From positions 1,054,001 to 1,118,000 of the forward strand of contig NZ_CP119145.1 of NCBI RefSeq assembly GCF_029167625.1: a stretch of 64,000 nt of DNA, read 5' to 3'. Shown here one piece after another: positions 1-64,000 of this stretch; the first letter of the stretch is position 1, and each line of letters opens with the position of its first letter. Source of the stretch: Streptomyces sp. AM 4-1-1. GTDB taxonomy: Bacteria; Actinomycetota; Actinomycetes; Streptomycetales; Streptomycetaceae. A program made the position numbers and the translations under genes. A model generated the notes under the pieces. That model saw nothing but the letters and a program-made list of their open reading frames with translations, was not told where the DNA came from and did not search any database.

Positions 1-30
1 CCGGGTGCGCCCGGCCGCCGCGCGCGGGTG

Positions 31-1695
31 TCAGCCGACCGCCCGCGCCGCCGCCCGGCCCGCCGCCCGGCCGGAGAAGAGGCAGCCGCCCAGGAAGGTC
101 CCTTCGAGCGAGCGGTAGCCGTGCACGCCCCCGCCCCCGAACCCGGACGCCTCCCCCGCCGCGTACACGCCCGGCAGCGGGTCGCCGTCCGCGGTGAGCA
201 CCCGGGACGTCAGGTCGGTCTCCAGACCACCGAGCGACTTCCGGGTGAGGATGTTCAGCCGCACGGCGATCAGCGGACCCGCCGCCGGATCGAGGATGCG
301 GTGCGGGGCGGCGGTCCGGATCAGCCGGTCACCCAGATACGAGCGGGCGCCGCGCAGGGCGGTGATCTGGAGGTCCTTGGTGAACGGGTTGTCGATCTCG
401 CGGTCGCGTGCGGTGATCTCACGGCGCAGCCCGTCCTCGTCGATCAGCGGTTCACCGGTCAGCGCGTTCATGCCGCGCACCAGCGCCCCGAGGTCCCGCT
501 CGACGACGAAGTCCACCCCGTGGTCCATGAACGCCCGCACCGGGCCCGGCACGTCCGCTCTCGCTCTGCCGATCACCTGGCTCACCGACTTGCCGGTCAG
601 GTCCGGGTTCTGCTCGGAGCCGGAGAGCGCGAACTCCTTGCCGATGATCCTCCGGTCGAGCACGAACCAGGTGTGGTCGTACCCCGTCCTCGTGATGTGT
701 TCGAGCGTGCCGAGCGTGTCGAAGCCGGGGAAGAGGGGCACGGGCAGCCGCCTGCCGGTCGCGTCCAGCCAGAGCGAGGACGGGCCGGGCAGGATGCGGA
801 TGGCGTGCTTGTCCCAGACCGGGTTCCAGTTCTCGATGCCCTCGGTGTAGTGCCACATCCGGTCCCGGTTGATGTGGTGCGCGCCCGCCTTCTCCGCGAT
901 GCCCAGCATCAGCCCGTCGACGTGGGCGGGGACCCCGGAGAGCATCCGTGCGGGCGGGGCGCCCAGCCGCTCGGGCCACTGGGCGCGTACGAGGTCGTGG
1001 TTGCCGCCGATGCCGCCCGAGGTGACGATCACCGCCTGCGCGGTCAGCTCGAAGGCGCCGGTCACCTCCCGGCCGCTGGCGGCGCCGCGCGCCGCGCCGC
1101 TCGGTTCCAGGATCTCGCCGGTCACGGTGTCGACGGCGCCGGCGGTGCGGCCGAGACCGGTGACGCGGTGGCGGAACCTCAGCTCGACGAGGCCCCGGGC
1201 GACGCCCGCGCGCACCCGTCGCTCGAAGGGGGCGACGACGCCGGGACCGGTGCCCCAGGTGATGTGGAAACGGGGTACGGAGTTGCCGTGCCCGGTCGCG
1301 TCGTAACCGCCGCGCTCCGCCCAGCCGACGACGGGGAAGAACCGCACCCCCTGGGCGCGCAGCCAGGAGCGCTTCTCCCCGGCCGCGAAGTCGACGTACG
1401 CCTCGGCCCAGGCCCGCGGCCAGCGGTCCTCCACGCGGTCGAAGCCCGCCGTGCCCAGCCAGTCCTGGAGGGCCAGCTCCCGGCTGTCCTTGATCCGCAG
1501 GCGGCGCTGCTCGGGCGAGTCGACGAGGAAGAGCCCGCCGAAGGACCAGTGGGCCTGGCCGCCGATCGACTGCTCGGGTTCCTGGTCGAGCACGATCACC
1601 CGACGGCCCGCGTCGACCAGCTCGGCGGTGGCGACGAGACCGGCCAGGCCCGCCCCGATCACGATCACATCGGCGTCGTACGCCATGGGTTCCAT
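31..1695 (-). CDS. FAD-binding dehydrogenase, fumarate reductase/KstD-like flavoprotein
   Basis: The 554-residue product opens with a dinucleotide-binding fingerprint (GAGLAG, residues 14-19) followed by the acidic residue that ends the second beta strand (VIVLD). It closes with the flavoprotein signature GVYAAGEASGFGGGGVHG and a final FAD-contacting helix. This order is typical of the fumarate reductase/3-ketosteroid-delta1-dehydrogenase superfamily; Streptomyces members of this length are usually called FAD-binding dehydrogenase with unknown substrate. No signal peptide or membrane segment is visible, so it is probably cytosolic. Start ATG 1695 or the in-frame ATG 1686, which has better spacing from an AAGGATGG stretch. 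The stop lies at 31-33, so the gene is complete. Substrate is not deducible. Confidence 0.9.
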   Translation of the reverse strand: MEPMAYDADVIVIGAGLAGLVATAELVDAGRRVIVLDQEPEQSIGGQAHWSFGGLFLVDSPEQRRLRIKDSRELALQDWLGTAGFDRVEDRWPRAWAEAYVDFAAGEKRSWLRAQGVRFFPVVGWAERGGYDATGHGNSVPRFHITWGTGPGVVAPFERRVRAGVARGLVELRFRHRVTGLGRTAGAVDTVTGEILEPSGAARGAASGREVTGAFELTAQAVIVTSGGIGGNHDLVRAQWPERLGAPPARMLSGVPAHVDGLMLGIAEKAGAHHINRDRMWHYTEGIENWNPVWDKHAIRILPGPSSLWLDATGRRLPVPLFPGFDTLGTLEHITRTGYDHTWFVLDRRIIGKEFALSGSEQNPDLTGKSVSQVIGRARADVPGPVRAFMDHGVDFVVERDLGALVRGMNALTGEPLIDEDGLRREITARDREIDNPFTKDLQITALRGARSYLGDRLIRTAAPHRILDPAAGPLIAVRLNILTRKSLGGLETDLTSRVLTADGDPLPGVYAAGEASGFGGGGVHGYRSLEGTFLGGCLFSGRAAGRAAARAVG

Positions 1696-1936
1696 CCTTG
1701 TCGAGAGGGGGCGGGGCGGTCCGTCACCGGGTACCGGGCGGGGCGGTGGCGGGCGGTACGGCGGGGTGTGGGGCGGTCCGGCCCGGCGCCGGAAGTTACC
1801 AGTGGGTCAGATCTTCGGCACCGGCCACCGCCGCCGTCAACCGCCCGGTCGGCGGCGCTCCGCCCGCACCCCGCCGCCACTGGCGTTATCGTCGAAGACA
1901 AATCACCCTCTCCTGGCCGGACTTGAGGTCGAGATC

Positions 1937-2830
1937 GTGTCGGTGCTGGTCCTCGTGCTCTCCGTGGGCGCCGCCTGCTGTCTGGGCTTCGGTTTCGTCC
2001 TCCAGCAGGACGCGGCCCGGCGTGCCCCGCTGAGCGACTTCCTCTCCTTCCGGCTGCTGCTCGATCTGATGCGAGTGCCGAGCTGGCTGGCCGGGATCGG
2101 GCTGATGGTCTGCGGGATGGTGCTCGGGGCGCTGGCGCTCGGCCAGGGCGAGGTCTCCGTCGTCGAACCCCTCCTCGCCACCAATCTGCTCTTCGCGATG
2201 GCGCTGTCGCGTCGCCGCACCGGACAGCGGCTCGGCCGGCAGGGCTGGGCCGGGCTCTGGCTGCTGGCGAGCGGCGTCGCGGCCTTCCTGCTGGCGGGCG
2301 AGCCGCAGGGCGGGCGGGCGGTGACCGATCCGCTGCGGCACTGGCTGGTGATCGGGGTCGTCGTGGGCATCGCGCTGCTGCTCACCGCGATCGCCAGGCG
2401 CTCCCGGGTGGGGGCGGGGCCCGCGTTGCTGGCGGTGGCGGCCGGGCTGCTGTACGGGCTCCAGGACGCGCTCACCCGGGTCAGCGGTCAGCGGCTGTCG
2501 TCCGGTGGGCTCGCCGGGATGCTGACGGGCTGGCAGCCGTACGCCGTGGTGGTCCTCGGCGTCACCGGCCTGGTCCTGGTGCAGAGCGCGTTCGAGACGG
2601 CGCCGCTGCGCAGGTCGCTGCCCGCGCTGACGGCCGCCCAGCCGCTGGCGGGGATCGCCTGCGGGGTGGGCTTCCTCGGCGACCGGCTGCGGACCGACAC
2701 GGGCGCGCTGGCCTGGGAGGCGGCCGGGCTGGCCGCGGTCGTCGTCGGGATCGTCCTGCTCGGGCTGCATCCGGCGATGCCGGACGGCCCCCTGGGCAGG
2801 CACCACACGCAGCGGCTCCAGCCGCGCTGA
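1937..2830 (+). CDS. DMT-superfamily (EamA-like) membrane transporter
   Basis: The product has 297 residues and about ten hydrophobic helices, beginning directly with VLVLVLSVGAACCLGFGFVL and ending in a polar tail rich in His, Gln and Arg. The helix pattern and length match the drug/metabolite transporter superfamily, in which two five-helix halves form one permease. The open frame extends upstream to 1451, but that part is hydrophilic, overlaps the FAD gene and does not read like protein; GTG 1937 starts exactly at the first helix. Only a weak purine stretch precedes it. It is divergent from the FAD dehydrogenase, leaving about 240 bp for two promoters. Substrate and direction of transport are unknown. 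Confidence 0.85.
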   Translation: MSVLVLVLSVGAACCLGFGFVLQQDAARRAPLSDFLSFRLLLDLMRVPSWLAGIGLMVCGMVLGALALGQGEVSVVEPLLATNLLFAMALSRRRTGQRLGRQGWAGLWLLASGVAAFLLAGEPQGGRAVTDPLRHWLVIGVVVGIALLLTAIARRSRVGAGPALLAVAAGLLYGLQDALTRVSGQRLSSGGLAGMLTGWQPYAVVVLGVTGLVLVQSAFETAPLRRSLPALTAAQPLAGIACGVGFLGDRLRTDTGALAWEAAGLAAVVVGIVLLGLHPAMPDGPLGRHHTQRLQPR

Positions 2831-2937
2831 CGTCATGGGAGGAGCCGGGCCGCCGGGGCCGCCCGGACCGGCGCGGCGGCGGCGCCCGGTGCCGCCCGCG
2901 CGGGCCCGGCCGATCACGGTGATGTTGGATGGGCGAC

Positions 2938-3444
2938 ATGAGTGCTGCTGATGAACTCCTCGACATCGTGGACGTCCGGGACCGGGTCGTCGGGCAGGCC
3001 CCACGTGGCGAGGCGACCGCGCGGCGGCTGCGCCACCGCTGTGTGTTCATCGAGGTCAGGGACGCGCGGGACCGGATCTTCGTCCACCGCAGAACGGCGT
3101 CCAAGCTGGTCTTCCCCTCGCACCACGACATGTTCGTCGGCGGAGTGGTCGGCGCGGGCGAGACGTACGACGAGGCCGCGCTGCGCGAGGCCGAGGAGGA
3201 GCTGGGGGTCACGGGTCTGCCCCGCCCCGAACCCCTCTTCTCGTTCCTGTACGAGAGCCCCGCGCACACCTGGTGGTCGCACGTCTACCAGGTGCGGTGC
3301 GAACTTCCGGTGGACCCGCAGGCCGAGGAGGTCGCCTGGCACACCTTCCTCACCGACGCGGAACTGGAGCAGCGGCTCGACACCCTGCGGTGGGTGCCGG
3401 ACGGCCTTGAGACGTACCGGCGGCTCCGGGAGTTCAGAGCGTGA
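2938..3444 (+). CDS. NUDIX hydrolase
   Basis: The product carries a perfect Nudix box: G-x5-E-x7-REAEEELGV at residues about 69-91, with the metal-binding REXXEE core intact. The flanks (DIVDVRDRVVGQAPRGEATARR near the N terminus begins the fold, WWSHVYQV follows the box) resemble the YfcD/isopentenyl-diphosphate isomerase-like branch, in which the N-terminal strand is followed by an RRLRHRCVFIEV segment. The likely role is hydrolysis of a nucleoside-diphosphate-linked compound in the cytosol; substrate unknown. Start ATG 2938 follows a GGATGGG stretch; an in-frame ATG at 2929 would add three residues. It overlaps the next gene by 4 bp. Confidence 0.88.
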   Translation: MSAADELLDIVDVRDRVVGQAPRGEATARRLRHRCVFIEVRDARDRIFVHRRTASKLVFPSHHDMFVGGVVGAGETYDEAALREAEEELGVTGLPRPEPLFSFLYESPAHTWWSHVYQVRCELPVDPQAEEVAWHTFLTDAELEQRLDTLRWVPDGLETYRRLREFRA

Positions 3445-3836
3445 AAAGCGTCGTACGGAGCCTGCGGCTGTGGTTCGCGCCGCAGCGGGTCCGGGAGGAG
3501 GGCGACACCCCCGACTACCGCTTCTCACTGGCCAACGAGCGGACGTTCCTGGCGTGGATTCGGACGGCTCTCGCGCTGATCGGTGGCGGCTTCGCCGTCG
3601 ATCAGTTCCTGCCGGGACTGTCCTGGGGCGTGCGCGCGGGGCTGGCGCTGGCACTGCTCGCGGCCGGGGTGCTGTGCGCGCTGCGGGCGGTCAACCACTG
3701 GGTGCGGTGCGAGCGGGCGATGCGGCGGGGCGAAAGCCTTCCGGTGTCCCGCTTCCCGACCCTGCTGGGTCTCGTCGTCGCGGTCGTCGCCGTCGTGATG
3801 GTCGTGGTGGTCCTCTTCGGCTGGGAGGGCCGATGA
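3441..3836 (+). CDS. DUF202 (YidH-type) inner membrane protein
   Basis: This 131-residue protein has a cytosolic N terminus with the DUF202 hallmark LANERTFLAWIRTALALI (residues about 30-47). Three hydrophobic helices follow (about 40-60, 64-86, 105-127). It matches YidH-type small membrane proteins, which commonly occur as tandem pairs of unknown function. The start overlaps the upstream Nudix stop (ATGA-like arrangement) and its own stop overlaps the start of the second DUF202 gene, so the three genes are almost certainly one translationally coupled unit. No catalytic residues are evident. Confidence 0.9.
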   Translation: MKSVVRSLRLWFAPQRVREEGDTPDYRFSLANERTFLAWIRTALALIGGGFAVDQFLPGLSWGVRAGLALALLAAGVLCALRAVNHWVRCERAMRRGESLPVSRFPTLLGLVVAVVAVVMVVVVLFGWEGR

Positions 3837-4141
3837 GCGGCGGGCGCGACCCCGGGCTCCAGCCGGAGCGGACCCGGCTGGCGTGGCGGCGTACCACCCT
3901 GTCCTGCACGGTGGTGGCGCTGCTCGCGGCGAAGCAGGCGCTGCACGACGGTACGTCCCCGGCCGCCGCCGTGGCGCTGTCGCTGAGCGCGGCGGCCTGG
4001 CTGGGTTTTCTGTGGGTGGCGCAGCGGCGGGTGCTGGGGATGGGAGCGGCCCGGCCGCTGCCGCTGTCGACGGGCGGGGCGCTGGTCACGGCGGGTTGCA
4101 CGGTCGCGCTGGCGGTGTTCGCCACGGTGATGCTGTTCTGA
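3833..4141 (+). CDS. Second DUF202 inner membrane protein
   Basis: A 102-residue product with the DUF202 core LQPERTRLAWRRTTLSCTVV near the N terminus and three hydrophobic helices. The start ATG 3833 overlaps the stop of the previous DUF202 gene as ATGA. The conserved pair of a YidH-like protein plus this shorter, divergent copy suggests a hetero-oligomer, but no function is established for the family. A 126-bp spacer separates it from the convergent oxidoreductase gene. Confidence 0.85.
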   Translation: MSGGRDPGLQPERTRLAWRRTTLSCTVVALLAAKQALHDGTSPAAAVALSLSAAAWLGFLWVAQRRVLGMGAARPLPLSTGGALVTAGCTVALAVFATVMLF

Positions 4142-4267
4142 GGGCGCACCGCGGAACGGGTCCCGGGGAGCCTGGCCTCATCCGGCCGAGGCGCGGACGG
4201 CTCGCGGCGGACGGACGCGGACCGGGAAGACGCGGACCGGCCGTCCGCCCGGCGCTCCCGGTGGGCG

Positions 4268-5203
4268 TCAGCTCTCCCAGTCGACCGTGACGACGATCTT
4301 CCCCCGGGTGCGGCCCTCCTCGTTGAGCCGGTACGCGTCCGCCGCCCGCTCCAGCGGGAAGACCTGGTCCACATGGACGGCGAGGATGCCCTGTTCGGCC
4401 AGGCCCGCGAGGTGCGCCAGATCGGCGGCGTCGGGCCGTACGAACGCGTAGCGGCCCCCGTGGCCGAAGACCTCCTCGTCCACGATGGACGCCAGCCGGC
4501 CGCCCGGGGCGAGCAGGTCGGCCGATACCCGCAGGGCGTCTCCGCCCACCGTGTCGAAGGCCGCGTCGAACCCGTCCGGCGCCAGCGCGCGCAGCCGGTC
4601 GGCGAGTCCCTCACCGTGGGCCACGGGCTCGCCGCCGAGCTGCCGCACATACGCGTGGTTGTGCTCGCCCGCGGTGCCGACGACGCGGGCTCCCGCGTGC
4701 CGGGCGAGCTGGACGGCGAACGAACCGACGCCCCCGGCGGCGGCGTGCACCAGGACGGTCTCCCCCTCCCTGATCCGCAGGACCCGGTGGAGCACCTGGT
4801 ACGCGGTGAGTCCGGCCAGCGGCAGGCCCGCGGCCTCCTCGAAGCTCAGGCTCAGCGGCTTGCGGGCGAGGGTACGGACCGGGGCGGCGACGTACTCGGC
4901 GAAGGTGCCCCGGGACAGGAAGTCCTCCCGCACATAGCCGATGACCTCGTCGCCGACCGCGAACTCGTCGACGGCGGCCCCGGGCTGCACGACGACCCCC
5001 GAGACGTCCCAGCCGGGGACGACCGGGAAGACGGCGTCGAGCAGGGAGTCGAGATGGCCCTCGCGGGCCTTGCGGTCGACCGGGTTCACGGCCGCCGCGC
5101 GCACCTTCACCAGGACGCTGTCGGGGCCGACCTTGGGGTCGGGACGCTCGCCGTACTCCAGGACGTCGACCCCGCCGTATCCGCTGTAACTGATCGCCTT
5201 CAT
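4268..5203 (-). CDS. NADP-dependent zinc-free alcohol dehydrogenase/quinone oxidoreductase family
   Basis: The 311-residue product is a medium-chain dehydrogenase/reductase. It has a GroES-like N-terminal domain (PVDRKAREGHLD, then PGWDVSGVV at about 63-71) and a Rossmann domain with the AAAGGVG loop at residues 154-160. It lacks the cysteine cluster of the structural zinc and the catalytic Cys/His ligands, so it belongs to the zinc-independent quinone reductase branch that reduces enones or quinones with NADPH. The frame is open to 5413, but the extra 70 residues are Arg/Pro/Gly filler; ATG 5203 with MKAISYSGYG is the family start. It is divergent from the MBL-fold gene. Confidence 0.9.
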   Translation of the reverse strand: MKAISYSGYGGVDVLEYGERPDPKVGPDSVLVKVRAAAVNPVDRKAREGHLDSLLDAVFPVVPGWDVSGVVVQPGAAVDEFAVGDEVIGYVREDFLSRGTFAEYVAAPVRTLARKPLSLSFEEAAGLPLAGLTAYQVLHRVLRIREGETVLVHAAAGGVGSFAVQLARHAGARVVGTAGEHNHAYVRQLGGEPVAHGEGLADRLRALAPDGFDAAFDTVGGDALRVSADLLAPGGRLASIVDEEVFGHGGRYAFVRPDAADLAHLAGLAEQGILAVHVDQVFPLERAADAYRLNEEGRTRGKIVVTVDWES

Positions 5204-5397
5204 GGTCCGACCCTCGGCGGGGCGCCGCCCGCGCGCAACTCGGACGGGTCCGGGCGGCGCCCGACGGGTGCGGGTGACGGAACCCCCGGGTGCTGCCCGG
5301 CGGGCACGGGTGGCGGAACCGTCACTTCCGGCCCCGTGACCGGGCGTCGGCTGGAAGGATTCCGAAGACGTACTGGAGCCGAACCCGGGGACCCGCG

Positions 5398-6333
5398 ATG
5401 ACCACCACCACACCCGTGACCGACAGCGCGACCGAGCCGTACACCGTCCGGCTGACGCCCGAGGTGCACGCCTACGTCCAGCCGGACGGCGGCTGGTGCC
5501 TCAACAACGCCGGTTTCGTGAGCGACGGGAGCGACACGCTCCTCGTCGACACCGCCGCCACCGAACGCCGCGCTCTCGCCCTGCGGGACGCGGTCGCGGC
5601 GGCCGGGGCGCCCTTCCCCCGTACCGTCGTCAACACGCACCACCACGGCGACCACACCTACGGGAACGGAGTGTTCGCCCCGCGCGCGCTGGTCATCGGT
5701 CACGACTCCTGCCGGGAGCAGGTGGTCGCGGCGGGGCGGCAGCTGCACGCCATGTGGCCGCGCAACGACTTCGGCGACATCACGGTCACCCCGCCCACCC
5801 TCACGTACGGCGACCGCCTCACCCTCCATGTCGGCGACACCGAGGTCCGGCTGATCCACCCGGGGATCGCGCACACCCTCGGCGACACGGTCGTCCATCT
5901 GCCCCGGCAGTCCGTCGTCCTCACCGGGGACCTGGTCTTCCAGGGCGGCACACCGTTCATCCCGATGGGCTCGCTGAGCGGTTCGCTGCGCGCGCTGGAG
6001 CTGCTGCGGTCGCTCGGCGCGGAGACCGTCGTACCGGGACACGGTCCGCTCACCGACCCGTCCGCGTACGACGACACGGAGCGCTACCTCCGGTGGGTCG
6101 GCGAGCTGGCCGAGGACGGGCACGGCCGGGGCCTGACGCCGCTGGAGGTCGCGAGCGGCGCGGACCTCGGACCGTTCGCCGAGTGGCGCGAGAGCGAGCG
6201 GCTGGTGGCCAATGTGCACCGCGCGTACGCCGAGCTGGACGGGCTCCCGGCCGGTTCGCCGCTCGACGTGGCCACGGTGTTCGGGGACATGGCGGTGATG
6301 AACGGCGGCGAGCCGGTCGCCTGTCACGCCTGA
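5398..6333 (+). CDS. MBL-fold metallo-hydrolase
   Basis: A 311-residue protein with the metallo-beta-lactamase fold signature THHHGDHTYGN (HxHxDH at residues 81-86). The later ligands are in IAHTLGDTVVHLP, the bridging aspartate in LTGDLVFQGG, and the last histidine in VVPGHGPL. All binuclear-metal ligands are present, so it should be an active cytosolic hydrolase. Members of this subgroup act on thioesters, lactones or phosphoesters; the sequence does not say which. Start ATG 5398 is the first plausible one after the divergent promoter region; the open frame reaching 5290 is not protein-like. Confidence 0.9.
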   Translation: MTTTTPVTDSATEPYTVRLTPEVHAYVQPDGGWCLNNAGFVSDGSDTLLVDTAATERRALALRDAVAAAGAPFPRTVVNTHHHGDHTYGNGVFAPRALVIGHDSCREQVVAAGRQLHAMWPRNDFGDITVTPPTLTYGDRLTLHVGDTEVRLIHPGIAHTLGDTVVHLPRQSVVLTGDLVFQGGTPFIPMGSLSGSLRALELLRSLGAETVVPGHGPLTDPSAYDDTERYLRWVGELAEDGHGRGLTPLEVASGADLGPFAEWRESERLVANVHRAYAELDGLPAGSPLDVATVFGDMAVMNGGEPVACHA

Positions 6334-6489
6334 ACCGGGCCCGCCCGTACCGGTTCTCCGGGCCCTGGCGGGACCGCAGTCGGCCCCGCGCGGGCCCGGC
6401 TCCGGTTCCCGGGCCGCACTGGACGGCATACCGACTGGTCGGCATGATGGGCGTCGACGACCGGACGACCCGCCCCGGAGGTGCGCGTG

Positions 6490-7512
6490 ATGAACTCGGT
6501 CCCCCCGCCAGGTCTCGACCCCGGACGGCTGCGCGGGTATCTCGACCGTGAGCGTCCCGGGCTGCTGAGCGGGCCGCTGGAAGCCCGGATCATCGAGGGC
6601 GGGCGCTCCAATCTGACGTACCTCGTCACCGACGGCGCACGGAGGTGGGTCGTGCGCCGGCCGCCGCTCGGCCATGTCCTGGCCACCGCGCACGACATGC
6701 GGCGCGAGCACCGGGTGATCAGCGCGCTGCGTCCGACGGCCGTGCCGGTGCCCGGGACGGTGCTGCTGTGCGAGGACGAGGCCGTGCTGGGGGCGCCGTT
6801 CTACGTCATGGAGTACGTGGCGGGCACCCCGTACCGCACCGCCGCCGAGCTGGCCCCGCTGGGCGCGGAGCGCACCCGGGCGGTCGTGCTCGGTCTCGTC
6901 GACACCCTCGTGGAGCTGCACGCGGTGGACCCGGAAGGGGTCGGGCTCGGCGACTTCGGCCATCCCGACGGATTCCTCGTACGGCAACTACGGCGCTGGG
7001 AGAAGCAGTTGGAGGCGTCCCGCAGTCGTGAGCTGCCCGGCGTCGACGAGTTGCGCGCGGCGCTCGGCCGCGATCTGCCCCACTCCCCCGCACCGACCGT
7101 GGTGCACGGCGACTACCGCCTGGACAACGTGCTGATCGGCCCGGACGACTCGATCAGGGCCGTCCTCGACTGGGAGATGTCGACCCTCGGCGATCCGCTG
7201 ACCGACCTCGGTCTGCTGGTGATGTACAGCTCCGGGGCCGTACTGCCGCGATCCCCGGTGCCCACCACCAGCGGCGCGCCGGGACACCCCGCCCCGGCCG
7301 AGCTGATCGAGCGGTACGCGGCCGGCTGCGGCCGGGACACCTCCGCCATCGCCTGGTACACGGCGTTCGCGTGGTTCAAGCTCGCCGTGATCCTGGAGGG
7401 CATCCACTACCGCCACACGCTGGGCCGGACCGTCGGGGCCGGCTTCGACCGGATCGGCGAACTCGTCCCCGTCTTCGTCGAGCACGGCCTCACCACCCTC
7501 CAGGAAGGCTGA
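6490..7512 (+). CDS. Phosphotransferase family protein (APH/ACAD10-like kinase)
   Basis: The 340-residue product carries the aminoglycoside-phosphotransferase-type kinase motifs: an N-terminal nucleotide loop (GGRSNLTYLV), the catalytic HGDYRLDN at about 206-213 and the metal-binding DWE at 227-229. These match the ACAD10/11-like branch, which sits beside acyl-CoA dehydrogenases and is thought to phosphorylate hydroxyacyl substrates before CoA-thioester chemistry. That fits its neighbour, an acyl-CoA dehydrogenase only 9 bp downstream. The GGAGG at 6477-6481 is ideally spaced for ATG 6490, so the in-frame GTG 6481 is rejected. Confidence 0.9.
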   Translation: MNSVPPPGLDPGRLRGYLDRERPGLLSGPLEARIIEGGRSNLTYLVTDGARRWVVRRPPLGHVLATAHDMRREHRVISALRPTAVPVPGTVLLCEDEAVLGAPFYVMEYVAGTPYRTAAELAPLGAERTRAVVLGLVDTLVELHAVDPEGVGLGDFGHPDGFLVRQLRRWEKQLEASRSRELPGVDELRAALGRDLPHSPAPTVVHGDYRLDNVLIGPDDSIRAVLDWEMSTLGDPLTDLGLLVMYSSGAVLPRSPVPTTSGAPGHPAPAELIERYAAGCGRDTSAIAWYTAFAWFKLAVILEGIHYRHTLGRTVGAGFDRIGELVPVFVEHGLTTLQEG

Positions 7513-7521
7513 GTCACCCTC

Positions 7522-8736
7522 ATGGACTTCGCGTTCGACGCCCGCACCGAGGAGTTGCGCGGCAGACTGCTCGCCTTCATGGACGAGTTCGTCCTCCCGG
7601 CCGAGGAGGTGGCGCGGGAGCAGCGCGCACGCCTCGCGTCGCCGTGGGACACCCCGCCGGTGGTGGCGGACCTGAAGGCCGAGGCGCGTGCGCGGGGCCT
7701 GTGGAACCTCTTCCTGCCGGACGCCGGGCACGGGGCGGGGCTGACGAACCTCCAGTACGCCCCGCTGGCCGAGATCACCGGCCACAGTCCGCAGTTGGCG
7801 CCGACCGCGCTGAACTGCGCGGCCCCGGACACCGGGAACATGGAGGTGCTGGCCCAGTTCGGGTCACCGGAACAGCGGAGGCGGTGGCTGCGGCCGTTGC
7901 TCGACGGGGAGATCCGGTCGGCGTTCGCGATGACCGAGCCGGAGGTGGCCTCGTCGGACGCGACGAACGTCGAGACCCGGATCGCGCGGGACGGCGACGA
8001 CTACGTCGTCAACGGCCGCAAGTGGTACATCTCGGGGGCGATGAACCCGGACTGCGCGGTCTTCGTCGTGATGGGGAAGACCGATCCGGACGGCGCCGAC
8101 ATCCGTCGCCGGCAGTCGATGATCCTGGTGCCGCGCGACACCCCGGGCCTCGAAGTGCGCCGGGCGATGCGGGTGTACGGGTACGAGGACCACGCGCACG
8201 GAGGTCACGCCGAGATCGTCCTCACCGACGTACGAGTGCCCGCGGCGAACCTCGTCGGCGAGGAGGGCGGCGGTTTCGCCATCGCCCAGGCACGGCTGGG
8301 ACCGGGCCGTGTCCACCACTGCATGCGGCTGATCGGGATGGCGGAGCGCGCCATCGAGCTGATGTGCCGGCGGGCGGTGGCGCGTACGGCGTTCGGCAGG
8401 CCGCTGGCCGAGCAGGGCGTCGTGCGGAACTGGATCGCGGATGCCCGGGTCGCGGTGGAGCAGTTGCGGCTGCTGGTGCTGAAGACGGCCTGGCTGATGG
8501 ACACGACGGGCAATCGCGGGGCGCACACCGAGATCCAGGCCATCAAGATCGCCACCCCGCGCGCGGTCACCGACATCCTCGACCGGGCGATCCAGTTGCA
8601 CGGTGCGGGCGGAGTCGGCCAGGACTTCCCGCTGGCGGAGCTGTGGGCGTCGGCGCGGACGCTGCGGCTGGCGGACGGCCCCGACGAGGTGCATCAGCGG
8701 TCGCTGGCGCGGCGGGAACTCAAAAAGTACCGGTAG
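7522..8736 (+). CDS. Acyl-CoA dehydrogenase (ACAD10/11-like)
   Basis: The 404-residue flavoenzyme has the full acyl-CoA dehydrogenase architecture. An N-terminal helical domain is followed by the middle beta domain with AFAMTEPEVASSDATN and VNGRKWYISGAMNPD. The C-terminal helical domain carries RTAFGRPLAEQGVV and QLHGAGGVGQDFPLAELW. The GAGGVGQDFPLA ending is that of the long-chain/ACAD10-11-type enzymes. It likely oxidises an acyl-CoA and passes electrons to ETF. It is co-transcribed with the kinase gene (9-bp gap), and that kinase-dehydrogenase pairing mirrors the fused domains of mammalian ACAD10/11. A TetR gene and an acyl-CoA synthetase gene lie convergently downstream. Confidence 0.93.
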   Translation: MDFAFDARTEELRGRLLAFMDEFVLPAEEVAREQRARLASPWDTPPVVADLKAEARARGLWNLFLPDAGHGAGLTNLQYAPLAEITGHSPQLAPTALNCAAPDTGNMEVLAQFGSPEQRRRWLRPLLDGEIRSAFAMTEPEVASSDATNVETRIARDGDDYVVNGRKWYISGAMNPDCAVFVVMGKTDPDGADIRRRQSMILVPRDTPGLEVRRAMRVYGYEDHAHGGHAEIVLTDVRVPAANLVGEEGGGFAIAQARLGPGRVHHCMRLIGMAERAIELMCRRAVARTAFGRPLAEQGVVRNWIADARVAVEQLRLLVLKTAWLMDTTGNRGAHTEIQAIKIATPRAVTDILDRAIQLHGAGGVGQDFPLAELWASARTLRLADGPDEVHQRSLARRELKKYR

Positions 8737-8747
8737 GGGAAGCGCCG

Positions 8748-8776
8748 GGACGGCCCGGACCGGGCGGGGGCCGTCC
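8748..8776. terminator. Bidirectional hairpin between convergent genes
   Basis: A perfect 9-bp stem, GGACGGCCC at 8748-8756 and GGGCCGTCC at 8768-8776, with an 11-nt loop, lies between the convergent stops at 8736 and 8788. No T-run follows, as is usual for Streptomyces hairpin terminators. Confidence 0.6.
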
Positions 8777-8787
8777 GCCACCGGGTC

Positions 8788-9381
8788 TCAGGGGCGCAGC
8801 GCCCGCAGCAGCAGGTCCGCCAGATGGTCGGCGACCTGCTGCCGGCTGAGCGGCCCGTCCGGCCGGTACCAGGTGGACAGATGGTGGACCGAGCCGAAGT
8901 GGTATTCGACCACCAGGTCGGCGGGGGTGTCCGTGGAGAACACCCCGGCGCGCTGGCCCTCCTCGACGAGGGCGCGGAAGCGTTCGTGGTAGCGGCGGCG
9001 CTCGACCCGCACCTGCCGGTTCTTCTCCGGACTCAGATGGTGCATCGAGCGGAAGAAGATCGAGGCGTCGTCGAGGTTCTCGATGGTGGTGACGACGACG
9101 TCGGCTGCGGCGTCCCGGAGCCTCCGCTCGACGGGGGCGTCGGCGTTCGCGAAGGCGTCGAGGCGCTCCTGCTGGAGCCTGAGCACCCGGGCGTAGACCT
9201 CCTGGAGCAGGTCCTCCTTGGAGCCGAAGTAGTGGTAGAGCGCGCCCTTGGTGACGCCCGCCGCCTCGACGATCTCCTGGACCGAGGTGCGGTCGTAGCC
9301 GCGCTCGGCGAACAGCCGGGTGGCGGCGGCCAGCAGTCGCTGGGGGACGGGCGCGGCGCTCTCCTCGGTCGTCCCGGCCAT
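8788..9381 (-). CDS. TetR family transcriptional regulator
   Basis: The 197-residue protein begins with a TetR helix-turn-helix (LFAERGYDRTSVQEIVEAAG, then VTKGALYHYFGSKEDLL, residues about 21-57). A helical ligand domain follows, with a KstR/FadR-like SIFFRSMHHLS segment. ATG 9381 is chosen over the upstream extension, which is low-complexity Arg/His/Pro sequence. It lies 88 bp downstream of the acyl-CoA synthetase gene on the same strand and faces the acyl-CoA dehydrogenase gene, so a role as an acyl-CoA-responsive repressor of these fatty-acid genes is likely by context. The AAGCGCTT-type palindrome found near 14.2 and 15.5 kb is absent here. Confidence 0.9.
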   Translation of the reverse strand: MAGTTEESAAPVPQRLLAAATRLFAERGYDRTSVQEIVEAAGVTKGALYHYFGSKEDLLQEVYARVLRLQQERLDAFANADAPVERRLRDAAADVVVTTIENLDDASIFFRSMHHLSPEKNRQVRVERRRYHERFRALVEEGQRAGVFSTDTPADLVVEYHFGSVHHLSTWYRPDGPLSRQQVADHLADLLLRALRP

Positions 9382-9469
9382 GTGCCGCCCACCTGCCTTT
9401 CGTGCTGTGTGCCGTGTGTACGCGGTCCGGTGCCGGGGGCACGGGTCGCGGTGCCCCGTGGTCCGGTGT

Positions 9470-11143
9470 TCAGGAGGGCGGGGTCCGGTGCGGGGGACGC
9501 AGGTCCCGCCTGAGGATCTTCCCACTCGCCGTCTTCGGCAGTTCGGCCAGGATCTCGACCTCGCGGGGGTACTTGTAGGCGGCGAGGCGTTGTTCGCAGT
9601 ACGCGCTCAGTTCGTCGGGTCCGGCCGTGGCGCCGGGGCGCAGGCTCACGTAGGCGCGGACCGTCTCGCCCCGGTAGGCGTCGGGGACCCCGACGACGGC
9701 CGCCTCGCGGACGGCGGGGTGGGTGTGGAGGACGTCCTCGACCTCGCGCGGCCAGACCTTGAACCCGGAGGCGTTGATCATGTCCTTCTTGCGGTCGATG
9801 ACGTGGAGCCAGCCTTCCCGGTCCATGAACCCGATGTCCCCGGTGCGCAGTTCGCCGTCCGGGAAGGCGGCCGCGGTGGCCTCGGGCCGCTTCCAGTACC
9901 CGGGGACGACCTGTGGGCCGCGTACCGCGATCTCGCCCGGTTCGCCGAAGGGCAGGTCGGCTCCGTGCTCGTCGATGATCCGGACGACGGTGTCGGGTCC
10001 CGGCACGCCGACCGAGAGGGTGCCGGAGACCGGGTCGACGGGGGCCTCCCGGTGGGGCGGTACGGAGGCACAGGGCGCCGTGCACTCGGTGAGGCCGTAA
10101 CCGTTGCGGAGGTACGGGCCGAGGTCCTTCCGGAACCGCTCCACCAGGGCGGGCGGCAGCGGGGCACCGCCCGACGAGATGATCCGGAACGAGGCGAAGT
10201 GCTCGCGGGTGACGCCGGGATGGGCGGCGAGGGCCATGAACGCGGTGGACGGGCCGACGGTGTAGGCGGGCCGGTGTTCGGTGAACGCGTCGAGGACGAC
10301 GCCGGGGTGGAAGCGGTGCGCGAGGGCGAGGGTCCCGGCGTTGCCGACGCAGGTGGCCAGTTCACAGACCAGGCCGGTGATGTGGAAGAGCGGGGCGAGC
10401 GCGAAGTAGCAGGCGCCTTCGGGGACGGGGTGGCCGGCGCGCTGGCGCTCGGCGTTGAACATGATGTTGCCGTGGGTGTTCATGGCGCCCTTGGGGGCGC
10501 CGCTGGTTCCGGACGTGTAGCTGATCAACGCGGTGTCCGTCGCGCGGAGTCCGGGGTCGGCGGGCGCGGCGGTGCCCCGGCGGGCGACGGTCACCAGGTC
10601 GTGCGTATCGGACGGGTGCGGCAGCCGCGCGGAGCCGAGGACGCGCGGGTCGTCGCGGGTCTGGAGGTCGTGTTCGGACGTGGTGAGGACGATCCGGACG
10701 GTCCGGGCCCGCGCGGCGGTGTCCCGCAGATGGGACTCCCAGGCGTGGTCGGCGCAGATCAGCGCGGTCGCCCCCGCGTCGTCCAGCACATGGCCGGCCT
10801 CGGCCGACTTGTACATCGGGTTGACCGGGACGACGACGGCCCCGGTCTTCCAGGCACCGAGCAGCGCGAGGACGAAGTGCGGGGTGTTCTGGAGCATGAC
10901 GGCGACGCGGTCGCCGCGCCGCAGTCCTTCGGCCGCGAGGTGCCCGGCCACCGAGTCCGAGAGTTCGTAGGTCTCGCGGTAGCTCAGGCGGCCGTCGAAG
11001 TAGGCGAGTGCCGGGTGCTCCGGAGCGCGTGCGACGCCGGCCCGGAAGGCGTGCAGCAGAGTTTCGGCGGGTGCGAGGGGGGCGCGCTGGGCGTCGCTGA
11101 GCAGGGCGAGCCAGGGTTTCGACGCGTAGCCGGACTCGGACAT
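9470..11143 (-). CDS. AMP-binding acyl-CoA synthetase (class I adenylate-forming enzyme)
   Basis: The 557-residue enzyme shows the ATP/AMP-binding loop YTSGTSGAPKGA (residues about 209-220), the A5-type motif NGYGLTECTAP, the hinge ELRTGDIGFMDREGWLHV and the C-terminal lysine in LPKTASGKILRRDL. These define an active fatty-acid or aryl-CoA ligase that makes acyl-AMP and then acyl-CoA. Length and motif spacing fit the FadD/long-chain acyl-CoA ligase group. Chain length cannot be read from sequence. It is followed on the same strand by the TetR gene and lies opposite the kinase-dehydrogenase pair, so the cluster is probably one acyl-CoA catabolic module. Confidence 0.93.
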   Translation of the reverse strand: MSESGYASKPWLALLSDAQRAPLAPAETLLHAFRAGVARAPEHPALAYFDGRLSYRETYELSDSVAGHLAAEGLRRGDRVAVMLQNTPHFVLALLGAWKTGAVVVPVNPMYKSAEAGHVLDDAGATALICADHAWESHLRDTAARARTVRIVLTTSEHDLQTRDDPRVLGSARLPHPSDTHDLVTVARRGTAAPADPGLRATDTALISYTSGTSGAPKGAMNTHGNIMFNAERQRAGHPVPEGACYFALAPLFHITGLVCELATCVGNAGTLALAHRFHPGVVLDAFTEHRPAYTVGPSTAFMALAAHPGVTREHFASFRIISSGGAPLPPALVERFRKDLGPYLRNGYGLTECTAPCASVPPHREAPVDPVSGTLSVGVPGPDTVVRIIDEHGADLPFGEPGEIAVRGPQVVPGYWKRPEATAAAFPDGELRTGDIGFMDREGWLHVIDRKKDMINASGFKVWPREVEDVLHTHPAVREAAVVGVPDAYRGETVRAYVSLRPGATAGPDELSAYCEQRLAAYKYPREVEILAELPKTASGKILRRDLRPPHRTPPS

Positions 11144-11449
11144 GCGCGGGTCGCCTCCCGGTGCGTTGAGGACGGTCCATGCTACCGAGCCGGGCGGTCC
11201 GGGTCTCCGGCGCGGGCCAGGCGACGGCTCCGGCCCCCTCGGCCCGGGACCGGCTCCGGCCCGCTACGGCCTGCTCCCACCCGCTCCCGCATGGCTCCAC
11301 CCCCGTCGGCCCGCTCCGGCCCGCCCGGAGCCGGACGGTGGGCGCGGCGGCCGGGGCGGGAACGCGCCCGGCCCTGGTCGTTCCCCGCGGCCCCCGGCCG
11401 CGTTAACGTGCGTGACCATGACAGCCGTAGCGATCTTGGAGGTAGCCGG
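11144..11449. other. 306-bp divergent intergenic region
   Basis: This holds the divergent promoters of the acyl-CoA synthetase gene and namZ. Most of it is GC-rich short-period repetition (CCGGCCCGCTCCGG-like). A more AT-rich stretch GTTAACGTGCGTGACC at about 11402-11417 is a plausible promoter or TSS zone for namZ. Just before namZ an 11-codon reading frame (ATG 11418, MTAVAILEVAG, stop 11451-11453) overlaps the namZ start as ATGA. No clear operator is visible. Confidence 0.4.
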
Positions 11450-12721
11450 ATGAGCCTGTCCAGACGTGGTGTGCTGGCCGCGAGCGGTGCGGTGGGGGCC
11501 CTGGCCGCGACGGCGGTGGGCGCGGGTCCGGCCGCCGCCGGCCCGTCGCCCTCCCGGGGGCGCGGTCCCCGGGAGCTGCGGACCGGCTTCGACCGGCTGG
11601 CCGCCGACGGCTACGGGCCGCTGCGGGGACAGAAGGTCGGGATCGTCACCAATCCGACCGGGGTCACCTCCGACGTGCGCCACATCGTCGACGTGATGCA
11701 CCAGGACCGGCGGGTGAACCTGACCGCCGTCTTCGGCCCCGAGCACGGCTTCCGCGGGACCGCCCAGGCGGGCGGCTCGGAGGGCAGGTACGACGATCCG
11801 GCGACCGGGCTCCCGGTGTACGACACCTATCTGAAGAGCGGGCGGCCGCTCGCCGACGTCTTCTCCGCGTCCGGCGTGGACACCGTGGTCTTCGACGTCC
11901 AGGACGCGGGCGCCCGCTTCTACACGTACATCTGGACGCTGTACGACTGCATGGAGGCGGCGGCGCTCGCGGGCAGGCGGTTCGTCGTGCTGGACCGGCC
12001 GAACCCGGTGAGCGGCCGGGCCGCGCTGGGCCCCGTCCTCGACCCGGCCTTCGCGACGTTCGTGGGCCGCCGGGAGATCGCCCAGGCCCATGGCATGACG
12101 GTCGCCGAGCTGGCCCTGCTGTTCAACGCGGAGTTCCTGGCCGAGCGGCCGGTGCGGCTGGACGTGGTGACGATGTCGGGGTGGCGGCGCTCGGACTTCT
12201 TCGACGCGAGCGGGCTGCCGTGGGTGCCGCCGAGCCCCAACATGCCCACGCCGGAGACGGCCCTGGTGTACTCCGGCACCTGTCTCTTCGAGGGCACGAA
12301 CCTCTCCGAGGGCCGCGGCACCACCCGGCCGTTCGAACTGCTCGGCGCCGCAGGCATCGACCACCGCTGGGCGGCGGCGGTGAACGCCCTCCGGCTGCCC
12401 GGAGTGGCGTTCCGCGAGGCGTACTTCGCGCCGACGTTCTCCAAGTTCCAGGGGAAGACGGTCGGCGGGGTGCAACTGCACGTCCATGACCGGGAGATGT
12501 TCGATCCGGTACGGACCGGGATCGCGCTCCTGGTGACGGCGAAGCGGACGTGGAGCGGGTTCGAGTGGCGCTCCGACCACTGGATCGACACCCTCACCGG
12601 CAACACCCGGGTCCGCACGATGATCGACGCGGGCGCGGACACGGACGAGGTGGTGGCGGCCTGGCACGCCGATCTGGCCGCGTTCCGCGCCGTACGGAAG
12701 AAGTACCTCCGGTATCGCTGA
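11450..12721 (+). CDS. namZ: Exo-beta-N-acetylmuramidase NamZ-like (DUF1343), Tat-exported
   Basis: The 423-residue product starts with a Tat-type signal (MSLSRRGVLAASGAVGALAA) ending near the AGPAAAG processing site. It then has the DUF1343 core: KVGIVTNPTGV, FGPEHGFRG, FDVQDAGARFYTYIWTL, RPNPVSG and a C-terminal region with FEWRSDHWIDTLTG. DUF1343 is now known as NamZ, which releases N-acetylmuramic acid from the non-reducing ends of peptidoglycan fragments, so a secreted role in wall recycling is likely. ATG 11450 is preceded by GGAGG at 11438-11442. The open frame runs back to 9320 only as an antisense shadow of the acyl-CoA synthetase. Confidence 0.9.
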   Translation: MSLSRRGVLAASGAVGALAATAVGAGPAAAGPSPSRGRGPRELRTGFDRLAADGYGPLRGQKVGIVTNPTGVTSDVRHIVDVMHQDRRVNLTAVFGPEHGFRGTAQAGGSEGRYDDPATGLPVYDTYLKSGRPLADVFSASGVDTVVFDVQDAGARFYTYIWTLYDCMEAAALAGRRFVVLDRPNPVSGRAALGPVLDPAFATFVGRREIAQAHGMTVAELALLFNAEFLAERPVRLDVVTMSGWRRSDFFDASGLPWVPPSPNMPTPETALVYSGTCLFEGTNLSEGRGTTRPFELLGAAGIDHRWAAAVNALRLPGVAFREAYFAPTFSKFQGKTVGGVQLHVHDREMFDPVRTGIALLVTAKRTWSGFEWRSDHWIDTLTGNTRVRTMIDAGADTDEVVAAWHADLAAFRAVRKKYLRYR

Positions 12722-12915
12722 CGGAGACCCACCGGGCCGTTGGTCCGGCCGCCGGCCTTTTCCGAATCACCACAAAGCGTCGACCGTTCTCCCCGTACCG
12801 TCTCAACTCCTGGACACCGTTCGCCTTTCGACGGAGCCGAATCGGGCACTCGTACGTCCACTGGATGAAGTTCGCTGTACGACACCGAACGACGAACGAC
12901 GGAGGTGGCAGTGCG

Positions 12916-13527
12916 ATGGCCGGATTCCGGAGTCTCGCGAGACAGGTCCGCGATCCCCGAGGAGACCTGGCGCTGCGGAGGTATTCGCTGCGCAAGTGCC
13001 TGGAACGGTTCGCCCCTTACGGTCACCGGGCGACCTGGGACCATCTGTGCGCCCGGCACGGGTTCGAGCCCGAGGACCGGGCGCCCGATCCGGCGCGGCT
13101 GACGAGCGCGCTGGAGGAGCTGGAGGAGGCGCGGGCCGTCTGGCTTGCGTACGAGGCGGGGTTCGCCGAGCGCCGGCGGCGGGAGAAGCACGACGGGCTG
13201 CGCCGGCCCGGGGCCTTCGACGACTGGCACCGGCGGACCTGGGGCGGGAACGGCGTGGCGCGCTGCGCCGATCCCGCCGTCCACCCCTCGGAACCGCTCG
13301 CCGACGTACTGCGCCGCATGATCGCCGCGCTGGAGACCGAGCCCGGCACCGTCTGCCCGGTGTGCGAACGGACCGGCATCGTCTGGCGCCAGGACCTGGG
13401 CCGCGAACCGAGGTCGGGCCCGGTCTGCGTGGAGTGCGGGATCGTGGTGCCGCAACCCGTGCTCACGTCCCGGGCGCTGGCGCGGGCCAGGGTGGTGCGG
13501 CCCCGGGGGCTGGCGTCGGCGGCGTGA
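12916..13527 (+). CDS. Hypothetical protein with C-terminal zinc-ribbon-like motif
   Basis: I do not recognise this 203-residue protein. It is charged, helical and Arg/Glu-rich in the first two thirds. The last third has two Cys pairs, CPVC (about residue 154) and CVEC (about 179), spaced like a zinc ribbon (VCPVCERTGIVW and PVCVECGIVVPQP). ATG 12916 follows a strong GGAGG at 12901-12905. The 194-bp region upstream is comparatively AT-rich and probably carries its own promoter. No signal peptide or membrane segment. Nucleic-acid or protein binding through the ribbon is possible but only inferred. Confidence 0.75.
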   Translation: MAGFRSLARQVRDPRGDLALRRYSLRKCLERFAPYGHRATWDHLCARHGFEPEDRAPDPARLTSALEELEEARAVWLAYEAGFAERRRREKHDGLRRPGAFDDWHRRTWGGNGVARCADPAVHPSEPLADVLRRMIAALETEPGTVCPVCERTGIVWRQDLGREPRSGPVCVECGIVVPQPVLTSRALARARVVRPRGLASAA

Positions 13528-13694
13528 AAGCTCGGAGCGCTTCCCGGGCGCCCCTCTTCTCCTCCTCGTGAGGCGACCGCCGTCACGGCACTCCTCACCG
13601 TGAGGCGATCACCGTCGCGGGCGCTCGGGGGCCGTGACGCCGGGCCGGGCCCTGGGCCCGCGCGCCACACGGTACGGTTCCCGCGTCGCCGCCC

Positions 13695-14162
13695 TCAGGT
13701 CCTTCTCGGGCGTTCGGGCATCAGCCGGGAGCCTGTCAGCCGGTCCCCGGAGATGTCGTCGGGGTTGGAGAGCACACAGGTCTCCAGTGACAGACAGCCG
13801 CAGCCGATGCAGTCGCTGAGGTGGTCGCGCAACCGGCCCAGCTGCGTGATCCGCTCGTCCAGCTCGGAGCGCCACGTCTCGGAGAGCCGCGCCCAGTCGT
13901 CGTGGGTGGGGGTGCGCTCCTCCGGCAGCTCGGCGAGGGCGTCCCTGATGGTGGCGAGCGGTATACCGACGCGCTGGGCCGCCCGCACGAAGGCGACCCG
14001 GCGCAGTGTGTCCCTGCTGAACCGGCGCTGGTTGCCGCTGGTGCGGCGGCTGCGGATCAGGCCCTTGGCCTCGTAGAAGTGCAGGGCGGACACCGCGGCC
14101 CCGCTGCGTGCGGAGAGCTGGCCGACCGTGAGTTCATGGAGTGAGTGTGGGATCTGTGGCAC
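13695..14162 (-). CDS. soxR: Redox-sensitive transcriptional activator SoxR
   Basis: The 155-residue MerR-family protein has an N-terminal winged helix (LTVGQLSARSGAAVSALHFY), the dimerisation helix, and the SoxR [2Fe-2S] cysteine cluster CIGCGCLSLETC (C118, C121, C123, C129). All four ligands are present. In Streptomyces SoxR responds to redox-active compounds such as its own pigments. The start is the GTG at 14162 (VPQIPHSLHELTVG, the conserved actinobacterial N terminus), with GAGGA immediately upstream; the frame open to 14237 is rejected. It is divergent from maoC. Confidence 0.96.
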   Translation of the reverse strand: MPQIPHSLHELTVGQLSARSGAAVSALHFYEAKGLIRSRRTSGNQRRFSRDTLRRVAFVRAAQRVGIPLATIRDALAELPEERTPTHDDWARLSETWRSELDERITQLGRLRDHLSDCIGCGCLSLETCVLSNPDDISGDRLTGSRLMPERPRRT

Positions 14163-14202
14163 TCCTCGAACCCTACTGGTCGTGTCCGGGCCGGGTCCGT
14201 CG

Positions 14203-14245
14203 TTGACAGGAACGCGTCCGCCGAACATCCTGAGCAAGCGCTTGG
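14203..14245 (+). promoter_or_regulatory. maoC promoter with KstR2-like palindromic operator
   Basis: A TTGACA -35 box (14203-14208) is followed 17 bp later by CATCCT (14226-14231). Immediately after it lies TGAGCAAGCGCTTGG (14231-14245), whose core CAAGCGCTTG (14235-14244) is a perfect 10-bp palindrome. An operator at the transcription start suits repression. The same TGAGCAAGCGCTT string occurs before the TetR gene at 15495-15507, so that TetR is the obvious candidate regulator. The motif resembles the published KstR2 consensus AnCAAGnnCTTGnT as I recall it. Confidence 0.65.
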
Positions 14246-14293
14246 AAACCTGACTCCGGGCGGTCGACAGCCGAAAGGACGGGCACCAGGGAC

Positions 14294-14755
14294 ATGGCAG
14301 AGCCGAGGATCTTCACCTCCGCGCGGGAGCTGCGGGACGCGGTGGGCGAGCGCTTGGGCCACAGCGAGTGGCTGGAGGTCGACCAGAAGCGGATCGCCCT
14401 CTTCGCCGATGCCACCGGGGACCACCAGTGGATTCACGTGGACCCGGAACGCGCGGCCGCGGGCCCGTTCGGCGCGACGATCGCGCACGGCTATCTGACG
14501 CTGTCGCTGCTGCCCGTCCTCGTACCGCAGATCATGCGGGTCGACGGGGTGCGGATGGGCCTCAACTACGGCACCGAGAAGGTCCGGTTCCCGTCCCCGG
14601 TGCCGGTGGGGTCACGGCTGCGCGCGACGGCCGAGCTGCGGAAGGTCGCGGAGGCGGGGGGCGGCGTGCAGGTCACGGTCCTCGTCACCGTCGAGCGCGA
14701 GGGCGGCGACAGACCGGTCTGCGTCGCCGAGTCGGTGTCCCGCTACTACTTCTGA
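14294..14755 (+). CDS. MaoC family (R)-specific enoyl-CoA hydratase
   Basis: The 153-residue hot-dog-fold protein has the hydratase-2 motif FADATGDHQWIHVD followed by GPFGATIAHGYLTLSL. The catalytic Asp (D43) and His (H48) are both present. It should hydrate trans-2-enoyl-CoA to (R)-3-hydroxyacyl-CoA. Length matches stand-alone bacterial MaoC proteins. It has its own promoter and operator just upstream and overlaps the convergent TetR gene by 10 bp at the 3' end. Context and the shared operator suggest control by that TetR protein in lipid or sterol-like substrate use. Confidence 0.93.
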   Translation: MAEPRIFTSARELRDAVGERLGHSEWLEVDQKRIALFADATGDHQWIHVDPERAAAGPFGATIAHGYLTLSLLPVLVPQIMRVDGVRMGLNYGTEKVRFPSPVPVGSRLRATAELRKVAEAGGGVQVTVLVTVEREGGDRPVCVAESVSRYYF

Positions 14756-15393
14756 CGGGCGCCCGGCCGTCCGCCGTCGCTCCCGACCATGCGCAGGACG
14801 AGCCCCGCGTAGAGATCGCCGACCTCGTCGGGCGTCCGGCTCCCCCGGGTGTTGAACCAGCGCGCGACGTCGATGCAGAGCGAGAGCACGGCCAGCGTGG
14901 TGCCGGGGACGTCCTGGACGTCGAACTCCCCCGCGGCCACGCCCTCGCCGATGATCCGCCGGATCACCGCGTCGCTCCTGCGGCGCAGGGCGACGATCTC
15001 CGCGCGGTGCTCCTCGCCGAGGGCGTCGAGTTCGTACTGCACGACGCGGGCGGTGGTGTGCCGCTCGGCGTGCCAGCGGACGAAGGACCTGACGGCGGCG
15101 GAGAGCCGTTCGGAGGCCGTGCCGTCGCCGTCGGCCGCCGTCTCCAGGACGAGCAGGGCCCGGTCGTGGCCGATCCGGCTGATCCGGTGGAGGAGTTCTT
15201 CCTTCGTCCTGTAGTGGATGTAGAGCGCGGCCGGGCTCATCCCGGCCCGGCCCGCGATGTCCCGGGTGGTGGTGGCGTGGTAGCCACGCTCGGCGAAGGC
15301 GTCCACGGCTGCGACGAGCAGCCTCCTGGCGGCCTCCGGCGTCACCTCGTCCCACGGCGTGCTGTCGCCGTCGCTCTCCTGCGCCGTACTCAT
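14746..15393 (-). CDS. TetR family regulator, KstR2-like
   Basis: The 215-residue product has a TetR helix-turn-helix (DAFAERGYHATTTRDIAGRAG, MSPAALYIHYRTKEELL at about 32-68). Its ligand domain contains FVRWHAERHTTARVVQYELD, typical of the KstR2/fatty-acid subgroup. ATG 15393 gives MSTAQESDGD; upstream extension to 15648 is filler. Its upstream region carries TGAGCAAGCGCTTA (15495-15508), and the same sequence overlaps the maoC promoter, so autoregulation and control of maoC are likely. KstR2 proteins respond to a CoA thioester from sterol-ring degradation; here the ligand is unknown but is probably an acyl-CoA. Confidence 0.92.
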   Translation of the reverse strand: MSTAQESDGDSTPWDEVTPEAARRLLVAAVDAFAERGYHATTTRDIAGRAGMSPAALYIHYRTKEELLHRISRIGHDRALLVLETAADGDGTASERLSAAVRSFVRWHAERHTTARVVQYELDALGEEHRAEIVALRRRSDAVIRRIIGEGVAAGEFDVQDVPGTTLAVLSLCIDVARWFNTRGSRTPDEVGDLYAGLVLRMVGSDGGRPGARQK

Positions 15394-15494
15394 CGTCGCG
15401 CGCCCCTTCCGGCCCCGATCCGTCGCGGCCGTCCTCGGCGGCGCCGCCGAGGGCAGCCCGTTCGAATGACCGGACGCACACCATACCCCGAAGC

Positions 15495-15510
15495 TGAGCA
15501 AGCGCTTAGC
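15495..15510 (-). promoter_or_regulatory. Palindromic operator upstream of the tetR gene
   Basis: TGAGCAAGCGCTTAGC contains the perfect 8-bp palindrome AAGCGCTT (15500-15507) and shares 13 consecutive bases with the maoC site at 14231-14243. On the minus strand TAAGCG followed 17 bp later by TATGGT can be read as a promoter, placing the operator over the -35 region. This supports autoregulation; the DNA-protein pairing is inferred. Confidence 0.6.
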
Positions 15511-15527
15511 CCGTCTCCGTACGGTGG

Positions 15528-15818
15528 TCAGAGCTTCTGGAAGGGGTCGTGCTCGGCGAGGATCTTCTCCAGTCTGGCCTGGTCGACGCGGCTGACGAGC
15601 CGGCCCGCCTCCTGCCGGTCCCGGATCACCTTGGCGAGGGTGAAGCACGAAGTGATCAGGTACAGGACGCCGATCGCCAGGAAGCCGCGGACCCAGGCGT
15701 TGGCGTCGAGGAAGAAGATGCCGAGGGCCACGGCGCCCATGGCGACCCCGAAGGACGCGACGGCCTGCCCGTGGAAGGCGGCGGTGCTCTGCTGCTCGAC
15801 CGATGTCGTCTCACTCAT
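15528..15818 (-). CDS. YiaA/YiaB-family inner membrane protein
   Basis: The 96-residue protein has two hydrophobic helices, SFGVAMGAVALGIFFLD (about 22-38) and FLAIGVLYLITSCFTLA (about 46-62), followed by a charged cytosolic tail. This matches YiaAB two-helix domain proteins of unknown function. ATG 15818 is chosen (MSETTSVEQQ); the longer open frame to 16334 is antisense shadow of the ArsR-like gene. It is divergent from the ArsR-like gene, with about 140 bp between the starts. Confidence 0.85.
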   Translation of the reverse strand: MSETTSVEQQSTAAFHGQAVASFGVAMGAVALGIFFLDANAWVRGFLAIGVLYLITSCFTLAKVIRDRQEAGRLVSRVDQARLEKILAEHDPFQKL

Positions 15819-15960
15819 GCGCCCAGCATCGGACGCCGTGGCGCGGGCCGCATCCGTCCGCGTACTCAGCCCGTACTCAGACTCGCGTTCGATCGCGGGG
15901 CGTCCGCCGACGGACATGGTTCGGTCGGCACCGAAGCGGGCGCGGCGCATCCTGGACCGC

Positions 15961-16692
15961 ATGGCACACACGACACGCACGGACCGCACCGCTCCCCGGC
16001 TCGCCGCTCTGGCCGCGCTGCTCGCCGACGAGACCCGCGCCTCCTTCTGTCTGGCCCTGCTCGACGGGCGCGTCCGGACGGCGGGAGAGCTGGCCCGGTA
16101 CGCGGGCGTGGCCCCGTCGACCGCCAGTGAGCACCTGGGCAAGCTGGTCGCGGGCGGTGTGCTCGCCGAGGAGCGGCAGGGCCGTCTGCGCTGTCTGCGG
16201 CTGGCCGACGCGCGGATCGCGCAGCTCGTCGAGGATCTCGGCGCCCATGTCCTGCCCGCCGACGGCGAGCCGTCGCGCGCGCCGCGCGGTCTGCGCGCGG
16301 TGAGCGCCGACAACGCGCTGGCCCGTGGCCGCACGTGTTACGACCATCTCGCGGGCCGCATCGGCATCGCGATCACCGACGCGATGACCGCGCGCGGCCT
16401 GCTGCGCCGGGACACCGACAGCCTCGTGCTCACCGATGAGGGGATCGGCTGGTTCGCCGAGGCGGGCATCCGGCTGGACCGGGGAGCCCGGCGCCCGCTC
16501 GTACGGAGCTGTCTCGACTGGACCGAACGCCGCCCGCACCTCGCGGGGTCGGCGGGGGCCGCGCTGTGCGGGCACGCGCTGGACACCGGCTGGTGCGTCC
16601 GGATCGGCTCGGGCCGCGCGGTGCGCGCGACGCCCGCCGGGGAGGACGCGCTGCGCGGCCTGCTCGGCATCGAACCGGCCACGCTTCGGTGA
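15961..16692 (+). CDS. ArsR-type winged-helix transcriptional regulator
   Basis: The 243-residue protein has an N-terminal ArsR/SmtB-like winged helix (ALLADETRASFCLALLDGR, then ELARYAGVAPSTASEHLGKL, residues about 17-65). A long C-terminal region follows, with LTDEGIGWFAEAGI and LDWTERRPHLAGSAGAALCG. The C-terminal part is typical of Streptomyces ArsR-like regulators whose ligand is unknown. No metal-binding CVC motif is present in the recognition helix, so metal sensing is unlikely. It is followed after 33 bp by an EamA exporter gene, its probable target. Confidence 0.88.
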   Translation: MAHTTRTDRTAPRLAALAALLADETRASFCLALLDGRVRTAGELARYAGVAPSTASEHLGKLVAGGVLAEERQGRLRCLRLADARIAQLVEDLGAHVLPADGEPSRAPRGLRAVSADNALARGRTCYDHLAGRIGIAITDAMTARGLLRRDTDSLVLTDEGIGWFAEAGIRLDRGARRPLVRSCLDWTERRPHLAGSAGAALCGHALDTGWCVRIGSGRAVRATPAGEDALRGLLGIEPATLR

Positions 16693-16725
16693 GCGCCGAA
16701 GAGATGGGGACCTACCTTTGCGGTC

Positions 16726-17634
16726 ATGACGACGACACCCGCCCCCGCCGCCGCACCGACGCGCGACTGGCGAGCACCGGCGGCGGCCTCCGTCACCGTG
16801 GTGCTCTGGGCCTCCGCCTTCGTTTCCATCCGCAGCGCGGGCGAGGCGTACTCCCCCGGCGCGCTGGCCCTCGGCAGGCTGCTCGCCGGCAGCCTGACCC
16901 TCGGCGTGATCTGCCTGGTGCGCCGCGAGGGCTTCCCGACGAGGGCGGCGTGGCCGGGGATCATCGGCTCGGGGCTGCTCTGGTTCGGGCTGTACATGGT
17001 GGTGCTGAACTGGGGTGAGCGGCAGGTCGACGCCGGGACGGCCGCCATGGTCGTCAATGTCGGACCGATCCTGATCGCCCTCCTCGGTGCCCGGCTGCTC
17101 GGCGAGGGGCTTCCGCGCCGGCTGGTGGCGGGCCTGGTGGTGTCGTTCGCGGGCGCGGCCGTGGTCGGGCTGTCGATGTCCGGGCAGGGCGGCGCGTCGG
17201 TGCTGGGGGTGCTGCTCTGTCTGCTGGCCGCGGCGGCGTACGCGGGCGGGGTGGTGAGCCAGAAGCCCGCCCTGCGGCACGGCTCCGCGCTCCGGATCAC
17301 GGCCTTCGGCTGCCTGGTGGGCACGGCCGGCTGTCTGCCGTTCTCCGGAGCGCTGGTGTCGGAGGCCGCCGAGGCACCGCTGTCGGCCACCCTGAACATG
17401 GTCTATCTGGGCGTGTTCCCGACCGCGCTCGCCTTCACCACCTGGGCGTACGCCCTGGCCCGCACCACCGCGGGGCGGATGGGCGCCACCACGTACGCGG
17501 TGCCCGCGCTGGTGGTGGTGATGTCCTGGCTGCTGCTCGACGAGGTCCCGGCCGCGCTCACCGTGGCGGGCGGTCTGCTCTGTCTGGCCGGGGTGGCGGT
17601 GTCCCGTACGCGTGCCTCGCGGCCCAGGGGCTGA
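16726..17634 (+). CDS. EamA/DMT-family transporter
   Basis: The 302-residue product has ten predicted helices in two EamA repeats, starting with VTVVLWASAFVSIRSAGEAYSPGA-type sequence and containing the repeat-two motif YLGVFPTALAFTTWAYALAR. The family exports amino acids or metabolites through the cytoplasmic membrane. It lies 33 bp downstream of the ArsR-like regulator and is probably co-transcribed with it, suggesting regulated efflux. Substrate unknown. Confidence 0.9.
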   Translation: MTTTPAPAAAPTRDWRAPAAASVTVVLWASAFVSIRSAGEAYSPGALALGRLLAGSLTLGVICLVRREGFPTRAAWPGIIGSGLLWFGLYMVVLNWGERQVDAGTAAMVVNVGPILIALLGARLLGEGLPRRLVAGLVVSFAGAAVVGLSMSGQGGASVLGVLLCLLAAAAYAGGVVSQKPALRHGSALRITAFGCLVGTAGCLPFSGALVSEAAEAPLSATLNMVYLGVFPTALAFTTWAYALARTTAGRMGATTYAVPALVVVMSWLLLDEVPAALTVAGGLLCLAGVAVSRTRASRPRG

Positions 17635-17699
17635 GCGTCCGGGAGGGGGGCCGCGCCGACCGGGCGGGGAAACTCCTCGCCCTTTCCCGTCCGATGGCG

Positions 17700-17741
17700 T
17701 TGACGCACCCCCCAGCTATTCCTACGGTGTTCCATAGGATT
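17700..17741 (+). promoter_or_regulatory. hmgA promoter and overlapping inverted repeat
   Basis: TTGACG (17700-17705) and TACGGT (17723-17728) are separated by 17 bp, a good vegetative-type promoter. An inverted repeat TCCTA-n10-TAGGA (17720-17724 and 17735-17739) overlaps the -10 box and start point. That is where a repressor would act; the GntR protein encoded just downstream of hmgA is a candidate. Confidence 0.5.
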
Positions 17742-17763
17742 CCTTCGGCACCGGGAGCGCACC

Positions 17764-19083
17764 ATGAGCGGCATCGAGCAGGCGAGGAAAACCGCGGAAG
17801 ATCTGGCGTATCACGCCGGTTTCGGCAATCAGCACAGCTCCGAGGCGGTCGCGGGGGCCCTGCCGCACGGCCGCAACTCCCCGCAACGGGCCCCCCTGGG
17901 GCTGTACGCCGAGCAGGTGAGCGGATCGGCCTTCACCGAGCCGCGCGCCCACAACCGCCGCTCCTGGCTCTACCGCATCCGCCCCTCGGCGGCCCATCCG
18001 CCGTTCGTCCGCGTCGACAACAGGTCGATCCGTACCGCGCCGTTCACCGAGAGCGTCCCCGACCCCAACCGGCTGCGCTGGAACCCGCTGCCCGAACCGG
18101 CCCCCGGCACCGACTTCCTGGCCGGGCTGTGGACCCTGGGCGGCAACGGTGACGCGACCACACGCACCGGCATGGCCGTACACCTCTACCACGCCAACTC
18201 CCCCATGCGGGACCGGGTGTTCTCCGACGCCGATGGTGAACTGCTGATCGTCCCGGAGCGGGGCGGGCTGCTGATCCGCACCGAGATGGGTCTGCTGCGC
18301 GCCGATCCCGGACATGTGGCGCTGATCCCGCGCGGTGTCCGGTTCCGGGTGGAACTCCTCGACACCACCGCCCGCGGCTACGTCTGTGAGAACTACGGAC
18401 AGCCGTTCACCCTGCCCGAGCTGGGCCCGATCGGCGCCAACGGGCTGGCGAACGCCCGGGACTTCCTGGCGCCCGCCGCCGCGTACGAGGACCGCGGGGG
18501 CCCGGTCGAGGTGATCAACAAGTTCTGCGGGAACCTCTGGTCCGCGACCTACGACCACTCACCGCTGGACGTCGTCGCCTGGCACGGCAACCACACCCCG
18601 TACGTCTACGACCTGCGGCGCTTCAACGTCATCGGCTCCATCAGCTACGACCATCCCGACCCGTCGATCTTCACCGTGCTGACCTCGCCCTCCGACACCC
18701 CGGGGCTCGCCGGGGTCGACTTCGTCGTCTTCGCACCGCGCTGGCTGGTCGGCGAGAACACGTTCCGGCCGCCGTACTTCCACCGCAACGTGATGAGCGA
18801 GTACATGGGGCTGATCGAGGGGGCGTACGACGCCAAGGCGGACGGATTCCTGCCCGGCGGCGGTTCGCTGCACAACATGATGTCGGCCCACGGGCCCGAC
18901 CGCGAGACGTTCGACCGGGCGAGCGCCGCGGAACTGCGACCGCAGAAGATCGACGACGGTCTCGCCTTCATGTTCGAGACCCGCTGGCCGGTCACGGCGA
19001 CCGGGCAGGCCGCGACCGCCGGACACCTCCAGCGTGGGTACGACGACGTGTGGCAGGGTCTCGAACGCAACTTCCGGCCGTAG
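17764..19083 (+). CDS. hmgA: Homogentisate 1,2-dioxygenase
   Basis: The 439-residue enzyme is full length. Iron ligands are visible as H340 and E346 in [14 protein letters not shown] and H376 in SAHGPD, with the substrate-binding segment [13 protein letters not shown] at 272-284. It opens the ring of homogentisate to maleylacetoacetate in tyrosine and phenylalanine catabolism and acts in the cytosol. The N-terminal [13 protein letters not shown] is characteristic. It has its own promoter 35-60 bp upstream, and a GntR gene follows after 63 bp. Confidence 0.97.
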
Positions 19084-19146
19084 GCGGCCCCGCCGTCCCG
19101 GCCCCCGCGTCGTCGCGTCCGCAGTGTCGCAGTACGGAGACTCCAG

Positions 19147-19914
19147 GTGACCCAGGTTCCCCAGATGACGGCCTTCGCCCCCGACTCGCTGGTCCTGAAC
19201 CGCAAGCTTCCGCTGTGGTACCAGGTCTCGCAGTCCCTGCGCGCCTCCATACTGGGCCGCACCCGGGACGCCTCACTGCGGCTGCCGACCGAGGAACAGC
19301 TCGCGGCGCACTACGGGGTCAGCGTGCTGACGATGCGTCAGGCCCTCAAGGAGCTGGAGAACGAGGGCCTGATCAGCAGGCACCGGCGGCGCGGCACCTT
19401 CATCGAGCCGCGCGCCCGGCGCGTCTCGCCGGTCCGGCTGATGGGTTCGATCGACGCGGTCGTCGCGCAGCAGTCGGGCGAGCGGACCACCGTCCTCGGG
19501 CACGGTCCGGTCACGGTGCCCGGCGACCTCGCCGAGTACTTCCCGGACTGTACGGAGGCCGTCGGCTTCCGCCGGCTGCGCCGCGACGAGGAGAGCGGCG
19601 AACCCACCAACTGGGCGGAGAACACCGTCCGTCCGGAGATCGCGGCCCGGATCGACGTCGCCGACCTCGAACGCTGGCCGATGACGAAGGTGCTGCGCGA
19701 CGCCGTGGGCGTGCGCATCGCCAGGATCACCGACACCGTCGAGTCCCGTCTCGCCGACCCGCTCACCGCCGAACTCCTCCAGGTGCCGCTGCTCAGCCCG
19801 ATCCTGTACTTCACCGGGGTGACCTACGACGAGGACGGGCAGGTGGTGGACGTGGCACGAATCCGCTACCGGGGCGACCGGTTCTCCTTCTCGGTGACCG
19901 TGGAGGCCCACTGA
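19147..19914 (+). CDS. GntR family regulator (HutC/UTRA type)
   Basis: The 255-residue protein has a GntR winged helix (LPLWYQVSQSLRASILG through LAAHYGVSVLTMRQALKELENEGLISRHRRRGTF in sequence order, residues about 20-85). A C-terminal UTRA-like ligand domain ends in VDVARIRYRGDRFSFSV. The start is GTG 19147, with GGAG at about 19137-19140 in the usual position; an ATG at 19165 is also in frame. Its place directly after hmgA suggests a local repressor of homogentisate catabolism with an aromatic or amino-acid effector, but this is context only. Confidence 0.9.
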   Translation: MTQVPQMTAFAPDSLVLNRKLPLWYQVSQSLRASILGRTRDASLRLPTEEQLAAHYGVSVLTMRQALKELENEGLISRHRRRGTFIEPRARRVSPVRLMGSIDAVVAQQSGERTTVLGHGPVTVPGDLAEYFPDCTEAVGFRRLRRDEESGEPTNWAENTVRPEIAARIDVADLERWPMTKVLRDAVGVRIARITDTVESRLADPLTAELLQVPLLSPILYFTGVTYDEDGQVVDVARIRYRGDRFSFSVTVEAH

Positions 19915-20011
19915 CCCGGGCGCCGGCCCGCCGCACGGTGACCTCCGGCCCGGTGGCGCCGTTACGATGCCGGGGCGGCGGAACGGACGTGGCGACGGGG
20001 AGGACGACACG

Positions 20012-21280
20012 GTGGCAGCACGCGTGGCGGCGGCCGAAGGCGCGGGCGGCGTCGCCGGTCCCGACGATCCCCTGCTCGACGATCTGATGCCGTGGTCGGT
20101 CCGTCCGCCGCGCACCGGCCGCCCCTGGGTGACCGCTCCGGACGCCGCGTCACTGAAGGCCCGCTGGGAGCGGCTGGTACGGGCGGAGGGCGCCGAGCAG
20201 GAGCGACTGTTCCGGCCGAGCAGGTCCCGGGGCCCCCGTACGCCCGTCGCCGCCCTGCCGGGGACGCGGGCCGGCGGCACCGGCCCGTTCGCCCGCAGGC
20301 CGGGCCCGTACCCCGATCCGGTGCGGATCGCGCACGGCCCGTTCGACGAGTGGTGGCTGATCCCCGACCACCGGTTGATCGACGCCGCCCGCCCCGAGCT
20401 GTGGCGGGTCGCCGACGACCGGCAGGTCTTCGCCGTGGAACACGGTCACGGCCCCCGGGACACCGGCCCCGCGCTGACCGCGACCACGCTGCTGCCGGAC
20501 GGCCACTCCCCCGTCGGCCAGCCCGGCCGGGTGCGGCCGCTCTACCGGCGCCCGGGCGCCGAGGAGCCCAATCTCGCTCCGGGGCTGCTCACGTCGCTGC
20601 GCGCCCGGTACGGGAGGAGCGGTGGCGAGCCGGTCTCGGAGGAGTCCGTGCTGGCGTGGGTGCTCGCGACGGCGTACGCCTCGCCCGCCGGATGCCGGGT
20701 CCCGTTGCCCGCCGACACCGCGCTCTGGACGGCGGGGGTGTCGCTGGGCCGGGAGCTGCTGCGGATTCAGCTGCGCGGGACGCGCGGCGGGGAGCGGCCA
20801 CGGCTGCCCGGCGGACGGCGCCCCTATGTGCGAGCCGCCGTCACCTCCTGGCCGGCCGCTCCGGCGTACGACCCGGAGGGCGAGGTCCTGTCACTGGGCG
20901 ACGGCAGGATCTCTCCGGTGCCGCCCGGGGCCTGGGAGTTCCGGGTGGGCGGTGCGCGAGTGCTGGAGCTGTGGTTCGCCGGCCGCGTCCCGGACCCCGC
21001 GGGCGCCGACGCCCCGGCCGGTCTGGAGGCGGTGGGCCCGGCCCGCTGGCCCCAGGAGTGGACGTCCGAACTCCTGGAGCTGATCACGGTGTTGGCGCTG
21101 CTCGCCGAACTGCTGCCTCAGCAGACCGAATTGCGGGCGGCGCTGACGGCGGGACCCGTGGTGTCCGAACGGGAGCTGCGCGCGGCGGGGGTGCTGCCGG
21201 TACCGGCGGCGGCCCGCCGGCCCGCCTCGGTGCTCGGCCGACGGGAGGAAGGGCCGGACGGACAGTTCGCCCTGCTCTGA
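20012..21280 (+). CDS. Type ISP restriction/modification-like C-terminal-domain protein (stand-alone)
   Basis: The 422-residue protein matches the Streptomyces family annotated from the C-terminal specificity domain of LlaBIII-type ISP restriction enzymes. Landmarks are DDLMPWSVRPPRTGR, WVTAPDAASLKARW, GPFDEWWLIPDHRLID, RPLYRRPG, NLAPGLL and the ending PASVLGRREEGPDGQFALL. It has no helicase, nuclease or methyltransferase motifs, and no partner genes lie nearby. GTG 20012 follows GGGGAGG with 8-nt spacing, so the upstream open frame (19967) is not used. A role in restriction is therefore doubtful; it may be a domesticated DNA-recognition module. Confidence 0.7.
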   Translation: MAARVAAAEGAGGVAGPDDPLLDDLMPWSVRPPRTGRPWVTAPDAASLKARWERLVRAEGAEQERLFRPSRSRGPRTPVAALPGTRAGGTGPFARRPGPYPDPVRIAHGPFDEWWLIPDHRLIDAARPELWRVADDRQVFAVEHGHGPRDTGPALTATTLLPDGHSPVGQPGRVRPLYRRPGAEEPNLAPGLLTSLRARYGRSGGEPVSEESVLAWVLATAYASPAGCRVPLPADTALWTAGVSLGRELLRIQLRGTRGGERPRLPGGRRPYVRAAVTSWPAAPAYDPEGEVLSLGDGRISPVPPGAWEFRVGGARVLELWFAGRVPDPAGADAPAGLEAVGPARWPQEWTSELLELITVLALLAELLPQQTELRAALTAGPVVSERELRAAGVLPVPAAARRPASVLGRREEGPDGQFALL

Positions 21281-21336
21281 CGGAACACCGGCGCGAGGCG
21301 ACGAGGAGGCGCGCGGCACGGCCCGCGACGGCCGCC

Positions 21337-21483
21337 CGCGCGCTCCTCGGCAACGCGACGCCGTCCGCCGGCGCGGCGTGGCCGGTCGCCCACCCGGTGG
21401 CGGGCACGCTCGCGTGGTGCGTGGCGCTGCTCGTGGTGTTCGTGCCCCTGGCCGTACGCCGGTACACGGACGGGGAGCGGTAG
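21337..21483 (+). pseudogene. 3' remnant of an ABC-2 (DrrB-like) permease gene
   Basis: Reading to the stop at 21481-21483 gives RALLGNATPSAGAAW, then WPVAHPVAGTLAWCVALL and VFVPLAVRRY. This is the characteristic C terminus of DrrB-type ABC-2 permeases (GN-loop, last transmembrane helix, then PLAVRRYR). No start codon, upstream permease sequence or ATPase gene is present; the preceding frame belongs to the antisense or shifted reading of the type-ISP-like gene. It appears to be a decayed or deleted transporter gene of which about 48 codons remain. The rest of the 21281-21677 gap shows nothing I can name. Confidence 0.65.
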
Positions 21484-21677
21484 CCGCCGCGCGACCGCCG
21501 GTGACCGGGGTGACGAGCGGTGGGTGCGTCGGCCGGGCCGTCGGAAGGGCGGGCGGACACACCGAAGCGCTGCTGCCGGCCCTGGGAATGACGGACGGGC
21601 GGACAGCAGCGCCGGGACGGGACGGCGTGATCGCCTGAGTGCCCTTCGGCGAACGCGGTCGTGTCGGGCGGTTCGGG

Positions 21678-21947
21678 TCAGCGGCGGCTGCCGAGGATCG
21701 AGCGCCGCAGTCGCCGCAGGGGCGCGAAGAGCGAGACACGCGCGCTCCGGCTTCGGCTCCTGCCGGTGTGCGCGGCGTCGCGCGAGGTCAACTCGCGCAT
21801 CAGCAGCGTCGCTTCGGCCGTTTCCCGCTGGGGCACGACGGGACCGCCGAGCACCGCGAGATGGCGGTCAAGGCGCGAACTCGTCGCACCGCTTCCGCAT
21901 GTGATGGCAGGCACACGCGGCCTGCTCCGTACCGTTATCTGTTCCAT
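21678..21947 (-). CDS. Small conserved hypothetical protein
   Basis: An 89-residue basic protein (MEQITVRSRPRVPAITCG at the N terminus, LFAPLRRLRRSILGSRR at the C terminus) with a central LDRHLAVLGGPVVPQRET segment. ATG 21947 is preceded by GGGGAG with correct spacing, which supports a real gene; the extra 22 codons to 22013 are rejected. No signal peptide or helix is evident. I do not recognise a function; LMRELTSRD and the Arg-rich tail hint at nucleic-acid or membrane-surface binding only weakly. Confidence 0.6.
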   Translation of the reverse strand: MEQITVRSRPRVPAITCGSGATSSRLDRHLAVLGGPVVPQRETAEATLLMRELTSRDAAHTGRSRSRSARVSLFAPLRRLRRSILGSRR

Positions 21948-22292
21948 GTCACTCCCCACCCGTACGAGGGCACCCGACCCGGGCAGGTTAACCCTATCGC
22001 CCCGGCACGACACTCACCTATCCCGGCCGGGTTCGGGCACACCTGCGACGAGAGCGCCGATCACCCTCCGAATACGCCCGATTCCAGGGCGAGTTGACCG
22101 GGGCCGCCAGGGGGCGCCCAAGGGGGCGGAAAGGTGCACAAGGGGGCCGCGGGCCGGCTCACCGTTCGGACGGGAGTACGGCACGCGAAGTGTTCCGTTT
22201 CACCCGCGGGAGGGAGACCTCACGGGGGTGAGGTCTCCGACCTGACGCGTCGCGCTGTTCCGGGTGGGAGCGGCTGCGGGGACGGGAAACGG
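21948..22292. other. 345-bp intergenic region
   Basis: The left part contains the upstream region of the small minus-strand gene (RBS at about 21953-21958, GTTAACC near 21990). The right part holds the hairpin at 22213-22238 that follows the GDSL lipase gene. Overlapping open frames on the plus strand lack ribosome binding sites and protein-like composition. I see nothing else. Confidence 0.4.
22213..22238 (-). terminator. Terminator hairpin of the GDSL lipase gene
   Basis: GGAGACCTCAC (22213-22223) and GTGAGGTCTCC (22228-22238) form a perfect 11-bp stem with a 4-nt loop, about 55 nt beyond the lipase stop. There is no T-run. Confidence 0.7.
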
Positions 22293-23102
22293 TCAGGCGG
22301 CCGAGGCGAGGACGGGCAGATAGCCGCCCGACTGTCCGGCGGCGGTGGGGTGGTAGGACTCGCCGATGTCGAGCCAGTTCACGCTGTGCAGCCACGGGCC
22401 GCTCGAACAGATCTCGTGCCCGGCGAACCGTCCGGCGACGTCACCGAAGGTGAAGCCGTGATCGGCGGCGCGTTTGGCGGTCACCGTGTTCAGATGGTCG
22501 GCCGCGCCGTTGATGGCCGTCCTCTCCTTCTCGCTCAGCCCGGCGAGGCACCCGCCGCCGAGCTGGTAGAAGCGGGGATAGCCGAGGACGACGACGCGTG
22601 CGGAGGGCGCCTTGGCGTGGATCGCCGCGTACACCGAGTCGAGCCTGCCCGGCAGGGTGGAGTCGACGTAGGCGCGGGCCGTGGCGACCCGGCCGAGACA
22701 GGTGGCCTCGGACTGGAGGACACAGGTGGTCATGACATCGGCGAAGCCCGCGTCGTTGCCGCCGATGGAGAGGGAGACGAGGTCGGTCGAGGAGTTGAGC
22801 GGCCCGAGCTGACTCGCCGTCACATCACTCGTGAGGGCGCCCGAGCAAGCGGTGAAGGCGAACGACGAGGGCGAGTTGGCCGTCGCCCAGAGCGCCGGGT
22901 AGGCGTGCCGGCTGCGCTTGCAGGCGCCGCTCGCGCTGTCGTAGCCGCCCGAGCCGACGCCGGACGAGTACGAATCGCCGAGCGCCACGTAGTCGACGGA
23001 CCGGCTCTCGGCCGCGGCGTCGGCGACGCCCGCACCGGTCAGCGCGAGTACGGCACCGAGGATGAGCGAGGACGAGAACGCCACCACTCCGGAAAGTTTC
23101 AT
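22293..23102 (-). CDS. Secreted SGNH/GDSL lipase-esterase
   Basis: The 269-residue product has a Sec signal peptide (MKLSGVVAFSSSLILGAVLA onward, cleavage near VADAAAES). It carries the SGNH catalytic blocks: GDSYSSG with the nucleophile S44, GGNDAGF with the oxyanion residues, and HPTAAGQ with the catalytic His near the C terminus. Cysteine pairs (ACKRSR/TACSG, TCVLQSEATC, GGGC/HEIC) match the disulfides of the Streptomyces rimosus/coelicolor extracellular lipases. It should hydrolyse lipid esters outside the cell. GGAGG at 23107-23111 precedes ATG 23102, directly abutted by a hairpin. Confidence 0.94.
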   Translation of the reverse strand: MKLSGVVAFSSSLILGAVLALTGAGVADAAAESRSVDYVALGDSYSSGVGSGGYDSASGACKRSRHAYPALWATANSPSSFAFTACSGALTSDVTASQLGPLNSSTDLVSLSIGGNDAGFADVMTTCVLQSEATCLGRVATARAYVDSTLPGRLDSVYAAIHAKAPSARVVVLGYPRFYQLGGGCLAGLSEKERTAINGAADHLNTVTAKRAADHGFTFGDVAGRFAGHEICSSGPWLHSVNWLDIGESYHPTAAGQSGGYLPVLASAA

Positions 23103-23111
23103 GGAACCTCC

Positions 23112-23132
23112 TACGGCAGGATCTCTGCCGTA
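23112..23132 (-). promoter_or_regulatory. Hairpin abutting the lipase ribosome binding site
   Basis: TACGGCAG (23112-23119) and CTGCCGTA (23125-23132) form a perfect 8-bp stem with a 5-nt loop. In the mRNA its 3' arm runs straight into the GGAGG of the lipase gene, so it could mask or stabilise the start region. A second inverted repeat, CCGGAAGTGTTC and GAACATCCGG at 23159-23187, lies further upstream in the promoter zone. Confidence 0.5.
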
Positions 23133-23388
23133 TCCGTGGTAGCAGCAGCCAGCTATCGCCGGAAGTGTTCATGCCACGAACATCCGGTGAGGGCTTCTTG
23201 ACGGCCTCCTGAGCGTGCGTCACATTGAAGTCCGGCATCCTGCGCGCCGGGGGGCAAAGTCGCCAATGCGGACGATGTGGACCATGTACACCGTGCGGGA
23301 CACGCGCGGCACGGTCGAAGAACGGTCGGAGTTCCGACACGCACACGCACAGAGGGACCGCGCCGGGCATCCGTGCGGGGCGCGGTAA

Positions 23389-23550
23389 GGGCTGTCTTCG
23401 GCCCCTGACGGATCAGCGCACGGCACCGGACACGGTGCGTCGCGAGGCGGAGGCACGTCCGCGTACCGGAGTACCCGGACGCTTCCCGCAACGCGACGAG
23501 ACGCCGTGACGGTCGTCGTGCGCCCGCCCGGAATCGCTGGACAGCTCTTG
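23389..23550 (+). repeat. MITE-like structured repeat, copy A
   Basis: This begins GGGCTGTC, ends GGACAGCTC and aligns along its length with the element at 53852-54014. Shared blocks in order are GGATCAGCGY-CGGC, GGTGCRTCGC-AGGCGG, ACGTCCGCGTAC, TTCCC-CAACGC, GTCGTCG and GGACAGCTC. A central hairpin ACGTCCGCGTAC-CGGA-GTACCCGGACG (23455-23481) has base differences from copy C that keep the pairing. It fills most of the otherwise empty 23103-23733 gap, upstream of the glycosyltransferase operon. Confidence 0.7.
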
Positions 23551-23733
23551 GGGGGTGCCGCGTCGGCGAACGGCTCCTTGAGTCACGCCGCCGCGCGGCC
23601 CGCGACACCGGCTCACCCGGTCGGCAGGGGCGTCATGCCGTCATGACCGGGGTGGGCAGCCCCCTTTTCGCACCGGACATTCAGCCGGGCGGCCCGGGAA
23701 CGGACCGCCCGCCGGACGAGAGGGAAGAGAATC

Positions 23734-24603
23734 ATGAGTTCAGTTCTGCGCCCGGCCGTTCCGGGCCGGGATACGTCGCCGCTGCCGTCCCCTGCCGGGA
23801 CGACGGCCGCGTCGTCCTCGTCCGCCGCCCGAATACCGGCCGGCTACCGGCCGATCTCCTCCCATCTCGCGATAGCGCCCCCGGTCAGCGTGGTGATCCC
23901 CGCGATGAACGAGGCGGCGAACCTTCCCCATGTGTTCGGGTCCCTGCCCGGGTGGATTCATGAGGTCGTCCTGGTCGACGGGGCGTCCACCGACGACACC
24001 GTGCGGGTCGCCCGCGAGCTGTGGCCGGACATCGTGGTGGTCGAGCAGGCGGGCAAGGGCAAGGGCGACGCCCTCATCAGCGGGTTCGACGCCTGCACGG
24101 GCGACATCATCGTCATGGTCGACGCGGACGGCTCGGCGAACGGCGAGGAGATCGTCAGCTACGTCTCGGCCCTCGTCGGCGGCGCCGACTTCGCCAAGGG
24201 CTCCAGATTCGCCAACGGCGGTGGTACGGACGACATGACACCGGTCCGCAGACTCGGCAACCGCGTGCTGTGCGCGGTGGTCAACCGCAAGTTCGGGGCG
24301 CGCTACACCGACCTCTGCTACGGCTACAACGCCTTCTGGAAACACTGCCTGGACCGGATCTCCCTCGACTGCACCGGCTTCGAGATCGAGACGCTGATGA
24401 ACATCCGGGTCGTCAAGGCGGGGCTGCGGGTCCAGGAGGTACCCAGCCACGAGTACAACCGGATTCACGGCGTCAGCAATCTCAGCGCGGTGCGGGACGG
24501 CCTGCGGGTGCTCAAAGTGATCCTCCGGGAGAAGCGCGTCCGCCGCCCCGGCCGCCGCCCGGCCGCCGTACCCGTCGTCTCCGGCCAGGGGGACGCGTCG
24601 TGA
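23734..24603 (+). CDS. Family 2 glycosyltransferase
   Basis: The 289-residue protein has a disordered Ser/Ala/Pro N terminus of about 48 residues and then a GT-A fold. Landmarks are VSVVIPAMNEAANLP, the nucleotide-binding VLVDGASTDDT, the metal-binding DAD at 130-132 (IIVMVDADGSANGEEI) and YTDLCYGYNAFW. The ending EVPSHEYNRIHGVSNLSAVRDG matches polyprenol-phosphate-type or exopolysaccharide glycosyltransferases. It acts at the cytosolic face of the membrane on an activated sugar. It is the first gene of a three-gene operon and overlaps the next by 4 bp. Confidence 0.9.
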   Translation: MSSVLRPAVPGRDTSPLPSPAGTTAASSSSAARIPAGYRPISSHLAIAPPVSVVIPAMNEAANLPHVFGSLPGWIHEVVLVDGASTDDTVRVARELWPDIVVVEQAGKGKGDALISGFDACTGDIIVMVDADGSANGEEIVSYVSALVGGADFAKGSRFANGGGTDDMTPVRRLGNRVLCAVVNRKFGARYTDLCYGYNAFWKHCLDRISLDCTGFEIETLMNIRVVKAGLRVQEVPSHEYNRIHGVSNLSAVRDGLRVLKVILREKRVRRPGRRPAAVPVVSGQGDAS

Positions 24604-25685
24604 GTCCACGGGACTTCTCCGTGGTCATCTGCGTCCACACCGAGGACCGCTGGGACGACATCCTCGCGGCGGTCGCCTCGGTACGGGCCCAGTCGCTGCC
24701 CGCCAGGGAGACGCTGCTGGTGGTGGACCACAATCCGGCCCTGCTGGACCGGCTGGCCCAGAAGTACGAGAAGCCCGGGACGGACAAGGCGCACGGGGCG
24801 GGCGGGGCGGGCGAGGGATCGGCGTGGGTGCGCGTGCTCGCCAACGCGGGCCCCCGTGGGCTCTCGGCGGGCCGCAACACCGGGGTCGCCGCCGCCCGCG
24901 CCGAGATCGTCGCCTTCCTCGACGACGACGCCGTGGCCGAGCGTGACTGGCTGCGCCACTTCGACCGGGCGTACGACGACCCCCGGGTGATGGCCGTCGG
25001 TGGCCGTACCGTGCCCGCCTGGGCCTCCGGCCGGCGGCCCGTCTGGTTCCCCGAGGAGTTCGACTGGATCGTCGGCTGCACGTACAAGGGGCTGCCCCCG
25101 GGCAGGGTCCGGGTGCGCAATGTGCTCGGGGGCAACGCGTCCTTCCGGCGTACCGCGTTCGAGGTCACGGGCGGGTTCGCCACCGGCATCGGGCGGGGCG
25201 GCGGCAACCGGCCGCTGGGCGGCGAGGAGACCGAGCTGTGCGTCAGGCTGGCCAGGGCGCTGCCCCGGGCGGTGCTGCTGATCGACGACCGCGCGGTCGT
25301 CCACCACAGGGTGCCGGGGCCCCGCGAACGGTTCGGCTACTTCCGCTCCCGGGCCTACGCGGAAGGTCTCTCCAAGGCCCTGGTCACCCGAAGTGTCGGG
25401 GTGGGCAAGGGACTTGAGTCGGAACGCCGCTACACCACCCGGGTGCTGCCCGCCGGGGTGGTCCGTGGGGTGCGGGACGCGCTGCTCGGCCGGCCGGGGG
25501 GCGCGGGCCGGGCGGGCGCCATCGTGACCGGGGTGGCGGCGGCCGTGGGCGGCTATCTGCTGGGGAGCGTACGGGTCAGGAGCGGCCGTACGACGTTCTC
25601 CGTACCGCCGCCCGTCGCCCCCGTGGCACAGCGGCCCGGTCACCACGCCGGCCGCCCCGCCGGGCACGGTGGTGAACGGTGCTGA
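24600..25685 (+). CDS. Second family 2 glycosyltransferase
   Basis: The product has 361 residues, starting at GTG 24600, which overlaps the previous stop as GTGA. The GT-A motifs are FSVVICVHTEDRWDDI, NAGPRGLSAGRNTGVAAA, FLDDDAVAERDWL (the DxD region), and GGNASFRRTAFEVTGGF with the acceptor-site GGEETELCVRL. A C-terminal helix pair and a Pro/Arg-rich tail follow. This resembles mycofactocin- and exopolysaccharide-type glycosyltransferases. Donor and acceptor are unknown; the operon partner GT and the deacetylase suggest a surface glycan or glycolipid. Confidence 0.9.
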   Translation: MSPRDFSVVICVHTEDRWDDILAAVASVRAQSLPARETLLVVDHNPALLDRLAQKYEKPGTDKAHGAGGAGEGSAWVRVLANAGPRGLSAGRNTGVAAARAEIVAFLDDDAVAERDWLRHFDRAYDDPRVMAVGGRTVPAWASGRRPVWFPEEFDWIVGCTYKGLPPGRVRVRNVLGGNASFRRTAFEVTGGFATGIGRGGGNRPLGGEETELCVRLARALPRAVLLIDDRAVVHHRVPGPRERFGYFRSRAYAEGLSKALVTRSVGVGKGLESERRYTTRVLPAGVVRGVRDALLGRPGGAGRAGAIVTGVAAAVGGYLLGSVRVRSGRTTFSVPPPVAPVAQRPGHHAGRPAGHGGERC

Positions 25686-26494
25686 GCGAGGCGGCGGCGG
25701 ACCGGGCCGTGCCGATCCTGATGTACCACGCCGTCGCCCACCGCCCGGCCCCGGCGGTCCACCGCCTCTCGGTCTCGCCCGGGGCGTTCCGCGCCCAGAT
25801 GGCGGTGCTGGCGGAGCGTGGCCTGACCCCGCTCACCACGGCGGCGCTCGGCCGGGCCTGGCGGACCGGCGGGCCGCTGCCGCCCCGGCCGGTGCTGATC
25901 ACCTTCGACGACGGTTACGAGGGGGTGCACCGGTACGCGCTGCCGGTGCTCGCCGCCCACGGGTTCGCGGCCACCGTCTTCGTCACCACGGGCTGGCTGC
26001 GCGGTCCCTACGAGGAGGCGGGCGCGCCCGACACCATGCTGGACTGGCACCAGGTCCGCGAACTGGCCGCGGCGGGTGCGGAGATCGGCGGCCACAGCCA
26101 CACCCATCCGGAGCTGGACCAGCTGGACGACGGGCGGCTGCGGTCCGAGACCGTGCGGTGCCGGGAGATCATCGGCGCTGAACTGGGCGCGGCACCGGCC
26201 TCGTTCGCCCATCCGTACGGCTACTCCGACCGCCGGGTCCGGCGGGCCGTGCGGACCGCGGGCTTCGCCCAGTCCCTCGCCGTGGGCAACGCCCTGGCCC
26301 GGCGCGGGCAGGGACCGTACGCCCTGGAACGGGTCACGGTCCGGCGCGGCACCACCCCGCGGGAGTTCGACCGGATGATCACCGGCCGGCCGGCCGGCCG
26401 TGACTTCGCGGTGGACCGGGCGCTCACCAAGGGGTACGCCGTCGTACGGAGGACCCGTCGGGCGCTCCGGTCCGCCGCCGGGCCGGGGCGGTGA
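25679..26494 (+). CDS. Polysaccharide deacetylase (CE4)
   Basis: The 271-residue protein has the NodB motifs: TFDDGY at about 75-80 (catalytic Asp and metal Asp), HSHTHPEL with both metal histidines at about 139-143, and a motif-3 ASFAHPYGY. The metal triad is complete, so it should remove N-acetyl groups from sugars. No signal peptide is seen, so it may act on an intracellular lipid-linked sugar before export. It starts at GTG 25679 inside the previous gene (7-bp overlap), completing a coupled GT-GT-deacetylase operon. Confidence 0.9.
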   Translation: MLSEAAADRAVPILMYHAVAHRPAPAVHRLSVSPGAFRAQMAVLAERGLTPLTTAALGRAWRTGGPLPPRPVLITFDDGYEGVHRYALPVLAAHGFAATVFVTTGWLRGPYEEAGAPDTMLDWHQVRELAAAGAEIGGHSHTHPELDQLDDGRLRSETVRCREIIGAELGAAPASFAHPYGYSDRRVRRAVRTAGFAQSLAVGNALARRGQGPYALERVTVRRGTTPREFDRMITGRPAGRDFAVDRALTKGYAVVRRTRRALRSAAGPGR

Positions 26495-26579
26495 GCGGGA
26501 CCGGCCGGTGCGGTCGGCCCGGGGCGGGCGCCGGGCCCCGTGGCGAAACCGGGTGCGCGGGGTGTCCCCGTGCCGGATC

Positions 26580-27695
26580 ATGGACACCATGTCCGCCAAC
26601 CCCGAATCCGCCCTGCCGATCCGGCTCAACGTCGACGACAGTGATTCGCCTTCCGATGTCGTCGACGCGCTGTTCCTCGGCCGTTTCGCGACGGGTGAGC
26701 AGCCGTACTCGCACAGCACGTCGCTCGACCGGGTCAGATCCGCCGCGACACTGCTGCCGCCCGCCGCCAGGGTGCTCCGCGCCGCCCGGGACGACGACCG
26801 CAGCGCCACGCTCGCCGAGGGCGACGGCTGGACCCTGCTGATCTCGCGATGGAGCCGCGGCGCCGACGTCACGGTCACCGCGACCAGCGGAGAACTGGCG
26901 GAGCGGGTGCTCGGCGAAGCGACGGACGGCGCCAGGGACGAGCCGGAACCGCAGCCCGAGAACGTGCCGATGGGCTTCTGGTACGTCTCACCGCGCCGCG
27001 GCCCGCACCGCACCACCCGGCAGATCAGCGCCGGGACCTGGGACGAGGTCCGGGGCAACTACACGGCGCCGGTGGCGGAGGCCCTGGACCGGCTGATGAA
27101 GGTCACCCCCGACGACATCGCGGGCCGGCTGCTCCTGCTGCACGGCCCGCCGGGCACCGGGAAGACCTCCGCGCTGCGCACCCTCGCCAGGTCCTGGCGC
27201 GACTGGTGCCAGGTCGACTGCGTGCTGGACCCCGAACGCCTCTTCAACGACGTCGGCTATCTGATGGACATCGCGATCGGCGAGGACGACGGCACGTCGG
27301 GGGGCCGGTGGCGGCTGCTGCTCCTGGAGGACTGCGACGAGCTGATCCGGGGCGAGGCGAAGCACACGGCCGGCCAGGCCCTGTCCCGGCTGCTGAACCT
27401 CACGGACGGGCTGCTCGGGCAGGGACGGAACGTCCTGGTGGGGGTCACCACCAACGAGGACCTGGAACGGCTCCACCCCGCGGTGGTCAGGCCGGGCCGC
27501 TGTCTGGCCCGGATCGAGGTCGGCTCGCTGACCCGCCGGGAGGCCGTGTCCTGGCTGGGCGCGGAGGAGGGCGTCGGCCGGGAGGTGGGCAGGGAGGGAG
27601 CGACGCTCGCCGAGCTGTACGCGCTGCGCCGGGGCAGCGGGCCCGCGTCGGTCCCGAAGCAGGACTCGAACACGGACGCGGGCCTGTACCTCTGA
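26580..27695 (+). CDS. DUF5925 AAA-type ATPase
   Basis: The 371-residue protein has an N-terminal DUF5925 region (LPIRLNVDDSDSPSDVVDAL at residues 12-31, then RVLRAARDDDRSATLAEGDGWTL). A C-terminal AAA core has Walker A GPPGTGKT at 189-196, Walker B LLLLEDCDE at 247-254, a sensor-1-like VTTNED and an arginine in RPGRC. It is an intact ATPase of a Streptomyces-specific family without assigned role. ATG 26580 or ATG 26589 could be the start; neither has a strong ribosome binding site. It stands alone after the deacetylase operon (85-bp gap). Confidence 0.9.
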   Translation: MDTMSANPESALPIRLNVDDSDSPSDVVDALFLGRFATGEQPYSHSTSLDRVRSAATLLPPAARVLRAARDDDRSATLAEGDGWTLLISRWSRGADVTVTATSGELAERVLGEATDGARDEPEPQPENVPMGFWYVSPRRGPHRTTRQISAGTWDEVRGNYTAPVAEALDRLMKVTPDDIAGRLLLLHGPPGTGKTSALRTLARSWRDWCQVDCVLDPERLFNDVGYLMDIAIGEDDGTSGGRWRLLLLEDCDELIRGEAKHTAGQALSRLLNLTDGLLGQGRNVLVGVTTNEDLERLHPAVVRPGRCLARIEVGSLTRREAVSWLGAEEGVGREVGREGATLAELYALRRGSGPASVPKQDSNTDAGLYL

Positions 27696-27781
27696 CGCCC
27701 CGTCATGCAATCCCTCCCGCTTCCCCGGCTCCGACTCCCTGTTCCCCGTCGGCCCGGCCCCCGGTCCGGCCGATCACCCGC

Positions 27782-28159
27782 TCATCGCGGATAGACGGCC
27801 CGTACCGCGTCCTCGGCCAGGGACAGTGCCTCGGCCCGGGACAGGCCGAGGCGTCTGGCCTGCTCCGCGAAGTCCTGTGCGGCGGCGGCCGCCTTGCGGT
27901 CGGCGGCGTCGCCCGCCGCCGCGACGAACGTGCCGTTGCGGCCGCGGGTCTCGATCACCCCGTCGGCCTCCAGCGCCCGGTACGCCTTGGCGACGGTGTT
28001 GGCGGCGAGCCCGAGGTCCTCGGCCAGGCCACGTACGGTCGGGAGCCGGTGGCCGACGGGCAGAGCACCTGACCTGGCCTGTTCGGAGATCTGCGTGCGC
28101 AGTTGTTCGTACGGGGCGGTGGCGGTGTCCGGGTCGAGGACGATCTTGAAAGTCACCAT
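27782..28159 (-). CDS. GntR family regulator, YtrA subfamily
   Basis: The 125-residue protein consists of a GntR winged helix (PPYEQLRTQI-like APYEQLRTQISEQARSG, LPTVRGLAEDLGLAANTV, residues about 18-62, then VIETRGRNGTFVA). It has a short C-terminal helical tail, the YtrA layout without a large effector domain. Such proteins usually repress a linked ABC transporter, but none is adjacent here. ATG 28159 follows GGGGGA at good spacing; the frame to 28174 would start inside the ribosome binding site. The segment carrying this site is duplicated in tandem. Confidence 0.9.
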   Translation of the reverse strand: MVTFKIVLDPDTATAPYEQLRTQISEQARSGALPVGHRLPTVRGLAEDLGLAANTVAKAYRALEADGVIETRGRNGTFVAAAGDAADRKAAAAAQDFAEQARRLGLSRAEALSLAEDAVRAVYPR

Positions 28160-28211
28160 CCGATTCTCCCCCACCGCGAAGAAATCCGATTCTCCCCCAC
28201 CGCGAAGAAAA
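28160..28211 (-). repeat. 26-bp tandem duplication covering the gntR ribosome binding site
   Basis: Positions 28160-28185 and 28186-28211 are the same 26-bp unit (CCGATTCTCCCCCACCGCGA at its left) with a single difference at the last base. On the minus strand each copy contains GCGGTGGGGGAGAATCGG. Only the proximal copy is followed by ATG, so the gene has a second, non-productive Shine-Dalgarno sequence immediately upstream. Confidence 0.9.
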
Positions 28212-28442
28212 TGGCAGGCGGCCGGGGCGCGGGGGCACGTACCGTCCTGCGCGTGACCGTGATCGTGCGTGACTCACGGTCCACCGACGCCGAGGACCGG
28301 GCTGCGGCGGGCCGCGCCGCCGTGCACGGTGACGACACCCGGGGCGGTGGTGCCCGGCCTGGCCGATGGACGCCGACAAACGGCCCGGTGCTCGCCGTCG
28401 ACAAATGGTTCGGTTACGGAATCTGCGCCACGGAGGTACGTC

Positions 28443-28937
28443 ATGTCCATGAACTCGTCCGAGACCGCCCTGGTGGTCGCCCTCGTCAAGGCGGGCCACA
28501 CCAAGATCCGTTACCCGGCGGAGGTGGTCCGCGACGACGGGGTCCGGGTGACGGTGCGCGCTCCGTGGGCCGCGCCCGGGGTCCGCGACTTCGGCTTCGT
28601 ACGGTTCGAGCCGGGCGATGTGTTCACCGAACACTACTGGCGCGACCGGTGGTTCGCGGTGAAGGAGGTCAGGACGGGGACCGGCGGGCTGAAGGGCTGG
28701 TACTGCGACGTGACCCGCCCGGCCGTGCTGAGCGACGGTGAGCTGCTGGTGGAGGACCTGGACCTGGATCTGTGGGTGTCGGCGGACGGGGCGACCGTAC
28801 TCCGGCTGGACGAGGACGAGTTCGCGGAGAGCGGCCTCACCGAGCGCGATCCGGCGGCGGCCCTGGCGGCCCGCCGGGCGTTGGACGAACTGGAACTCCT
28901 GGCCCGTACCGAGGGGTTGACCGGTCTGCTGACCTGA
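28443..28937 (+). CDS. DUF402 domain protein (FomD/Ntdp-like)
   Basis: The 164-residue product has the DUF402 barrel: TKIRYPAEVVRDDGVRV, FEPGDVFTEHYWRDRWFAV, KGWYCDVTRP and the acidic DLDLDLWV, with the metal/catalytic acidic residues in LDEDEF. Characterised relatives hydrolyse nucleotide-linked phosphonates or nucleoside di- and triphosphates, so a nucleotide phosphatase activity is plausible. GGAGG at 28432-28436 precedes ATG 28443. A strong terminator follows at 28952. Confidence 0.88.
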   Translation: MSMNSSETALVVALVKAGHTKIRYPAEVVRDDGVRVTVRAPWAAPGVRDFGFVRFEPGDVFTEHYWRDRWFAVKEVRTGTGGLKGWYCDVTRPAVLSDGELLVEDLDLDLWVSADGATVLRLDEDEFAESGLTERDPAAALAARRALDELELLARTEGLTGLLT

Positions 28938-28951
28938 CGCCCGCCCGGACC

Positions 28952-28983
28952 GTGACGGCCGCCGTTTCTCCGGCGGCCGTCAC
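28952..28983 (+). terminator. Perfect 13-bp terminator hairpin
   Basis: GTGACGGCCGCCG (28952-28964) and CGGCGGCCGTCAC (28971-28983) pair perfectly around a 6-nt loop, 15 nt after the DUF402 stop. Confidence 0.85.
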
Positions 28984-29082
28984 CCCTGCCTGGGCGCGGC
29001 CCCTCTTCTCCGGCGGGAGACCCCGGACCGGCCGCTCCTCCGGCCGGTGGTGACGGCCGATCTTTAACCGGCGCTGAGCGGT

Positions 29083-29103
29083 TCCTTAAGCGCGCCCTAA
29101 GGA
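29083..29103. promoter_or_regulatory. Inverted repeat in the promoter region of the small membrane-protein gene
   Basis: TCCTTA (29083-29088) and TAAGGA (29098-29103) are separated by 9 bp within a relatively AT-rich stretch about 140 bp before the small gene. It may be an operator or part of the promoter. The rest of the 302-bp gap 28938-29239 holds the terminator and nothing else recognised. Confidence 0.35.
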
Positions 29104-29239
29104 TCGCCCGTGACCGCCCTCGGCCGTCGTGTCCGGGCGCGGTCCGGGCTACCTTTCTGATCGCCGGGCGGGGCAGGCGCCCACCACCCCTCCCCCGCCC
29201 GGTTCCATGCCCGCGTCGCCGTCGAAGGAGATCGCCGCC

Positions 29240-29548
29240 ATGACTGTCGTCGTCATGACCGCTCGCCGCGGGGTCGCGGGGGCCGTCGCACTCGGTGCCG
29301 CACTGCTCGTGCTGCTCGTGTCGGCAGGTGTGTGCGCGGCCCCGGCCCTGGGCGCGGAGAGCGCGCCCAGGGCGGACGGCGCCGCCGTCGCCCCGGCCCG
29401 TCCGGGCGAGGACATCGCCGGGGCCGGTGGCGGTGACAGCGTCTCGTACCTCGCGCTCGGCACTTCCGGTGCGCTCGCGGTGGGTTCGGCCGCGCTGTTC
29501 GCCTCGGTCCGCCGCCGGGCCGTCGTCGCCGCCCGGCACGGCCGCTGA
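29240..29548 (+). CDS. Small exported or membrane-anchored protein
   Basis: The 102-residue protein starts with a signal-like hydrophobic stretch (GVAGAVALGAALLVLLVSAG, residues 11-30) and an Ala-x-Ala type region (CAAPALGAES). A low-complexity Ala/Pro/Gly linker follows, then a second hydrophobic helix near the C terminus (YLALGTSGALAVGSAALFAS) before RRRAVVAARHGR. The positively charged end after the last helix suggests it stays in the membrane with a cytosolic tail. AAGGAG at 29225-29230 precedes ATG 29240. No family recognised. Confidence 0.7.
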   Translation: MTVVVMTARRGVAGAVALGAALLVLLVSAGVCAAPALGAESAPRADGAAVAPARPGEDIAGAGGGDSVSYLALGTSGALAVGSAALFASVRRRAVVAARHGR

Positions 29549-29557
29549 CCCCGGGAC

Positions 29558-29826
29558 CACGCACCGCCGTCCCCGGCCGGACCCACGCACCACCGCCCCC
29601 GGTCGGCCAGACCCACATACCACCGTCCCGGGGCGGCCGGACCCACGCACCGCCGTCCCCGTTCCGACCAGGCGCGCCACCGCCCCCGGCCGGCCAGACC
29701 CACACACCACCGCCCCCGGCCGGCCGGACCCACGCGCCGCCACCCTGGGCCAGCCGGTCCCACGCGCCACCCCACCGCCCTCGTTCCGCCCGGACGCACC
29801 ACTGCCTCCGGCCGGCCGATGACAGC
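29558..29826. repeat. Degenerate 30-bp minisatellite, about nine units
   Basis: Units of about 30 bp beginning ACGCACCRCCGCCCCCGG and ending CCGGCCGGACCC repeat roughly nine times between the small membrane-protein gene and the imuB-like gene. Some units carry a few bases more or less (for example around 29670 and 29765). The open frames through it give ten-residue Pro/Arg/Thr or Gly/Trp repeats on either strand, which look like by-products of the repeat. The rest of the 29549-29904 gap shows no gene. Confidence 0.85.
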
Positions 29827-29904
29827 ACGGCGCCCACCGGGCACATGTCTCCGCCCTCGTCGGGCCCGGGGGCGAAATAGCGGTCCGGCGATCCGGCCGG
29901 TGGC

Positions 29905-30912
29905 TCACGCCGCCAGCCTGCCCGGCATCACCGCCCGTGGGCCGAATCGCGCCCGCAGCCGGTCCGCCACCTCCTCGATCCGGTGCGCCCGCTCGTCCGC
30001 CGGGTCGAACGTCAGCTGCCGGGAGGCCCGTTCGGCGTCCGCCAGCCCCTCCGCGCGCAGCGCGATCCCCCGCACCCTGGCGCGTTGCAGTCCGAACGAG
30101 TCGTGGATACGGTACGCGAGCCCGGTGAGCGCCGCCGAGTGGGCCGTGGGCTCACGGAACGCGCGGCTGCGGGTGAGCGTGGCGTAGCCGGTCCGGTCGG
30201 CGTAACGCACGGAGAGCGCGAGCGAACGGCACACCTGCCCCTCGCCGCGCAGCCGGGTGCCCAGCTCCTCGGTCAGCGACACGAGCGCGCGGCGCTGTCG
30301 ATCCGGGTCCAACTCGTCGCGTGAGAAGGCGTGTTCGGCGGCCATCGACCGGGCGGCGGCATTCGGCACCACCTGGGTGCGGTCGATGCCGTGGGCCCGT
30401 TCCCACAGCTCGCGCCCGGAGCGCGCGCCGGTGATCCGTTGCAGGGTGGCGAGCGGCGCCGAGGCGATCCGGCCGACGGAGTCGAGCCCGTAGCCGCACA
30501 GGGTGCGGGCCGTCGCCGTCCCTACGCCGTCCAGCGCGGCGGCCGGCTTGTCCACGAGGAAGTCGGCGACCTTGTCATCGGGCACCACGACGGCCGTACC
30601 GGGTGCGGCCTGCCGCGCCGCCATCCGCGCCAGCATCGGGTTCTCGGCCGCCCCGATCGCACAGTCCACACCGTGCAGGGCGAGGGCGCGGACACGGATC
30701 AGTCCGGCCAGGCCCGCCGCGTCCTGCCCGAAGTAGCGCAGCGCGCCCCGCACGTCGGCGAGTGCCCCGTCGGGCGGGGCGGCCTCGACGACCGGGGTGA
30801 ACGCACCGAGGAGGGCGAGCAGCCCCTCGTAACCGACGCTGTCCGGCGGACCGCCGCCGACCCTGCGGAACCGCAGACAGAACACCCCGGCCGGGACACG
30901 TTCGGCGCTCAT
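29905..30912 (-). CDS. ImuB-like Y-family DNA polymerase homologue, catalytically degenerate
   Basis: The 335-residue protein has the Y-family palm/fingers/thumb/little-finger order: GALRYFGQDAAGL, MLARMAARQAAPGT, then the helix-hairpin-helix-like region ALDGVGTATARTLCGYGLDSVG and a little-finger domain. The catalytic acidic residues are missing: motif I reads VFCLRFRRVGG where active enzymes have DxD, and the SxDE motif reads ALADVRGALRYF. That loss is the hallmark of ImuB, a scaffold for DnaE2 in mutagenic repair. ATG 30912 overlaps the dnaE2 stop as ATGA, so the two are coupled. It is shorter than mycobacterial ImuB at the C terminus. Confidence 0.85.
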   Translation of the reverse strand: MSAERVPAGVFCLRFRRVGGGPPDSVGYEGLLALLGAFTPVVEAAPPDGALADVRGALRYFGQDAAGLAGLIRVRALALHGVDCAIGAAENPMLARMAARQAAPGTAVVVPDDKVADFLVDKPAAALDGVGTATARTLCGYGLDSVGRIASAPLATLQRITGARSGRELWERAHGIDRTQVVPNAAARSMAAEHAFSRDELDPDRQRRALVSLTEELGTRLRGEGQVCRSLALSVRYADRTGYATLTRSRAFREPTAHSAALTGLAYRIHDSFGLQRARVRGIALRAEGLADAERASRQLTFDPADERAHRIEEVADRLRARFGPRAVMPGRLAA

Positions 30913-33900
30913 CCCGCGCTCCCCTGGCTCTGGTGCCACAACTTCCGTCCGGTGGGCGGCCCTTCGCCGGGGGGCCGGAGGTCGGCCCAGGGGTTCATCT
31001 CGTATCCGGTCGGCAACCGGACCCGGCGGCCGGCGGCGGAGGCCGGATCGTCCGAAGGGCCGCCGGCGGAAGTGGCGCCGGGGGAACCGTCGGTGGCCGG
31101 GGGCTGCTCCTCGTCCGCGGGTCCCGCCGCGAGCCGGGCCGCGACCGCGTCGAGTCCGCCGGTGCGCCGCAGCTCGGCCAGCTCCGCGAGGTTCCAGGCC
31201 GCGGCGCCGATCACGCTCAGGCTCCGCGCCCCGCGCCGCTGCACCACCCCGCGCACCAGCAGCAGCCAGGAGTGGAAGACGGTGTGCGCGCAGGCGGCGT
31301 GGCTGTCGTCGAAGAAGGCCAGGTCGACCAGGCCCGTACCGTCGTCCAGGGTGGTGAAGATGACCCGGCGGCCGGAGCGGACCGGCGGGGTCTGGGTGGC
31401 CGCCTTGGCGCCCGCGACCAGCACGGTCTCACCGTGCCGGGCGTCCCGCAGCCGCTTGGCGGAGAGCGCGCCCAACTCGTCGAGGAAGGCGTGGTGGTCG
31501 TCCATCAGATGCCGGGAGACGTCCATGCTGAGGACGCCCAGTTCGGCGCTGAGGCGTTCCGCCTCGTTGAGGTCGGGCAGGCCGACGGAGCCGGTTCTGC
31601 GGCCGTCGCCGAGCGGCAGTTGCGGGCCGCCGCCGGTCCGCGCCCCTGATCCGCGCTGGGCGCGGTGCAGTTCGGACAGATGCAGCAGCAGATCACGGCG
31701 GTTGGCGCCGAAGGCGTCCAACGCCCCGACCTGGACGAGCCGTTCGGCGGCGGGCCGACCGGGCCGGGCCCGCTGCCAGAAGTCCAGCAGCGAGGCGTAC
31801 GGGCGGCCGGCCTCGATCCGGGCGGTCTCGTCCTCGCTGATGCCGTGGACGTCCGAGAGCGCCAGCCTGATCCCCCAGACGCCGGGACCGCGCCCGTCAC
31901 CGTTCCTCTTTCCGTCACCCTCCCCATCACCAGACACCAGTTCGATTTGATGAGTGGCCGCCGACCGGTTCACGTCCAGCGGCAGCACCGGGACCCCGCG
32001 CCGCCGGGCATCCGCGAGCAGCAGCCGCTTCGGGTACATCCCGGGGTCATGGGTGAGCAGCCCGGCGTAGAAGGCGGCCGGGTGGTGCGCCTTGAGCCAG
32101 GCCGACTGATAGGTGGGTACGGCGAAGGCGACCGCGTGCGCCTTGCAGAAGCCGTAGGAGCCGAACGCCTCGATGATCTCCCAGGCGCGGGCGATCACTT
32201 CGGCGCCGTACCCCTTCTCCGCCGCCCGCTGCGCGAACCAGATCCTGATCCGGTCCTGCGACCCCGGGTCGGAGAGCCCGCGCCGCACCCGGTCGGCCTC
32301 GTCCCGGCCGCAGCCGGTCATGATGTCCACCATCTCGATGATCTGCTCGTGGAAGACGACGACCCCGTAGGTCTCGCGCAGCGGTCCCTCCAGGTCGGGG
32401 TGCGGGTAGCGGACGGGGGCCCGGCCGTGCCTGGCCTCGATGAACGGCCGCACCATGTCGGCGGCGACCGGTCCCGGCCGGAACAGCGAGATGTCGACCA
32501 CCAGGTCGTGGAAGGTGGCGGGCTGGAGCCGGCCCACCAGATCGCGCTGGCCCGGCGACTCGATCTGGAAGCAGCCCAGCGTCTCGGCGGACCTGATCAG
32601 CCGGTACGTCTCCGGGTCGTCCGGCGGCACGGCGTCCAGGTCGAGGTCTTCGCCCGTGGCCCGCTTCAGTTCGGTGACCGCGTGCGCCATCGCCGACTGC
32701 ATCCGCACACCCAGCACGTCGAGCTTGAGCAGGCCCAGGTGCTCCACGTCCTCCTTGTCGAACTGCGCCATCGGAAGGCCCTCACCGCTGGTGGGCACGA
32801 CGGGGGTGCGGCGCAGCAGTGAGGCGTCGGAGAGGAGGACCCCGCACGGGTGCATGGCGATGCCGCGCGGCAGTGCGTCCAGCGCCTCCACCAGCTCCCA
32901 GAACCGGCCGTACCGCGTCCCCTCCCGCCCGTACCGCTCGCCCACCGCGCGCAGCTCGGGCAGTTCCGCCATCGCGGCGCGGGCGTCGCGGGCCCGGATG
33001 TGCGGGAACGCCTTGGCGAGCCGGTCGATCTCGGCCGGGTCCATGGAGAGGGCGGCGCCGACGTCCCGTACGGCGTGGCGCACCCGGTAGGTCTCGGGCA
33101 TGGCGACGGTCGCGACCCGCTCGGCGCCGAAGCGTCCGATGATCGCGCGGTAGACCTCCAGTCGGCGGGCGGACTCGACGTCGATGTCGATGTCGGGCAG
33201 CACGAAGCGCCGGGTGGAGAGGAAGCGTTCCATCAGCAGTCCGTGTTCGACGGGGTCGGCGTGGGCGATCCCGAGGAGGTGGTTGACCAGTGAGCCCGCA
33301 CCGGAGCCACGGGCGGTGACCCTGATCCCCATGTCCTTCACGTCCTCGACGACCTGGGCGACCGTCAGGAAGTAGGAGGCGAAGCCGTGGTGGGCGATGA
33401 TGTCCAGCTCGTGGCGCATCCGCTCCCAGTAGTCCGGTCTGCGGTCGTAGCCGCGCAGCACCATGCCCGCGGCGGCCCGGGAGGCCAGCACCCGCTGGGC
33501 GGTGCGCCGGCCGGCGCCGACGAGGCGCGGTTCGGGGAAGTGGACGCCGCCGAGACCGAGGTCACCCGCGGGATCGACGGCGCAGGCGTCGGCGGTGCGC
33601 CGGGTCTCGGCGAGCAGCCGGGCCCCGGCGCCTTCGCCGAGTCCGGCGGCCGAGGTGATCCGCTCGGCGGTCTCCCGCATCGCGCGGTCGTCCTTGAGCC
33701 AGCGCTCACCGCTGTCGAGGGGGGAGCGGCGCGGGTCGACGGGGACGAGCCGACGGGCGGCGTCGAGCACGTCGACGACCGGGCCCTGCCCGGGGTCGGC
33801 GTACCGGACGGCGTTGGTCAGCACGGCTCGTACCCCTTGGTCGGCCGCGAAGCCGACGGTACGGGCGGCGAGCCGGAGCGATCCCGGGCCGGTGCCGGTC

Positions 33901-34547
33901 CGCCCGTGGTGGACCGCCTCCAGCCGGAGATCGTCGCCGTACGCCTCCCGCCAGGGAACGAGCAGCGCGGTGGCCAGGTCGGGGCGGCCCGCGGTGAGCG
34001 CCCTGCCGATCTCGGAGTCGGGGCCGAGCAGCACGGTGACCCCTTCGGCGGGCGGCTCGCATCCGTCGAGCCGGGGCTGTCCGGGGGTGACGCGTGGGCC
34101 GGGCGTGGCGTGGGAGCCGGACGTGGCGTAGGAGCTGGGCGTGGCATAGGAGCCGGGCGTGGCGTAGGAGCCGGGCGTGGCGTGGGCCGCGGTGACGAGC
34201 CGGCACAGTGCGGCCCAGCCGGACGCGCCGTCCCGGGCGAGAAAGGTGGCCCGGGGCGCGGACTCGTCGACGAAGGCGCCGCCACGGACCGGTGCCCGGG
34301 GCCGCCGGGCGCGGGTGTCGCCCGGGGCGTACCCGGGCACCGCGAGGTCCACCCCGAAGACCGGGCGGACCCCGGCACTCTCGCAGGCCCTGGCGAAGCG
34401 GACCGCCCCCGCGAGGGTGTCCCGGTCGGTCAGCGCGAGAGCGTCCATGCCCCGTTCCGCGGCGCGCTCGGCCAGCCGCTCGGGGTGCGACGCCCCGTAC
34501 CGCGGGGAGAAGCCGGAAACGGTACGCAGATGCGTGAAGCCTGGCAT
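30909..34547 (-). CDS. dnaE2: Error-prone DNA polymerase III alpha subunit DnaE2
   Basis: The 1212-residue protein has an N-terminal PHP domain (FTHLRTVSGFSPRYGASHPE, then MDALALTDRDTLAGAVRFA), the polymerase palm with the catalytic PDIDIDVES (about residue 450), TARGSGAGSLVNHLLGIAH, and a C-terminal OB region. It is the SOS-induced translesion replicase. ATG 34547 with GGAGG seven bases upstream is preferred over 34583. An SOS box lies 66-81 bp upstream. It is followed by the ImuB-like gene, but no imuA-prime gene is in the window. Residues about 120-150 are an unusual ATPGSY-type repeat. Confidence 0.95.
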   Translation of the reverse strand: MPGFTHLRTVSGFSPRYGASHPERLAERAAERGMDALALTDRDTLAGAVRFARACESAGVRPVFGVDLAVPGYAPGDTRARRPRAPVRGGAFVDESAPRATFLARDGASGWAALCRLVTAAHATPGSYATPGSYATPSSYATSGSHATPGPRVTPGQPRLDGCEPPAEGVTVLLGPDSEIGRALTAGRPDLATALLVPWREAYGDDLRLEAVHHGRTGTGPGSLRLAARTVGFAADQGVRAVLTNAVRYADPGQGPVVDVLDAARRLVPVDPRRSPLDSGERWLKDDRAMRETAERITSAAGLGEGAGARLLAETRRTADACAVDPAGDLGLGGVHFPEPRLVGAGRRTAQRVLASRAAAGMVLRGYDRRPDYWERMRHELDIIAHHGFASYFLTVAQVVEDVKDMGIRVTARGSGAGSLVNHLLGIAHADPVEHGLLMERFLSTRRFVLPDIDIDVESARRLEVYRAIIGRFGAERVATVAMPETYRVRHAVRDVGAALSMDPAEIDRLAKAFPHIRARDARAAMAELPELRAVGERYGREGTRYGRFWELVEALDALPRGIAMHPCGVLLSDASLLRRTPVVPTSGEGLPMAQFDKEDVEHLGLLKLDVLGVRMQSAMAHAVTELKRATGEDLDLDAVPPDDPETYRLIRSAETLGCFQIESPGQRDLVGRLQPATFHDLVVDISLFRPGPVAADMVRPFIEARHGRAPVRYPHPDLEGPLRETYGVVVFHEQIIEMVDIMTGCGRDEADRVRRGLSDPGSQDRIRIWFAQRAAEKGYGAEVIARAWEIIEAFGSYGFCKAHAVAFAVPTYQSAWLKAHHPAAFYAGLLTHDPGMYPKRLLLADARRRGVPVLPLDVNRSAATHQIELVSGDGEGDGKRNGDGRGPGVWGIRLALSDVHGISEDETARIEAGRPYASLLDFWQRARPGRPAAERLVQVGALDAFGANRRDLLLHLSELHRAQRGSGARTGGGPQLPLGDGRRTGSVGLPDLNEAERLSAELGVLSMDVSRHLMDDHHAFLDELGALSAKRLRDARHGETVLVAGAKAATQTPPVRSGRRVIFTTLDDGTGLVDLAFFDDSHAACAHTVFHSWLLLVRGVVQRRGARSLSVIGAAAWNLAELAELRRTGGLDAVAARLAAGPADEEQPPATDGSPGATSAGGPSDDPASAAGRRVRLPTGYEMNPWADLRPPGEGPPTGRKLWHQSQGSAG
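34099..34188 (-). repeat. 18-bp in-frame tandem repeat inside dnaE2
   Basis: Five units of 18 bp (CCGGGCGTGGCGTAGGAG and variants) run from 34099 to 34188, the last one diverging at its end. On the coding strand they encode a repeated Ala-Thr-Pro-Gly-Ser-Tyr hexapeptide in the linker after the start of the PHP domain. From memory, other DnaE2 proteins lack this extension, so it looks like a recent slippage insertion in a tolerated loop. Confidence 0.85.
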
Positions 34548-34612
34548 CCGCACCTCCTGGACCGATCCGTACTCACTCGCCACCCCCTTTGTCCTTCAAC
34601 CATAGACCACGT

Positions 34613-34628
34613 TCGAACGTGCGTGCGA
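34613..34628 (-). promoter_or_regulatory. LexA SOS box of dnaE2
   Basis: TCGAACGTGCGTGCGA matches the actinobacterial LexA consensus TCGAAC-n4-GTTCGA with one mismatch in the right half. It sits in the divergent region, about 70 bp from the dnaE2 start, consistent with DNA-damage induction. LexA itself is not encoded in the window. Confidence 0.75.
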
Positions 34629-34711
34629 TATCCGAGGCGGGGCCGGTCCGGGACCAGCCATTCGGCCGCGCACCTGCTGCGTGAACGGCCGCTCCCCCGG
34701 ACCGTGAGGGC

Positions 34712-35851
34712 ATGACTTTCGTCGACGAGGTGAAGAACGCCGTCACGCCCAGGGCCGCGCTGCTCGTCATCGGCACGCTGGCGTTGCAGCTTCTGTTCAT
34801 CACGTCCTACGTGGGGGCGCTGCACAGGCCGGTCCCCACGGACGTCGCCTTCGGGGTGGTGGCTCCTCCGCAGGTGTCCCAGAAGCTGATCACCCAGCTC
34901 AAGGACCTCCCCGGCGGGCCGCTGGACCCGCGCCGGGTCTCCGACGCGAAGGCGGCCCGCGAGAAGGTCCTGAACCGCGACCTCGACGGCGTGCTGATCG
35001 TCGACCCCACCGGGAAGACCGACACGGTGCTGGTCGCCTCCGGGGGCGGCACCGTGCTGGCGAACACCCTGACCAAGATCGTCACCAAGGCCGACGAGGC
35101 CCAGGGGCGCACGGTCAGGTCCGTGGACGTGGCACCGGCCTCCAGTGACGACTTCAACGGGCTCTCGTCCTTCTACCTCGTCGTGGGCTGGTGCGTCGGC
35201 GGCTACCTCTGCGCCTCGATCCTGGCGATCAGCGCGGGCGCCCGCGCCGCCAACCGCCGGCGCGCGCTGATCCGGGTCGCCGTCATGGCGCTGTACTCGA
35301 TCGCGGGCGGCATCGGCGGTGCGATCGTCATCGGACCGATCCTCGGCGCGTTGCCGGGCAGCGTGTGGGGGATGGCGGGACTGGGTGCGCTGATCGTCTT
35401 CGGGGTGGGCATGATCACGCTCGCGCTGGAAGCGCTCACCGGGATCGTCGGCATCGGTCTGGCCGTCCTGATCATCGTGGTCGCGGGCAACCCGAGCGCG
35501 GGCGGCGCCTTCCCGCTGCCGATGCTGCCGGACTTCTGGCGGGCGATCGGACCGGCCCTGCCACCGGGCGCGGGCACCTGGGCGGCCCGCTCCATCGCGT
35601 ACTTCAGGGGCAACGCGCTCACCCAGCCACTGCTGGTCCTCTCCGCCTGGGCGGTCGTCGGCACGGCCCTCACCCTGCTGCTCTCCCTGCGCCGCGCCCC
35701 GGGCCAGGCGGACGGCATGGCACTCGAAGGCCCCGGGAACGGCATGGGCGGCGGCGGTACGGGGGGCAGTGGTACGGGGGACGGCGATACGGGGGACGGC
35801 GGCGGAAGCCGTACCGGAGGCGGCTCCACCCGGCGGACGTCGGGAGCCTGA
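34712..35851 (+). CDS. Multi-pass membrane protein, ABC-2/YhgE-Pip-like (DUF3533-type)
   Basis: The 379-residue protein has one N-terminal helix (ALLVIGTLALQLLFITSYVG), a large extracytoplasmic domain of about 130 residues, then five or six helices from SSFYLVVGWCVGGYLCASIL onward. It ends in a low-complexity Gly/Thr/Asp tail. The layout, single helix, exported domain, then a helical bundle, is that of YhgE/Pip and ABC-2-like permeases without an own ATPase. It is divergent from dnaE2 and unrelated to it in function as far as I can see. The Gly-rich tail (GGTGGSGTGDGDTGDG) is repeat-derived. Role unknown; no ATPase partner is adjacent. Confidence 0.8.
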   Translation: MTFVDEVKNAVTPRAALLVIGTLALQLLFITSYVGALHRPVPTDVAFGVVAPPQVSQKLITQLKDLPGGPLDPRRVSDAKAAREKVLNRDLDGVLIVDPTGKTDTVLVASGGGTVLANTLTKIVTKADEAQGRTVRSVDVAPASSDDFNGLSSFYLVVGWCVGGYLCASILAISAGARAANRRRALIRVAVMALYSIAGGIGGAIVIGPILGALPGSVWGMAGLGALIVFGVGMITLALEALTGIVGIGLAVLIIVVAGNPSAGGAFPLPMLPDFWRAIGPALPPGAGTWAARSIAYFRGNALTQPLLVLSAWAVVGTALTLLLSLRRAPGQADGMALEGPGNGMGGGGTGGSGTGDGDTGDGGGSRTGGGSTRRTSGA

Positions 35852-35978
35852 CCCGGGCGGAGCGAGCACCCGACCCGTCCCGTCGTTCCGGACAGCGGGA
35901 CAGCACCGGGAGCCGGAAGCCGGAAACGGCACCATTGCAGTGTCCCGCGGCGCGACTTTACTCTCATCACCTCGGTAA

Positions 35979-36055
35979 GAGCTGTCCCGTGGTCCCTGAC
36001 GGGCGGGCGACGACAGCCGCGGCACCTGGCGACGACGTGCGCGACAGGCGTCTCC
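35979..36055 (-). repeat. MITE-like structured repeat, partial copy B
   Basis: The sequence from AGAGCTGTCCCGTG through GGGCGACGACAGC to CGGCACCTGGCGACGACGTG aligns, on the plus strand here, with the reverse complement of the right end of the element at 53852-54014. Similarity runs for roughly 65 bp and then stops, so this is a one-ended remnant. It lies in the leader or promoter region of the SLATT-type gene (start 36133). Just downstream, GAACGG and CCGTTC at about 36070-36091 form a small hairpin. Confidence 0.65.
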
Positions 36056-36132
36056 CAGGGCCCCGACGAGAACGGAACGACGACCCGTTCCAGCAACGGG
36101 GTGAGGGTCAGAAACCGCAGACGGGGGCGAAC

Positions 36133-37059
36133 ATGACCGCGATTCCCGGACCGCTCCGGAGCATGGTCTTCCGGAACGCCGATCTTCCGGCACTCTTCCA
36201 CCACACGGACGCCGTCGCCGTCGCACGTCAACGCGAGAGCGTGAACACCACCAGGGGGCAGCTGGTGCTCCTCGTGCTCGGAGCCGTGCCCGCGGCCCTC
36301 CCCTGGCACTGGCGGGTCGCGGGATCGGTCCAACTCCTCGACGCGCTGGGAGTGCTGGCCTATGCCGGCGTCCTGATCGCGACCTACCTCTCGGCCCGCC
36401 GTCAGGCGAAGTCGCACTGGCAGCTGAACCGCTCCGCGGCGGAGTTCATCAAGTCGGTCTGCTGGCGTTACGCGGTCCACGGCTCCCCCTTCGACACCGG
36501 CACCCAGCACCCGGAGGCGGTGTTCGCCAACCGGCTGGAGGAGGGGCTCCAGGAGTTACGGAAGGTCGGCTGGGTGGACCCCCGGGAGCGGCAGGAGGAT
36601 TCCGGCGGTCTGATCACGGACGCGATGCGGGAACTGCGGGCCAAGGCGTTCACCGTGCGCAAGGAGACCTATGTCCGGGACCGGCTGATCGATCAGCGAG
36701 GCTGGTACCGCAGGCGCCAGGAGGTCTCCCGGCGTGCCACGTTCCTCTGGTCGACCGCCATCGCCGTGCTGACCGGGCTCGCCCTCGTCCTCGGTCTGCT
36801 CCGGACGTTCTCGGTGACCGGCTCCTTCGCCCTGACCGGCGTGCTGTCCGCCGCCGCGGCGGCCTGTCTCGCCTGGTACGAGATGCGCCGCCACCATCCG
36901 CTGATCTCCGCGCACTCCCTGGTCGAGAAGGAACTGGAAGCGCTGCAGGTCGCGATGGAGACCACACTGACCGAGCGGCACTGGCCGGTCGCGGTGTTCG
37001 AGACCGAGCGGATCGTGTCGCCGCAGCACACCGACTGGCTTGCCCGGCACAAGATGTGA
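36133..37059 (+). CDS. DUF4231/SLATT-type four-helix membrane protein
   Basis: The 308-residue protein has two separated pairs of transmembrane helices, at about 43-59 and 68-88, and at about 204-223 and 231-249. A cytosolic helical region (WQLNRSAAEFIKSVCWRYAVHG, in parts) lies between them, and a C-terminal coil rich in Glu, Leu and Arg follows (HSLVEKELEALQVAMETTL). This arrangement matches DUF4231/SLATT 2-TM modules, here as a tandem. SLATT proteins have been proposed to be pore-forming effectors controlled by SLOG or SMODS nucleotide sensors. A SLOG-like gene lies convergently 25 bp away. ATG 36133 starts at a GGGGGCGA stretch. Confidence 0.8.
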   Translation: MTAIPGPLRSMVFRNADLPALFHHTDAVAVARQRESVNTTRGQLVLLVLGAVPAALPWHWRVAGSVQLLDALGVLAYAGVLIATYLSARRQAKSHWQLNRSAAEFIKSVCWRYAVHGSPFDTGTQHPEAVFANRLEEGLQELRKVGWVDPRERQEDSGGLITDAMRELRAKAFTVRKETYVRDRLIDQRGWYRRRQEVSRRATFLWSTAIAVLTGLALVLGLLRTFSVTGSFALTGVLSAAAAACLAWYEMRRHHPLISAHSLVEKELEALQVAMETTLTERHWPVAVFETERIVSPQHTDWLARHKM

Positions 37060-37084
37060 CGGTACGTCATCCATTGCCGGCCGG

Positions 37085-37564
37085 TCAGTCGCGCTCCACG
37101 CCCGCGTGCCAGATCACCGTGACCGGCCGGCCGAGCGCACGGGCGTACGTCACGATGTCGCCGGTACCGCCGAGCCCACGGGCCGGGCGGCCGTCCCAGA
37201 CGGCGAACAGCCGGTCGCAGTGGTCGGCGATGTAGGCACCCGCCGCGTAGTACGCCTCGTCGGTGGAGTGCGGGAAGTCCAGCCGGACCTCACGGGCCGC
37301 CCGGTCCTTGAGGCCGCGGTAGCGGGCCAGTTCGGCCGCGCCGGAGAACGTCGACTCGTAGTCCCCGCTCGGGATGACCGCGGTCAGCTCGGCGCCGTGG
37401 GACAGCGCGATGTCCGCGAAGAGCTGGTCCGCCCCGGCGGCCAGGCTGGACAGCGCGTCGAGCGGGCCCTCGACACCGCCGATCGCCGCCCGGAGCCCGA
37501 TGAGCACGTGGGCGTACGCCGCCCGGGGGATGGTCCGGTGGCCGGTCACTCCGATGCGATTCAC
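37085..37564 (-). CDS. SLOG-like nucleotide-binding Rossmann protein
   Basis: The 159-residue protein starts IGVTGHRTIPRA (glycine-rich loop of the first strand). It continues with ALSSLAAGADQLFADIAL and AELTAVIPSGDYESTFSG, and ends with FAVWDGRPARGLGGTGDIVTYA. These blocks, GxxGxR, S-L-A-x-GAD, and GGTGDxxxYA, are those of the SLOG/LOG-Smf nucleotide-binding superfamily. GTG 37564 is preceded by AGGGGG; the open frame to 38410 is antisense shadow. It is convergent with the SLATT-type gene. Probable role: sensing or cleaving a nucleotide or its derivative to gate the partner, which is inference from the published SLATT-SLOG association. Confidence 0.75.
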   Translation of the reverse strand: MNRIGVTGHRTIPRAAYAHVLIGLRAAIGGVEGPLDALSSLAAGADQLFADIALSHGAELTAVIPSGDYESTFSGAAELARYRGLKDRAAREVRLDFPHSTDEAYYAAGAYIADHCDRLFAVWDGRPARGLGGTGDIVTYARALGRPVTVIWHAGVERD

Positions 37565-37687
37565 GGACCTGGAACCCCCTGAGATGTCTGCCCGGGGGTC
37601 CCGGAGGGCGTCCCCCGGAAGGCACGACGTCCGCCCCCGTCGGCCGTGCTCGGCCGACCATCCCCATACCATCTCAAAAACCCCGGC

Positions 37688-37734
37688 CCGTGCGGGAGTC
37701 CCCGCCCACCATGTGGGCGGGGACTCCCGCACGG
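37688..37734 (-). terminator. Perfect 22-bp hairpin terminator
   Basis: CCGTGCGGGAGTCCCCGCCC-type sequence at 37688-37709 pairs perfectly with 37713-37734 over 22 bp with a CAT loop. It lies 34-80 bp beyond the DUF1684 stop and so ends the six-gene sulfur-type operon before the SLOG-like gene. Confidence 0.85.
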
Positions 37735-37767
37735 TCACGCTCCCCCTGCGGCCGGACCGGGTACGCG

Positions 37768-38583
37768 TCAGGCGCCGGACCTGTTCCGCTCCCCCGCCGG
37801 GACCGCGAGGGCGAGGGTGTTGCCCGGCGGCGGGAAGGGGCAGATGAAGTGGTCCGCGAAGGCGCAGGGCGGCAGCAGGCTGCGGTTGAAGTCGACCGTC
37901 ACCCGGCCGTCCGGGGCCGGGGCCGCCGGGCGCAGGAAGCGGAACCGGTAACTGCTGTCCCCACTGGTGGCGTCGGCGAAGACGGCCCAGAGCGAGCCGT
38001 CGGGCTCCACCGCAACCTGGAGCGTGTGCTCCACGCCGTCCACCTCGAAGGCGATCTCGCCGCCGAGGCCCAGCCCGCGCTCGCGCCCGTCGGCGTTCCG
38101 CACCCGGACCGTGCGGTCGGCGCCGTACGGGCGGAACACCCCGGGCAGCTCCCAGCGGGCTTCGTACAGGGTCGCCTCGATGCCCCGGAAGGCGCGCCGC
38201 GCGTCGGACTCCGGATCGAAGTCCCGTACCGCCCACAGCCCTTCGCGGCGCAGCACGACCAGTCGGCGTCCGCCGTGCGCGATCCGTGACACGTCGATCG
38301 GTCCGTGGTCGGCGGTGAGGCGGATCTCGCCGGTCAGGGGCTTCCCGTCGGCGGTGAGACCGTCCTCGGCGGTGGCGGTGAGCACCACCTCGTCGCCGTC
38401 CTCGCGCCATCGCCCGGGGACGGCCGGAATCCGGCCGTCCGGGTGATCGGAGAGCCAGTGGGTGCCGGTGAGCGAGAGCGGGCCGTGGGGCGCCGCGACC
38501 GTGTCGGTCCGCTCCTTGTGCCAGTGCGCCCAGTCCCGCTCGGCCCGGTCGGCGGTGTCCGCCCGTTGTGCGTCCGTACTCAT
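37768..38583 (-). CDS. DUF1684 domain protein
   Basis: The 271-residue protein has the DUF1684 features: WAHWHKERTDTVAAPHGPLSL, GTHWLSD, a beta-rich middle region with FRGIEATLYEARWELPG, and the C-terminal block VTVDFNRSLLPPCAFADHFI-CPFPPPGN. The family is beta-barrel-like with no confirmed enzyme activity; conserved CAF and HFICPFPP residues suggest a binding pocket. It is the last gene of the permease/flavin operon, 4 bp after the LLM gene, hinting at a role in handling the oxidised substrate. No signal peptide. Confidence 0.88.
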   Translation of the reverse strand: MSTDAQRADTADRAERDWAHWHKERTDTVAAPHGPLSLTGTHWLSDHPDGRIPAVPGRWREDGDEVVLTATAEDGLTADGKPLTGEIRLTADHGPIDVSRIAHGGRRLVVLRREGLWAVRDFDPESDARRAFRGIEATLYEARWELPGVFRPYGADRTVRVRNADGRERGLGLGGEIAFEVDGVEHTLQVAVEPDGSLWAVFADATSGDSSYRFRFLRPAAPAPDGRVTVDFNRSLLPPCAFADHFICPFPPPGNTLALAVPAGERNRSGA

Positions 38584-38587
38584 GGTG

Positions 38588-39907
38588 TCAACCCTTCCAC
38601 ACCGGCCCGGCCAGCCCGAGGTGGGACCGCAGGGTGGTGCCGTCGTATTCGGAGCGGAAGATTCCGCGTTCCTGAAGGAGCGGGACGACCTGGTCGACGA
38701 AGTCGTCGAGGCCGCCCGGGGTGAGATGCGGTACGAGGATGAAGCCGTCGGCCGCCTCCGCGGTGACGAACTCCTCCATGGCCGCCGCCACGGTCCGCGG
38801 GGTGCCGATGAAGGACTGCCGCGCCGTCGTCTCGATCACGGTCTGCCGGATCGACAGCCCCTTGGCCTGTGCCAGCGCACGCCATTTCGCGGCGACCGTG
38901 AGGGGATCGCCGACCCGGACCCTGCCCTGGGTCAGGGTGGAGCCCGGATCGGGGTCGGTCTCGGGGAGCGGCCCGTCGGGGTCGTACGAGGAGAGGTCGC
39001 GGCCCCAGACCTGTTCCAGGGCGAGCATCGCGTTCTGCGGGGAGACCTGGAGGCGGCGGATTCCGGCGGCCTTCTCCTGGGCCTCGGCGTCGCTGTCGCC
39101 CAGGACGACGGTGACCCCCGGCATGATCTTCAGGTCCTCGGGATGTCTGCCGTAGGCCGCCAGTCGCGCCTTGACGTCGGCGTAGAAGGCGCGGCCCGCG
39201 TCGAGGGTGCCGTGCCGGGTGAAGATGACATCGGCGGCGGAGGCGGCGAACTCACGGCCCTCGGCGGAGTCACCGGCCTGGATGACGACCGGGTGGCCCT
39301 GCGGGGCGCGCGGGACGGTGAACTCGCCCTCGATGTCGAAGTGGCGTCCGTGGTGGACGAAGTGGCGTGGGGAGCCGTCCGGGGCCCAGGAGTCCCAGAG
39401 CCCGCGCGCGGCCGTCACGAACTCGGCGGCCCTGGTGTAGCGGTCGGCACGGTCGAGGAAGCCGCCGCGCCGGAAGTTCTCCCCGGTGAAGGCGTCGGAC
39501 GAGGTGACGACGTTCCAGGCGGCCCGGCCCCCGCTGAGGTGGTCGAGGGTGGCCAGGCGGCGGGCGAGCTCGTACGGCTCGTTGAAGGTGGCGTTGACGG
39601 TGCCGGCCAGTCCGAGGTGTTCGGTGACCGCGGCGAGCCCGCTCAGGACGGTGAGCGCGTCGGGGCGGCCGACGACGTCCAGGTCGTGGATGCGGCCGTT
39701 GTGCTCACGCAGCCGCAGGCCCTCGGCGAGGAAGAAGAAGTCGAAGCGGCCGCGTTCGGCGGTGCGGGCGAGGTGTTCGAAGGACGAGAAGTCGATCTGG
39801 CTCCCCGACCGGGGGTCGGCCCAGACGGTGGTGCTGTTGACACCGGGGAAGTGGGCGGCGAGGTGCAGTCGCCTGGGCCCTCCCCGGGGCCGCTGTGCGG
39901 TGCTCAT
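38588..39907 (-). CDS. LLM flavin-dependent monooxygenase, NtaA/SnaA/DszA family
   Basis: The 439-residue protein is a luciferase-like monooxygenase of the NtaA/SnaA/DszA class. Motifs include HLAAHFPGVNSTTVWADPRSG-type start (split over residues about 15-35), FDFFFLAEGLRLREH, WNVVTSSDAFTGENF, HPVVIQAGDSAEGREFAA and FIGTPRTVAAAMEEFV. It should use FMNH2 from a separate reductase, with oxygen, to cleave C-S or C-N bonds of a chelator, sulfone or sulfonate-like substrate. It overlaps the upstream LLM gene by 4 bp. The transporter neighbours suggest substrate import. Substrate is not identified. Confidence 0.9.
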   Translation of the reverse strand: MSTAQRPRGGPRRLHLAAHFPGVNSTTVWADPRSGSQIDFSSFEHLARTAERGRFDFFFLAEGLRLREHNGRIHDLDVVGRPDALTVLSGLAAVTEHLGLAGTVNATFNEPYELARRLATLDHLSGGRAAWNVVTSSDAFTGENFRRGGFLDRADRYTRAAEFVTAARGLWDSWAPDGSPRHFVHHGRHFDIEGEFTVPRAPQGHPVVIQAGDSAEGREFAASAADVIFTRHGTLDAGRAFYADVKARLAAYGRHPEDLKIMPGVTVVLGDSDAEAQEKAAGIRRLQVSPQNAMLALEQVWGRDLSSYDPDGPLPETDPDPGSTLTQGRVRVGDPLTVAAKWRALAQAKGLSIRQTVIETTARQSFIGTPRTVAAAMEEFVTAEAADGFILVPHLTPGGLDDFVDQVVPLLQERGIFRSEYDGTTLRSHLGLAGPVWKG

Positions 39908-40971
39908 GCGTGTCCTCCGACAAGGGCGTAGCGGTTGGCGGGGCGGGCGAGTCCCAGGTGCTCGCGGAGGGTGGCACCGGGGTAGAAGCGGCGCAGCAGG
40001 CAGCGGTGCTGGAGGAGGGTGGCCGTGCCGTTGACGAGCCGTTCCAGATCGCGTTCGGGGGCGATGGGGGTGAGGTGGAAACCGTCCACCGCGCCCCCCT
40101 GGTGCCATTCGGTGATCAGGTCGGCGAGGTCGACCGGGCCGCCCCGGTAGTAGGAGCCTCCTCCGGCGAGCAACGGGCCGCTCTCCAGCCCGGGTTCGGG
40201 GGCGCTCTCGGCGTCCCCGAGGTCGACGGTGAGCGCGACGAACACCCGGAGCGCGTCGGGGTCGCGTCCGTGCGCGGTGGCGCGCCGGCGCACATCGGCG
40301 CGGACCGTGGCGGCCTTGCCGGGTTCGTCGGTGCGTACGAGGACGACGTCGGCGTGGGCGGCCGCGGCCTCCCGGCTCACCTCGGCCGTCGCGTCGATGA
40401 CGACCACCGGGTGGCCCTGCGGGGGCCGGGGCACGATCGCCGGTCCCCGGACGCTGAAGCCGCGCCCCTGGAAGTCGACGTAGTGCAGCTTGTCCCGGTC
40501 GATGAAGCGTCCGGTGGCGACGTCCCGTACCTCGGCGTCGTCCTCCCAGCTGTCCCAGAGCCGGGCGGCGACATCGGCGACCTCGGCCGCCTCGTGCCAC
40601 AGGTCGGCCGCGGGGGCGGCCGGGCGGCGGCCGAACAGCCGGGCCTCCGCGCCGGTTCCCGACACGTCGGCCTGCCAGCCGGCCCGGCCCCGGCTCACCC
40701 AGTCCAGCGTGGCGACGGCCGACGAGACGTGGAACGGCTCGGTGTGGGTGGTCGTGACGGTCGGCACCAGTCCGATCCGTTCGGTGGCGGGCGCGACCCG
40801 GGAGAGCACGGCGAGCGCGTCGAGGCCCGGCCGGGCGAACGAGTCGCCGAGGGTGACGAAGTCGAGCGTGCCGCTCTCGGCGAGCCGGGCGAGGGCGACG
40901 TACCTGGCGGGGTCGAAACCGTGCGGTCCGCCGATCTCGGCGGCCAGATGGAGAGGGGTGGTGACGGGCAT
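39904..40971 (-). CDS. LLM class flavin-dependent oxidoreductase
   Basis: The 355-residue protein is a second luciferase-like flavin enzyme. It has LARLAESGTLDFVTLGDSFA, VSSAVATLDWVSRGRAGWQAD, HPVVVIDATAEVSREAAAAHAD and YYRGGPVDLADLITEWHQGG, the bacterial luciferase-type TIM barrel. It pairs with the longer LLM gene just downstream (4-bp overlap), an arrangement seen in two-enzyme sulfur or xenobiotic scavenging operons. It starts 9 bp after the ATPase stop. An FMN reductase is not obvious in the operon; the FAD protein upstream may serve in another role. Confidence 0.9.
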   Translation of the reverse strand: MPVTTPLHLAAEIGGPHGFDPARYVALARLAESGTLDFVTLGDSFARPGLDALAVLSRVAPATERIGLVPTVTTTHTEPFHVSSAVATLDWVSRGRAGWQADVSGTGAEARLFGRRPAAPAADLWHEAAEVADVAARLWDSWEDDAEVRDVATGRFIDRDKLHYVDFQGRGFSVRGPAIVPRPPQGHPVVVIDATAEVSREAAAAHADVVLVRTDEPGKAATVRADVRRRATAHGRDPDALRVFVALTVDLGDAESAPEPGLESGPLLAGGGSYYRGGPVDLADLITEWHQGGAVDGFHLTPIAPERDLERLVNGTATLLQHRCLLRRFYPGATLREHLGLARPANRYALVGGHA

Positions 40972-40980
40972 GACGGGACC

Positions 40981-41898
40981 TCACAGGACCTTGGAGAGAA
41001 AGGCGCGGGTGCGCTCGTGGCGTGGCCGGTCCAGTACGTCGGCGGGCGGGCCCTGCTCGACGATCCGGCCCTCGTCCATGAAGACGACGGTGTCGGCGAC
41101 CTCGCGGGCGAAGCCGATCTCATGGGTGACGACGATCATGGTGGTGCCCTGCTCGGCCAGGTCCCTGATGACGTCCAGGACCTCGCCGACCAGCTCGGGG
41201 TCGAGCGCGGAGGTCGGCTCGTCGAACAGCAGCAGCTTCGGTTCGAGGGCGAGGGCGCGGGCGATGGCCACCCGCTGCCGCTGCCCGCCGGAGAGCTGCG
41301 CCGGGTACGCCCCCGACCTGTCGGCGAGCCCGACCCGGGCCAGGAGCTTCTCCGCCGAGGCCACGGCCGCCTTCCTGGGGCGGCGCAGCGCCGCGACCGG
41401 GGCCTCGATGATGTTCTCCAGGACGGTCAGGTGCGGGAAGAGGTTGAAGTTCTGGAACACGAAGCCGATCCGGGTGCGTTGCCGCAGCACCTCGCGCTCG
41501 CGGAGTTCGTGGAGCCTGTCGCCCTCCCTCCGGTAGCCGATCAGGACGCCGTCGACGCTGACCCAGCCGCGGTCGACCCGCTCCAGGTGGTTGATGGTCC
41601 GCAGCAGTGTGGACTTCCCCGAGCCGGAGGGGCCGAGGACGACGGTCACCTCACCGGTCCGTACCGAGAGGTCGACGCCGCGCAGCACCTCCAGGGCGCC
41701 GAAGCTCTTGTGCACGGAGCGGATGTCGACCATCACGGGGGCGGGGGCCCCTGAGGAGGGCGCCTCGCGGGTCGTTCCGTCGCCCGCCGGTTCCGTCGCC
41801 GGAGCTCCGGCCGGCGCCGCGTCCGCCGCCTTGTCCGCTGTGTCCTCCTTCGCTGTTCCGGTTGTCCTGCCGATGAGGTGATCGCTGGTGAGCGACAT
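40981..41898 (-). CDS. Amino-acid-type ABC transporter ATP-binding protein
   Basis: The 305-residue protein has an unusually long, Ala/Asp/Thr-rich N-terminal extension of about 55 residues. It is followed by a canonical ATPase: Walker A GPSGSGKS at 89-96, Q-loop FQNFNLFPH, signature LSGGQRQR, Walker [15 protein letters not shown] and the H-loop VVTHE. It is most like GlnQ/HisP and TcyN-type polar amino acid and cystine importers. With the permease and the divergent lipoprotein it makes a complete importer. It lies 18 bp downstream of the FAD protein gene. Confidence 0.93.
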
Positions 41899-41916
41899 GG
41901 GGTTCCTTGGGATTCC

Positions 41917-43776
41917 TTAGGAGGAGACGGGGGTACGGGAGAGCCCGGCCCGGTCGTGGAGGAACGCGAGCGCCGCACGCGCCGTCGCGTCGTTCTGCCG
42001 GAAGGCGGGGCCGCCGGTGCGCGGCCGGGTGAACGCGCCGCCCGCCCGGCCCGTCGTGTGCGGCCCCAGCGCGAAGCGGCGCGGATGCGGACGGCCCGCG
42101 CGGTCCCGTATTCGCCCGTCGGCCGGGTCGACGGAGAGCAGCCCGTTCGCGGTGGCCGCCGCCCCGTCCTCGTACAGCGATCGGAGCAGCGGGCTGCGGG
42201 TGCGTTCCGGTGACGGGTCCGGCAGCCGTGCCTCGACCAGGGCGCGGGACTCGATCCACTCCCCCGGCACGGTCGCGCTGCCCGCCCGGAAGACGCCCCG
42301 CTCCTCGTCCGTCTCGACGGTGATCCCGGCGCCCAGGAAGCGGACCACGCCGGCCCGGGACAGGGCGAGCAGCTGGCGCAGCCTGGGGCCGGGCGGTCCG
42401 GAGGCGAGGTAGCTGAAGAAGCCGTGCCACGGTCCGGGGACCTCGCCGAGCCGGGTCAGCTGTCCGTAGACCGAGAGCAGCCCCAGGAAGACCGCGAGGT
42501 CCTGACTGTGCGCGGGGTCGTGGCGGCGGGCGAGGTCGGCGGTGATGTAGTCGCGCAGCTCGGTCTGGAGCGCGTCGTACGAGGTGTGGCGGACCCCCTC
42601 CAGCGGGCGGTCGAGCGCGTCGAGGTCGAGCCGGTCGGCGGGGTCGGGCACGGCCGCGGCGAGGAGGGTGTCCAGTTCGGGGCTGCCCGGTTCGGCGGCC
42701 CGGTACTTCTCCTCGAATTCGGACCGGTCGACGGCGGTGCGTTCGGGGTGGGTGGTGAAGAGGCGGTGGTAGTGGGCGTGGCCGAGCTCCCTGACGATGA
42801 GCGGCCACAGATCGCTCCGGAAGTCGGCCGGCTCCGGCCCGCCGAGCAGGGCGTCGATCGCCTCGGGGCCGAAGTGCCGTGGCAGCGGCGGGCGTTCGCC
42901 TTCCAGGGCGTATCCGATCTTCGCGTGGTACGGGACGCCGCGCCGCGATCCCACGTACAGCACGGGCTCGTGTCCGGAGGGCAGGTACTCGCCGTTCTCG
43001 TACCGTCCGCCGCGGCCCTCGGTGAGCAGCACCATCAGGTCGATGAAGGCCAGCCCGAAGCCCCGGACGATGACGGGTTCACCCGCCGGCAGCACCGAGA
43101 GGTCGCTGTCGGCGGTGAAGTCGGGTGGCAGGTGGACCAGCCGGTGCCGGTCCGCGAAGGAGGTCAGCTCCCTCTGTCCGTCGTCGGGATCGGCGTCCAG
43201 ATGGCCGATGGTGAGGACGACCAGGTCGGCGAGGAGCGGGGTCGGGCGGCCGTCGAGCCAGACGCGCTGCCGGCCGTCGCGCGGTCCCGTGACCCGCACG
43301 GCGCTGCCGCGGTGCTCGTGCACGGTGATGCCCGGCGGAAGCGCGGCCACCGACTGCTCGTACACCCATCGCAGGTAGACGCTCTGCAGTCGCCGCCCGG
43401 GGAAGTCCCTGCCGCCCAACCGCTTTATCTCGCCGAGCAGTTCGTCGGACGCGTCGACGCGGACGCGACCGGCCCGGACCTCGGCGGCCCAGGTGTCGAG
43501 CGACGGGCCGGGCCGGACCGGGCCCTCCTGCTCCACCGTCTCGTCGGTGAACATGGTGACGTCCTCGGCCATCGAGTTCATCCAGAGCAGCGGCGACTGG
43601 TCCTGCCGCCAGATCCGGCCGCCGCCCGGCGGGTACGGGTCGACGAGATGGATATCGAGGCGGCTTTCCCCGTACAGCTCCGGGGCGTTGGCGGCGATCC
43701 GCTCGATGAGGCCGGTGCCGCGCGGTCCCGCGCCGACGATGACGAGGACGGGTGCGGGGGTGCGGGCGGCGCTCAT
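41917..43776 (-). CDS. FAD/NAD(P)-binding protein (NAD_binding_9 type)
   Basis: The 619-residue protein begins with a dinucleotide-binding strand-loop (VLVIVGAGPRGTGLIERIA), and the region LDIHLVDPYPPGGGRIWR, LLWMNSMAEDVTMF and LTIGHLDADPD shows the large FAD/NAD(P)-binding domain of PF13454 type. A C-terminal domain of about 250 residues is not recognised. This class occurs next to flavin monooxygenases and ABC transporters, possibly acting as a reductase or hydroxylase; activity is unproven. It overlaps the permease stop by ATGA and is the second gene of the operon. Confidence 0.88.
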   Translation of the reverse strand: MSAARTPAPVLVIVGAGPRGTGLIERIAANAPELYGESRLDIHLVDPYPPGGGRIWRQDQSPLLWMNSMAEDVTMFTDETVEQEGPVRPGPSLDTWAAEVRAGRVRVDASDELLGEIKRLGGRDFPGRRLQSVYLRWVYEQSVAALPPGITVHEHRGSAVRVTGPRDGRQRVWLDGRPTPLLADLVVLTIGHLDADPDDGQRELTSFADRHRLVHLPPDFTADSDLSVLPAGEPVIVRGFGLAFIDLMVLLTEGRGGRYENGEYLPSGHEPVLYVGSRRGVPYHAKIGYALEGERPPLPRHFGPEAIDALLGGPEPADFRSDLWPLIVRELGHAHYHRLFTTHPERTAVDRSEFEEKYRAAEPGSPELDTLLAAAVPDPADRLDLDALDRPLEGVRHTSYDALQTELRDYITADLARRHDPAHSQDLAVFLGLLSVYGQLTRLGEVPGPWHGFFSYLASGPPGPRLRQLLALSRAGVVRFLGAGITVETDEERGVFRAGSATVPGEWIESRALVEARLPDPSPERTRSPLLRSLYEDGAAATANGLLSVDPADGRIRDRAGRPHPRRFALGPHTTGRAGGAFTRPRTGGPAFRQNDATARAALAFLHDRAGLSRTPVSS

Positions 43777-44636
43777 CGGGCACCGGCCGTGCCGCGCGCG
43801 TAACGCCGTTCGACGTAGAACTGGCCGACGCTGAGCAGCGAGGTGACCGCGACGTACCAGATGGTCGCGACGAGCAGCAGCGGGATGACCTGGTAGGTCC
43901 GGTGGTAGACCAACTGGACCGAGTAGAGCAGGTCCTGGACGGCGATGATGCTGACGATCGAGGTGCCCTTGAGCGTGCCGATCAGCATGTTCCCGGCGGG
44001 CGGCAGGATGGAGCGCATCGCCTGCGGCAGCACGATGCGGTGCAGTCTGCGCCACGGCCCCAGCCCGAGCGACTGGGCGGCTTCCAGCTGGCCGCGCTCG
44101 ACGGAGAGGATTCCGCCGCGGACGACTTCGGCGGCGTACGCGGCCTCGTGCAGGGTCAGTCCGATGACGGCGACGGTGACCGGGCCGAGGAGGTTCACCG
44201 TGCGGACGCCCAGGATCTCCGGGTAGAGCGCGCCGATGTTGAACCAGAACAGCAGCTGAACCAGGATCGGGGTGGATCTGAACAGCCAGATGTACCCCCA
44301 ACCGACCGCTCTGAGAACGGGGTTGGCGGAGAGCCTGAAGACGGCGAGCAGGGTGCCGAGCCCGAATCCGAGCACCATGACGAGGGCCGTGAGCCAGAGC
44401 GTGAGCCCCAGCCCGCGCAGCACGGCGGTGGTGGCGAAGTAGTCGATGACGACGTCCCACTGGAAGGCGTCGTTGCGGACGACGGAGTTCAGCACCAGGA
44501 CGAGAAGGAGCAGGACCACAACGGCCGCCGCCCACTGGCCCGTTCGGCGCACCGGCACGATCCGGAGTGCGGTGTCGGGGGCCTTGGCGGCCGGGGTGGG
44601 ACGGTCCGGGGCGAGGGTTTCTGTCTGCGCGGACAT
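43773..44636 (-). CDS. Amino-acid-type ABC transporter permease
   Basis: The 287-residue protein has a cytosolic Pro/Ala-rich N terminus and about five helices (AAVVVLLLLVLVLN, LGLTLWLTALVMVLGFG and others). It carries the EAA-loop motif AAQSLGLGPWRRLHRIVLPQAM, which docks the ATPase. It resembles HisM/GlnP-type polar amino-acid permeases. It is the first gene of the operon; a GGAG site stands before ATG 44636. Together with the ATPase and the divergent lipoprotein it forms one importer. Confidence 0.93.
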   Translation of the reverse strand: MSAQTETLAPDRPTPAAKAPDTALRIVPVRRTGQWAAAVVVLLLLVLVLNSVVRNDAFQWDVVIDYFATTAVLRGLGLTLWLTALVMVLGFGLGTLLAVFRLSANPVLRAVGWGYIWLFRSTPILVQLLFWFNIGALYPEILGVRTVNLLGPVTVAVIGLTLHEAAYAAEVVRGGILSVERGQLEAAQSLGLGPWRRLHRIVLPQAMRSILPPAGNMLIGTLKGTSIVSIIAVQDLLYSVQLVYHRTYQVIPLLLVATIWYVAVTSLLSVGQFYVERRYARGTAGAR

Positions 44637-44728
44637 GCGAGGGCTCCGTGGATGCAGCGATCGAACACGGGGCGTGCCTTCACACGGAACACAACACGGA
44701 TCGGGCCCCTCAGCGCGATCCGCTTCCA

Positions 44729-44759
44729 AGGCTACGGGGTGCGCGCGGCCCGTTGTCAA
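44729..44759 (-). promoter_or_regulatory. Possible promoter of the minus-strand transport operon
   Basis: On the minus strand TTGACA (44754-44759) and TAGCCT (44729-44734) are separated by 19 bp, a long but tolerated spacing, about 95 bp before the permease start. The repeated TCCACACT near 44765-44796 may be part of a shared operator with the divergent promoter. Confidence 0.3.
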
Positions 44760-44839
44760 GGTCGTCCACACTGTGGGCCCGGCGGCCTTCCACACTCCTT
44801 GTTCATGGGGTCACGGGAGGCCGTCACGTCCCAGGGCAG

Positions 44840-44867
44840 TTGACGGGCAACCGGATGCCTGTTCCAC
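44840..44867 (+). promoter_or_regulatory. Candidate promoter of the leader peptide/lipoprotein transcript
   Basis: TTGACG (44840-44845) and TTCCAC (44862-44867) are 16 bp apart. The predicted start point would be at or next to the ATG of the leader peptide at 44875, and no ribosome binding site precedes that ATG. The transcript is therefore probably leaderless. Confidence 0.4.
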
Positions 44868-44874
44868 TTGACCC

Positions 44875-44946
44875 ATGCATTCGCAGCTGTGGCTGGTCAC
44901 GCGCTCCCACATCGACTTCGGTCGCGTGTGGTCCTGTTCCTGTTGA
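44875..44946 (+). CDS. 23-residue Cys-ending leader peptide
   Basis: MHSQLWLVTRSHIDFGRVWS followed by Cys-Ser-Cys is a short peptide of the actinobacterial putative leader peptide type (LVxRxHIDxxRV core and Cys codons near the end), known upstream of sulfur and amino-acid transport genes. Two TGT Cys codons lie at positions 21 and 23 next to the stop, which suits ribosome stalling when charged Cys-tRNA is scarce. It lies about 300 nt ahead of the substrate-binding lipoprotein gene. It was too short for an ordinary ORF search. Confidence 0.7.
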   Translation: MHSQLWLVTRSHIDFGRVWSCSC

Positions 44947-45025
44947 GCCGAGCCCCGCGTTTCGCTTCCTCCTCTTTTCCCGCTCGCGCCCGTTAGCGCG
45001 CCCAGCGGCATTCCCCGCGTGTCCT

Positions 45026-45071
45026 CACGCACACAACACCGCACCACCCTCCCCTCGCCCCACCCCGCGCC
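45026..45071 (+). promoter_or_regulatory. C-rich, G-poor stretch, rut-like
   Basis: This 46-nt stretch (CACGCACACAACACCGCACC at its left end) has only a handful of G residues in a very GC-rich genome and lacks stable pairing. Such unstructured C-rich RNA is the classic Rho-loading signal. It sits between the leader peptide and the lipoprotein gene, so Rho-dependent attenuation coupled to leader translation is possible. The rest of 44637-45248 holds only the features listed. Confidence 0.4.
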
Positions 45072-45248
45072 GTCCCGATGTGTCACCGCACCGCTCCGTG
45101 CCGACGCCGCGCCCTTCGCGCTGCCTCGTCCCGCCCCGGTCCGAGCTGTTCCGACACGTCTCCTCGCCTCGCACCTCCGGCCGGCGCTCGCCGCGCGCTG
45201 CCCGCGCACCGGCGGGCGCGGGCCGATGAACCAGGAGAACTCCGCCTC

Positions 45249-46196
45249 ATGTCCCGTACCCGGCACACCGCCGTCTTCGCGCTGATCACCGTCGCCGCTC
45301 TCACGCTCACCGCGTGCGGCTCCGGCGATCCGGCGACCGCACCCGCCGGGGGAACCGGGCCCGCCGGCGCCGCCCGGGGGAAGATCCCGACCACCGATGT
45401 GGTGTCCTCGGTGAAGGAGGACCCGGCAGCGGTGGCCCTGCTGCCCCAGCGGGTCCGCGAGGCGGGCACCGTCTCCCTCGCCGCCAGTGTCGGGGCGCCG
45501 CCCGGTGCCTTCTACCTGCCGGACGGGAAGACCCTGGCCGGTATCGACATCGACTTCGCGGACGCCGTCACCAAGAAGCTCGGGCTCCGCGTCAAGCGCG
45601 AGATCGCGGCCTTCGAGGCGATCCTGCCCGCGCTGGGCAGCGGGAAGTACGACGTGGGCACGGGGAACTTCGGGGTCACCGACGAACGCCGCAAGCAGAT
45701 CGACTTCGCCACGTACATCAATGACGGCCAGGGCTTCGCCGTCCGGAACGACAGCAAGCTGACGAAGGTCACCGATCTGACGCAGCTCTGCGGACTGACC
45801 GTCGCCACGAGCGCCGGGACGACGTTCGAGGTGACGCTGGAGAAGAACCGGCAGCGGTGCGCCGACGCGGGTGAGAAGCCCTACGACGTGAAGACGTACG
45901 CCGAGGACGGCGCCCTCTGGATCTCGCTCCAGCAGGGGCGCAGCGATGTGGTGATGTCGACGATCAACGGCTTGCGGTACGCGGTGACCCAGCAGGACGG
46001 GGTGCGTTTCCTCAACGAGTTCAAGCGGCTCGACGTCGGCTTCGCGTTCAAGAAGGGCACCCCGCTGGCGCCCGCCTTCCAGGCCGCGGTCAACAGCCTC
46101 AAGGCGGACGGCACCTACGACCGGGTGCTGAAGAAGTGGGGCATCGGCGGCTCGGCGATCAGGACGTCGCAGATCTCACCGCCGGAGATCAAGTGA
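45249..46196 (+). CDS. Amino-acid-type ABC transporter substrate-binding lipoprotein
   Basis: The 315-residue protein has a lipoprotein signal (ALITVAALTLTAC, lipidated Cys23). A type-2 periplasmic-binding fold follows: GIDIDFADAVTKKLGL, FEAILPALGSGKYDVGTGNF, the ligand-binding TSAGTTFEVTLE and NEFKRLDVGFAFKKGTPLAP. Sequence pattern resembles glutamine/cystine-type receptors. AGGAG at 45234-45238 precedes ATG 45249. It is divergent from the permease operon and controlled by the leader peptide region, so it is the receptor of the same importer. A sulfur-containing amino acid or sulfonate is the likely ligand. Confidence 0.92.
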   Translation: MSRTRHTAVFALITVAALTLTACGSGDPATAPAGGTGPAGAARGKIPTTDVVSSVKEDPAAVALLPQRVREAGTVSLAASVGAPPGAFYLPDGKTLAGIDIDFADAVTKKLGLRVKREIAAFEAILPALGSGKYDVGTGNFGVTDERRKQIDFATYINDGQGFAVRNDSKLTKVTDLTQLCGLTVATSAGTTFEVTLEKNRQRCADAGEKPYDVKTYAEDGALWISLQQGRSDVVMSTINGLRYAVTQQDGVRFLNEFKRLDVGFAFKKGTPLAPAFQAAVNSLKADGTYDRVLKKWGIGGSAIRTSQISPPEIK

Positions 46197-46286
46197 CGGG
46201 CCGGACACCCGCTGACGGCCGTCCGCCGGCGCGCTGTCGCTGACGGCCGCCCCGGCCCGCGCCCCCAGAGGCTGTCCCGGGCGCGG

Positions 46287-47537
46287 TCAGCAGTCGCAGC
46301 CGCAGTCGCAGCAGCACCCGTCGTCGCAGCCGCAGTTGCCGCAGCACTCGCAGGCGTCACAGCAGTTCCCGCAGTCGCACTGCTGGCACAGGCCCTCGCG
46401 CCGTTGTCTGCTCCAGGGGCCCTCGAAGGTCCCGCAGCACATCCGGCAGGTGCAGGCGAGGCCCGCCCACACCAGGCACCCGGCCACCAGTCCGCGCCGA
46501 TCGCGCGGCGGCTCGGGCGGGGGCGGGGCCGCGGGACCGCCGGGGGCCTGGGGCGCGTACGGATTGCCCGGCGGCGGCCCGTACGCACCGGTCGGCGGCC
46601 CGTCCGGCCGGTGGCCGCCGGCTCCCCGCCCGGCCGCCGGCAGCCCGTCCGCCCGTGGCCCGTCCGCGTGGTGCGCACAGGTGTCCGTCGCGAACGCCCG
46701 GTCCACCGAGCGCCGCAGTTCGTGCGCCAGCAGCACATGCGCCAGCCTGTCGTCCGTGAACTCCGCGTCGCGCAGGGCCAGGCGGATGCCGTGCAGCGCG
46801 TCGTCGCACAGCCGCCGCGCCTCGGCCGACGAGGTGCCGGTCGCTGTGAGCGGATTCCAGGCTCCTGACGCGGCGTCGGCCCGCTGGTCCTCCACGGCGT
46901 CCAGGAGATGGGCGAGGCGGCCGAAGAGCCTGCCGGCCTCGGCGAGCGGAGCCATGTTCCCCGGCCTGCCCGCGAGTACGGCGGTGTGCGCGAAGGCCGC
47001 GGCGGTCGCCGTCTCGGTGGGTTCGGTGACCGTCAGCAGCGAGGTGCCGGGGCCCGCCAGCGACTCGATCCCGGTCTGCCGGTCGACCGCGTCGACCAGC
47101 ACCGCCGTGTCGAAGCCGAGCGCCGCCCCGGCGCGCGCTCCGGCCCGGTCCCAGCCCGCGGCGACCCGGCGGGCCGCGGCGGCGACCGGCCGGCGCCTCA
47201 ACAGCCCGTCCCCGTCGGCGACGTGGTCACGCACCTTCGCGGACGCCAGCACCAGTGAGACGGCCGCCGCGAGCCGCGCCCCCTCGCCCTTGGCCACCGG
47301 GGCGGTCCGCATGGCGCGCAGCGGACAGGGTCCCGCGGTCCTTCGCCATCCGGTGGTGCGCTCGGACTGAGCCTCTGTCAGGACGGAGACGATCAGGCCG
47401 TCGTAGTTCGTGACGACGCGGGCGAATTGGCCGTGGTCCGAGCGAAGTGCGAGACAGAGACCGCAGAGATGGGCCATCCATTCGGTCCTCAGCCCCTCCG
47501 ACAGTCGATGCGTGCACGGTCTGACGATTCCGAACAA
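46287..47537 (-). CDS. DUF5685 family protein with Cys-rich C terminus
   Basis: The 416-residue protein begins with the DUF5685 signature FGIVRPCTHRLSEGLRTEWM and HLCGLCLALRSDHGQ (Cys motifs C8, C27 and C30 region). It has a long helical body and a Pro/Gly-rich linker. The last 35 residues are extremely Cys-rich (CQQCDCGNCCDACECCGNCG and then CDDGCCCDCGCDC). The start is TTG 47537 with GGGGGA six bases upstream; the ORF extending to 47711 would ignore it. DUF5685 is actinobacterial with unknown role; the tail suggests metal binding or a disulfide network. It lies divergent to sepF. Confidence 0.85.
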   Translation of the reverse strand: MFGIVRPCTHRLSEGLRTEWMAHLCGLCLALRSDHGQFARVVTNYDGLIVSVLTEAQSERTTGWRRTAGPCPLRAMRTAPVAKGEGARLAAAVSLVLASAKVRDHVADGDGLLRRRPVAAAARRVAAGWDRAGARAGAALGFDTAVLVDAVDRQTGIESLAGPGTSLLTVTEPTETATAAAFAHTAVLAGRPGNMAPLAEAGRLFGRLAHLLDAVEDQRADAASGAWNPLTATGTSSAEARRLCDDALHGIRLALRDAEFTDDRLAHVLLAHELRRSVDRAFATDTCAHHADGPRADGLPAAGRGAGGHRPDGPPTGAYGPPPGNPYAPQAPGGPAAPPPPEPPRDRRGLVAGCLVWAGLACTCRMCCGTFEGPWSRQRREGLCQQCDCGNCCDACECCGNCGCDDGCCCDCGCDC

Positions 47538-47845
47538 GACGTTCCCCCGTGATTCACCCGGCCGCGCGACATGTCCGCACACGCGCGCGGCGTGCATCGT
47601 ACCGGGCGATCCGTTCACCCGTACGTCCCCCAGGTCACCCGTACGGACCGAAGAATCATATTTTCTTTCTTCTGGCGGCCTTATAGGGGAGGAACCCTGA
47701 CGAACCGCCACAAGTTCTGCACCAGTACCGTCACGAATCGCCTCCGTGCTGACTATCCACTTGGCGCGAGATCCGCATCATGGTCGACCATAGGGATAGG
47801 AAAGAGATGCGGAACACCAAGAAACCGCGGTGAGAGGAGGCGTCC
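47538..47845. other. 308-bp divergent region between DUF5685 and sepF-like genes
   Basis: A relatively AT-rich intergenic region containing ATATTTTCTTTCTTCTGG near 47658 (in the promoter zone of the DUF5685 gene) and TTATAGGGGAGG around 47680. The palindromic block at 47773-47812 lies 34 bp before the sepF start. No small gene with a ribosome binding site was found. Confidence 0.4.
47773..47812. promoter_or_regulatory. Nested palindrome upstream of the sepF-like gene
   Basis: CCGCATC (47773-47779) pairs with GATGCGG (47806-47812), and ATGGTCGACCAT (47780-47791) is a perfect 12-bp palindrome immediately inside the left arm. The block ends 33 bp before the sepF start, where an operator or a leader structure could act. 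Confidence 0.4.
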
Positions 47846-48286
47846 ATGGGATCGGTGCGCAAGGCAAGTGCCTGGCTGGGCCTCGTCGAGGACAACGACG
47901 AGCGGTACTACGACGACGAGTACGCCGGGGGTGCCGAGACCGGTACCGGCAACGCCTGGGTGACCGACCCCCGGGTGCAGGTGGCCTCCGAGGCGGCCCA
48001 CGAGGACGGCCGTCGGATCGCCACCGTCAGCCCGGACAGCTTCCGGGACGCCCGGGGCATCGGCGAACTCTTCCGGGAGGGCGTCCCGGTGATCGTGAAC
48101 CTCACGGCCATGGACCCCTCCGACGCCAAGCGGGTCGTCGACTTCGCGGCCGGGCTGACCTTCGGGCTGCGCGGCTCGATCGAGCGGGTGGCCACGCGGG
48201 TCTTCCTGCTGACGCCCGCCAACACCCAGGTGCTGAACGGCGAGACCGCCGGCCGCCCGGCCGACGGTTTCTTCAACCAGAGCTGA
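47846..48286 (+). CDS. SepF-family cell-division protein paralogue
   Basis: The 146-residue protein has the SepF C-terminal core: [32 protein letters not shown] followed by a glycine-rich beta segment [21 protein letters not shown] (in parts, each under twenty residues as separate strands). A short acidic N-terminal linker ([16 protein letters not shown]) precedes it. SepF tethers FtsZ to the membrane. The N terminus [18 protein letters not shown] lacks the clear long amphipathic membrane helix of the dcw-cluster SepF, and there is no division gene nearby, so it is one of the extra SepF-like copies of Streptomyces. GGAGG (GAGAGGAGGCG) precedes ATG 47846. Confidence 0.88.
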
Positions 48287-48439
48287 GCGGGGCGCTCGCC
48301 GACCGGGACCGGCCGGGCGCCACCGCTCTCACCGAAGGCCGGAATCCGGAGGCCGGAAACCGGCGCCGACGCCCGGAGGGCACGGGACAGGGGGCCGGGC
48401 CAGGGGCGTGGGACCACACCAAACACCGGGGCCGCCGGG

Positions 48440-49651
48440 CTACCGGAAGGCGTCCAGACCGGTGAGCGCCTTGCCCAGCACCAACTGGTGCATCTCCACG
48501 GTGCCCTCGTAGGTGAGCACCGATTCCAGGTTCGTCGCGTGCCGCATCACCGGATATTCGAGCGAGATCCCGTTGGCCCCGAGGATCGTGCGCGCGGTCC
48601 GGCAGATCTCGATGGCCTCCCGCACGTTGTTCAGCTTGCCGAAACTGACCTGCTCGGGCCGGAGGGTGCCCGCGTCCATCCGCCGGCCCAGATGGTGGGC
48701 GAGCAGGATTCCCTTGTGCAGTTCGAGCGCCATGTCGGCGAGCTTGGCCTGGGTGAGCTGGAAGCCGCCGATCGGCCTGCCGAACTGCTCCCGGGTCCTC
48801 GCGTAGTCGACGGCCGCGTCGAAACTGGCGCGCGCCGCCCCCATGGCGCCCCACACGATGCCGTACCGCGCGTGGCTGAGACAGCCGAGCGGACCGCGCA
48901 GTCCGACGGCGCCGGGCAGCACGGCGTCGGCGGGCAGCCGCACCCCGTCCAGGACCAGTTCACTGGTGACCGAGGCGCGCAGCGACCACTTGTGCTTGAT
49001 CTCGGGCGCGGAGAAACCGGCGGTGTCGGTCGGCACCACGAAGCCCCGGATACCGCCCGGGGTCCCGGCCGGGTCGGTCTGCGCCCAGACGACGGCGACC
49101 CCGGCGACCGATCCGTTGGTGATCCACATCTTGCGGCCGGTGAGCACCCAGTCGTCGCCGTCGCGCTCGGCGAACGTCCGCATGCCGGCCGGGTCCGATC
49201 CGTGGTCCGGCTCGGTGAGTCCGAAGCAGCCGATGATCTCCCCCGCCGCCATGCCGGGCAGCCAGCGCCGCTTCTGCTCCTCGGTGCCGAAGCGGTGGAT
49301 GGCGTACATGGCGAGGGAGCCCTGGACGGAGACGAGGGAGCGGATGCCGGAGTCGGCCGCTTCCAGTTCCAGGCAGACCAGCCCGTACTGGACGGCGGTC
49401 GCGCCCGCGCAGCCGTACCCGTCGAGGGACATGCCGAGGGCGCCGAGAGAGCCCAGCTCGCGGGACAGCTCGCGGATGCCGGGCAGTTCGCCCTTCTCGT
49501 ACCACTCGGCGATGTGCGGCAGGACCCGGTCGGTGGACCAGGCCCGGACCGTGTCCCGGATCGCGAGGTCGTCGGGGCCGAGCAGATCGTCGACGCCGAT
49601 CGGGTCACGCGGGTCGAAGGGCGGGAGCTTCGAGGACGGAGTTGCTGACAA
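48440..49651 (-). CDS. Acyl-CoA dehydrogenase, glutaryl-CoA dehydrogenase-like
   Basis: The 403-residue enzyme has the ACAD fold: GCFGLTEPDHGSDPAGMRT, VLTGRKMWITNGSVAG and the C-terminal ILGANGISLEYPVMRHATNL with the catalytic glutamate in SVLTYEGTVEMHQLVLG. The YEGT placement and sequence are those of glutaryl-CoA dehydrogenase, which converts glutaryl-CoA to crotonyl-CoA in lysine/tryptophan catabolism. The start is TTG 49651, giving LSATPSSKLPPFDP, with GGAGG seven bases upstream; the frame to 49702 would add 17 filler residues. No partner gene adjacent. Confidence 0.9.
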   Translation of the reverse strand: MSATPSSKLPPFDPRDPIGVDDLLGPDDLAIRDTVRAWSTDRVLPHIAEWYEKGELPGIRELSRELGSLGALGMSLDGYGCAGATAVQYGLVCLELEAADSGIRSLVSVQGSLAMYAIHRFGTEEQKRRWLPGMAAGEIIGCFGLTEPDHGSDPAGMRTFAERDGDDWVLTGRKMWITNGSVAGVAVVWAQTDPAGTPGGIRGFVVPTDTAGFSAPEIKHKWSLRASVTSELVLDGVRLPADAVLPGAVGLRGPLGCLSHARYGIVWGAMGAARASFDAAVDYARTREQFGRPIGGFQLTQAKLADMALELHKGILLAHHLGRRMDAGTLRPEQVSFGKLNNVREAIEICRTARTILGANGISLEYPVMRHATNLESVLTYEGTVEMHQLVLGKALTGLDAFR

Positions 49652-49724
49652 GAGGGTGCCTCCGGCGGCTCGGGCGCTGCTGAACGGGCGGGGGTCGGTC
49701 AAGGCGTCGCGCTGACGTTACGGT

Positions 49725-51488
49725 TCAGTGCGCCGCCCGTCCAGATCCGGACGCCTCGACGGGGTGGCGGCCCGCGGGCGACGCGGGGCGCGGGCGCGGC
49801 AGGGCCTCGGTAGCCGGCTCGCGCACCGCACGGGCCCGCGCCGGACGCGGGATGCCCACCGCCTCCCGAAGAACCGCCCGCGCCGTCTCCGGCGTTCCCG
49901 TCCGCCGGGGCGATTCCGTCGCGGCGGGTCCGTGGCCGGCCGGTGGCGGGCACTCCATCGTCCGCGGCAGTCGCAGCGCGGCCAGCGCGCCGAGCAGCAG
50001 CAGGCCGGCGCTGACCAGCAGCGTGACGTGCAGGCCGTGGACGAAGGCGTGACGCGCGGTGCCGCGCAGCGCCGCGCCCAGCGGGCCGCCCAGCCGGGCC
50101 GCCTCCTGGTACGCCTCGCCGAGCGAGTGCGAGGCCGCCGCACCCGCGTCGGCGGGGACGCCCTGCTGGGAGAGCCGGGCGAGCCCGGGGACGTAGGCGG
50201 CGTTCATGACACTGCCGAGCAGCGCGATGCCCAGCCCGGCACCGAGCTGGTACGAGGTCTCGCCGATGGCCGCCGCGCCGCCCGCCCGGTCGGCGGGCGC
50301 CTCGCTGAGCATCGACTCGTACGCGCCGAAGAGCGTGGACTGCAATCCGAAGCCGAGCAGCACGAACCCGCAGGTGAGCAGCACAGGCCGGTCGTGCTGT
50401 CCCATCAGGGTCAGCAGCAGTACCGCCGCCGCGGTGAGCACGAAGCCCCAGCCGACCATCCGGCGCGGGCCGGTGCGGCGCAGGGTGTACGAGCCCGTGG
50501 CGCCCGCCGCCATGGCGGCGAAGGTCAGGGGCAGCAGCCGCAGTCCGGTCTCCAGTGGGCTGAGGTCCAGGACGAGCTGGAGGTACTGGACGGCGATCAG
50601 TTCCAGACCGACCAGGGCGAGCATGGCGAGGACGACACAGCCCACGGCCGTGGAGAAGGCGGGCCGGGCGAACATCCCGATGTCGATCAGCGGCCGCGTG
50701 CGGCGCCGCTGCCGTCGTACGAACAGCGCGAGCAGGGCGAGCCCGGCCGACAGCGGTCCGAGGGTGGCCGGGCCCAGTGGTTCCTCGCCCGCCCCCAGCC
50801 GTTTCACCCCGTAGACCAGGCCGAGGATTCCCGCTGCCGCCGTCAGCGCGCCCCACACGTCCCAGGGTCCGTCGTCGCCACCCCTGGACTCCGGGAGCAG
50901 GAGCCGGCCGACCGGCAGGATCAGTGCCATCAGCGGAACGTTGATCAGGAAGACCGAGCCCCACCAGAAGTGCTCGACGAGGAAGCCCCCGATCACCGGC
51001 CCGGTGGCGGCGCCGACCGCGGCGACCGCGGTCCACACCCCGATGGCCGTGGCCCGTTCGCGCCGGTCGGGGAAGACCTGGCGGAGGATCGACAGCGTCG
51101 CGGGCATGATCATGGCGCCGCCGACACCGAGGAGGGCGCGGGCCGCGATCAGCACTCCGGGGCTGCCCGCGGTGGCCGCGAGCGCGGACGCGACACCGAA
51201 GAGGGCGTATCCGGTGAGCAGCACACGCCGCCGGCCGATCCGGTCGCCGAGGGTCCCGAAGAGGATCAGCAGCGAGGCGCAGACGAGCGGGTAGGCGTCG
51301 ACGATCCACAGCAGTCCGACGGCGCTGGGCCGCAGGTCCTCGGTGAGGGCCGGCACGGCGACGTGGAGCACGGTCGCGTCGAGCGCGACGAGCAGCAGAC
51401 TGAGACAGAGGACGACCAGGACGACCCAGCGATCGCCACCACCGGTGGCCGATGCCGGCCGGTGCCGGCCCGTGGTCGTCCCGGACAT
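49725..51488 (-). CDS. MFS transporter, DHA2 (14-TMS) drug exporter type
   Basis: The 587-residue protein has fourteen hydrophobic helices. Motif A-like sequence is seen in FGTLGDRIGRRRVLLTGYALF and motif C-like in AAVGAATGPVIGGFLVEHFWW. A charged, Pro/Arg-rich C-terminal tail of about 75 residues follows. These are the features of H+-coupled multidrug exporters of the EmrB/QacA group. ATG 51488 follows GGGAGG at ideal spacing; the longer frame to 51623 is rejected. Substrate unknown. A 441-bp AT-rich divergent region separates it from the PAP2 gene. Confidence 0.93.
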   Translation of the reverse strand: MSGTTTGRHRPASATGGGDRWVVLVVLCLSLLLVALDATVLHVAVPALTEDLRPSAVGLLWIVDAYPLVCASLLILFGTLGDRIGRRRVLLTGYALFGVASALAATAGSPGVLIAARALLGVGGAMIMPATLSILRQVFPDRRERATAIGVWTAVAAVGAATGPVIGGFLVEHFWWGSVFLINVPLMALILPVGRLLLPESRGGDDGPWDVWGALTAAAGILGLVYGVKRLGAGEEPLGPATLGPLSAGLALLALFVRRQRRRTRPLIDIGMFARPAFSTAVGCVVLAMLALVGLELIAVQYLQLVLDLSPLETGLRLLPLTFAAMAAGATGSYTLRRTGPRRMVGWGFVLTAAAVLLLTLMGQHDRPVLLTCGFVLLGFGLQSTLFGAYESMLSEAPADRAGGAAAIGETSYQLGAGLGIALLGSVMNAAYVPGLARLSQQGVPADAGAAASHSLGEAYQEAARLGGPLGAALRGTARHAFVHGLHVTLLVSAGLLLLGALAALRLPRTMECPPPAGHGPAATESPRRTGTPETARAVLREAVGIPRPARARAVREPATEALPRPRPASPAGRHPVEASGSGRAAH

Positions 51489-51929
51489 GCGCGTACCTCC
51501 CAAAGGTCCCTCACGGGTCCCTCGCGTCGGCAGGCCGCCCGGGAGCCGGGGCCTCCGGCGTCCCTCGGGCCCGGCATCGACGGGCGAGTGAGCCGTCAGC
51601 GTACGCGAGTTCCATCGGGGCACGCGTGGCCGACCTCATACCTCATCGATCACGCGGTGTGGCGTACGCCACGCCGAGGGGCGGCCGGGAGTCCATGTAC
51701 CGCCCACAACGATCGACAGCGATATCCATATCGATATTACTTCGCACCATTACGTTCATACTCAAACATTTTTACGGGCGCGACACGAAGGCGATTGGCC
51801 GCAAGGCCGTCCGGATTCCCTCGACGCCTTGGAATTACGGGCTTTTCGTGGTCCGGCCCACATCACATCGTCATCACAAACCGGCCGGATGGGCCAGGTC
51901 TCACACTCACTCGCTGTAACGTCGATTGT
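51489..51929. other. 441-bp divergent region with an AT-rich island
   Basis: The segment from about 51719 to 51775 is unusually AT-rich for this genome (for example ATATCGATATTACTTCGC and TTCATACTCAAACATTTTTA). It carries the nested palindromes at 51720-51737. Further right, TAACGTCGATTGT immediately before 51930 may be the -10 region of a leaderless PAP2 transcript. No gene is evident. Confidence 0.45.
51720..51737. promoter_or_regulatory. Nested AT-rich palindromes
   Basis: CGATATCCATATCG (51720-51733) is an inverted repeat with a 2-bp spacer and overlaps ATATCGATAT (51728-51737), a perfect 10-bp palindrome. They sit in an AT-rich island between the MFS and PAP2 promoters and are good candidates for a regulator site. 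Confidence 0.5.
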
Positions 51930-53057
51930 GTGCGTACCGACATCTTTGCCCGCCTGGACCGGGAGCCGGAACCGCCGAAGATAGAGATCCCGCGGATGAG
52001 CCGTCACCGCATCGCTCTCTTCGGCGGGACCTTGGCGTTCTATCTCGCCATCGTCGTGGCCGTGCTGGTCTCTTCCTGGCTGGTGACCCTGGACTGGAAG
52101 GTCATGCTCTTCCGGCCGTACCAGCAGTGGCCCGAACTCCACGCCTTCCTCGATTACTACATCGTGCTCGGCCAGCGTGGCCCCACGGCCGTGATGGTCG
52201 CCTGCTGGCTCGGCTGGCGCTCCTGGCGGCAGCACACACTGCGGCCGCTGCTCACCCTGGGCACCTCGCTGCTGCTGCTCAACATGACGGTGGGCGCGGT
52301 CAAACTCGGTCTGGGCCGCCTCGGTCCGCACTACGCCACCCAGATCGGCTCGGCCGAGCTCTTCGCCGGCGGCGATATATTTCCCTCGGGTCACACCGCG
52401 AACGCCGTGGTGACCTGGGGAATTCTCGCGTATCTGGCCACCACGCCACGGGCCAGACGCTATCTGTCGGCCACGTCGGCCGTCGTCTCTCTCGGCGTGG
52501 GACTCACGACCGTCTACCTCGGGACGCACTGGCTCAGCGATGTGCTGCTCGGCTGGGCGGCCGGACTGCTGATCCTGCTGGGGCTGCCCTGGTGCGAACC
52601 CCTGATCACCCGCGCCGAGGAGACGATCTTCGCCGTGCGCGCGTGGTGGCGGGCGCGCGGGAGTCGGCGGGTGGCCGTCCCGGTCGCGGCCGACGAGCCG
52701 CACGTGGTGTGCACCTCACGGCGGGACGGCTCGGCCGTCGCTCTCAGCACCGCCCCGGGCGTACGGACCGCACCAGCCCCGGCGTCCGGTTCCGGTACGG
52801 ACATCGGCGCCGAGACCCGTACCGACACCCGCGACGGGAGCCCGGCACGCGAGCCGGTCGCCGCGGCGAGCGCCCGCTTCACCCCGGCCGCTGCCCCTGC
52901 TCCGGGCTCCGGGACCCGGGCACGGGCGCACTCGGTGCGTTCGGAGCGGATGCCCGTCACTCCGGTCGGCAGCCGTCGGCCGCCGCCGCACACGGACCGG
53001 GCCCCCCGGGGCGGCACGGCCGCACCTGCTCCGGCCCGCCCGGTGACGGGCGGCTGA
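51930..53057 (+). CDS. PAP2-family membrane phosphatase
   Basis: The 375-residue protein has five or six helices and the three PAP2 motifs: KLGLGRLGP (residues 125-133), FPSGHTANAV with the catalytic PSGH at 152-155, and TTVYLGTHWLSD with H200 and D204. It should remove phosphate from a lipid or isoprenoid phosphate (for example undecaprenyl-PP or PA) outside or within the membrane. A disordered Ala/Pro/Arg-rich tail of about 130 residues follows. Start GTG 51930 (VRTDIFARLDREPEPPK) has no Shine-Dalgarno and may be leaderless; ATG 51996 is an alternative. Confidence 0.9.
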   Translation: MRTDIFARLDREPEPPKIEIPRMSRHRIALFGGTLAFYLAIVVAVLVSSWLVTLDWKVMLFRPYQQWPELHAFLDYYIVLGQRGPTAVMVACWLGWRSWRQHTLRPLLTLGTSLLLLNMTVGAVKLGLGRLGPHYATQIGSAELFAGGDIFPSGHTANAVVTWGILAYLATTPRARRYLSATSAVVSLGVGLTTVYLGTHWLSDVLLGWAAGLLILLGLPWCEPLITRAEETIFAVRAWWRARGSRRVAVPVAADEPHVVCTSRRDGSAVALSTAPGVRTAPAPASGSGTDIGAETRTDTRDGSPAREPVAAASARFTPAAAPAPGSGTRARAHSVRSERMPVTPVGSRRPPPHTDRAPRGGTAAPAPARPVTGG

Positions 53058-53100
53058 GCGGCCGGGAAGGCCGGGGGCGGTACGCACAAGCGCCCCCGCC

Positions 53101-53137
53101 GGGTGAAGGCTCCGACCAGAGGTCGGGGCCTTCACCC
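53101..53137. terminator. Bidirectional terminator hairpin
   Basis: GGGTGAAGGC-T-CCGACC and GGTCGG-G-GCCTTCACCC form a stem of 17 bp (one G-T wobble) with loop AGA between the convergent PAP2 and I78 genes, whose stops are at 53057 and 53140. Confidence 0.85.
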
Positions 53138-53139
53138 GT

Positions 53140-53355
53140 TCATCCCACCCAGCAGCGGGTCACGGCGCCCGCCTCCACCTCGAAGTTGATCCTGCCGAAC
53201 CGGAACTCCATGGTGATGACCGTGCCCGGCGGCAGCGCTCTGACCGTGGTCCAGCCGCGCTCCCGGGCCCGCGACTCAGCGGTCGCGGCGTCGAGGCCGA
53301 CATACGGCTCCGGAGCGTCGTCCGGCTGGGCGGGAGGGTTCGGTACGGATGTCAT
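53140..53355 (-). CDS. I78-family peptidase inhibitor-like protein
   Basis: The 71-residue protein has the I78 shape: YVGLDAATAESRARERGW followed by TVRALPPGTVITMEFRFG, RINFEVEAGAVTRCWVG at the end. Short proteins with this pG-x-VT-x-(D/E)-x-R-x-x-R-x-N-x-x-V-x-x-G pattern are putative serine-protease inhibitors. No signal peptide is seen, so an internal role is possible. ATG 53355 is the only likely start. It lies next to the terminator and convergent with the PAP2 gene. Confidence 0.8.
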   Translation of the reverse strand: MTSVPNPPAQPDDAPEPYVGLDAATAESRARERGWTTVRALPPGTVITMEFRFGRINFEVEAGAVTRCWVG

Positions 53356-53851
53356 GCCCCCACCGTAGGGGGCCGCGCGCGGAGACGGAAACGGTCCCGG
53401 CCGGGGCGGTCACGTCACCCTCACATCCGCCACCGGTCACGCTTGTGTCACAAGATCACGACACACGTTCGCATCAGTCGACTTCACCCGAACGAGAAGT
53501 GCGCGACCGGTCGCCCGGTAATTGAACAACCCTGAAGAATCCGGGGCGTGAAGGCCAGAAGAAAGCGCCGGAATACCCCGGCGAGAAGAGAATCCTTTTC
53601 TCGTACCGGGAGCGTCACACGAATGGCATGACACCGGGCGGAATTCCGGACCTCTTATGTCAACCTTATCTTTGGCTTATGGGTCCATGAAGGCGGCCCG
53701 GGTGCCCCGGTCCGTCGGAGCACACCGGCCGGTACGGGACCGGGTCGATCCGCTCCCGGCTCCCGGAGCCCGGAAGGGGCGGACCGGGCCCGGGCCACCC
53801 GGTCCGCGACGGCCGGCCCGGCGGTCCGATCACCTCGAAGTCGCGGCCAAA
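53356..53851. other. Non-coding stretch with stacked hairpins
   Basis: This part of the 796-bp gap contains CTTGTG-T-CACAAG (53442-53454), CGCCGG/CCGGCG (53566-53583) immediately followed by CGAGAA/TTCTCG (53582-53603), and an AT-rich promoter-like segment ATGTCAACCTTATCTTTGGC near 53657-53676. No convincing gene is present; open frames have no ribosome binding site and Arg/Pro-rich content. The gap then continues with repeat copy C, and about 140 bp of featureless GC-rich DNA lies before 54152. Confidence 0.4.
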
Positions 53852-54014
53852 GGGCTGTCCCGCGATCCGTGGTGGATCAGCGTGCGGCGTCGGATGCGGT
53901 GCATCGCAAGGCGGAAGAACGTCCGCGTACTGGATGTACGGGGACGTTCCCACAACGCCGCGAGGTGCCGTAGCTGTCGTCGCACGCCCACCAGGGATCA
54001 CGGGACAGCTCCAA
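53852..54014 (+). repeat. MITE-like structured repeat, full copy C
   Basis: This is the best preserved copy. The left end GGGCTGTCCCGCGATCC (53852-53868) and the right end GGATCACGGGACAGCTCC (to about 54012) are terminal inverted repeats. Inside lies a long hairpin AACGTCC-G-CGTAC-TGGAT-GTACG-G-GGACGTT (53918-53948). Copy A (23389-23550) aligns across the whole length; copy B (35979-36055) matches the right end inverted. There is no coding capacity. Confidence 0.75.
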
Positions 54015-54151
54015 GGGCCCGGCGGGACGGCGGCGGCCCGCAGCCGACGGGAAGGGGACGGCCCCGCAGTCGGTGGAAGAAGGGGACGGGTCCCGGTCGG
54101 CGGAGGGGACGGGCCCCGGCCGACGAAAAGAAACGGGTGTCCCCGCCGCGC

Positions 54152-55444
54152 TCAGCCCGCCCTGCGCGCGCGGATCACGTCCGCGGCCTTGTGACGGAGT
54201 GCGTACGCCCCGTCCAGCACGTCTCCCCGGGCGCGGTGGAACGCGGTGCCCAGGGCGCCGAGGGAGTGGCCTCGCGCCGCGTTCGGTCCGGGGCCGGCCA
54301 GTTCGGTGAACAGCCTCTCGTGCCGTTCGGCGATCCGGGCCGGGTCGAACCGCTCCGCCGCGGTGAGCGCGGCCCGCCCCAGCCGCAGCCGCAGTCCGTC
54401 GTCGTCGATGAGGCTGAGCAGCGCCTTCGCGACGGCGTGCTGGTCCCCGGTGGGCACCAGCACGCCGTCGACGCCGTCGTCGATGATCTCGCGGGGGCCG
54501 TGCGGACAGTCGGTGGCGACGACCGGCAGTCCGCAGCGCATCGCCTCGACGATGGTCATGCCGAAGGACTCCCGGTCCGAGGTCACCGCGGCGACGGACC
54601 CCTTGGGCCACTCCGCCTCCATCGGATGGACCGAACCCATCAGGAAGACGTGGTCGTCGAGTCCGAGCCGGGAGACAAGGGCGTCCAGCGCCCGCCGCTC
54701 GTTTCCGGACGCGTCACCGCCGCCGTAGACGCGCAGCCGCCAGTCCGGGCGGACCTCGACGACCTCGGCGAAGGCCCGTACGAGCAGGTCGTACCGCTTG
54801 ACCTTGTGGAGCCGGCCCGCGGCGACGACCCACTTCTCCGTCCCGTCCGCTGGCGCGGCGGCCGGGGCGGGCACGCTGTTCGCGATGGACTCGACGCGCA
54901 CGCCCGGCAGCCTCAGCCGGGTCCGGTAGTCCCGGGCGTCCGCCTCGGTGACGGTGGTAAGCGCGTCGAGCAGCCCGTAGCGGTACCCGATCTCGCGGCG
55001 CAGCCGGTAGCCGTGGCTGTCGAGGGTCAGGTGCTCCTGACCGACCCGGACCGGGCCCCGCCTGGTCTGTCTGCTGATGTGCACGTTGAGGCCGGGACGG
55101 GTCCCGACGACCACGTCCGCCTCCAGGGACCGCAGATGAGCGGCGATCCGGGCGTCGGTGAGCACGCTGTACTGCTTGTACCTGGTGTCGCCGCCCGGGA
55201 ACACCGAGGCCGCCCTGGCATGCTCCGGGCGGTCGCCGTCGTACGTGGGGCTCTTCTTCCGCAGGTCCACGAGATGGCTCATCCGGACCCCGGCGGGGGC
55301 GCCGAGCGCGGGGTCGTCACGGTGCCGGAAGACCGACACGATCTCGACGTCGTGGTGTTCGGCCAGCGTCCCGGCGAGGTTGAAGGTCGTGCGGATCGTG
55401 CCGCCGATGCCGTACGCGTTGTGGAGCAGAAATGAAATGTGCAT
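54152..55444 (-). CDS. Family 4 glycosyltransferase (GT-B)
   Basis: The 430-residue protein starts MHISFLLHNAYGIGGTIRT and carries the GT4 blocks: KWVVAAGRLHKVKRYDLLVRAF, RLRVYGGGDASGNE, FLMGSVHPMEAEW and the nucleotide-sugar motif ESFGMTIVEAMRCGLPVVATD. It transfers a sugar from a nucleotide donor, probably to a lipid, secondary metabolite or glycan. No neighbour identifies the acceptor. ATG 55444 or an upstream ATG 55456 (MRRRMHIS) can start it; a GGGGG stretch upstream favours 55444. Orphan gene between the repeat element and a conserved unknown. Confidence 0.9.
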   Translation of the reverse strand: MHISFLLHNAYGIGGTIRTTFNLAGTLAEHHDVEIVSVFRHRDDPALGAPAGVRMSHLVDLRKKSPTYDGDRPEHARAASVFPGGDTRYKQYSVLTDARIAAHLRSLEADVVVGTRPGLNVHISRQTRRGPVRVGQEHLTLDSHGYRLRREIGYRYGLLDALTTVTEADARDYRTRLRLPGVRVESIANSVPAPAAAPADGTEKWVVAAGRLHKVKRYDLLVRAFAEVVEVRPDWRLRVYGGGDASGNERRALDALVSRLGLDDHVFLMGSVHPMEAEWPKGSVAAVTSDRESFGMTIVEAMRCGLPVVATDCPHGPREIIDDGVDGVLVPTGDQHAVAKALLSLIDDDGLRLRLGRAALTAAERFDPARIAERHERLFTELAGPGPNAARGHSLGALGTAFHRARGDVLDGAYALRHKAADVIRARRAG

Positions 55445-55738
55445 GCGCCGCCGCATCCCCCTGGTCAACTGGTCTGCTGGGACTGTACTGGCCCGCGCCT
55501 CCTCGCACAGAATTCGCACAGAGGTCGGAACCGGGGGCGGGCCGTGTCCCGGCCCGCCCGGAGAGCCGCAGGCCGGGGCGGGCGTGCGCCGGGGCGGAGA
55601 GCCGTCCCGGTGGTCCGTGGCTGCCCATGGGTTCGATTCCGTTCCCCTCGGTGCGTGACTCCGGCCGCGGATCGGCCGTTGTCCTCTGCATGAGCCGGGA
55701 CCAGCCCGGCGCACGCACCGAGTTCGAGGAGCCACCCC

Positions 55739-56521
55739 GTGCCGCGCATGCTCGACGTCAGCGAGGACGTACGCGCCGAGATCGGCGATGCCGAAGCCGA
55801 CCGGCTGCTCGTCGGCGACAACACCCCGGGCAGTTACGACTGCACTTCCTGCCGCACCCCGGGCGACTCCGAGCAGGAGCGCACCAGCACCGTGCTGTTC
55901 GTGGGCGACGAGACCGCGGTCCTCGCCTTCGCCCACGCGACGTGCATCCCCTCGCAGGTCGTCCAGGTCTCGGAGGACCAGCTCCAGGGGGCCGTACGGA
56001 GCATCACCGGAGGCGAATCCGAGGTCCCGGACGGTCTCGGGCCCGAACAGGCCGTTCTCGGCGTCACCAGCGGCCTGGTGCTCATCGGCGAGGATCTGCA
56101 TCCGGCGCTGGTCGTCGAACCGACCGGTCCGATCGCCCGTCCGGGGACCGACGGCAGCGGGGGCGATGTCTTCCTCCAGCTCCTGATGGAACAGGGCTTC
56201 CACCCGGTCGCCGATGTGAACCAGGAGCCCGCCGTGCTCTCCGGCTGGTCGGTGCTGCTCGCCGTGGGCCGGCTGCACGCCGTGCTCCAGCCCGGCACGG
56301 GCGGCGGCTCCCCCGTCGCGTGGTGGCAGGCCCACCAGCCGCTCCAGGTCACCGACGGCTGGCGGACGGCGGCGACCAAGTCCCGGACGGTGCTCGTGTA
56401 CGCGGCCCCGGCCGGTTCGATCGGCCAGCAACCGCGCGAGGACCTGCTCCGCGACGCGCTGGAGAAGGCCGCGGCCGGCGGGTTGCTGGTGGCGGCCGCG
56501 ATGCCACTGGCCGGTACCTGA
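55739..56521 (+). CDS. Conserved hypothetical protein
   Basis: I do not recognise the function of this 260-residue soluble protein. It has a single Cys-x2-Cys pair (CTSC at about residues 35-38, followed by TPGDSEQERTSTVLFVGDET) and a later Cys in HATCIPSQVVQ. Otherwise it is a mixed alpha/beta sequence with VLGVTSGLVLIGEDLHPALVVEPTG and WSVLLAVGRLHAVLQPG. The Cys residues may bind a metal. GAGGAG at 55726-55731 precedes GTG 55739, and the ATG at 55748 is an alternative. It is divergent from the GT4 gene and followed by a small gene 124 bp later. Confidence 0.8.
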   Translation: MPRMLDVSEDVRAEIGDAEADRLLVGDNTPGSYDCTSCRTPGDSEQERTSTVLFVGDETAVLAFAHATCIPSQVVQVSEDQLQGAVRSITGGESEVPDGLGPEQAVLGVTSGLVLIGEDLHPALVVEPTGPIARPGTDGSGGDVFLQLLMEQGFHPVADVNQEPAVLSGWSVLLAVGRLHAVLQPGTGGGSPVAWWQAHQPLQVTDGWRTAATKSRTVLVYAAPAGSIGQQPREDLLRDALEKAAAGGLLVAAAMPLAGT

Positions 56522-56645
56522 GCGAGCCTGGCGCCTCCCCGTCAGACACCGCCGGTCGCGGCACCGGGCACTGAATCACCCGCGGCGAACAGCTGTTTCC
56601 CCGTCCGGCCCGCATCCGACGGCCCACAGGGTCGTTGGCAGATAC

Positions 56646-56999
56646 GTGCACCCATACGACTCCTCGCGTCAGCCCCAGAGCCAGATCCCTGCCATGCGTC
56701 CGTCGCAGGAGCCATCGGGCGGTCCTTCCCGCACCCCGATCTACGACGCGCTGTACGCCGAGTTCCGGCGGTCCTTCCGGGCGTTGCCCGGCGACCGGAG
56801 CGGCGAGGAGGATCTGGCCTTCCCGGCGTTCGGCGGCGGCTTCTTCGGCAGCCGCCCGCCGCTGGGCGGCCACTCCGGGCACGGCGGGAGCGGTGGGCAG
56901 GGCGCGCACCAGGGGAACCTCGGCGCCTGGCAGCGGGTCGGCAGGCATGCGGGCCGGGCCCGGCCCGCGGCCCTGCCTCCCGGGCCCCGAGGCGTCTGA
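56646..56999 (+). CDS. Small conserved hypothetical protein
   Basis: A 117-residue protein, mostly disordered, with one folded-looking segment IYDALYAEFRRSFRALPGDR (about residues 32-51) and EEDLAFPAFGGGFFG. The remainder is Gly/His/Arg-rich. The start is GTG 56646; ATG 56694 would give a shorter version that still contains the core. It may be a Streptomyces-specific protein of unknown role; no signal peptide or helix. Confidence 0.55.
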   Translation: MHPYDSSRQPQSQIPAMRPSQEPSGGPSRTPIYDALYAEFRRSFRALPGDRSGEEDLAFPAFGGGFFGSRPPLGGHSGHGGSGGQGAHQGNLGAWQRVGRHAGRARPAALPPGPRGV

Positions 57000-57063
57000 A
57001 CGCTCGGCGCGCGGCCCGGTGTCCGTCCCCCGGTCACCGGGACCGGGGCATGCGCGCCCGGCC

Positions 57064-57115
57064 GTGACAGAGCCCCGGACCGTTCGTCCTCGCGAACGGT
57101 CCGGGGCTCTGTCAC
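57064..57115 (-). terminator. Perfect 23-bp hairpin terminator after der
   Basis: GTGACAGAGCCCCGGACCGT plus TCG at 57064-57086 and its exact complement at 57093-57115 with a 6-nt loop, about 20 bp past the der stop. It is the longest perfect stem in the window. Confidence 0.9.
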
Positions 57116-57134
57116 GCCCTGCGGGCGCCTTCCG

Positions 57135-58604
57135 TCACTTGTTGCGGCCGCGCTTCTCGCGGACCCGGACCGAGATGTGGATCGGGGTGCCCTCGAAGCC
57201 GAATTCCTCGCGGAGCCGTCGCTCCACGAACCGCCGGTAGCCGTGCTCCAGGAAGCCGGAGGCGAAGAGCACGAAGCGCGGCGGCTTCGTCCCGGCCTGT
57301 GTGCCGAAGAGGATGCGGGGCTGCTTGCCACCGCGGATCGGGTGCGGGTGGGAGGCGACGATCTCACCGAGGAAGGCGTTCAGCCGGCCGGTCGGGACCC
57401 GGGTCTCCCAGCCTTCGAGGGCCGTCTCGATCGCCGGGACCAGCCGCTCCATGTGGCGGCCGGTGAGGGCCGAGACATTGACGCGCGGGGCCCAGGCGAT
57501 CTGCGCGAGCTCGGTCTCGATCTCGCGCTCCAGGTAGTAGCGGCGCTCCTCGTCGAGGGTGTCCCACTTGTTGAACGCGACGACCAGCGCGCGCCCGGAC
57601 TCCACGGCCATGGTGATGATGCGCTGGTCCTGGACGCTGATGGACTCCCCGGCGTCGATCAGCACGACGGCGACCTCGGCCTTCTCGACGGCGGCGGCCG
57701 TCCGCAGCGAGGCGTAGTAGTCCGCGCCCTCCTGGAGGTGGACGCGGCGGCGGATTCCGGCCGTGTCGATGAACTTCCAGGTGATCCCGCCGAGCTGGAT
57801 CAGCTCGTCGACCGGGTCTCGGGTGGTACCCGCCTGCTCGTTGACGACGACGCGGTCCTCCTTCGCCACCTTGTTGAGCAGTGAGGACTTGCCGACGTTC
57901 GGACGGCCGATGAGCGCGATCCGGCGCGGTCCGCCGATGGTGGTGCCGAAGGTCTGCGCGGGCGCGTCGGGCAGCGCTTCGAGGACGGCGTCCAGCATGT
58001 CCCCGGTGCCGCGGCCGTGCAGCGAGGAGACGGGGTGCGGCTCGCCGAGACCCAGCGACCAGAGCGCGGTGGCGTCCGCCTCGCCGCTCTGTCCGTCGAC
58101 CTTGTTGGCGCACAGCACCACGGGCTTGCCCGCCCGGCGCAGGAGCTTGACGACGGCCTCGTCGGTGTCGGTCGCACCGACCGTCGAGTCGACCACGAAG
58201 ACCACCGCGTCGGCGGCCTCGATGGCGTACTCGGCCTGGGCGGCGACGGAGGCGTCGATGCCGAGGACGTCCTGCTCCCAGCCGCCCGTGTCGACGACCT
58301 TGAAGCGGCGGCCCGCCCATTCGGCCTCGTAGGTGACGCGGTCGCGGGTGACGCCCGGTTTGTCCTCGACGACCGCCTCGCGGCGGCCGATGATCCGGTT
58401 CACCAGGGTCGACTTACCGACGTTGGGCCGGCCGACCACGGCGAGGACCGGCAGGGGTCCGTGACCGGCCTCGCCGATCGCGCCCTCGATGTCCTCGGGG
58501 TCGAAACCCTCCTGCGCGGCGAGCTCCATGAACTCCGCGTACTCGGCGTCGCCAAGCGCTCCGTGCTCGTGGTCCGAGCCGTCGGAGTGAATCTGGTCGT
58601 TCAT
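57135..58604 (-). CDS. der: Ribosome biogenesis GTPase Der
   Basis: The 489-residue protein has two GTPase domains, each with GRPNVGKS (residues 58-65 and 233-240). G3 and G4 motifs in order are DTGGWE, NKVD, then DTAGI and NKWD. A C-terminal KH-like domain ends [11 protein letters not shown]. It is EngA/Der, required for 50S subunit maturation. The acidic N-terminal extension of about 50 residues before the first G domain is typical of actinobacteria. ATG 58604 ([10 protein letters not shown]) has an AGAGGA site upstream; the longer frame to 58664 is rejected. Last gene of the aroH-tyrA-cmk-plsC-der string. Confidence 0.97.
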
Positions 58605-58685
58605 GAAGTCCGTTCCTCTTTGCATCTTCATCGATGGACCACGATCGCGCGGTCCACTACTCAAGTCTTACCCGGTGAGTCTCGC

Positions 58686-59342
58686 CTACCGTCCGGTGAG
58701 GCGCCGGGCATTTCGCAGGTGGGCGGTCAGCCGCTCCTGAATCCGTACCGTCGCCTCGTCCAGCGCCTTGCGCGTGCGCCGGCCACTTCCGTCCCCGGCC
58801 TCGAACGCGTCACCGAAGACGACGTCGACCCGGCCGCGCAACGGGGGCAGCCCCGGTATCAGCCGTCCGCGACGCTCGGTGCTTCCCAGGACGGCCACGG
58901 GCACGATCGGCGCCGCGCCCCGTACCGCGAAGTACGCCAGCCCGGCGCGGAGCGACGCGAAGTCGCCCTCGCCCCTGGTCCCCTCGGGGAAGATCCCGAG
59001 CACGCCGCCGTTCTCCAGTACGCCGAGGGCGTGGGTGATGGCGGTGCGGTCGGCGGTCGAGCGGTCCACCTTCAGCTGTCCGATGCCCCGCAGGAACGGG
59101 TCGAGCGGACCGGCGAACGCTTCTTTCTTGATCAGGAAGTGGACGGGCCTGGGCGCGGTGCCCATCAGCATCGGCCCGTCGATGTTGTGCGAGTGGTTCA
59201 CCGCGAGTATGACGGGTCCCGAGGCGGGCATCCGCCACGCGCCGAGCACCCGGGGCCTCCACAGCCCGTACATGAGCCCGATGCCGATTCCGCGCCCGAC
59301 CGCCGCTCCGCGCTCCGTGGGCGTGCCGGTGGCCGGCGTCAC
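58686..59342 (-). CDS. 1-acyl-sn-glycerol-3-phosphate acyltransferase family (PlsC-like)
   Basis: The 218-residue protein has the catalytic block NHSHNID (H50 and D55 in H-x4-D), FPEGTR (118-123) and VPVAVLG-like segments. A hydrophobic stretch GIGIGLMYGLW at about 17-27 anchors it. It should acylate lysophosphatidic acid in phospholipid synthesis. Its start GTG 59342 overlaps the cmk stop as GTGA, so it is coupled to cmk; the GTP-binding der gene follows. The pairing cmk-plsC-der is common in Streptomyces. Confidence 0.9.
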   Translation of the reverse strand: MTPATGTPTERGAAVGRGIGIGLMYGLWRPRVLGAWRMPASGPVILAVNHSHNIDGPMLMGTAPRPVHFLIKKEAFAGPLDPFLRGIGQLKVDRSTADRTAITHALGVLENGGVLGIFPEGTRGEGDFASLRAGLAYFAVRGAAPIVPVAVLGSTERRGRLIPGLPPLRGRVDVVFGDAFEAGDGSGRRTRKALDEATVRIQERLTAHLRNARRLTGR

Positions 59343-60043
59343 CGCGTGGCCCGCTTCTCCCGGACGAGGGTGACGACGCACTCGATGACCTGCTGGAGGG
59401 TCAGCTCGGTGGTGTCCACCTCGACCGCGTCGGCCGCCTTGGCGAGCGGCGAGGTCTTCCGGCTGGAGTCGGCGGCGTCCCGCTTGATCAGCGCCTCACG
59501 CGTCGCGGCGAGGTCGGAGCCCTTCAGCTCACCGCTGCGGCGGGCCGCGCGGGCCTCGGGCGAGGCGGTGAGGAAGATCTTGAGGTCGGCGTCCGGCAGC
59601 ACGGTGGTGCCGATGTCCCGGCCCTCGACGACGATGCCGCTCGCCGCGTCCGCCGCGATGGAACGCTGGAGTCCGGTGATCCGGGTGCGCACCTCGGGCA
59701 CCGCGCTGACCGCGCTGACCTTGGCGGTGACGGCCTGGGTACGGATGGGGGCCGACGCGTCCTCGCCGTCAACGGTGATCGTCGGTCCCGCCGGGTCCGT
59801 GCCGGACACGATGACGGGCTTGTCCGCGGCGGTGGCGACGGCCGCCGGGTCCTCGACGTCGACACCGTTGTTCAGCATCCACCAGGTGATCGCGCGGTAC
59901 TGCGCGCCGGTGTCCAGATAGCTCAGCCCCAGCTCGGCGGCGACGGCCCTGGACGTGCTGGACTTCCCGGTGCCGGAGGGTCCGTCGATGGCGACGATCA
60001 CGGCTGCCGGGGCGGTCCGGGCGGCGGCTGCTGCGGTTTCCAC
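59339..60043 (-). CDS. cmk: Cytidylate kinase
   Basis: The 234-residue enzyme has Walker A GPSGTGKS (about residues 21-28) and the CMP-kinase features LDTGAQYRAITW, VVEGRDIGTTVLPDADLKIFLTA and RDAADSSRKTSPL. It phosphorylates CMP and dCMP. The GTG 60043 (VETAAAAART) is preferred because AGGAAG lies nine bases upstream; GTG 60055 would be too close to it. The following plsC start overlaps its stop. A 245-bp gap separates it from tyrA. Confidence 0.95.
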   Translation of the reverse strand: METAAAAARTAPAAVIVAIDGPSGTGKSSTSRAVAAELGLSYLDTGAQYRAITWWMLNNGVDVEDPAAVATAADKPVIVSGTDPAGPTITVDGEDASAPIRTQAVTAKVSAVSAVPEVRTRITGLQRSIAADAASGIVVEGRDIGTTVLPDADLKIFLTASPEARAARRSGELKGSDLAATREALIKRDAADSSRKTSPLAKAADAVEVDTTELTLQQVIECVVTLVREKRATR

Positions 60044-60288
60044 GGTGGTGGACACCTTCCTGGTACGCGAGGCGGGCGGGCAGGGGCGCGCTGACCCGCC
60101 CCGCACAAGGTTACCGAGTACCCGGGCGGGCCTTCGCACCCCTGTGGACGAAGACACCCGGGACCCGCGGCCGCGCCCCGGCGGGCGACCGGGCGTGCCG
60201 CGTCAGGCGGCGCGCCTCCCGGCGGACACCGCCGTCATGACGGGCATCGGCCGACGCCACCGGGCCCCGCCCCTCGCGGCGGGCGCCG

Positions 60289-61374
60289 CTACTGGCGGAT
60301 CGACCAGCCCCGCTCCCGCAGCGCCGAACCCAGCGCGGCCGCCGAGCTCGGTTCGACCATCAGCTGGACGAGGCCCGCCTGCTGGCCGGTCGCGTGCTCG
60401 ATACGGACGTCCTCGATGTTGACCCCGGCCCTCCCCGCGTCCGCGAAGATGCCCGCGAGTTCGCCCGGCCGGTCGCTGATCAGCACAGCCACGACCTCGT
60501 ACGCCGCCGGGCCCGCCCCGTGCTTCCCGGGCACCCGGACCCGGCCCGCGTTGCCCCGGCGCAGTACGTCCTCGATGCCCTCCGCGCCGGTCCGGCGCTT
60601 CTCCTCGTCGGCGGACTGGAGGCCGCGCAGGGCCCGTACCGTCCGGTCCAGGTCGGTGGCGACCCCGGCCAGGACGTCGGCGACCGGGCCGGGGTTGGCG
60701 GCGAGGATCTCCACCCACATCCGGGGGTCGGAGGCCGCGATCCGGGTGACGTCCCTGATGCCCTGGCCGCACAGGCGCACGACCGTCTCGTCGGCCTCCT
60801 CCAGCCGGGCGGCGACCATCGAGGAGACGAGCTGCGGGGTGTGCGACACGAGCGCGACGGCCCGGTCGTGGGCGTCCGCCCCCATGACGACGGGTACGGC
60901 GCGGCAGAGCGCGACCAGTTCCAGCGCCAGGTTGAGGACTTCGGTGTCGGTGTCCCGGGTCGGGGTGAGGACCCAGGGGCGGCCCTCGAAGAGATCGGCG
61001 GAACCCGCCAGCGGGCCCGAGCGTTCCTTGCCCGCCATGGGGTGCGTGCCGATGTACGACGCGAGGTCGCAGCCGCGCGCCTCCAGTTCGCGGCACGGGC
61101 CGCCCTTGACACTGGCGACGTCGAGGTAGCCACGGGCCACCCCGTCCCGCATGGCGGTGGCCAGCACGGCGGCCACATGGGCGGGTGGTACGGCGACGAT
61201 CGCCAGGTCCACGCGGCCCTCGGGCACCTCGTCCGTACCGGCGCCGAGGGCGACGGCGGTGCGGACGGACTCCGGGTCGTGGTCGACGAGATGGACGGTG
61301 ACGCCCCGGCCCGCGAGCGCGAGGGCGGCGGAGGTGCCGATCAGGCCGGTTCCGATGACGACGGCTGTTCTCAC
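60289..61374 (-). CDS. tyrA: Prephenate dehydrogenase with C-terminal ACT domain
   Basis: The 361-residue protein has the NAD-binding fingerprint VVIGTGLIGTSAALAL (residues 5-20), the prephenate-binding SYIGTHPMAGKERSGP segment and DVTRIAASDPRMWVEIL. A C-terminal ACT domain (about 290-361, VAVLISDRPGELAGIFADAG) allows feedback by tyrosine. It converts prephenate to 4-hydroxyphenylpyruvate. The start is GTG 61374 (VRTAVVIG), which overlaps the aroH stop by GTGA, so the two are coupled for tyrosine synthesis. Confidence 0.96.
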   Translation of the reverse strand: MRTAVVIGTGLIGTSAALALAGRGVTVHLVDHDPESVRTAVALGAGTDEVPEGRVDLAIVAVPPAHVAAVLATAMRDGVARGYLDVASVKGGPCRELEARGCDLASYIGTHPMAGKERSGPLAGSADLFEGRPWVLTPTRDTDTEVLNLALELVALCRAVPVVMGADAHDRAVALVSHTPQLVSSMVAARLEEADETVVRLCGQGIRDVTRIAASDPRMWVEILAANPGPVADVLAGVATDLDRTVRALRGLQSADEEKRRTGAEGIEDVLRRGNAGRVRVPGKHGAGPAAYEVVAVLISDRPGELAGIFADAGRAGVNIEDVRIEHATGQQAGLVQLMVEPSSAAALGSALRERGWSIRQ

Positions 61375-61733
61375 TGGGCGATGTCCTTGCGCAGGGACGC
61401 CGTGGCGCCGAGGTAGACGTGTGCGATCCCCGCCTTGGCCAGACGGGTCTCGACGTGGGCGAGGAGCCGGACCACGCGGGGCATGGCACCCTCGACGGCC
61501 AGTTCCTGGGCACAGATCAGCGGCACGTCGACGATGCCGAGGGCGCGCGCCGCGGCGGCCGGGAAGTCGCTGTGCAGATCCGGCGTGGCGGTGAACCAGA
61601 CACTGATCAGGTCGTCGGGGACGATCCCGTTGCGTTCCAGAACGGCGGTGAGCAGGTCACCGACCCGCTCGCCCATGTGCCCGGCCTCGTCCCGGTCCAG
61701 CTGGACGGCTCCACGGACCGCTCGTACCGCCAC
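61371..61733 (-). CDS. aroH: Chorismate mutase, AroH class
   Basis: The 120-residue product has the AroH trimeric fold sequence: VAVRAVRGAVQLDRDEAGHM (residues 1-20), ISVWFTATPDLHSDFPAAAA and the conserved VYLGATASLRKDIAQ end with the active-site Arg. It rearranges chorismate to prephenate, the substrate of TyrA just downstream. GTG 61733 is preceded by GAGGAG; an ATG at 61766 has no good site. A clean two-gene coupling with tyrA. Confidence 0.93.
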   Translation of the reverse strand: MAVRAVRGAVQLDRDEAGHMGERVGDLLTAVLERNGIVPDDLISVWFTATPDLHSDFPAAAARALGIVDVPLICAQELAVEGAMPRVVRLLAHVETRLAKAGIAHVYLGATASLRKDIAQ

Positions 61734-61926
61734 ATCGTGCTCCTCGCTGCTTCCGCGCACCGGCATGCCGCTGCCGCGTCCTGATCGTGCCCTTGGGCCC
61801 CGCGCCCGTGGACCCGTTCCGTACGGGTTCAGGGTAGAGGGGCGGTGTGACCGGTGGTCGTGGTTCTCCAACCGGTGAGACGCGGCCCACGGGGCGCCGC
61901 CCGCGCGTCCGCGTACCCTCACGCGC

Positions 61927-62619
61927 ATGATCAGCTCCACGGACGAGGCCCTCGTACGCGACCACACGGTCTACTCCTGTGTGATGGGCTCGCGGGCCTT
62001 CGGGCTCGCCACGGACGACAGCGACACGGACAGGCGCGGGGTGTTCCTGGCGCCGACCCCGCTCTTCTGGCGCTTCGACAAACCGCCGGCCCACATCGAG
62101 GGCCCCGCGGACGAGCAGTTCTCCTGGGAGCTGGAACGCTTCTGCGAGCTGGCGCTGCGCGCCAACCCCAATGTGCTGGAGTGTCTGCACTCGCCGCTGG
62201 TGGAGCGGATCGACCCGACCGGGCGCGAACTGCTCGCGCTGCGCGAGGCGTTCCTGTCCCGGCTCGCCCACCGCACCTTCGTCCGGTACGCCGTGGGGCA
62301 GCGCGGAAGGCTGGAGGCCGATGTCCGGCGGTACGGGGCTCCGCGCTGGAAGCACGCGATGCATCTGCTGCGGCTGCTGACGAGCGGGCGGGACCTGCTG
62401 CGGACAGGCGAGCTGACGATCGAGGTGGGCGGGGCGCGGGAGGATCTGCTCGCGGTGAAGCGGGGCGAGGTTCCGTGGGCGGAGGTCGAGCGGCGCATGA
62501 CGCGTCTGGTGGCGGAGAACGACGAGGCCGTCTCCCGGTCCCCGCTCCCGGCCGAACCGGACCGGGAACGCGTGGAGGCGTTCCTGATCCGGAGCCGCCG
62601 GGCCTCGGCCGGGGCGTAG
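61927..62619 (+). CDS. Nucleotidyltransferase-fold protein (MNT/YqfO-type)
   Basis: The 230-residue protein has the nucleotidyltransferase motif VMGSRAFGLATDDSDTDRRG (GS-x-DxD pattern, with S22 and D31/D33-type acidic residues) followed by an acidic partner region, and a helical C-terminal domain. Such proteins may adenylylate a substrate or be tRNA-nucleotidyltransferase-like, or act as antitoxin-like enzymes; here it stands alone without a HEPN partner. ATG 61927 lacks a strong Shine-Dalgarno. It is divergent from aroH (start 61733, 193 bp between). Confidence 0.85.
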   Translation: MISSTDEALVRDHTVYSCVMGSRAFGLATDDSDTDRRGVFLAPTPLFWRFDKPPAHIEGPADEQFSWELERFCELALRANPNVLECLHSPLVERIDPTGRELLALREAFLSRLAHRTFVRYAVGQRGRLEADVRRYGAPRWKHAMHLLRLLTSGRDLLRTGELTIEVGGAREDLLAVKRGEVPWAEVERRMTRLVAENDEAVSRSPLPAEPDRERVEAFLIRSRRASAGA

Positions 62620-62713
62620 CGGGCGCCGGTCGTACGCCCCGTCCGGACTCGGCGGCCGGGGCATGAGGCCGGGTCAGGTGCCAGGTGCCGGGCCAGGGGA
62701 TTCCGGCGTCTCC

Positions 62714-63736
62714 TCAGGAGTCCCAGAGCGCTCCCAGCGAGAGCAGGTCACTGCGGTACTCGATCCGTTCCGACCACTCCTTGGGCCAGGCCCCGGCCCC
62801 CAGATGGGCCCCCGCCAGCGCGCCGGTCAGACAGGCGATGGAGTCCGAGTCGCCCCGGGTGCAGGCGGCCCGGCGCAGGGCGGTGACCGGTTCCTCCGGG
62901 AAGAGGAGGAAGCAGTGCAGCGCGGTGGCGATCGCCTCCTCGGCGATCCAGCCGTCACCCGTGGTCGCGCAGGGGTCGCTCTCGGGGTCCGGGACGCCCA
63001 GCGCGTCCTGGACGCGGTCCAGTGCGGTGACGCATTCGTCCCAGCCGCGCCGGATGTAGCTCTCGGGTGACCGGTCGCCCGCGTACCGCCAGAGGTCGCC
63101 CAGCCAGCGGGTGAGGTAGCGGCCGCTGTTCTCGTACGCGTACGCCCGCAACTGTCCGAGCAGTCCGGCCGGTTCGGCTCCGTGCGCCAGCAGGAGGACC
63201 GCGCGGGCCGTCAGGTCGGACGCGGCGAGCGCCGTGGGGTGGCCGTGGGTGAGCGCCGCCTGGAGCTGGGCGGCGCCCGCGCGCTGCTCGTCACTGAGTC
63301 CCGGTACGAGTCCGACCGGCGCGACCCGCATGTTGGCACCGCAGCCCTTGGAACCGGTCCTGCTGGCCTCCTGCCAGACCCGGTCACCGTCCAGGTACCG
63401 ACAGGCCGTCAGACAGGTGTTGCCCGGCGCCCGGTCGTTGTCCGGCGAGTGGTACCAGGCGACGAACTCCTCCCGCAGCGGCCGGGCCAGCCGCTCCAGG
63501 GTGAGCAGCCCGCTGTCCATGGCGGTGCGCATTCCCCGGGCCAGGGCGAGCGTCATCTGGGTGTCGTCGGTGACCAGCGCCGGGCTCGGCAGCGGCATCT
63601 GCCGCCACGGACCGCTCCTGGTGAGGATCGACGGCACGTCGTCGAACTCGGTGGGGAAGCCCAGTGCGTCACCGAGTGCCAGTCCGGTGAGCGCGCCCGT
63701 GGCGGCCTGCTTCACGACGGTCCTCGTCGGATTCAT
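62714..63736 (-). CDS. ADP-ribosylglycohydrolase family protein
   Basis: The 340-residue protein has ALTGLALGDALGFPTEFDD and the magnesium motif VTDDTQMTLALARGM, and a second metal-binding TRGDSDSIACLTGALAGA near residue 300. These are the DraG/ARH features: removal of ADP-ribose from proteins or nucleotides. Both metal sites look complete. It overlaps the upstream NrtR-like gene by 4 bp (ATGA), so it belongs to an ADP-ribose/NAD regulatory unit. Confidence 0.92.
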   Translation of the reverse strand: MNPTRTVVKQAATGALTGLALGDALGFPTEFDDVPSILTRSGPWRQMPLPSPALVTDDTQMTLALARGMRTAMDSGLLTLERLARPLREEFVAWYHSPDNDRAPGNTCLTACRYLDGDRVWQEASRTGSKGCGANMRVAPVGLVPGLSDEQRAGAAQLQAALTHGHPTALAASDLTARAVLLLAHGAEPAGLLGQLRAYAYENSGRYLTRWLGDLWRYAGDRSPESYIRRGWDECVTALDRVQDALGVPDPESDPCATTGDGWIAEEAIATALHCFLLFPEEPVTALRRAACTRGDSDSIACLTGALAGAHLGAGAWPKEWSERIEYRSDLLSLGALWDS

Positions 63737-64000
63737 GCGGTTCGTCCTTCCGGGCGCAGCAGGGGAGGGTGCAGGGCGGTGGCGGCGCCCGCCCGGTAGA
63801 GCGCGGCCGGTTTGCCCCGGCCGCCGGTACGGCGCGGCGGTCCGTCCACGGCCCGCACGAAGCCGGGCGTGGTCAGGACCTTCCTGCGGAAGTTGGGACG
63901 GTCGAGCGCGACGCCCCAGACCGTCTCGTACACCTGCCGGAGCTCGCCGAGGGTGAACTCCGGCGGGCAGAAGGCGGTGGCCAGACAGGTGTATTCGAGC
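63733..64000 (-). CDS. NrtR-like Nudix regulator, 3' part only
   Basis: The frame is open from the window edge and ends at 63733-63735. The translated end reads FTLGELRQVYETVWGVALDR, PNFRRKVLTTPGFVRAVDG, matching the C-terminal winged-helix part of NrtR, which represses NAD-synthesis genes and binds ADP-ribose through a Nudix domain that must lie right of 64000. Only about 90 residues are in the window. Its overlap with the ADP-ribosylglycohydrolase gene supports a functional link to ADP-ribose. Confidence 0.75.
   Translation of the reverse strand, partial: LEYTCLATAFCPPEFTLGELRQVYETVWGVALDRPNFRRKVLTTPGFVRAVDGPPRRTGGRGKPAALYRAGAATALHPPLLRPEGRTA

What the first reader, a model, noticed from the sequence alone, without database searches (positions are those of the whole stretch)
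23389..54014. Three copies of a structured MITE-like element
Copies at 23389-23550, 35979-36055 (partial, opposite orientation) and 53852-54014 share terminal inverted repeats related to GCTGTCCCGYGATCC. The two full copies share a central hairpin whose arms differ in sequence but keep pairing (ACGTCCGCGTAC/GTACCCGGACG versus AACGTCCGCGTAC/GTACGGGGACGTT). All are intergenic and no transposase is in the window. Either a non-autonomous transposon family or a dispersed structured RNA or DNA element is implied, and pairing conservation argues for a structural role.
Basis: seen in the sequence. Interest (0 to 1): 0.75.

Follow-up and report, generated by a model that had tools for sequence, protein, structure and literature searches.

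The report
Hairpin-core transposons with changing ends
The repeats are copies of a common gene-less jumping element whose folded middle is conserved across several bacterial groups, although its ends differ greatly and match transposons of more than one kind.

Summary
Two full copies (161 and 162 bp) and a half copy lie between predicted genes; the host genome has at least 40 such places (only 40 of 96 candidates were scored). They are mobile: one plasmid copy faces empty sites in four other plasmids, with TA duplicated. Elements with the same outer end and IS5-type transposases exist elsewhere in the genus.

The surprise comes from comparison. The middle (about 110 bp) is shared by elements whose ends form 21 groups at 3 or fewer mismatches in 18. 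Most ends form one IS5-like continuum, so gradual change explains much; but others match an IS630-type element, so at least one exchange between transposase kinds is needed. The core is in 102 of 121 Streptomyces genomes and sporadic elsewhere. It folds into one long hairpin with strong covariation. Its wobbles are G.T on one strand (164 against 11 A.C), so a single strand, RNA or ssDNA, is the selected form.

Best reading: a non-autonomous element moved in trans by TA-targeting DDE transposases, with a strand-specific folded core. Insertion and fold are shown; the core's job, and how ends change, are inferred.

The parts
23388..23548 (+). Copy A of the element, 161 bp, diverged
   Evidence: flanks TA (23386-23387) and TG (23549-23550)
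53851..54012 (+). Copy B of the element, 162 bp (commonest length)
   Evidence: flanks AA (53849-53850) and AA (54013-54014)
35978..36034 (-). Half copy (right half only, reversed), outer end AGAGCTGTCCCG after TA
   Evidence: 56 bp, 86%
53851..53868 (+). Left terminal inverted repeat of copy B, AGGGCTGTCCCGCGATCC
   Evidence: AGGGCTGTCCCG is also the end of the elements found, where it was fixed by the pattern
53995..54012 (+). Right terminal inverted repeat of copy B
53878..53990 (+). Conserved structured core of copy B
   Evidence: 91 bits (copy B was in the model)
23414..23526 (+). Conserved structured core of copy A
   Evidence: 48.9 bits, E 5e-9
53904..53913 (+). TCGCAAGGCG, 5' half of the core's signature internal loop
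   Evidence: fixed by the search pattern
53953..53964 (+). CAACGCNGCGAG, 3' half of the core's signature internal loop
   Evidence: fixed by the search pattern

Best explanation
The repeats are members of a superfamily of non-autonomous, TA-targeted transposable elements of about 160 bp. Each has terminal inverted repeats that a DDE transposase made elsewhere recognises in trans (inferred from shared ends). They insert at TA, mostly inside CTAG, duplicating TA (shown at one site for the window's type). The first base, G or A, recreates TAG or TAA, so insertion into a CTAG stop codon does little harm (shown by position). Between the repeats lies a core whose '+' strand folds into one long imperfect hairpin with a conserved AAG/N internal loop, a purine mismatch and G.T wobbles; selection keeps this fold on one strand (shown). 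The core has outlived large changes of the ends, including at least one change between IS5-like and IS630-like ends (shown by comparison). Inferred: the folded strand, as RNA or single-stranded DNA, serves the element itself rather than the neighbouring gene; ends change partly by gradual divergence, partly by recombination inside the core and perhaps copying of one hairpin arm onto the other. My split on the active form: RNA 0.5, ssDNA 0.35, double-stranded DNA 0.15.
For: At least 40 places in the genome, common boundaries in 31 aligned copies. Plasmid NBC_00857 has GCG-TA-element-TA-GGTGGG; NBC_01547 and S. rutgersensis plasmids align there as a clean gap (GCGTAGGTGGG), and SAP1 and an S. 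albidoflavus plasmid read GTAGGTGGG at the same place by eye. Ends: 7 of 30 loci found with TAAGGGCTGTCCCG (fixed by the pattern) have a second end matching 14-20 of 22; one is only 156 bp, the others 0.8-1.5 kb; ORFs of four were scanned and hit DDE_Tnp_1, DDE_Tnp_4 and HTH_Tnp_4. GTGCTGTGACCGG ends are on a DDE_3 (IS630-type) element in the same genome as core elements with those ends; GGCCGTGTCTTCAAA on a DUF4096 (IS5-type) element of a congeneric genome. Of 136 distinct core elements 71 show clear ends; 61 of 71 lie in CTA...TAG and 61 of 71 are 158-175 bp. In 36 of 71 an end forms the stop codon of a flanking gene. Covariation on 40 sequences: 85.3% of cells paired, 290 double-change cells against 110.8 shuffled, slid controls 31-47%. 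Wobble in the core stem: G.T 160, A.C 17; 164 and 11 with one element per distinct first 10-mer; apical hairpins 156 and 42. '+' strand predicted more stable in 67 of 71 (RNA) and 69 of 71 (DNA).
Against: Ends are a continuum: 21 groups at up to 3 mismatches in 18, but 8 at up to 4, one of them holding 50 of 71, so many differences may be gradual, not exchanges. No transcription data; no promoter search was made. In Rathayibacter all 14 gene-abutting copies have the '+' strand antisense to that gene, so read-through mRNA carries the other strand. Orientation to genes is even in copies with clear ends (20 and 19), and 15 against 22 copies by replication direction (hand count, origin assumed) decides nothing. 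One covariation measure is weak (29 pairs with double change, 26.8 shuffled, reached in 29 of 500). The terminal repeats also lean to G.T: 13 and 7 (bases 1-10), 9 and 2 (bases 11-18) with one per 10-mer; 28 and 8, 17 and 7 in all 71. No capture of new ends was caught: the two cores beside an insertion sequence (L057, L201) are complete elements. No autonomous element with the window's ends was found in the window's genome. Four of 30 listed plasmid matches overlap an annotated gene, so copies are not always intergenic. Pattern bases never vary by construction.
Confidence: 0.7

Rival explanations
1. One ordinary MITE lineage that followed its slowly diverging transposases; ends changed gradually, and the palindrome is kept by mutation (template switching between the arms), not by selection on a fold.
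For: 50 of 71 ends chain together at up to 4 mismatches in 18; near-perfect arms; arms in Rathayibacter run into host coding sequence, as arm copying would give.
Against: Template switching makes perfect pairs and treats both strands alike; core G.T outnumbers A.C 164 to 11 at fixed places; IS630-like ends match a transposase of another Pfam family.
Confidence: 0.15
2. A host-useful 3'-end hairpin (terminator, insulator or mRNA stabiliser) that spreads because insertion after stop codons is beneficial.
For: 0 of 136 inside genes predicted by my caller (many loci are short); 36 of 71 form a gene's stop codon; all 14 gene-abutting Rathayibacter copies in one orientation (two-sided p 2.4e-4 for the 13 of genome G141); an orthologous copy keeps pairing through four double changes.
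Against: Copies with clear ends are in either orientation (20 and 19); the Rathayibacter mRNA would carry the strand with A.C mismatches; the NBC_00857 copy lies where its empty relatives have an annotated terminal-protein gene; 4 of 30 listed plasmid matches overlap genes.
Confidence: 0.15
3. A REP/BIME-type element moved as single-stranded DNA by a Y1 (RAYT) transposase.
For: Strand-specific imperfect hairpin; adjacent inverted pairs in Allofranklinella.
Against: No Y1_Tnp match in 7 of 12 genomes that carry the element, the window's included; TA duplication and transposon-like ends.
Confidence: 0.04
4. The core is a double-stranded protein-binding site (direct GTGC motifs), and the one-strand wobble is a by-product of these direct repeats.
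For: 50 of 136 have GTGC on both sides at the same place.
Against: At the same pair G.T, T.G, C-G and G-C all occur with pairing kept, and the varied apical hairpins show the same bias.
Confidence: 0.1

Closest known systems
MITEs of the IS630/Tc1-mariner and IS5 superfamilies (RUP, Nezha and others recalled, not tested)
   Same: Short, no transposase gene, terminal inverted repeats, TA duplication, many copies, transposase-bearing elements with the same ends
   Different: A structured middle conserved more widely than the ends and found with ends of more than one transposase kind
MRSC-65-2 and the other 'mobile/repeat sequence candidates' of PMC11109978 (passages seen; supplements not seen)
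   Same: Long covarying stem, dozens of copies per genome, diverse phyla, thought selfish; the authors leave RNA or DNA open
   Different: Its repeat UYCCGG is on the '+' strand of only 16 of our 136. That this element is among the 250 candidates counted there cannot be excluded
REP/BIME with RAYT transposases
   Same: Imperfect hairpin, strand-specific, mostly intergenic
   Different: TA duplication and transposon-like ends; no Y1_Tnp in 7 of 12 genomes
ERIC and enterobacterial RU elements (recalled; RU seen in one listing)
   Same: Small mobile intergenic repeats likened to MITEs
   Different: Sequences not compared by any search

Membership tests
MITE | Short, without a transposase gene | tested here: met
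   61 of 71 are 158-175 bp, range 147-215
MITE | Terminal inverted repeats at sharp boundaries | tested here: met
MITE | Target-site duplication against empty sites | tested here: met
   TA; one occupied and four empty plasmid sites, two by clean alignment and two by eye
MITE | Transposase-bearing element with the same ends | tested here: met
   in other genomes of the genus; none found in the window's genome
MITE | Movement by that transposase | not testable with these tools
   needs an experiment
IS630-derived (window type) | Window-type ends carried by a DDE_3 element | tested here: not met
   the four scanned elements with the window's outer end hit DDE_Tnp_1/DDE_Tnp_4; DDE_3 fits another end type (L075)
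IS5-derived (window type) | Window-type ends on an element with an IS5-superfamily transposase | tested here: met
   L335, L344, L346, L348; second ends match 14-18 of 22
REP/BIME (RAYT) | Y1 transposase in the genome | tested here: not met
   present in 5 of 12, absent from 7
Any Rfam 15 family | Score at or above gathering | tested here: not met
   window none; 16 loci by E-value, only sub-threshold matches
MRSC-65-2 | Repeated UYCCGG | tested here: inconclusive
   motif in 16 of 136 on the + strand; the published model was not available

The most novel reading that the evidence does not exclude
A transposase-agnostic selfish nucleic acid: one ancient, strand-specifically folded core (RNA or ssDNA) that persists across phyla by taking on the ends of whatever TA-targeting transposon is active, through recombination in the core and copying of one hairpin arm onto the other, so that the ends are disposable and the fold is the replicator.
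Probability: 0.32. Interest if true: 0.9.

Novelty: new variant of a known kind. Interest (0 to 1): 0.7.

Why it matters
Bacterial MITEs are usually taken for decaying deletion derivatives of one transposon. Here the middle outlives the ends, under selection for a one-strand fold, across genera and phyla. This makes it testable what a gene-less element gains from structure, and accounts for a repeat present in most Streptomyces genomes examined, a group important for antibiotics.

Tried and rejected
Core inside transposase-bearing elements: nhmmer of the core against 59 transposase loci gave two hits, L057 and L201, both complete elements beside an insertion sequence. RAYT dependence rejected. 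Replication bias: counted by hand from then on 37 of the 40 places, origin assumed mid-chromosome, 15 with and 22 against; no conclusion. A first empty-site attempt shows absence in two species beside what looks like a tRNA gene, without an exact junction; plasmid queries 65, 66 and 68 gave no usable empty site. Rfam sub-threshold matches (mir-1397, mir-5429, DUF3268, mir-128) are taken as long-hairpin noise; the DUF3268 model is multi-branched. Papers: searches listed none that I recognise as this element (open-access library, listings and a few passages; the string CGCAAGGCGGAG is in 0 papers). Promoters, ssi/sso and attC likeness were not tested.

Rows dropped: 65 of 136 elements had no clear ends, whose search required TA followed by G or A on both sides (without that rule, gave the same kind of ends); some are decayed, cut or nested, and the Rathayibacter ones lack common ends. 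For alignment A1, elements with G or C runs in the left arm and L057 were left out, 44 representatives were chosen, and 40 used (four omitted, three of them with long inserts).
Full report
WHAT IS IN THE WINDOW. Copy A is 23388-23548, copy B 53851-54012, and a half copy 35978-36034. By my gene caller A lies between divergent genes 22293-23087 (-) and 23890-24603 (+), B between converging genes ending at 53057 and 54152, the half copy between 34712-35851 (+) and 36163-37059 (+). Copy B has AA on both sides, copy A TA and TG. No Rfam family reaches its threshold in the window.

THE FAMILY IN THE HOST GENOME. The window is part of a 7.47-Mb genome. Its genus is Streptomyces by inference: G016, of the same genus, has a contig of the same length as a Streptomyces echinatus contig that came in as L161. 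One search finds 40 places, a lower bound, as 40 of 96 candidates were scored. Thirty copies plus copy A share ends, CTA|AGGGCTGTCCCGYRATCC ... GGATYRCGGGACAGCCCT|TAG, often mutated at the flanking TA. The type is on 45 of 72,556 plasmid records, all Streptomyces, and on none of 50,697 phage records at E 1e-5. Of the 30 plasmid rows listed, 4 overlap an annotated gene.

IT MOVES. Linear plasmid NBC_00857 carries a copy flanked by TA and TA. NBC_01547 and S. rutgersensis plasmids show the same site with a clean gap and a single TA; SAP1 of S. avermitilis and an S. albidoflavus plasmid read the same GTAGGTGGG by eye. This is one base-exact insertion. In NBC_01547 the site is inside an annotated terminal-protein gene. 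A pattern for the window's outer end that excludes the element's own continuation found 36 places in 27 of 246 genomes of the genus, against one control match. Of 30 loci fetched, 7 have a second end matching 14-20 of 22 (L326 at 156 bp; L329, L330, L335, L344, L346, L348 at 0.8-1.5 kb). ORFs of L335, L344, L346 and L348 hit DDE_Tnp_1, DDE_Tnp_4 and HTH_Tnp_4, IS5-superfamily transposases. None was found in the host genome.

THE SAME CORE WITH OTHER ENDS. With copy B as query, 12 of 31 genomes matched (own included), several only over positions 35-144. Of 20 regions fetched, one (L050) is the window's type; in the others the middle continues with other ends. A scan with TCGCAAGGCGN{26,50}CAACGCNGCGAG stopped at its limit with 119 stretches: 82 Streptomyces by title, the rest Kitasatospora, Nocardioides, Rathayibacter, Microbacterium, Pseudonocardia, Glycomyces and other Actinomycetota, Delftia, Acidovorax and Allofranklinella (Burkholderiales, recalled), and MAGs labelled Acidimicrobiales, Deltaproteobacteria, Nannocystineae and Vicinamibacteria. 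One IMG/VR contig has it. Ten of these genomes, chosen because they hold the pattern, gave 2 to 49 model matches each. The model hit 102 of 121 genomes of the genus, and 13 of 246 genomes drawn from the phylum, 5 of them of the window's genus. So the core is nearly everywhere in Streptomyces and sporadic elsewhere.

ENDS. Of 136 distinct elements, 71 have clear ends; 61 of 71 lie in CTA...TAG, and 162 bp is commonest (24 of 71). They start with 38 distinct 10-mers, some one base apart. Grouped by first 18 bases they make 21 groups at up to 3 mismatches but 8 at up to 4, one of them with 50 elements: an IS5-like continuum plus separate sets. Partners differ in kind. In G012, elements ending GTGCTGTGACCGGAAAGG share the genome with a DDE_3 (IS630-type) element with nearly the same ends. 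Elements ending GGCCGTGTCTTCAAA match a DUF4096 IS5-type element of a congeneric genome. The window type matches DDE_Tnp_4 elements. The host genome has a second kind, L364, with IS630-like ends. So at least one change between IS5-like and IS630-like ends is needed; how many more is open. In Allofranklinella two cores lie head to head between ends GAGCGTGTTATGCAC; Delftia and Acidovorax elements have similar ends and a second hairpin that the model does not hit.

THE FOLD. Forty representatives under 80% identical were aligned. With 36 pairs, 85.3% of cells pair and 290 cells carry double changes (110.8 in shuffles, none of 500 as high); sliding the partner by 1-3 columns drops pairing to 31-47%. 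The number of pairs with a double change is less telling, 29 against 26.8. Seven invariant pairs are fixed by the pattern and count for nothing. The key control is the kind of wobble. If a palindrome merely decays, G.T and A.C should arise equally. In the core stem G.T outnumbers A.C 160 to 17 on the 40, 615 to 61 on all 136 over positions -2 to -24 (summed), and 164 to 11 with one element per 10-mer; in the terminal repeats it is 13 to 7 and 9 to 2, a milder lean. Apical hairpins (124 distinct) show 156 to 42. By eye, a purine mismatch beside TCGC/GCGA and facing GA steps also suit the '+' strand. One strand is selected to fold; energies agree but cannot tell RNA from ssDNA.

WHERE THEY SIT. 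None of 136 is inside a gene of my caller. In 36 of 71 the element's end makes the stop codon of a flanking gene, 20 at the left and 19 at the right end. A first base G or A restores TAG or TAA.

RATHAYIBACTER. Fifteen cores in genome G141 and one in a second species, L198, have no common ends. Fourteen abut a gene (13 in G141, one in L198; the two others are outer members of tandem pairs). In all 14 the right end faces the stop codon of an antisense gene, 12-29 bases from the core; in 11 the stop begins within the 26 positions examined, and in L272, L278 and others the paired stem enters coding DNA. The left arm thus mirrors the gene's own 3' end (325 Watson-Crick, 35 G.T, 9 A.C, 47 other of 416, all 16 cores). 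At one orthologous place (L274, L198) four pairs changed on both sides and stayed paired. Either pairing is selected, or one arm is copied onto the other; the latter could also renew ends, an inference. A Streptomyces gossypii element, L091, joins the left half of one family (as L163) to the right half of the window's family: recombination within the core.

INTERPRETATION. Shown: insertion with TA duplication, transposase-bearing elements with the same ends, more than one transposase kind among ends, a conserved one-strand fold, insertion at gene ends. Inferred: movement in trans, the core's role in the element's own cycle, the way ends change. Against a role in neighbouring mRNA: even orientation, and in Rathayibacter the mRNA has the unfavoured strand. 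Against RNA in general: no transcript evidence. RNA and ssDNA stay open, RNA slightly ahead.

PRIOR KNOWLEDGE. PMC11109978 (passages seen) counts 250 mobile/repeat candidates from 50 genomes, S. avermitilis included, and details MRSC-65-2, a long covarying stem with over 20,000 members. Its UYCCGG repeat is in 16 of our 136, so it is probably another element, but the supplement was not read and this element may be listed there. PMC2864571 (passages) showed nothing like it. PMC2170065 (passages) supports TA duplication by IS630-type elements and cites the CTAG preference of IS630.

Noticed in passing
L091 (Streptomyces gossypii), with L163 and L089: Chimeric element: left half of one end type, right half of the window's type, joined within the conserved core.
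   Followed up: partly
L270-L278 (genome G141, Rathayibacter) and L198: Cores without common terminal repeats; all 14 that abut a gene are antisense to it at its stop codon, with gene-specific stems.
   Followed up: partly
L233, L241, L251 (Allofranklinella); L232, L242, L252 (Delftia): Longer elements with two hairpins between one pair of ends; in Allofranklinella both hairpins match the core model, in inverted orientation.
   Followed up: partly
L047, L097, L100, L124 and others: Extra small hairpin of the form GGGGGCACCTCCC...GGGGGAGC inserted in the stem of several Streptomyces elements; perhaps a second, smaller repeat family.
   Followed up: no
L060, L065, L070, L074, L076, L078, L079 (genome of the window): Seven alike DDE_3 (IS630-type) elements of 1131 bp, three within 150 kb of an end of contig C1 and two on contig C2.
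   Followed up: no
G138 (Acidimicrobiales MAG) and G128: Many copies with equal model scores, which suggests recent bursts of amplification; not measured.
   Followed up: no
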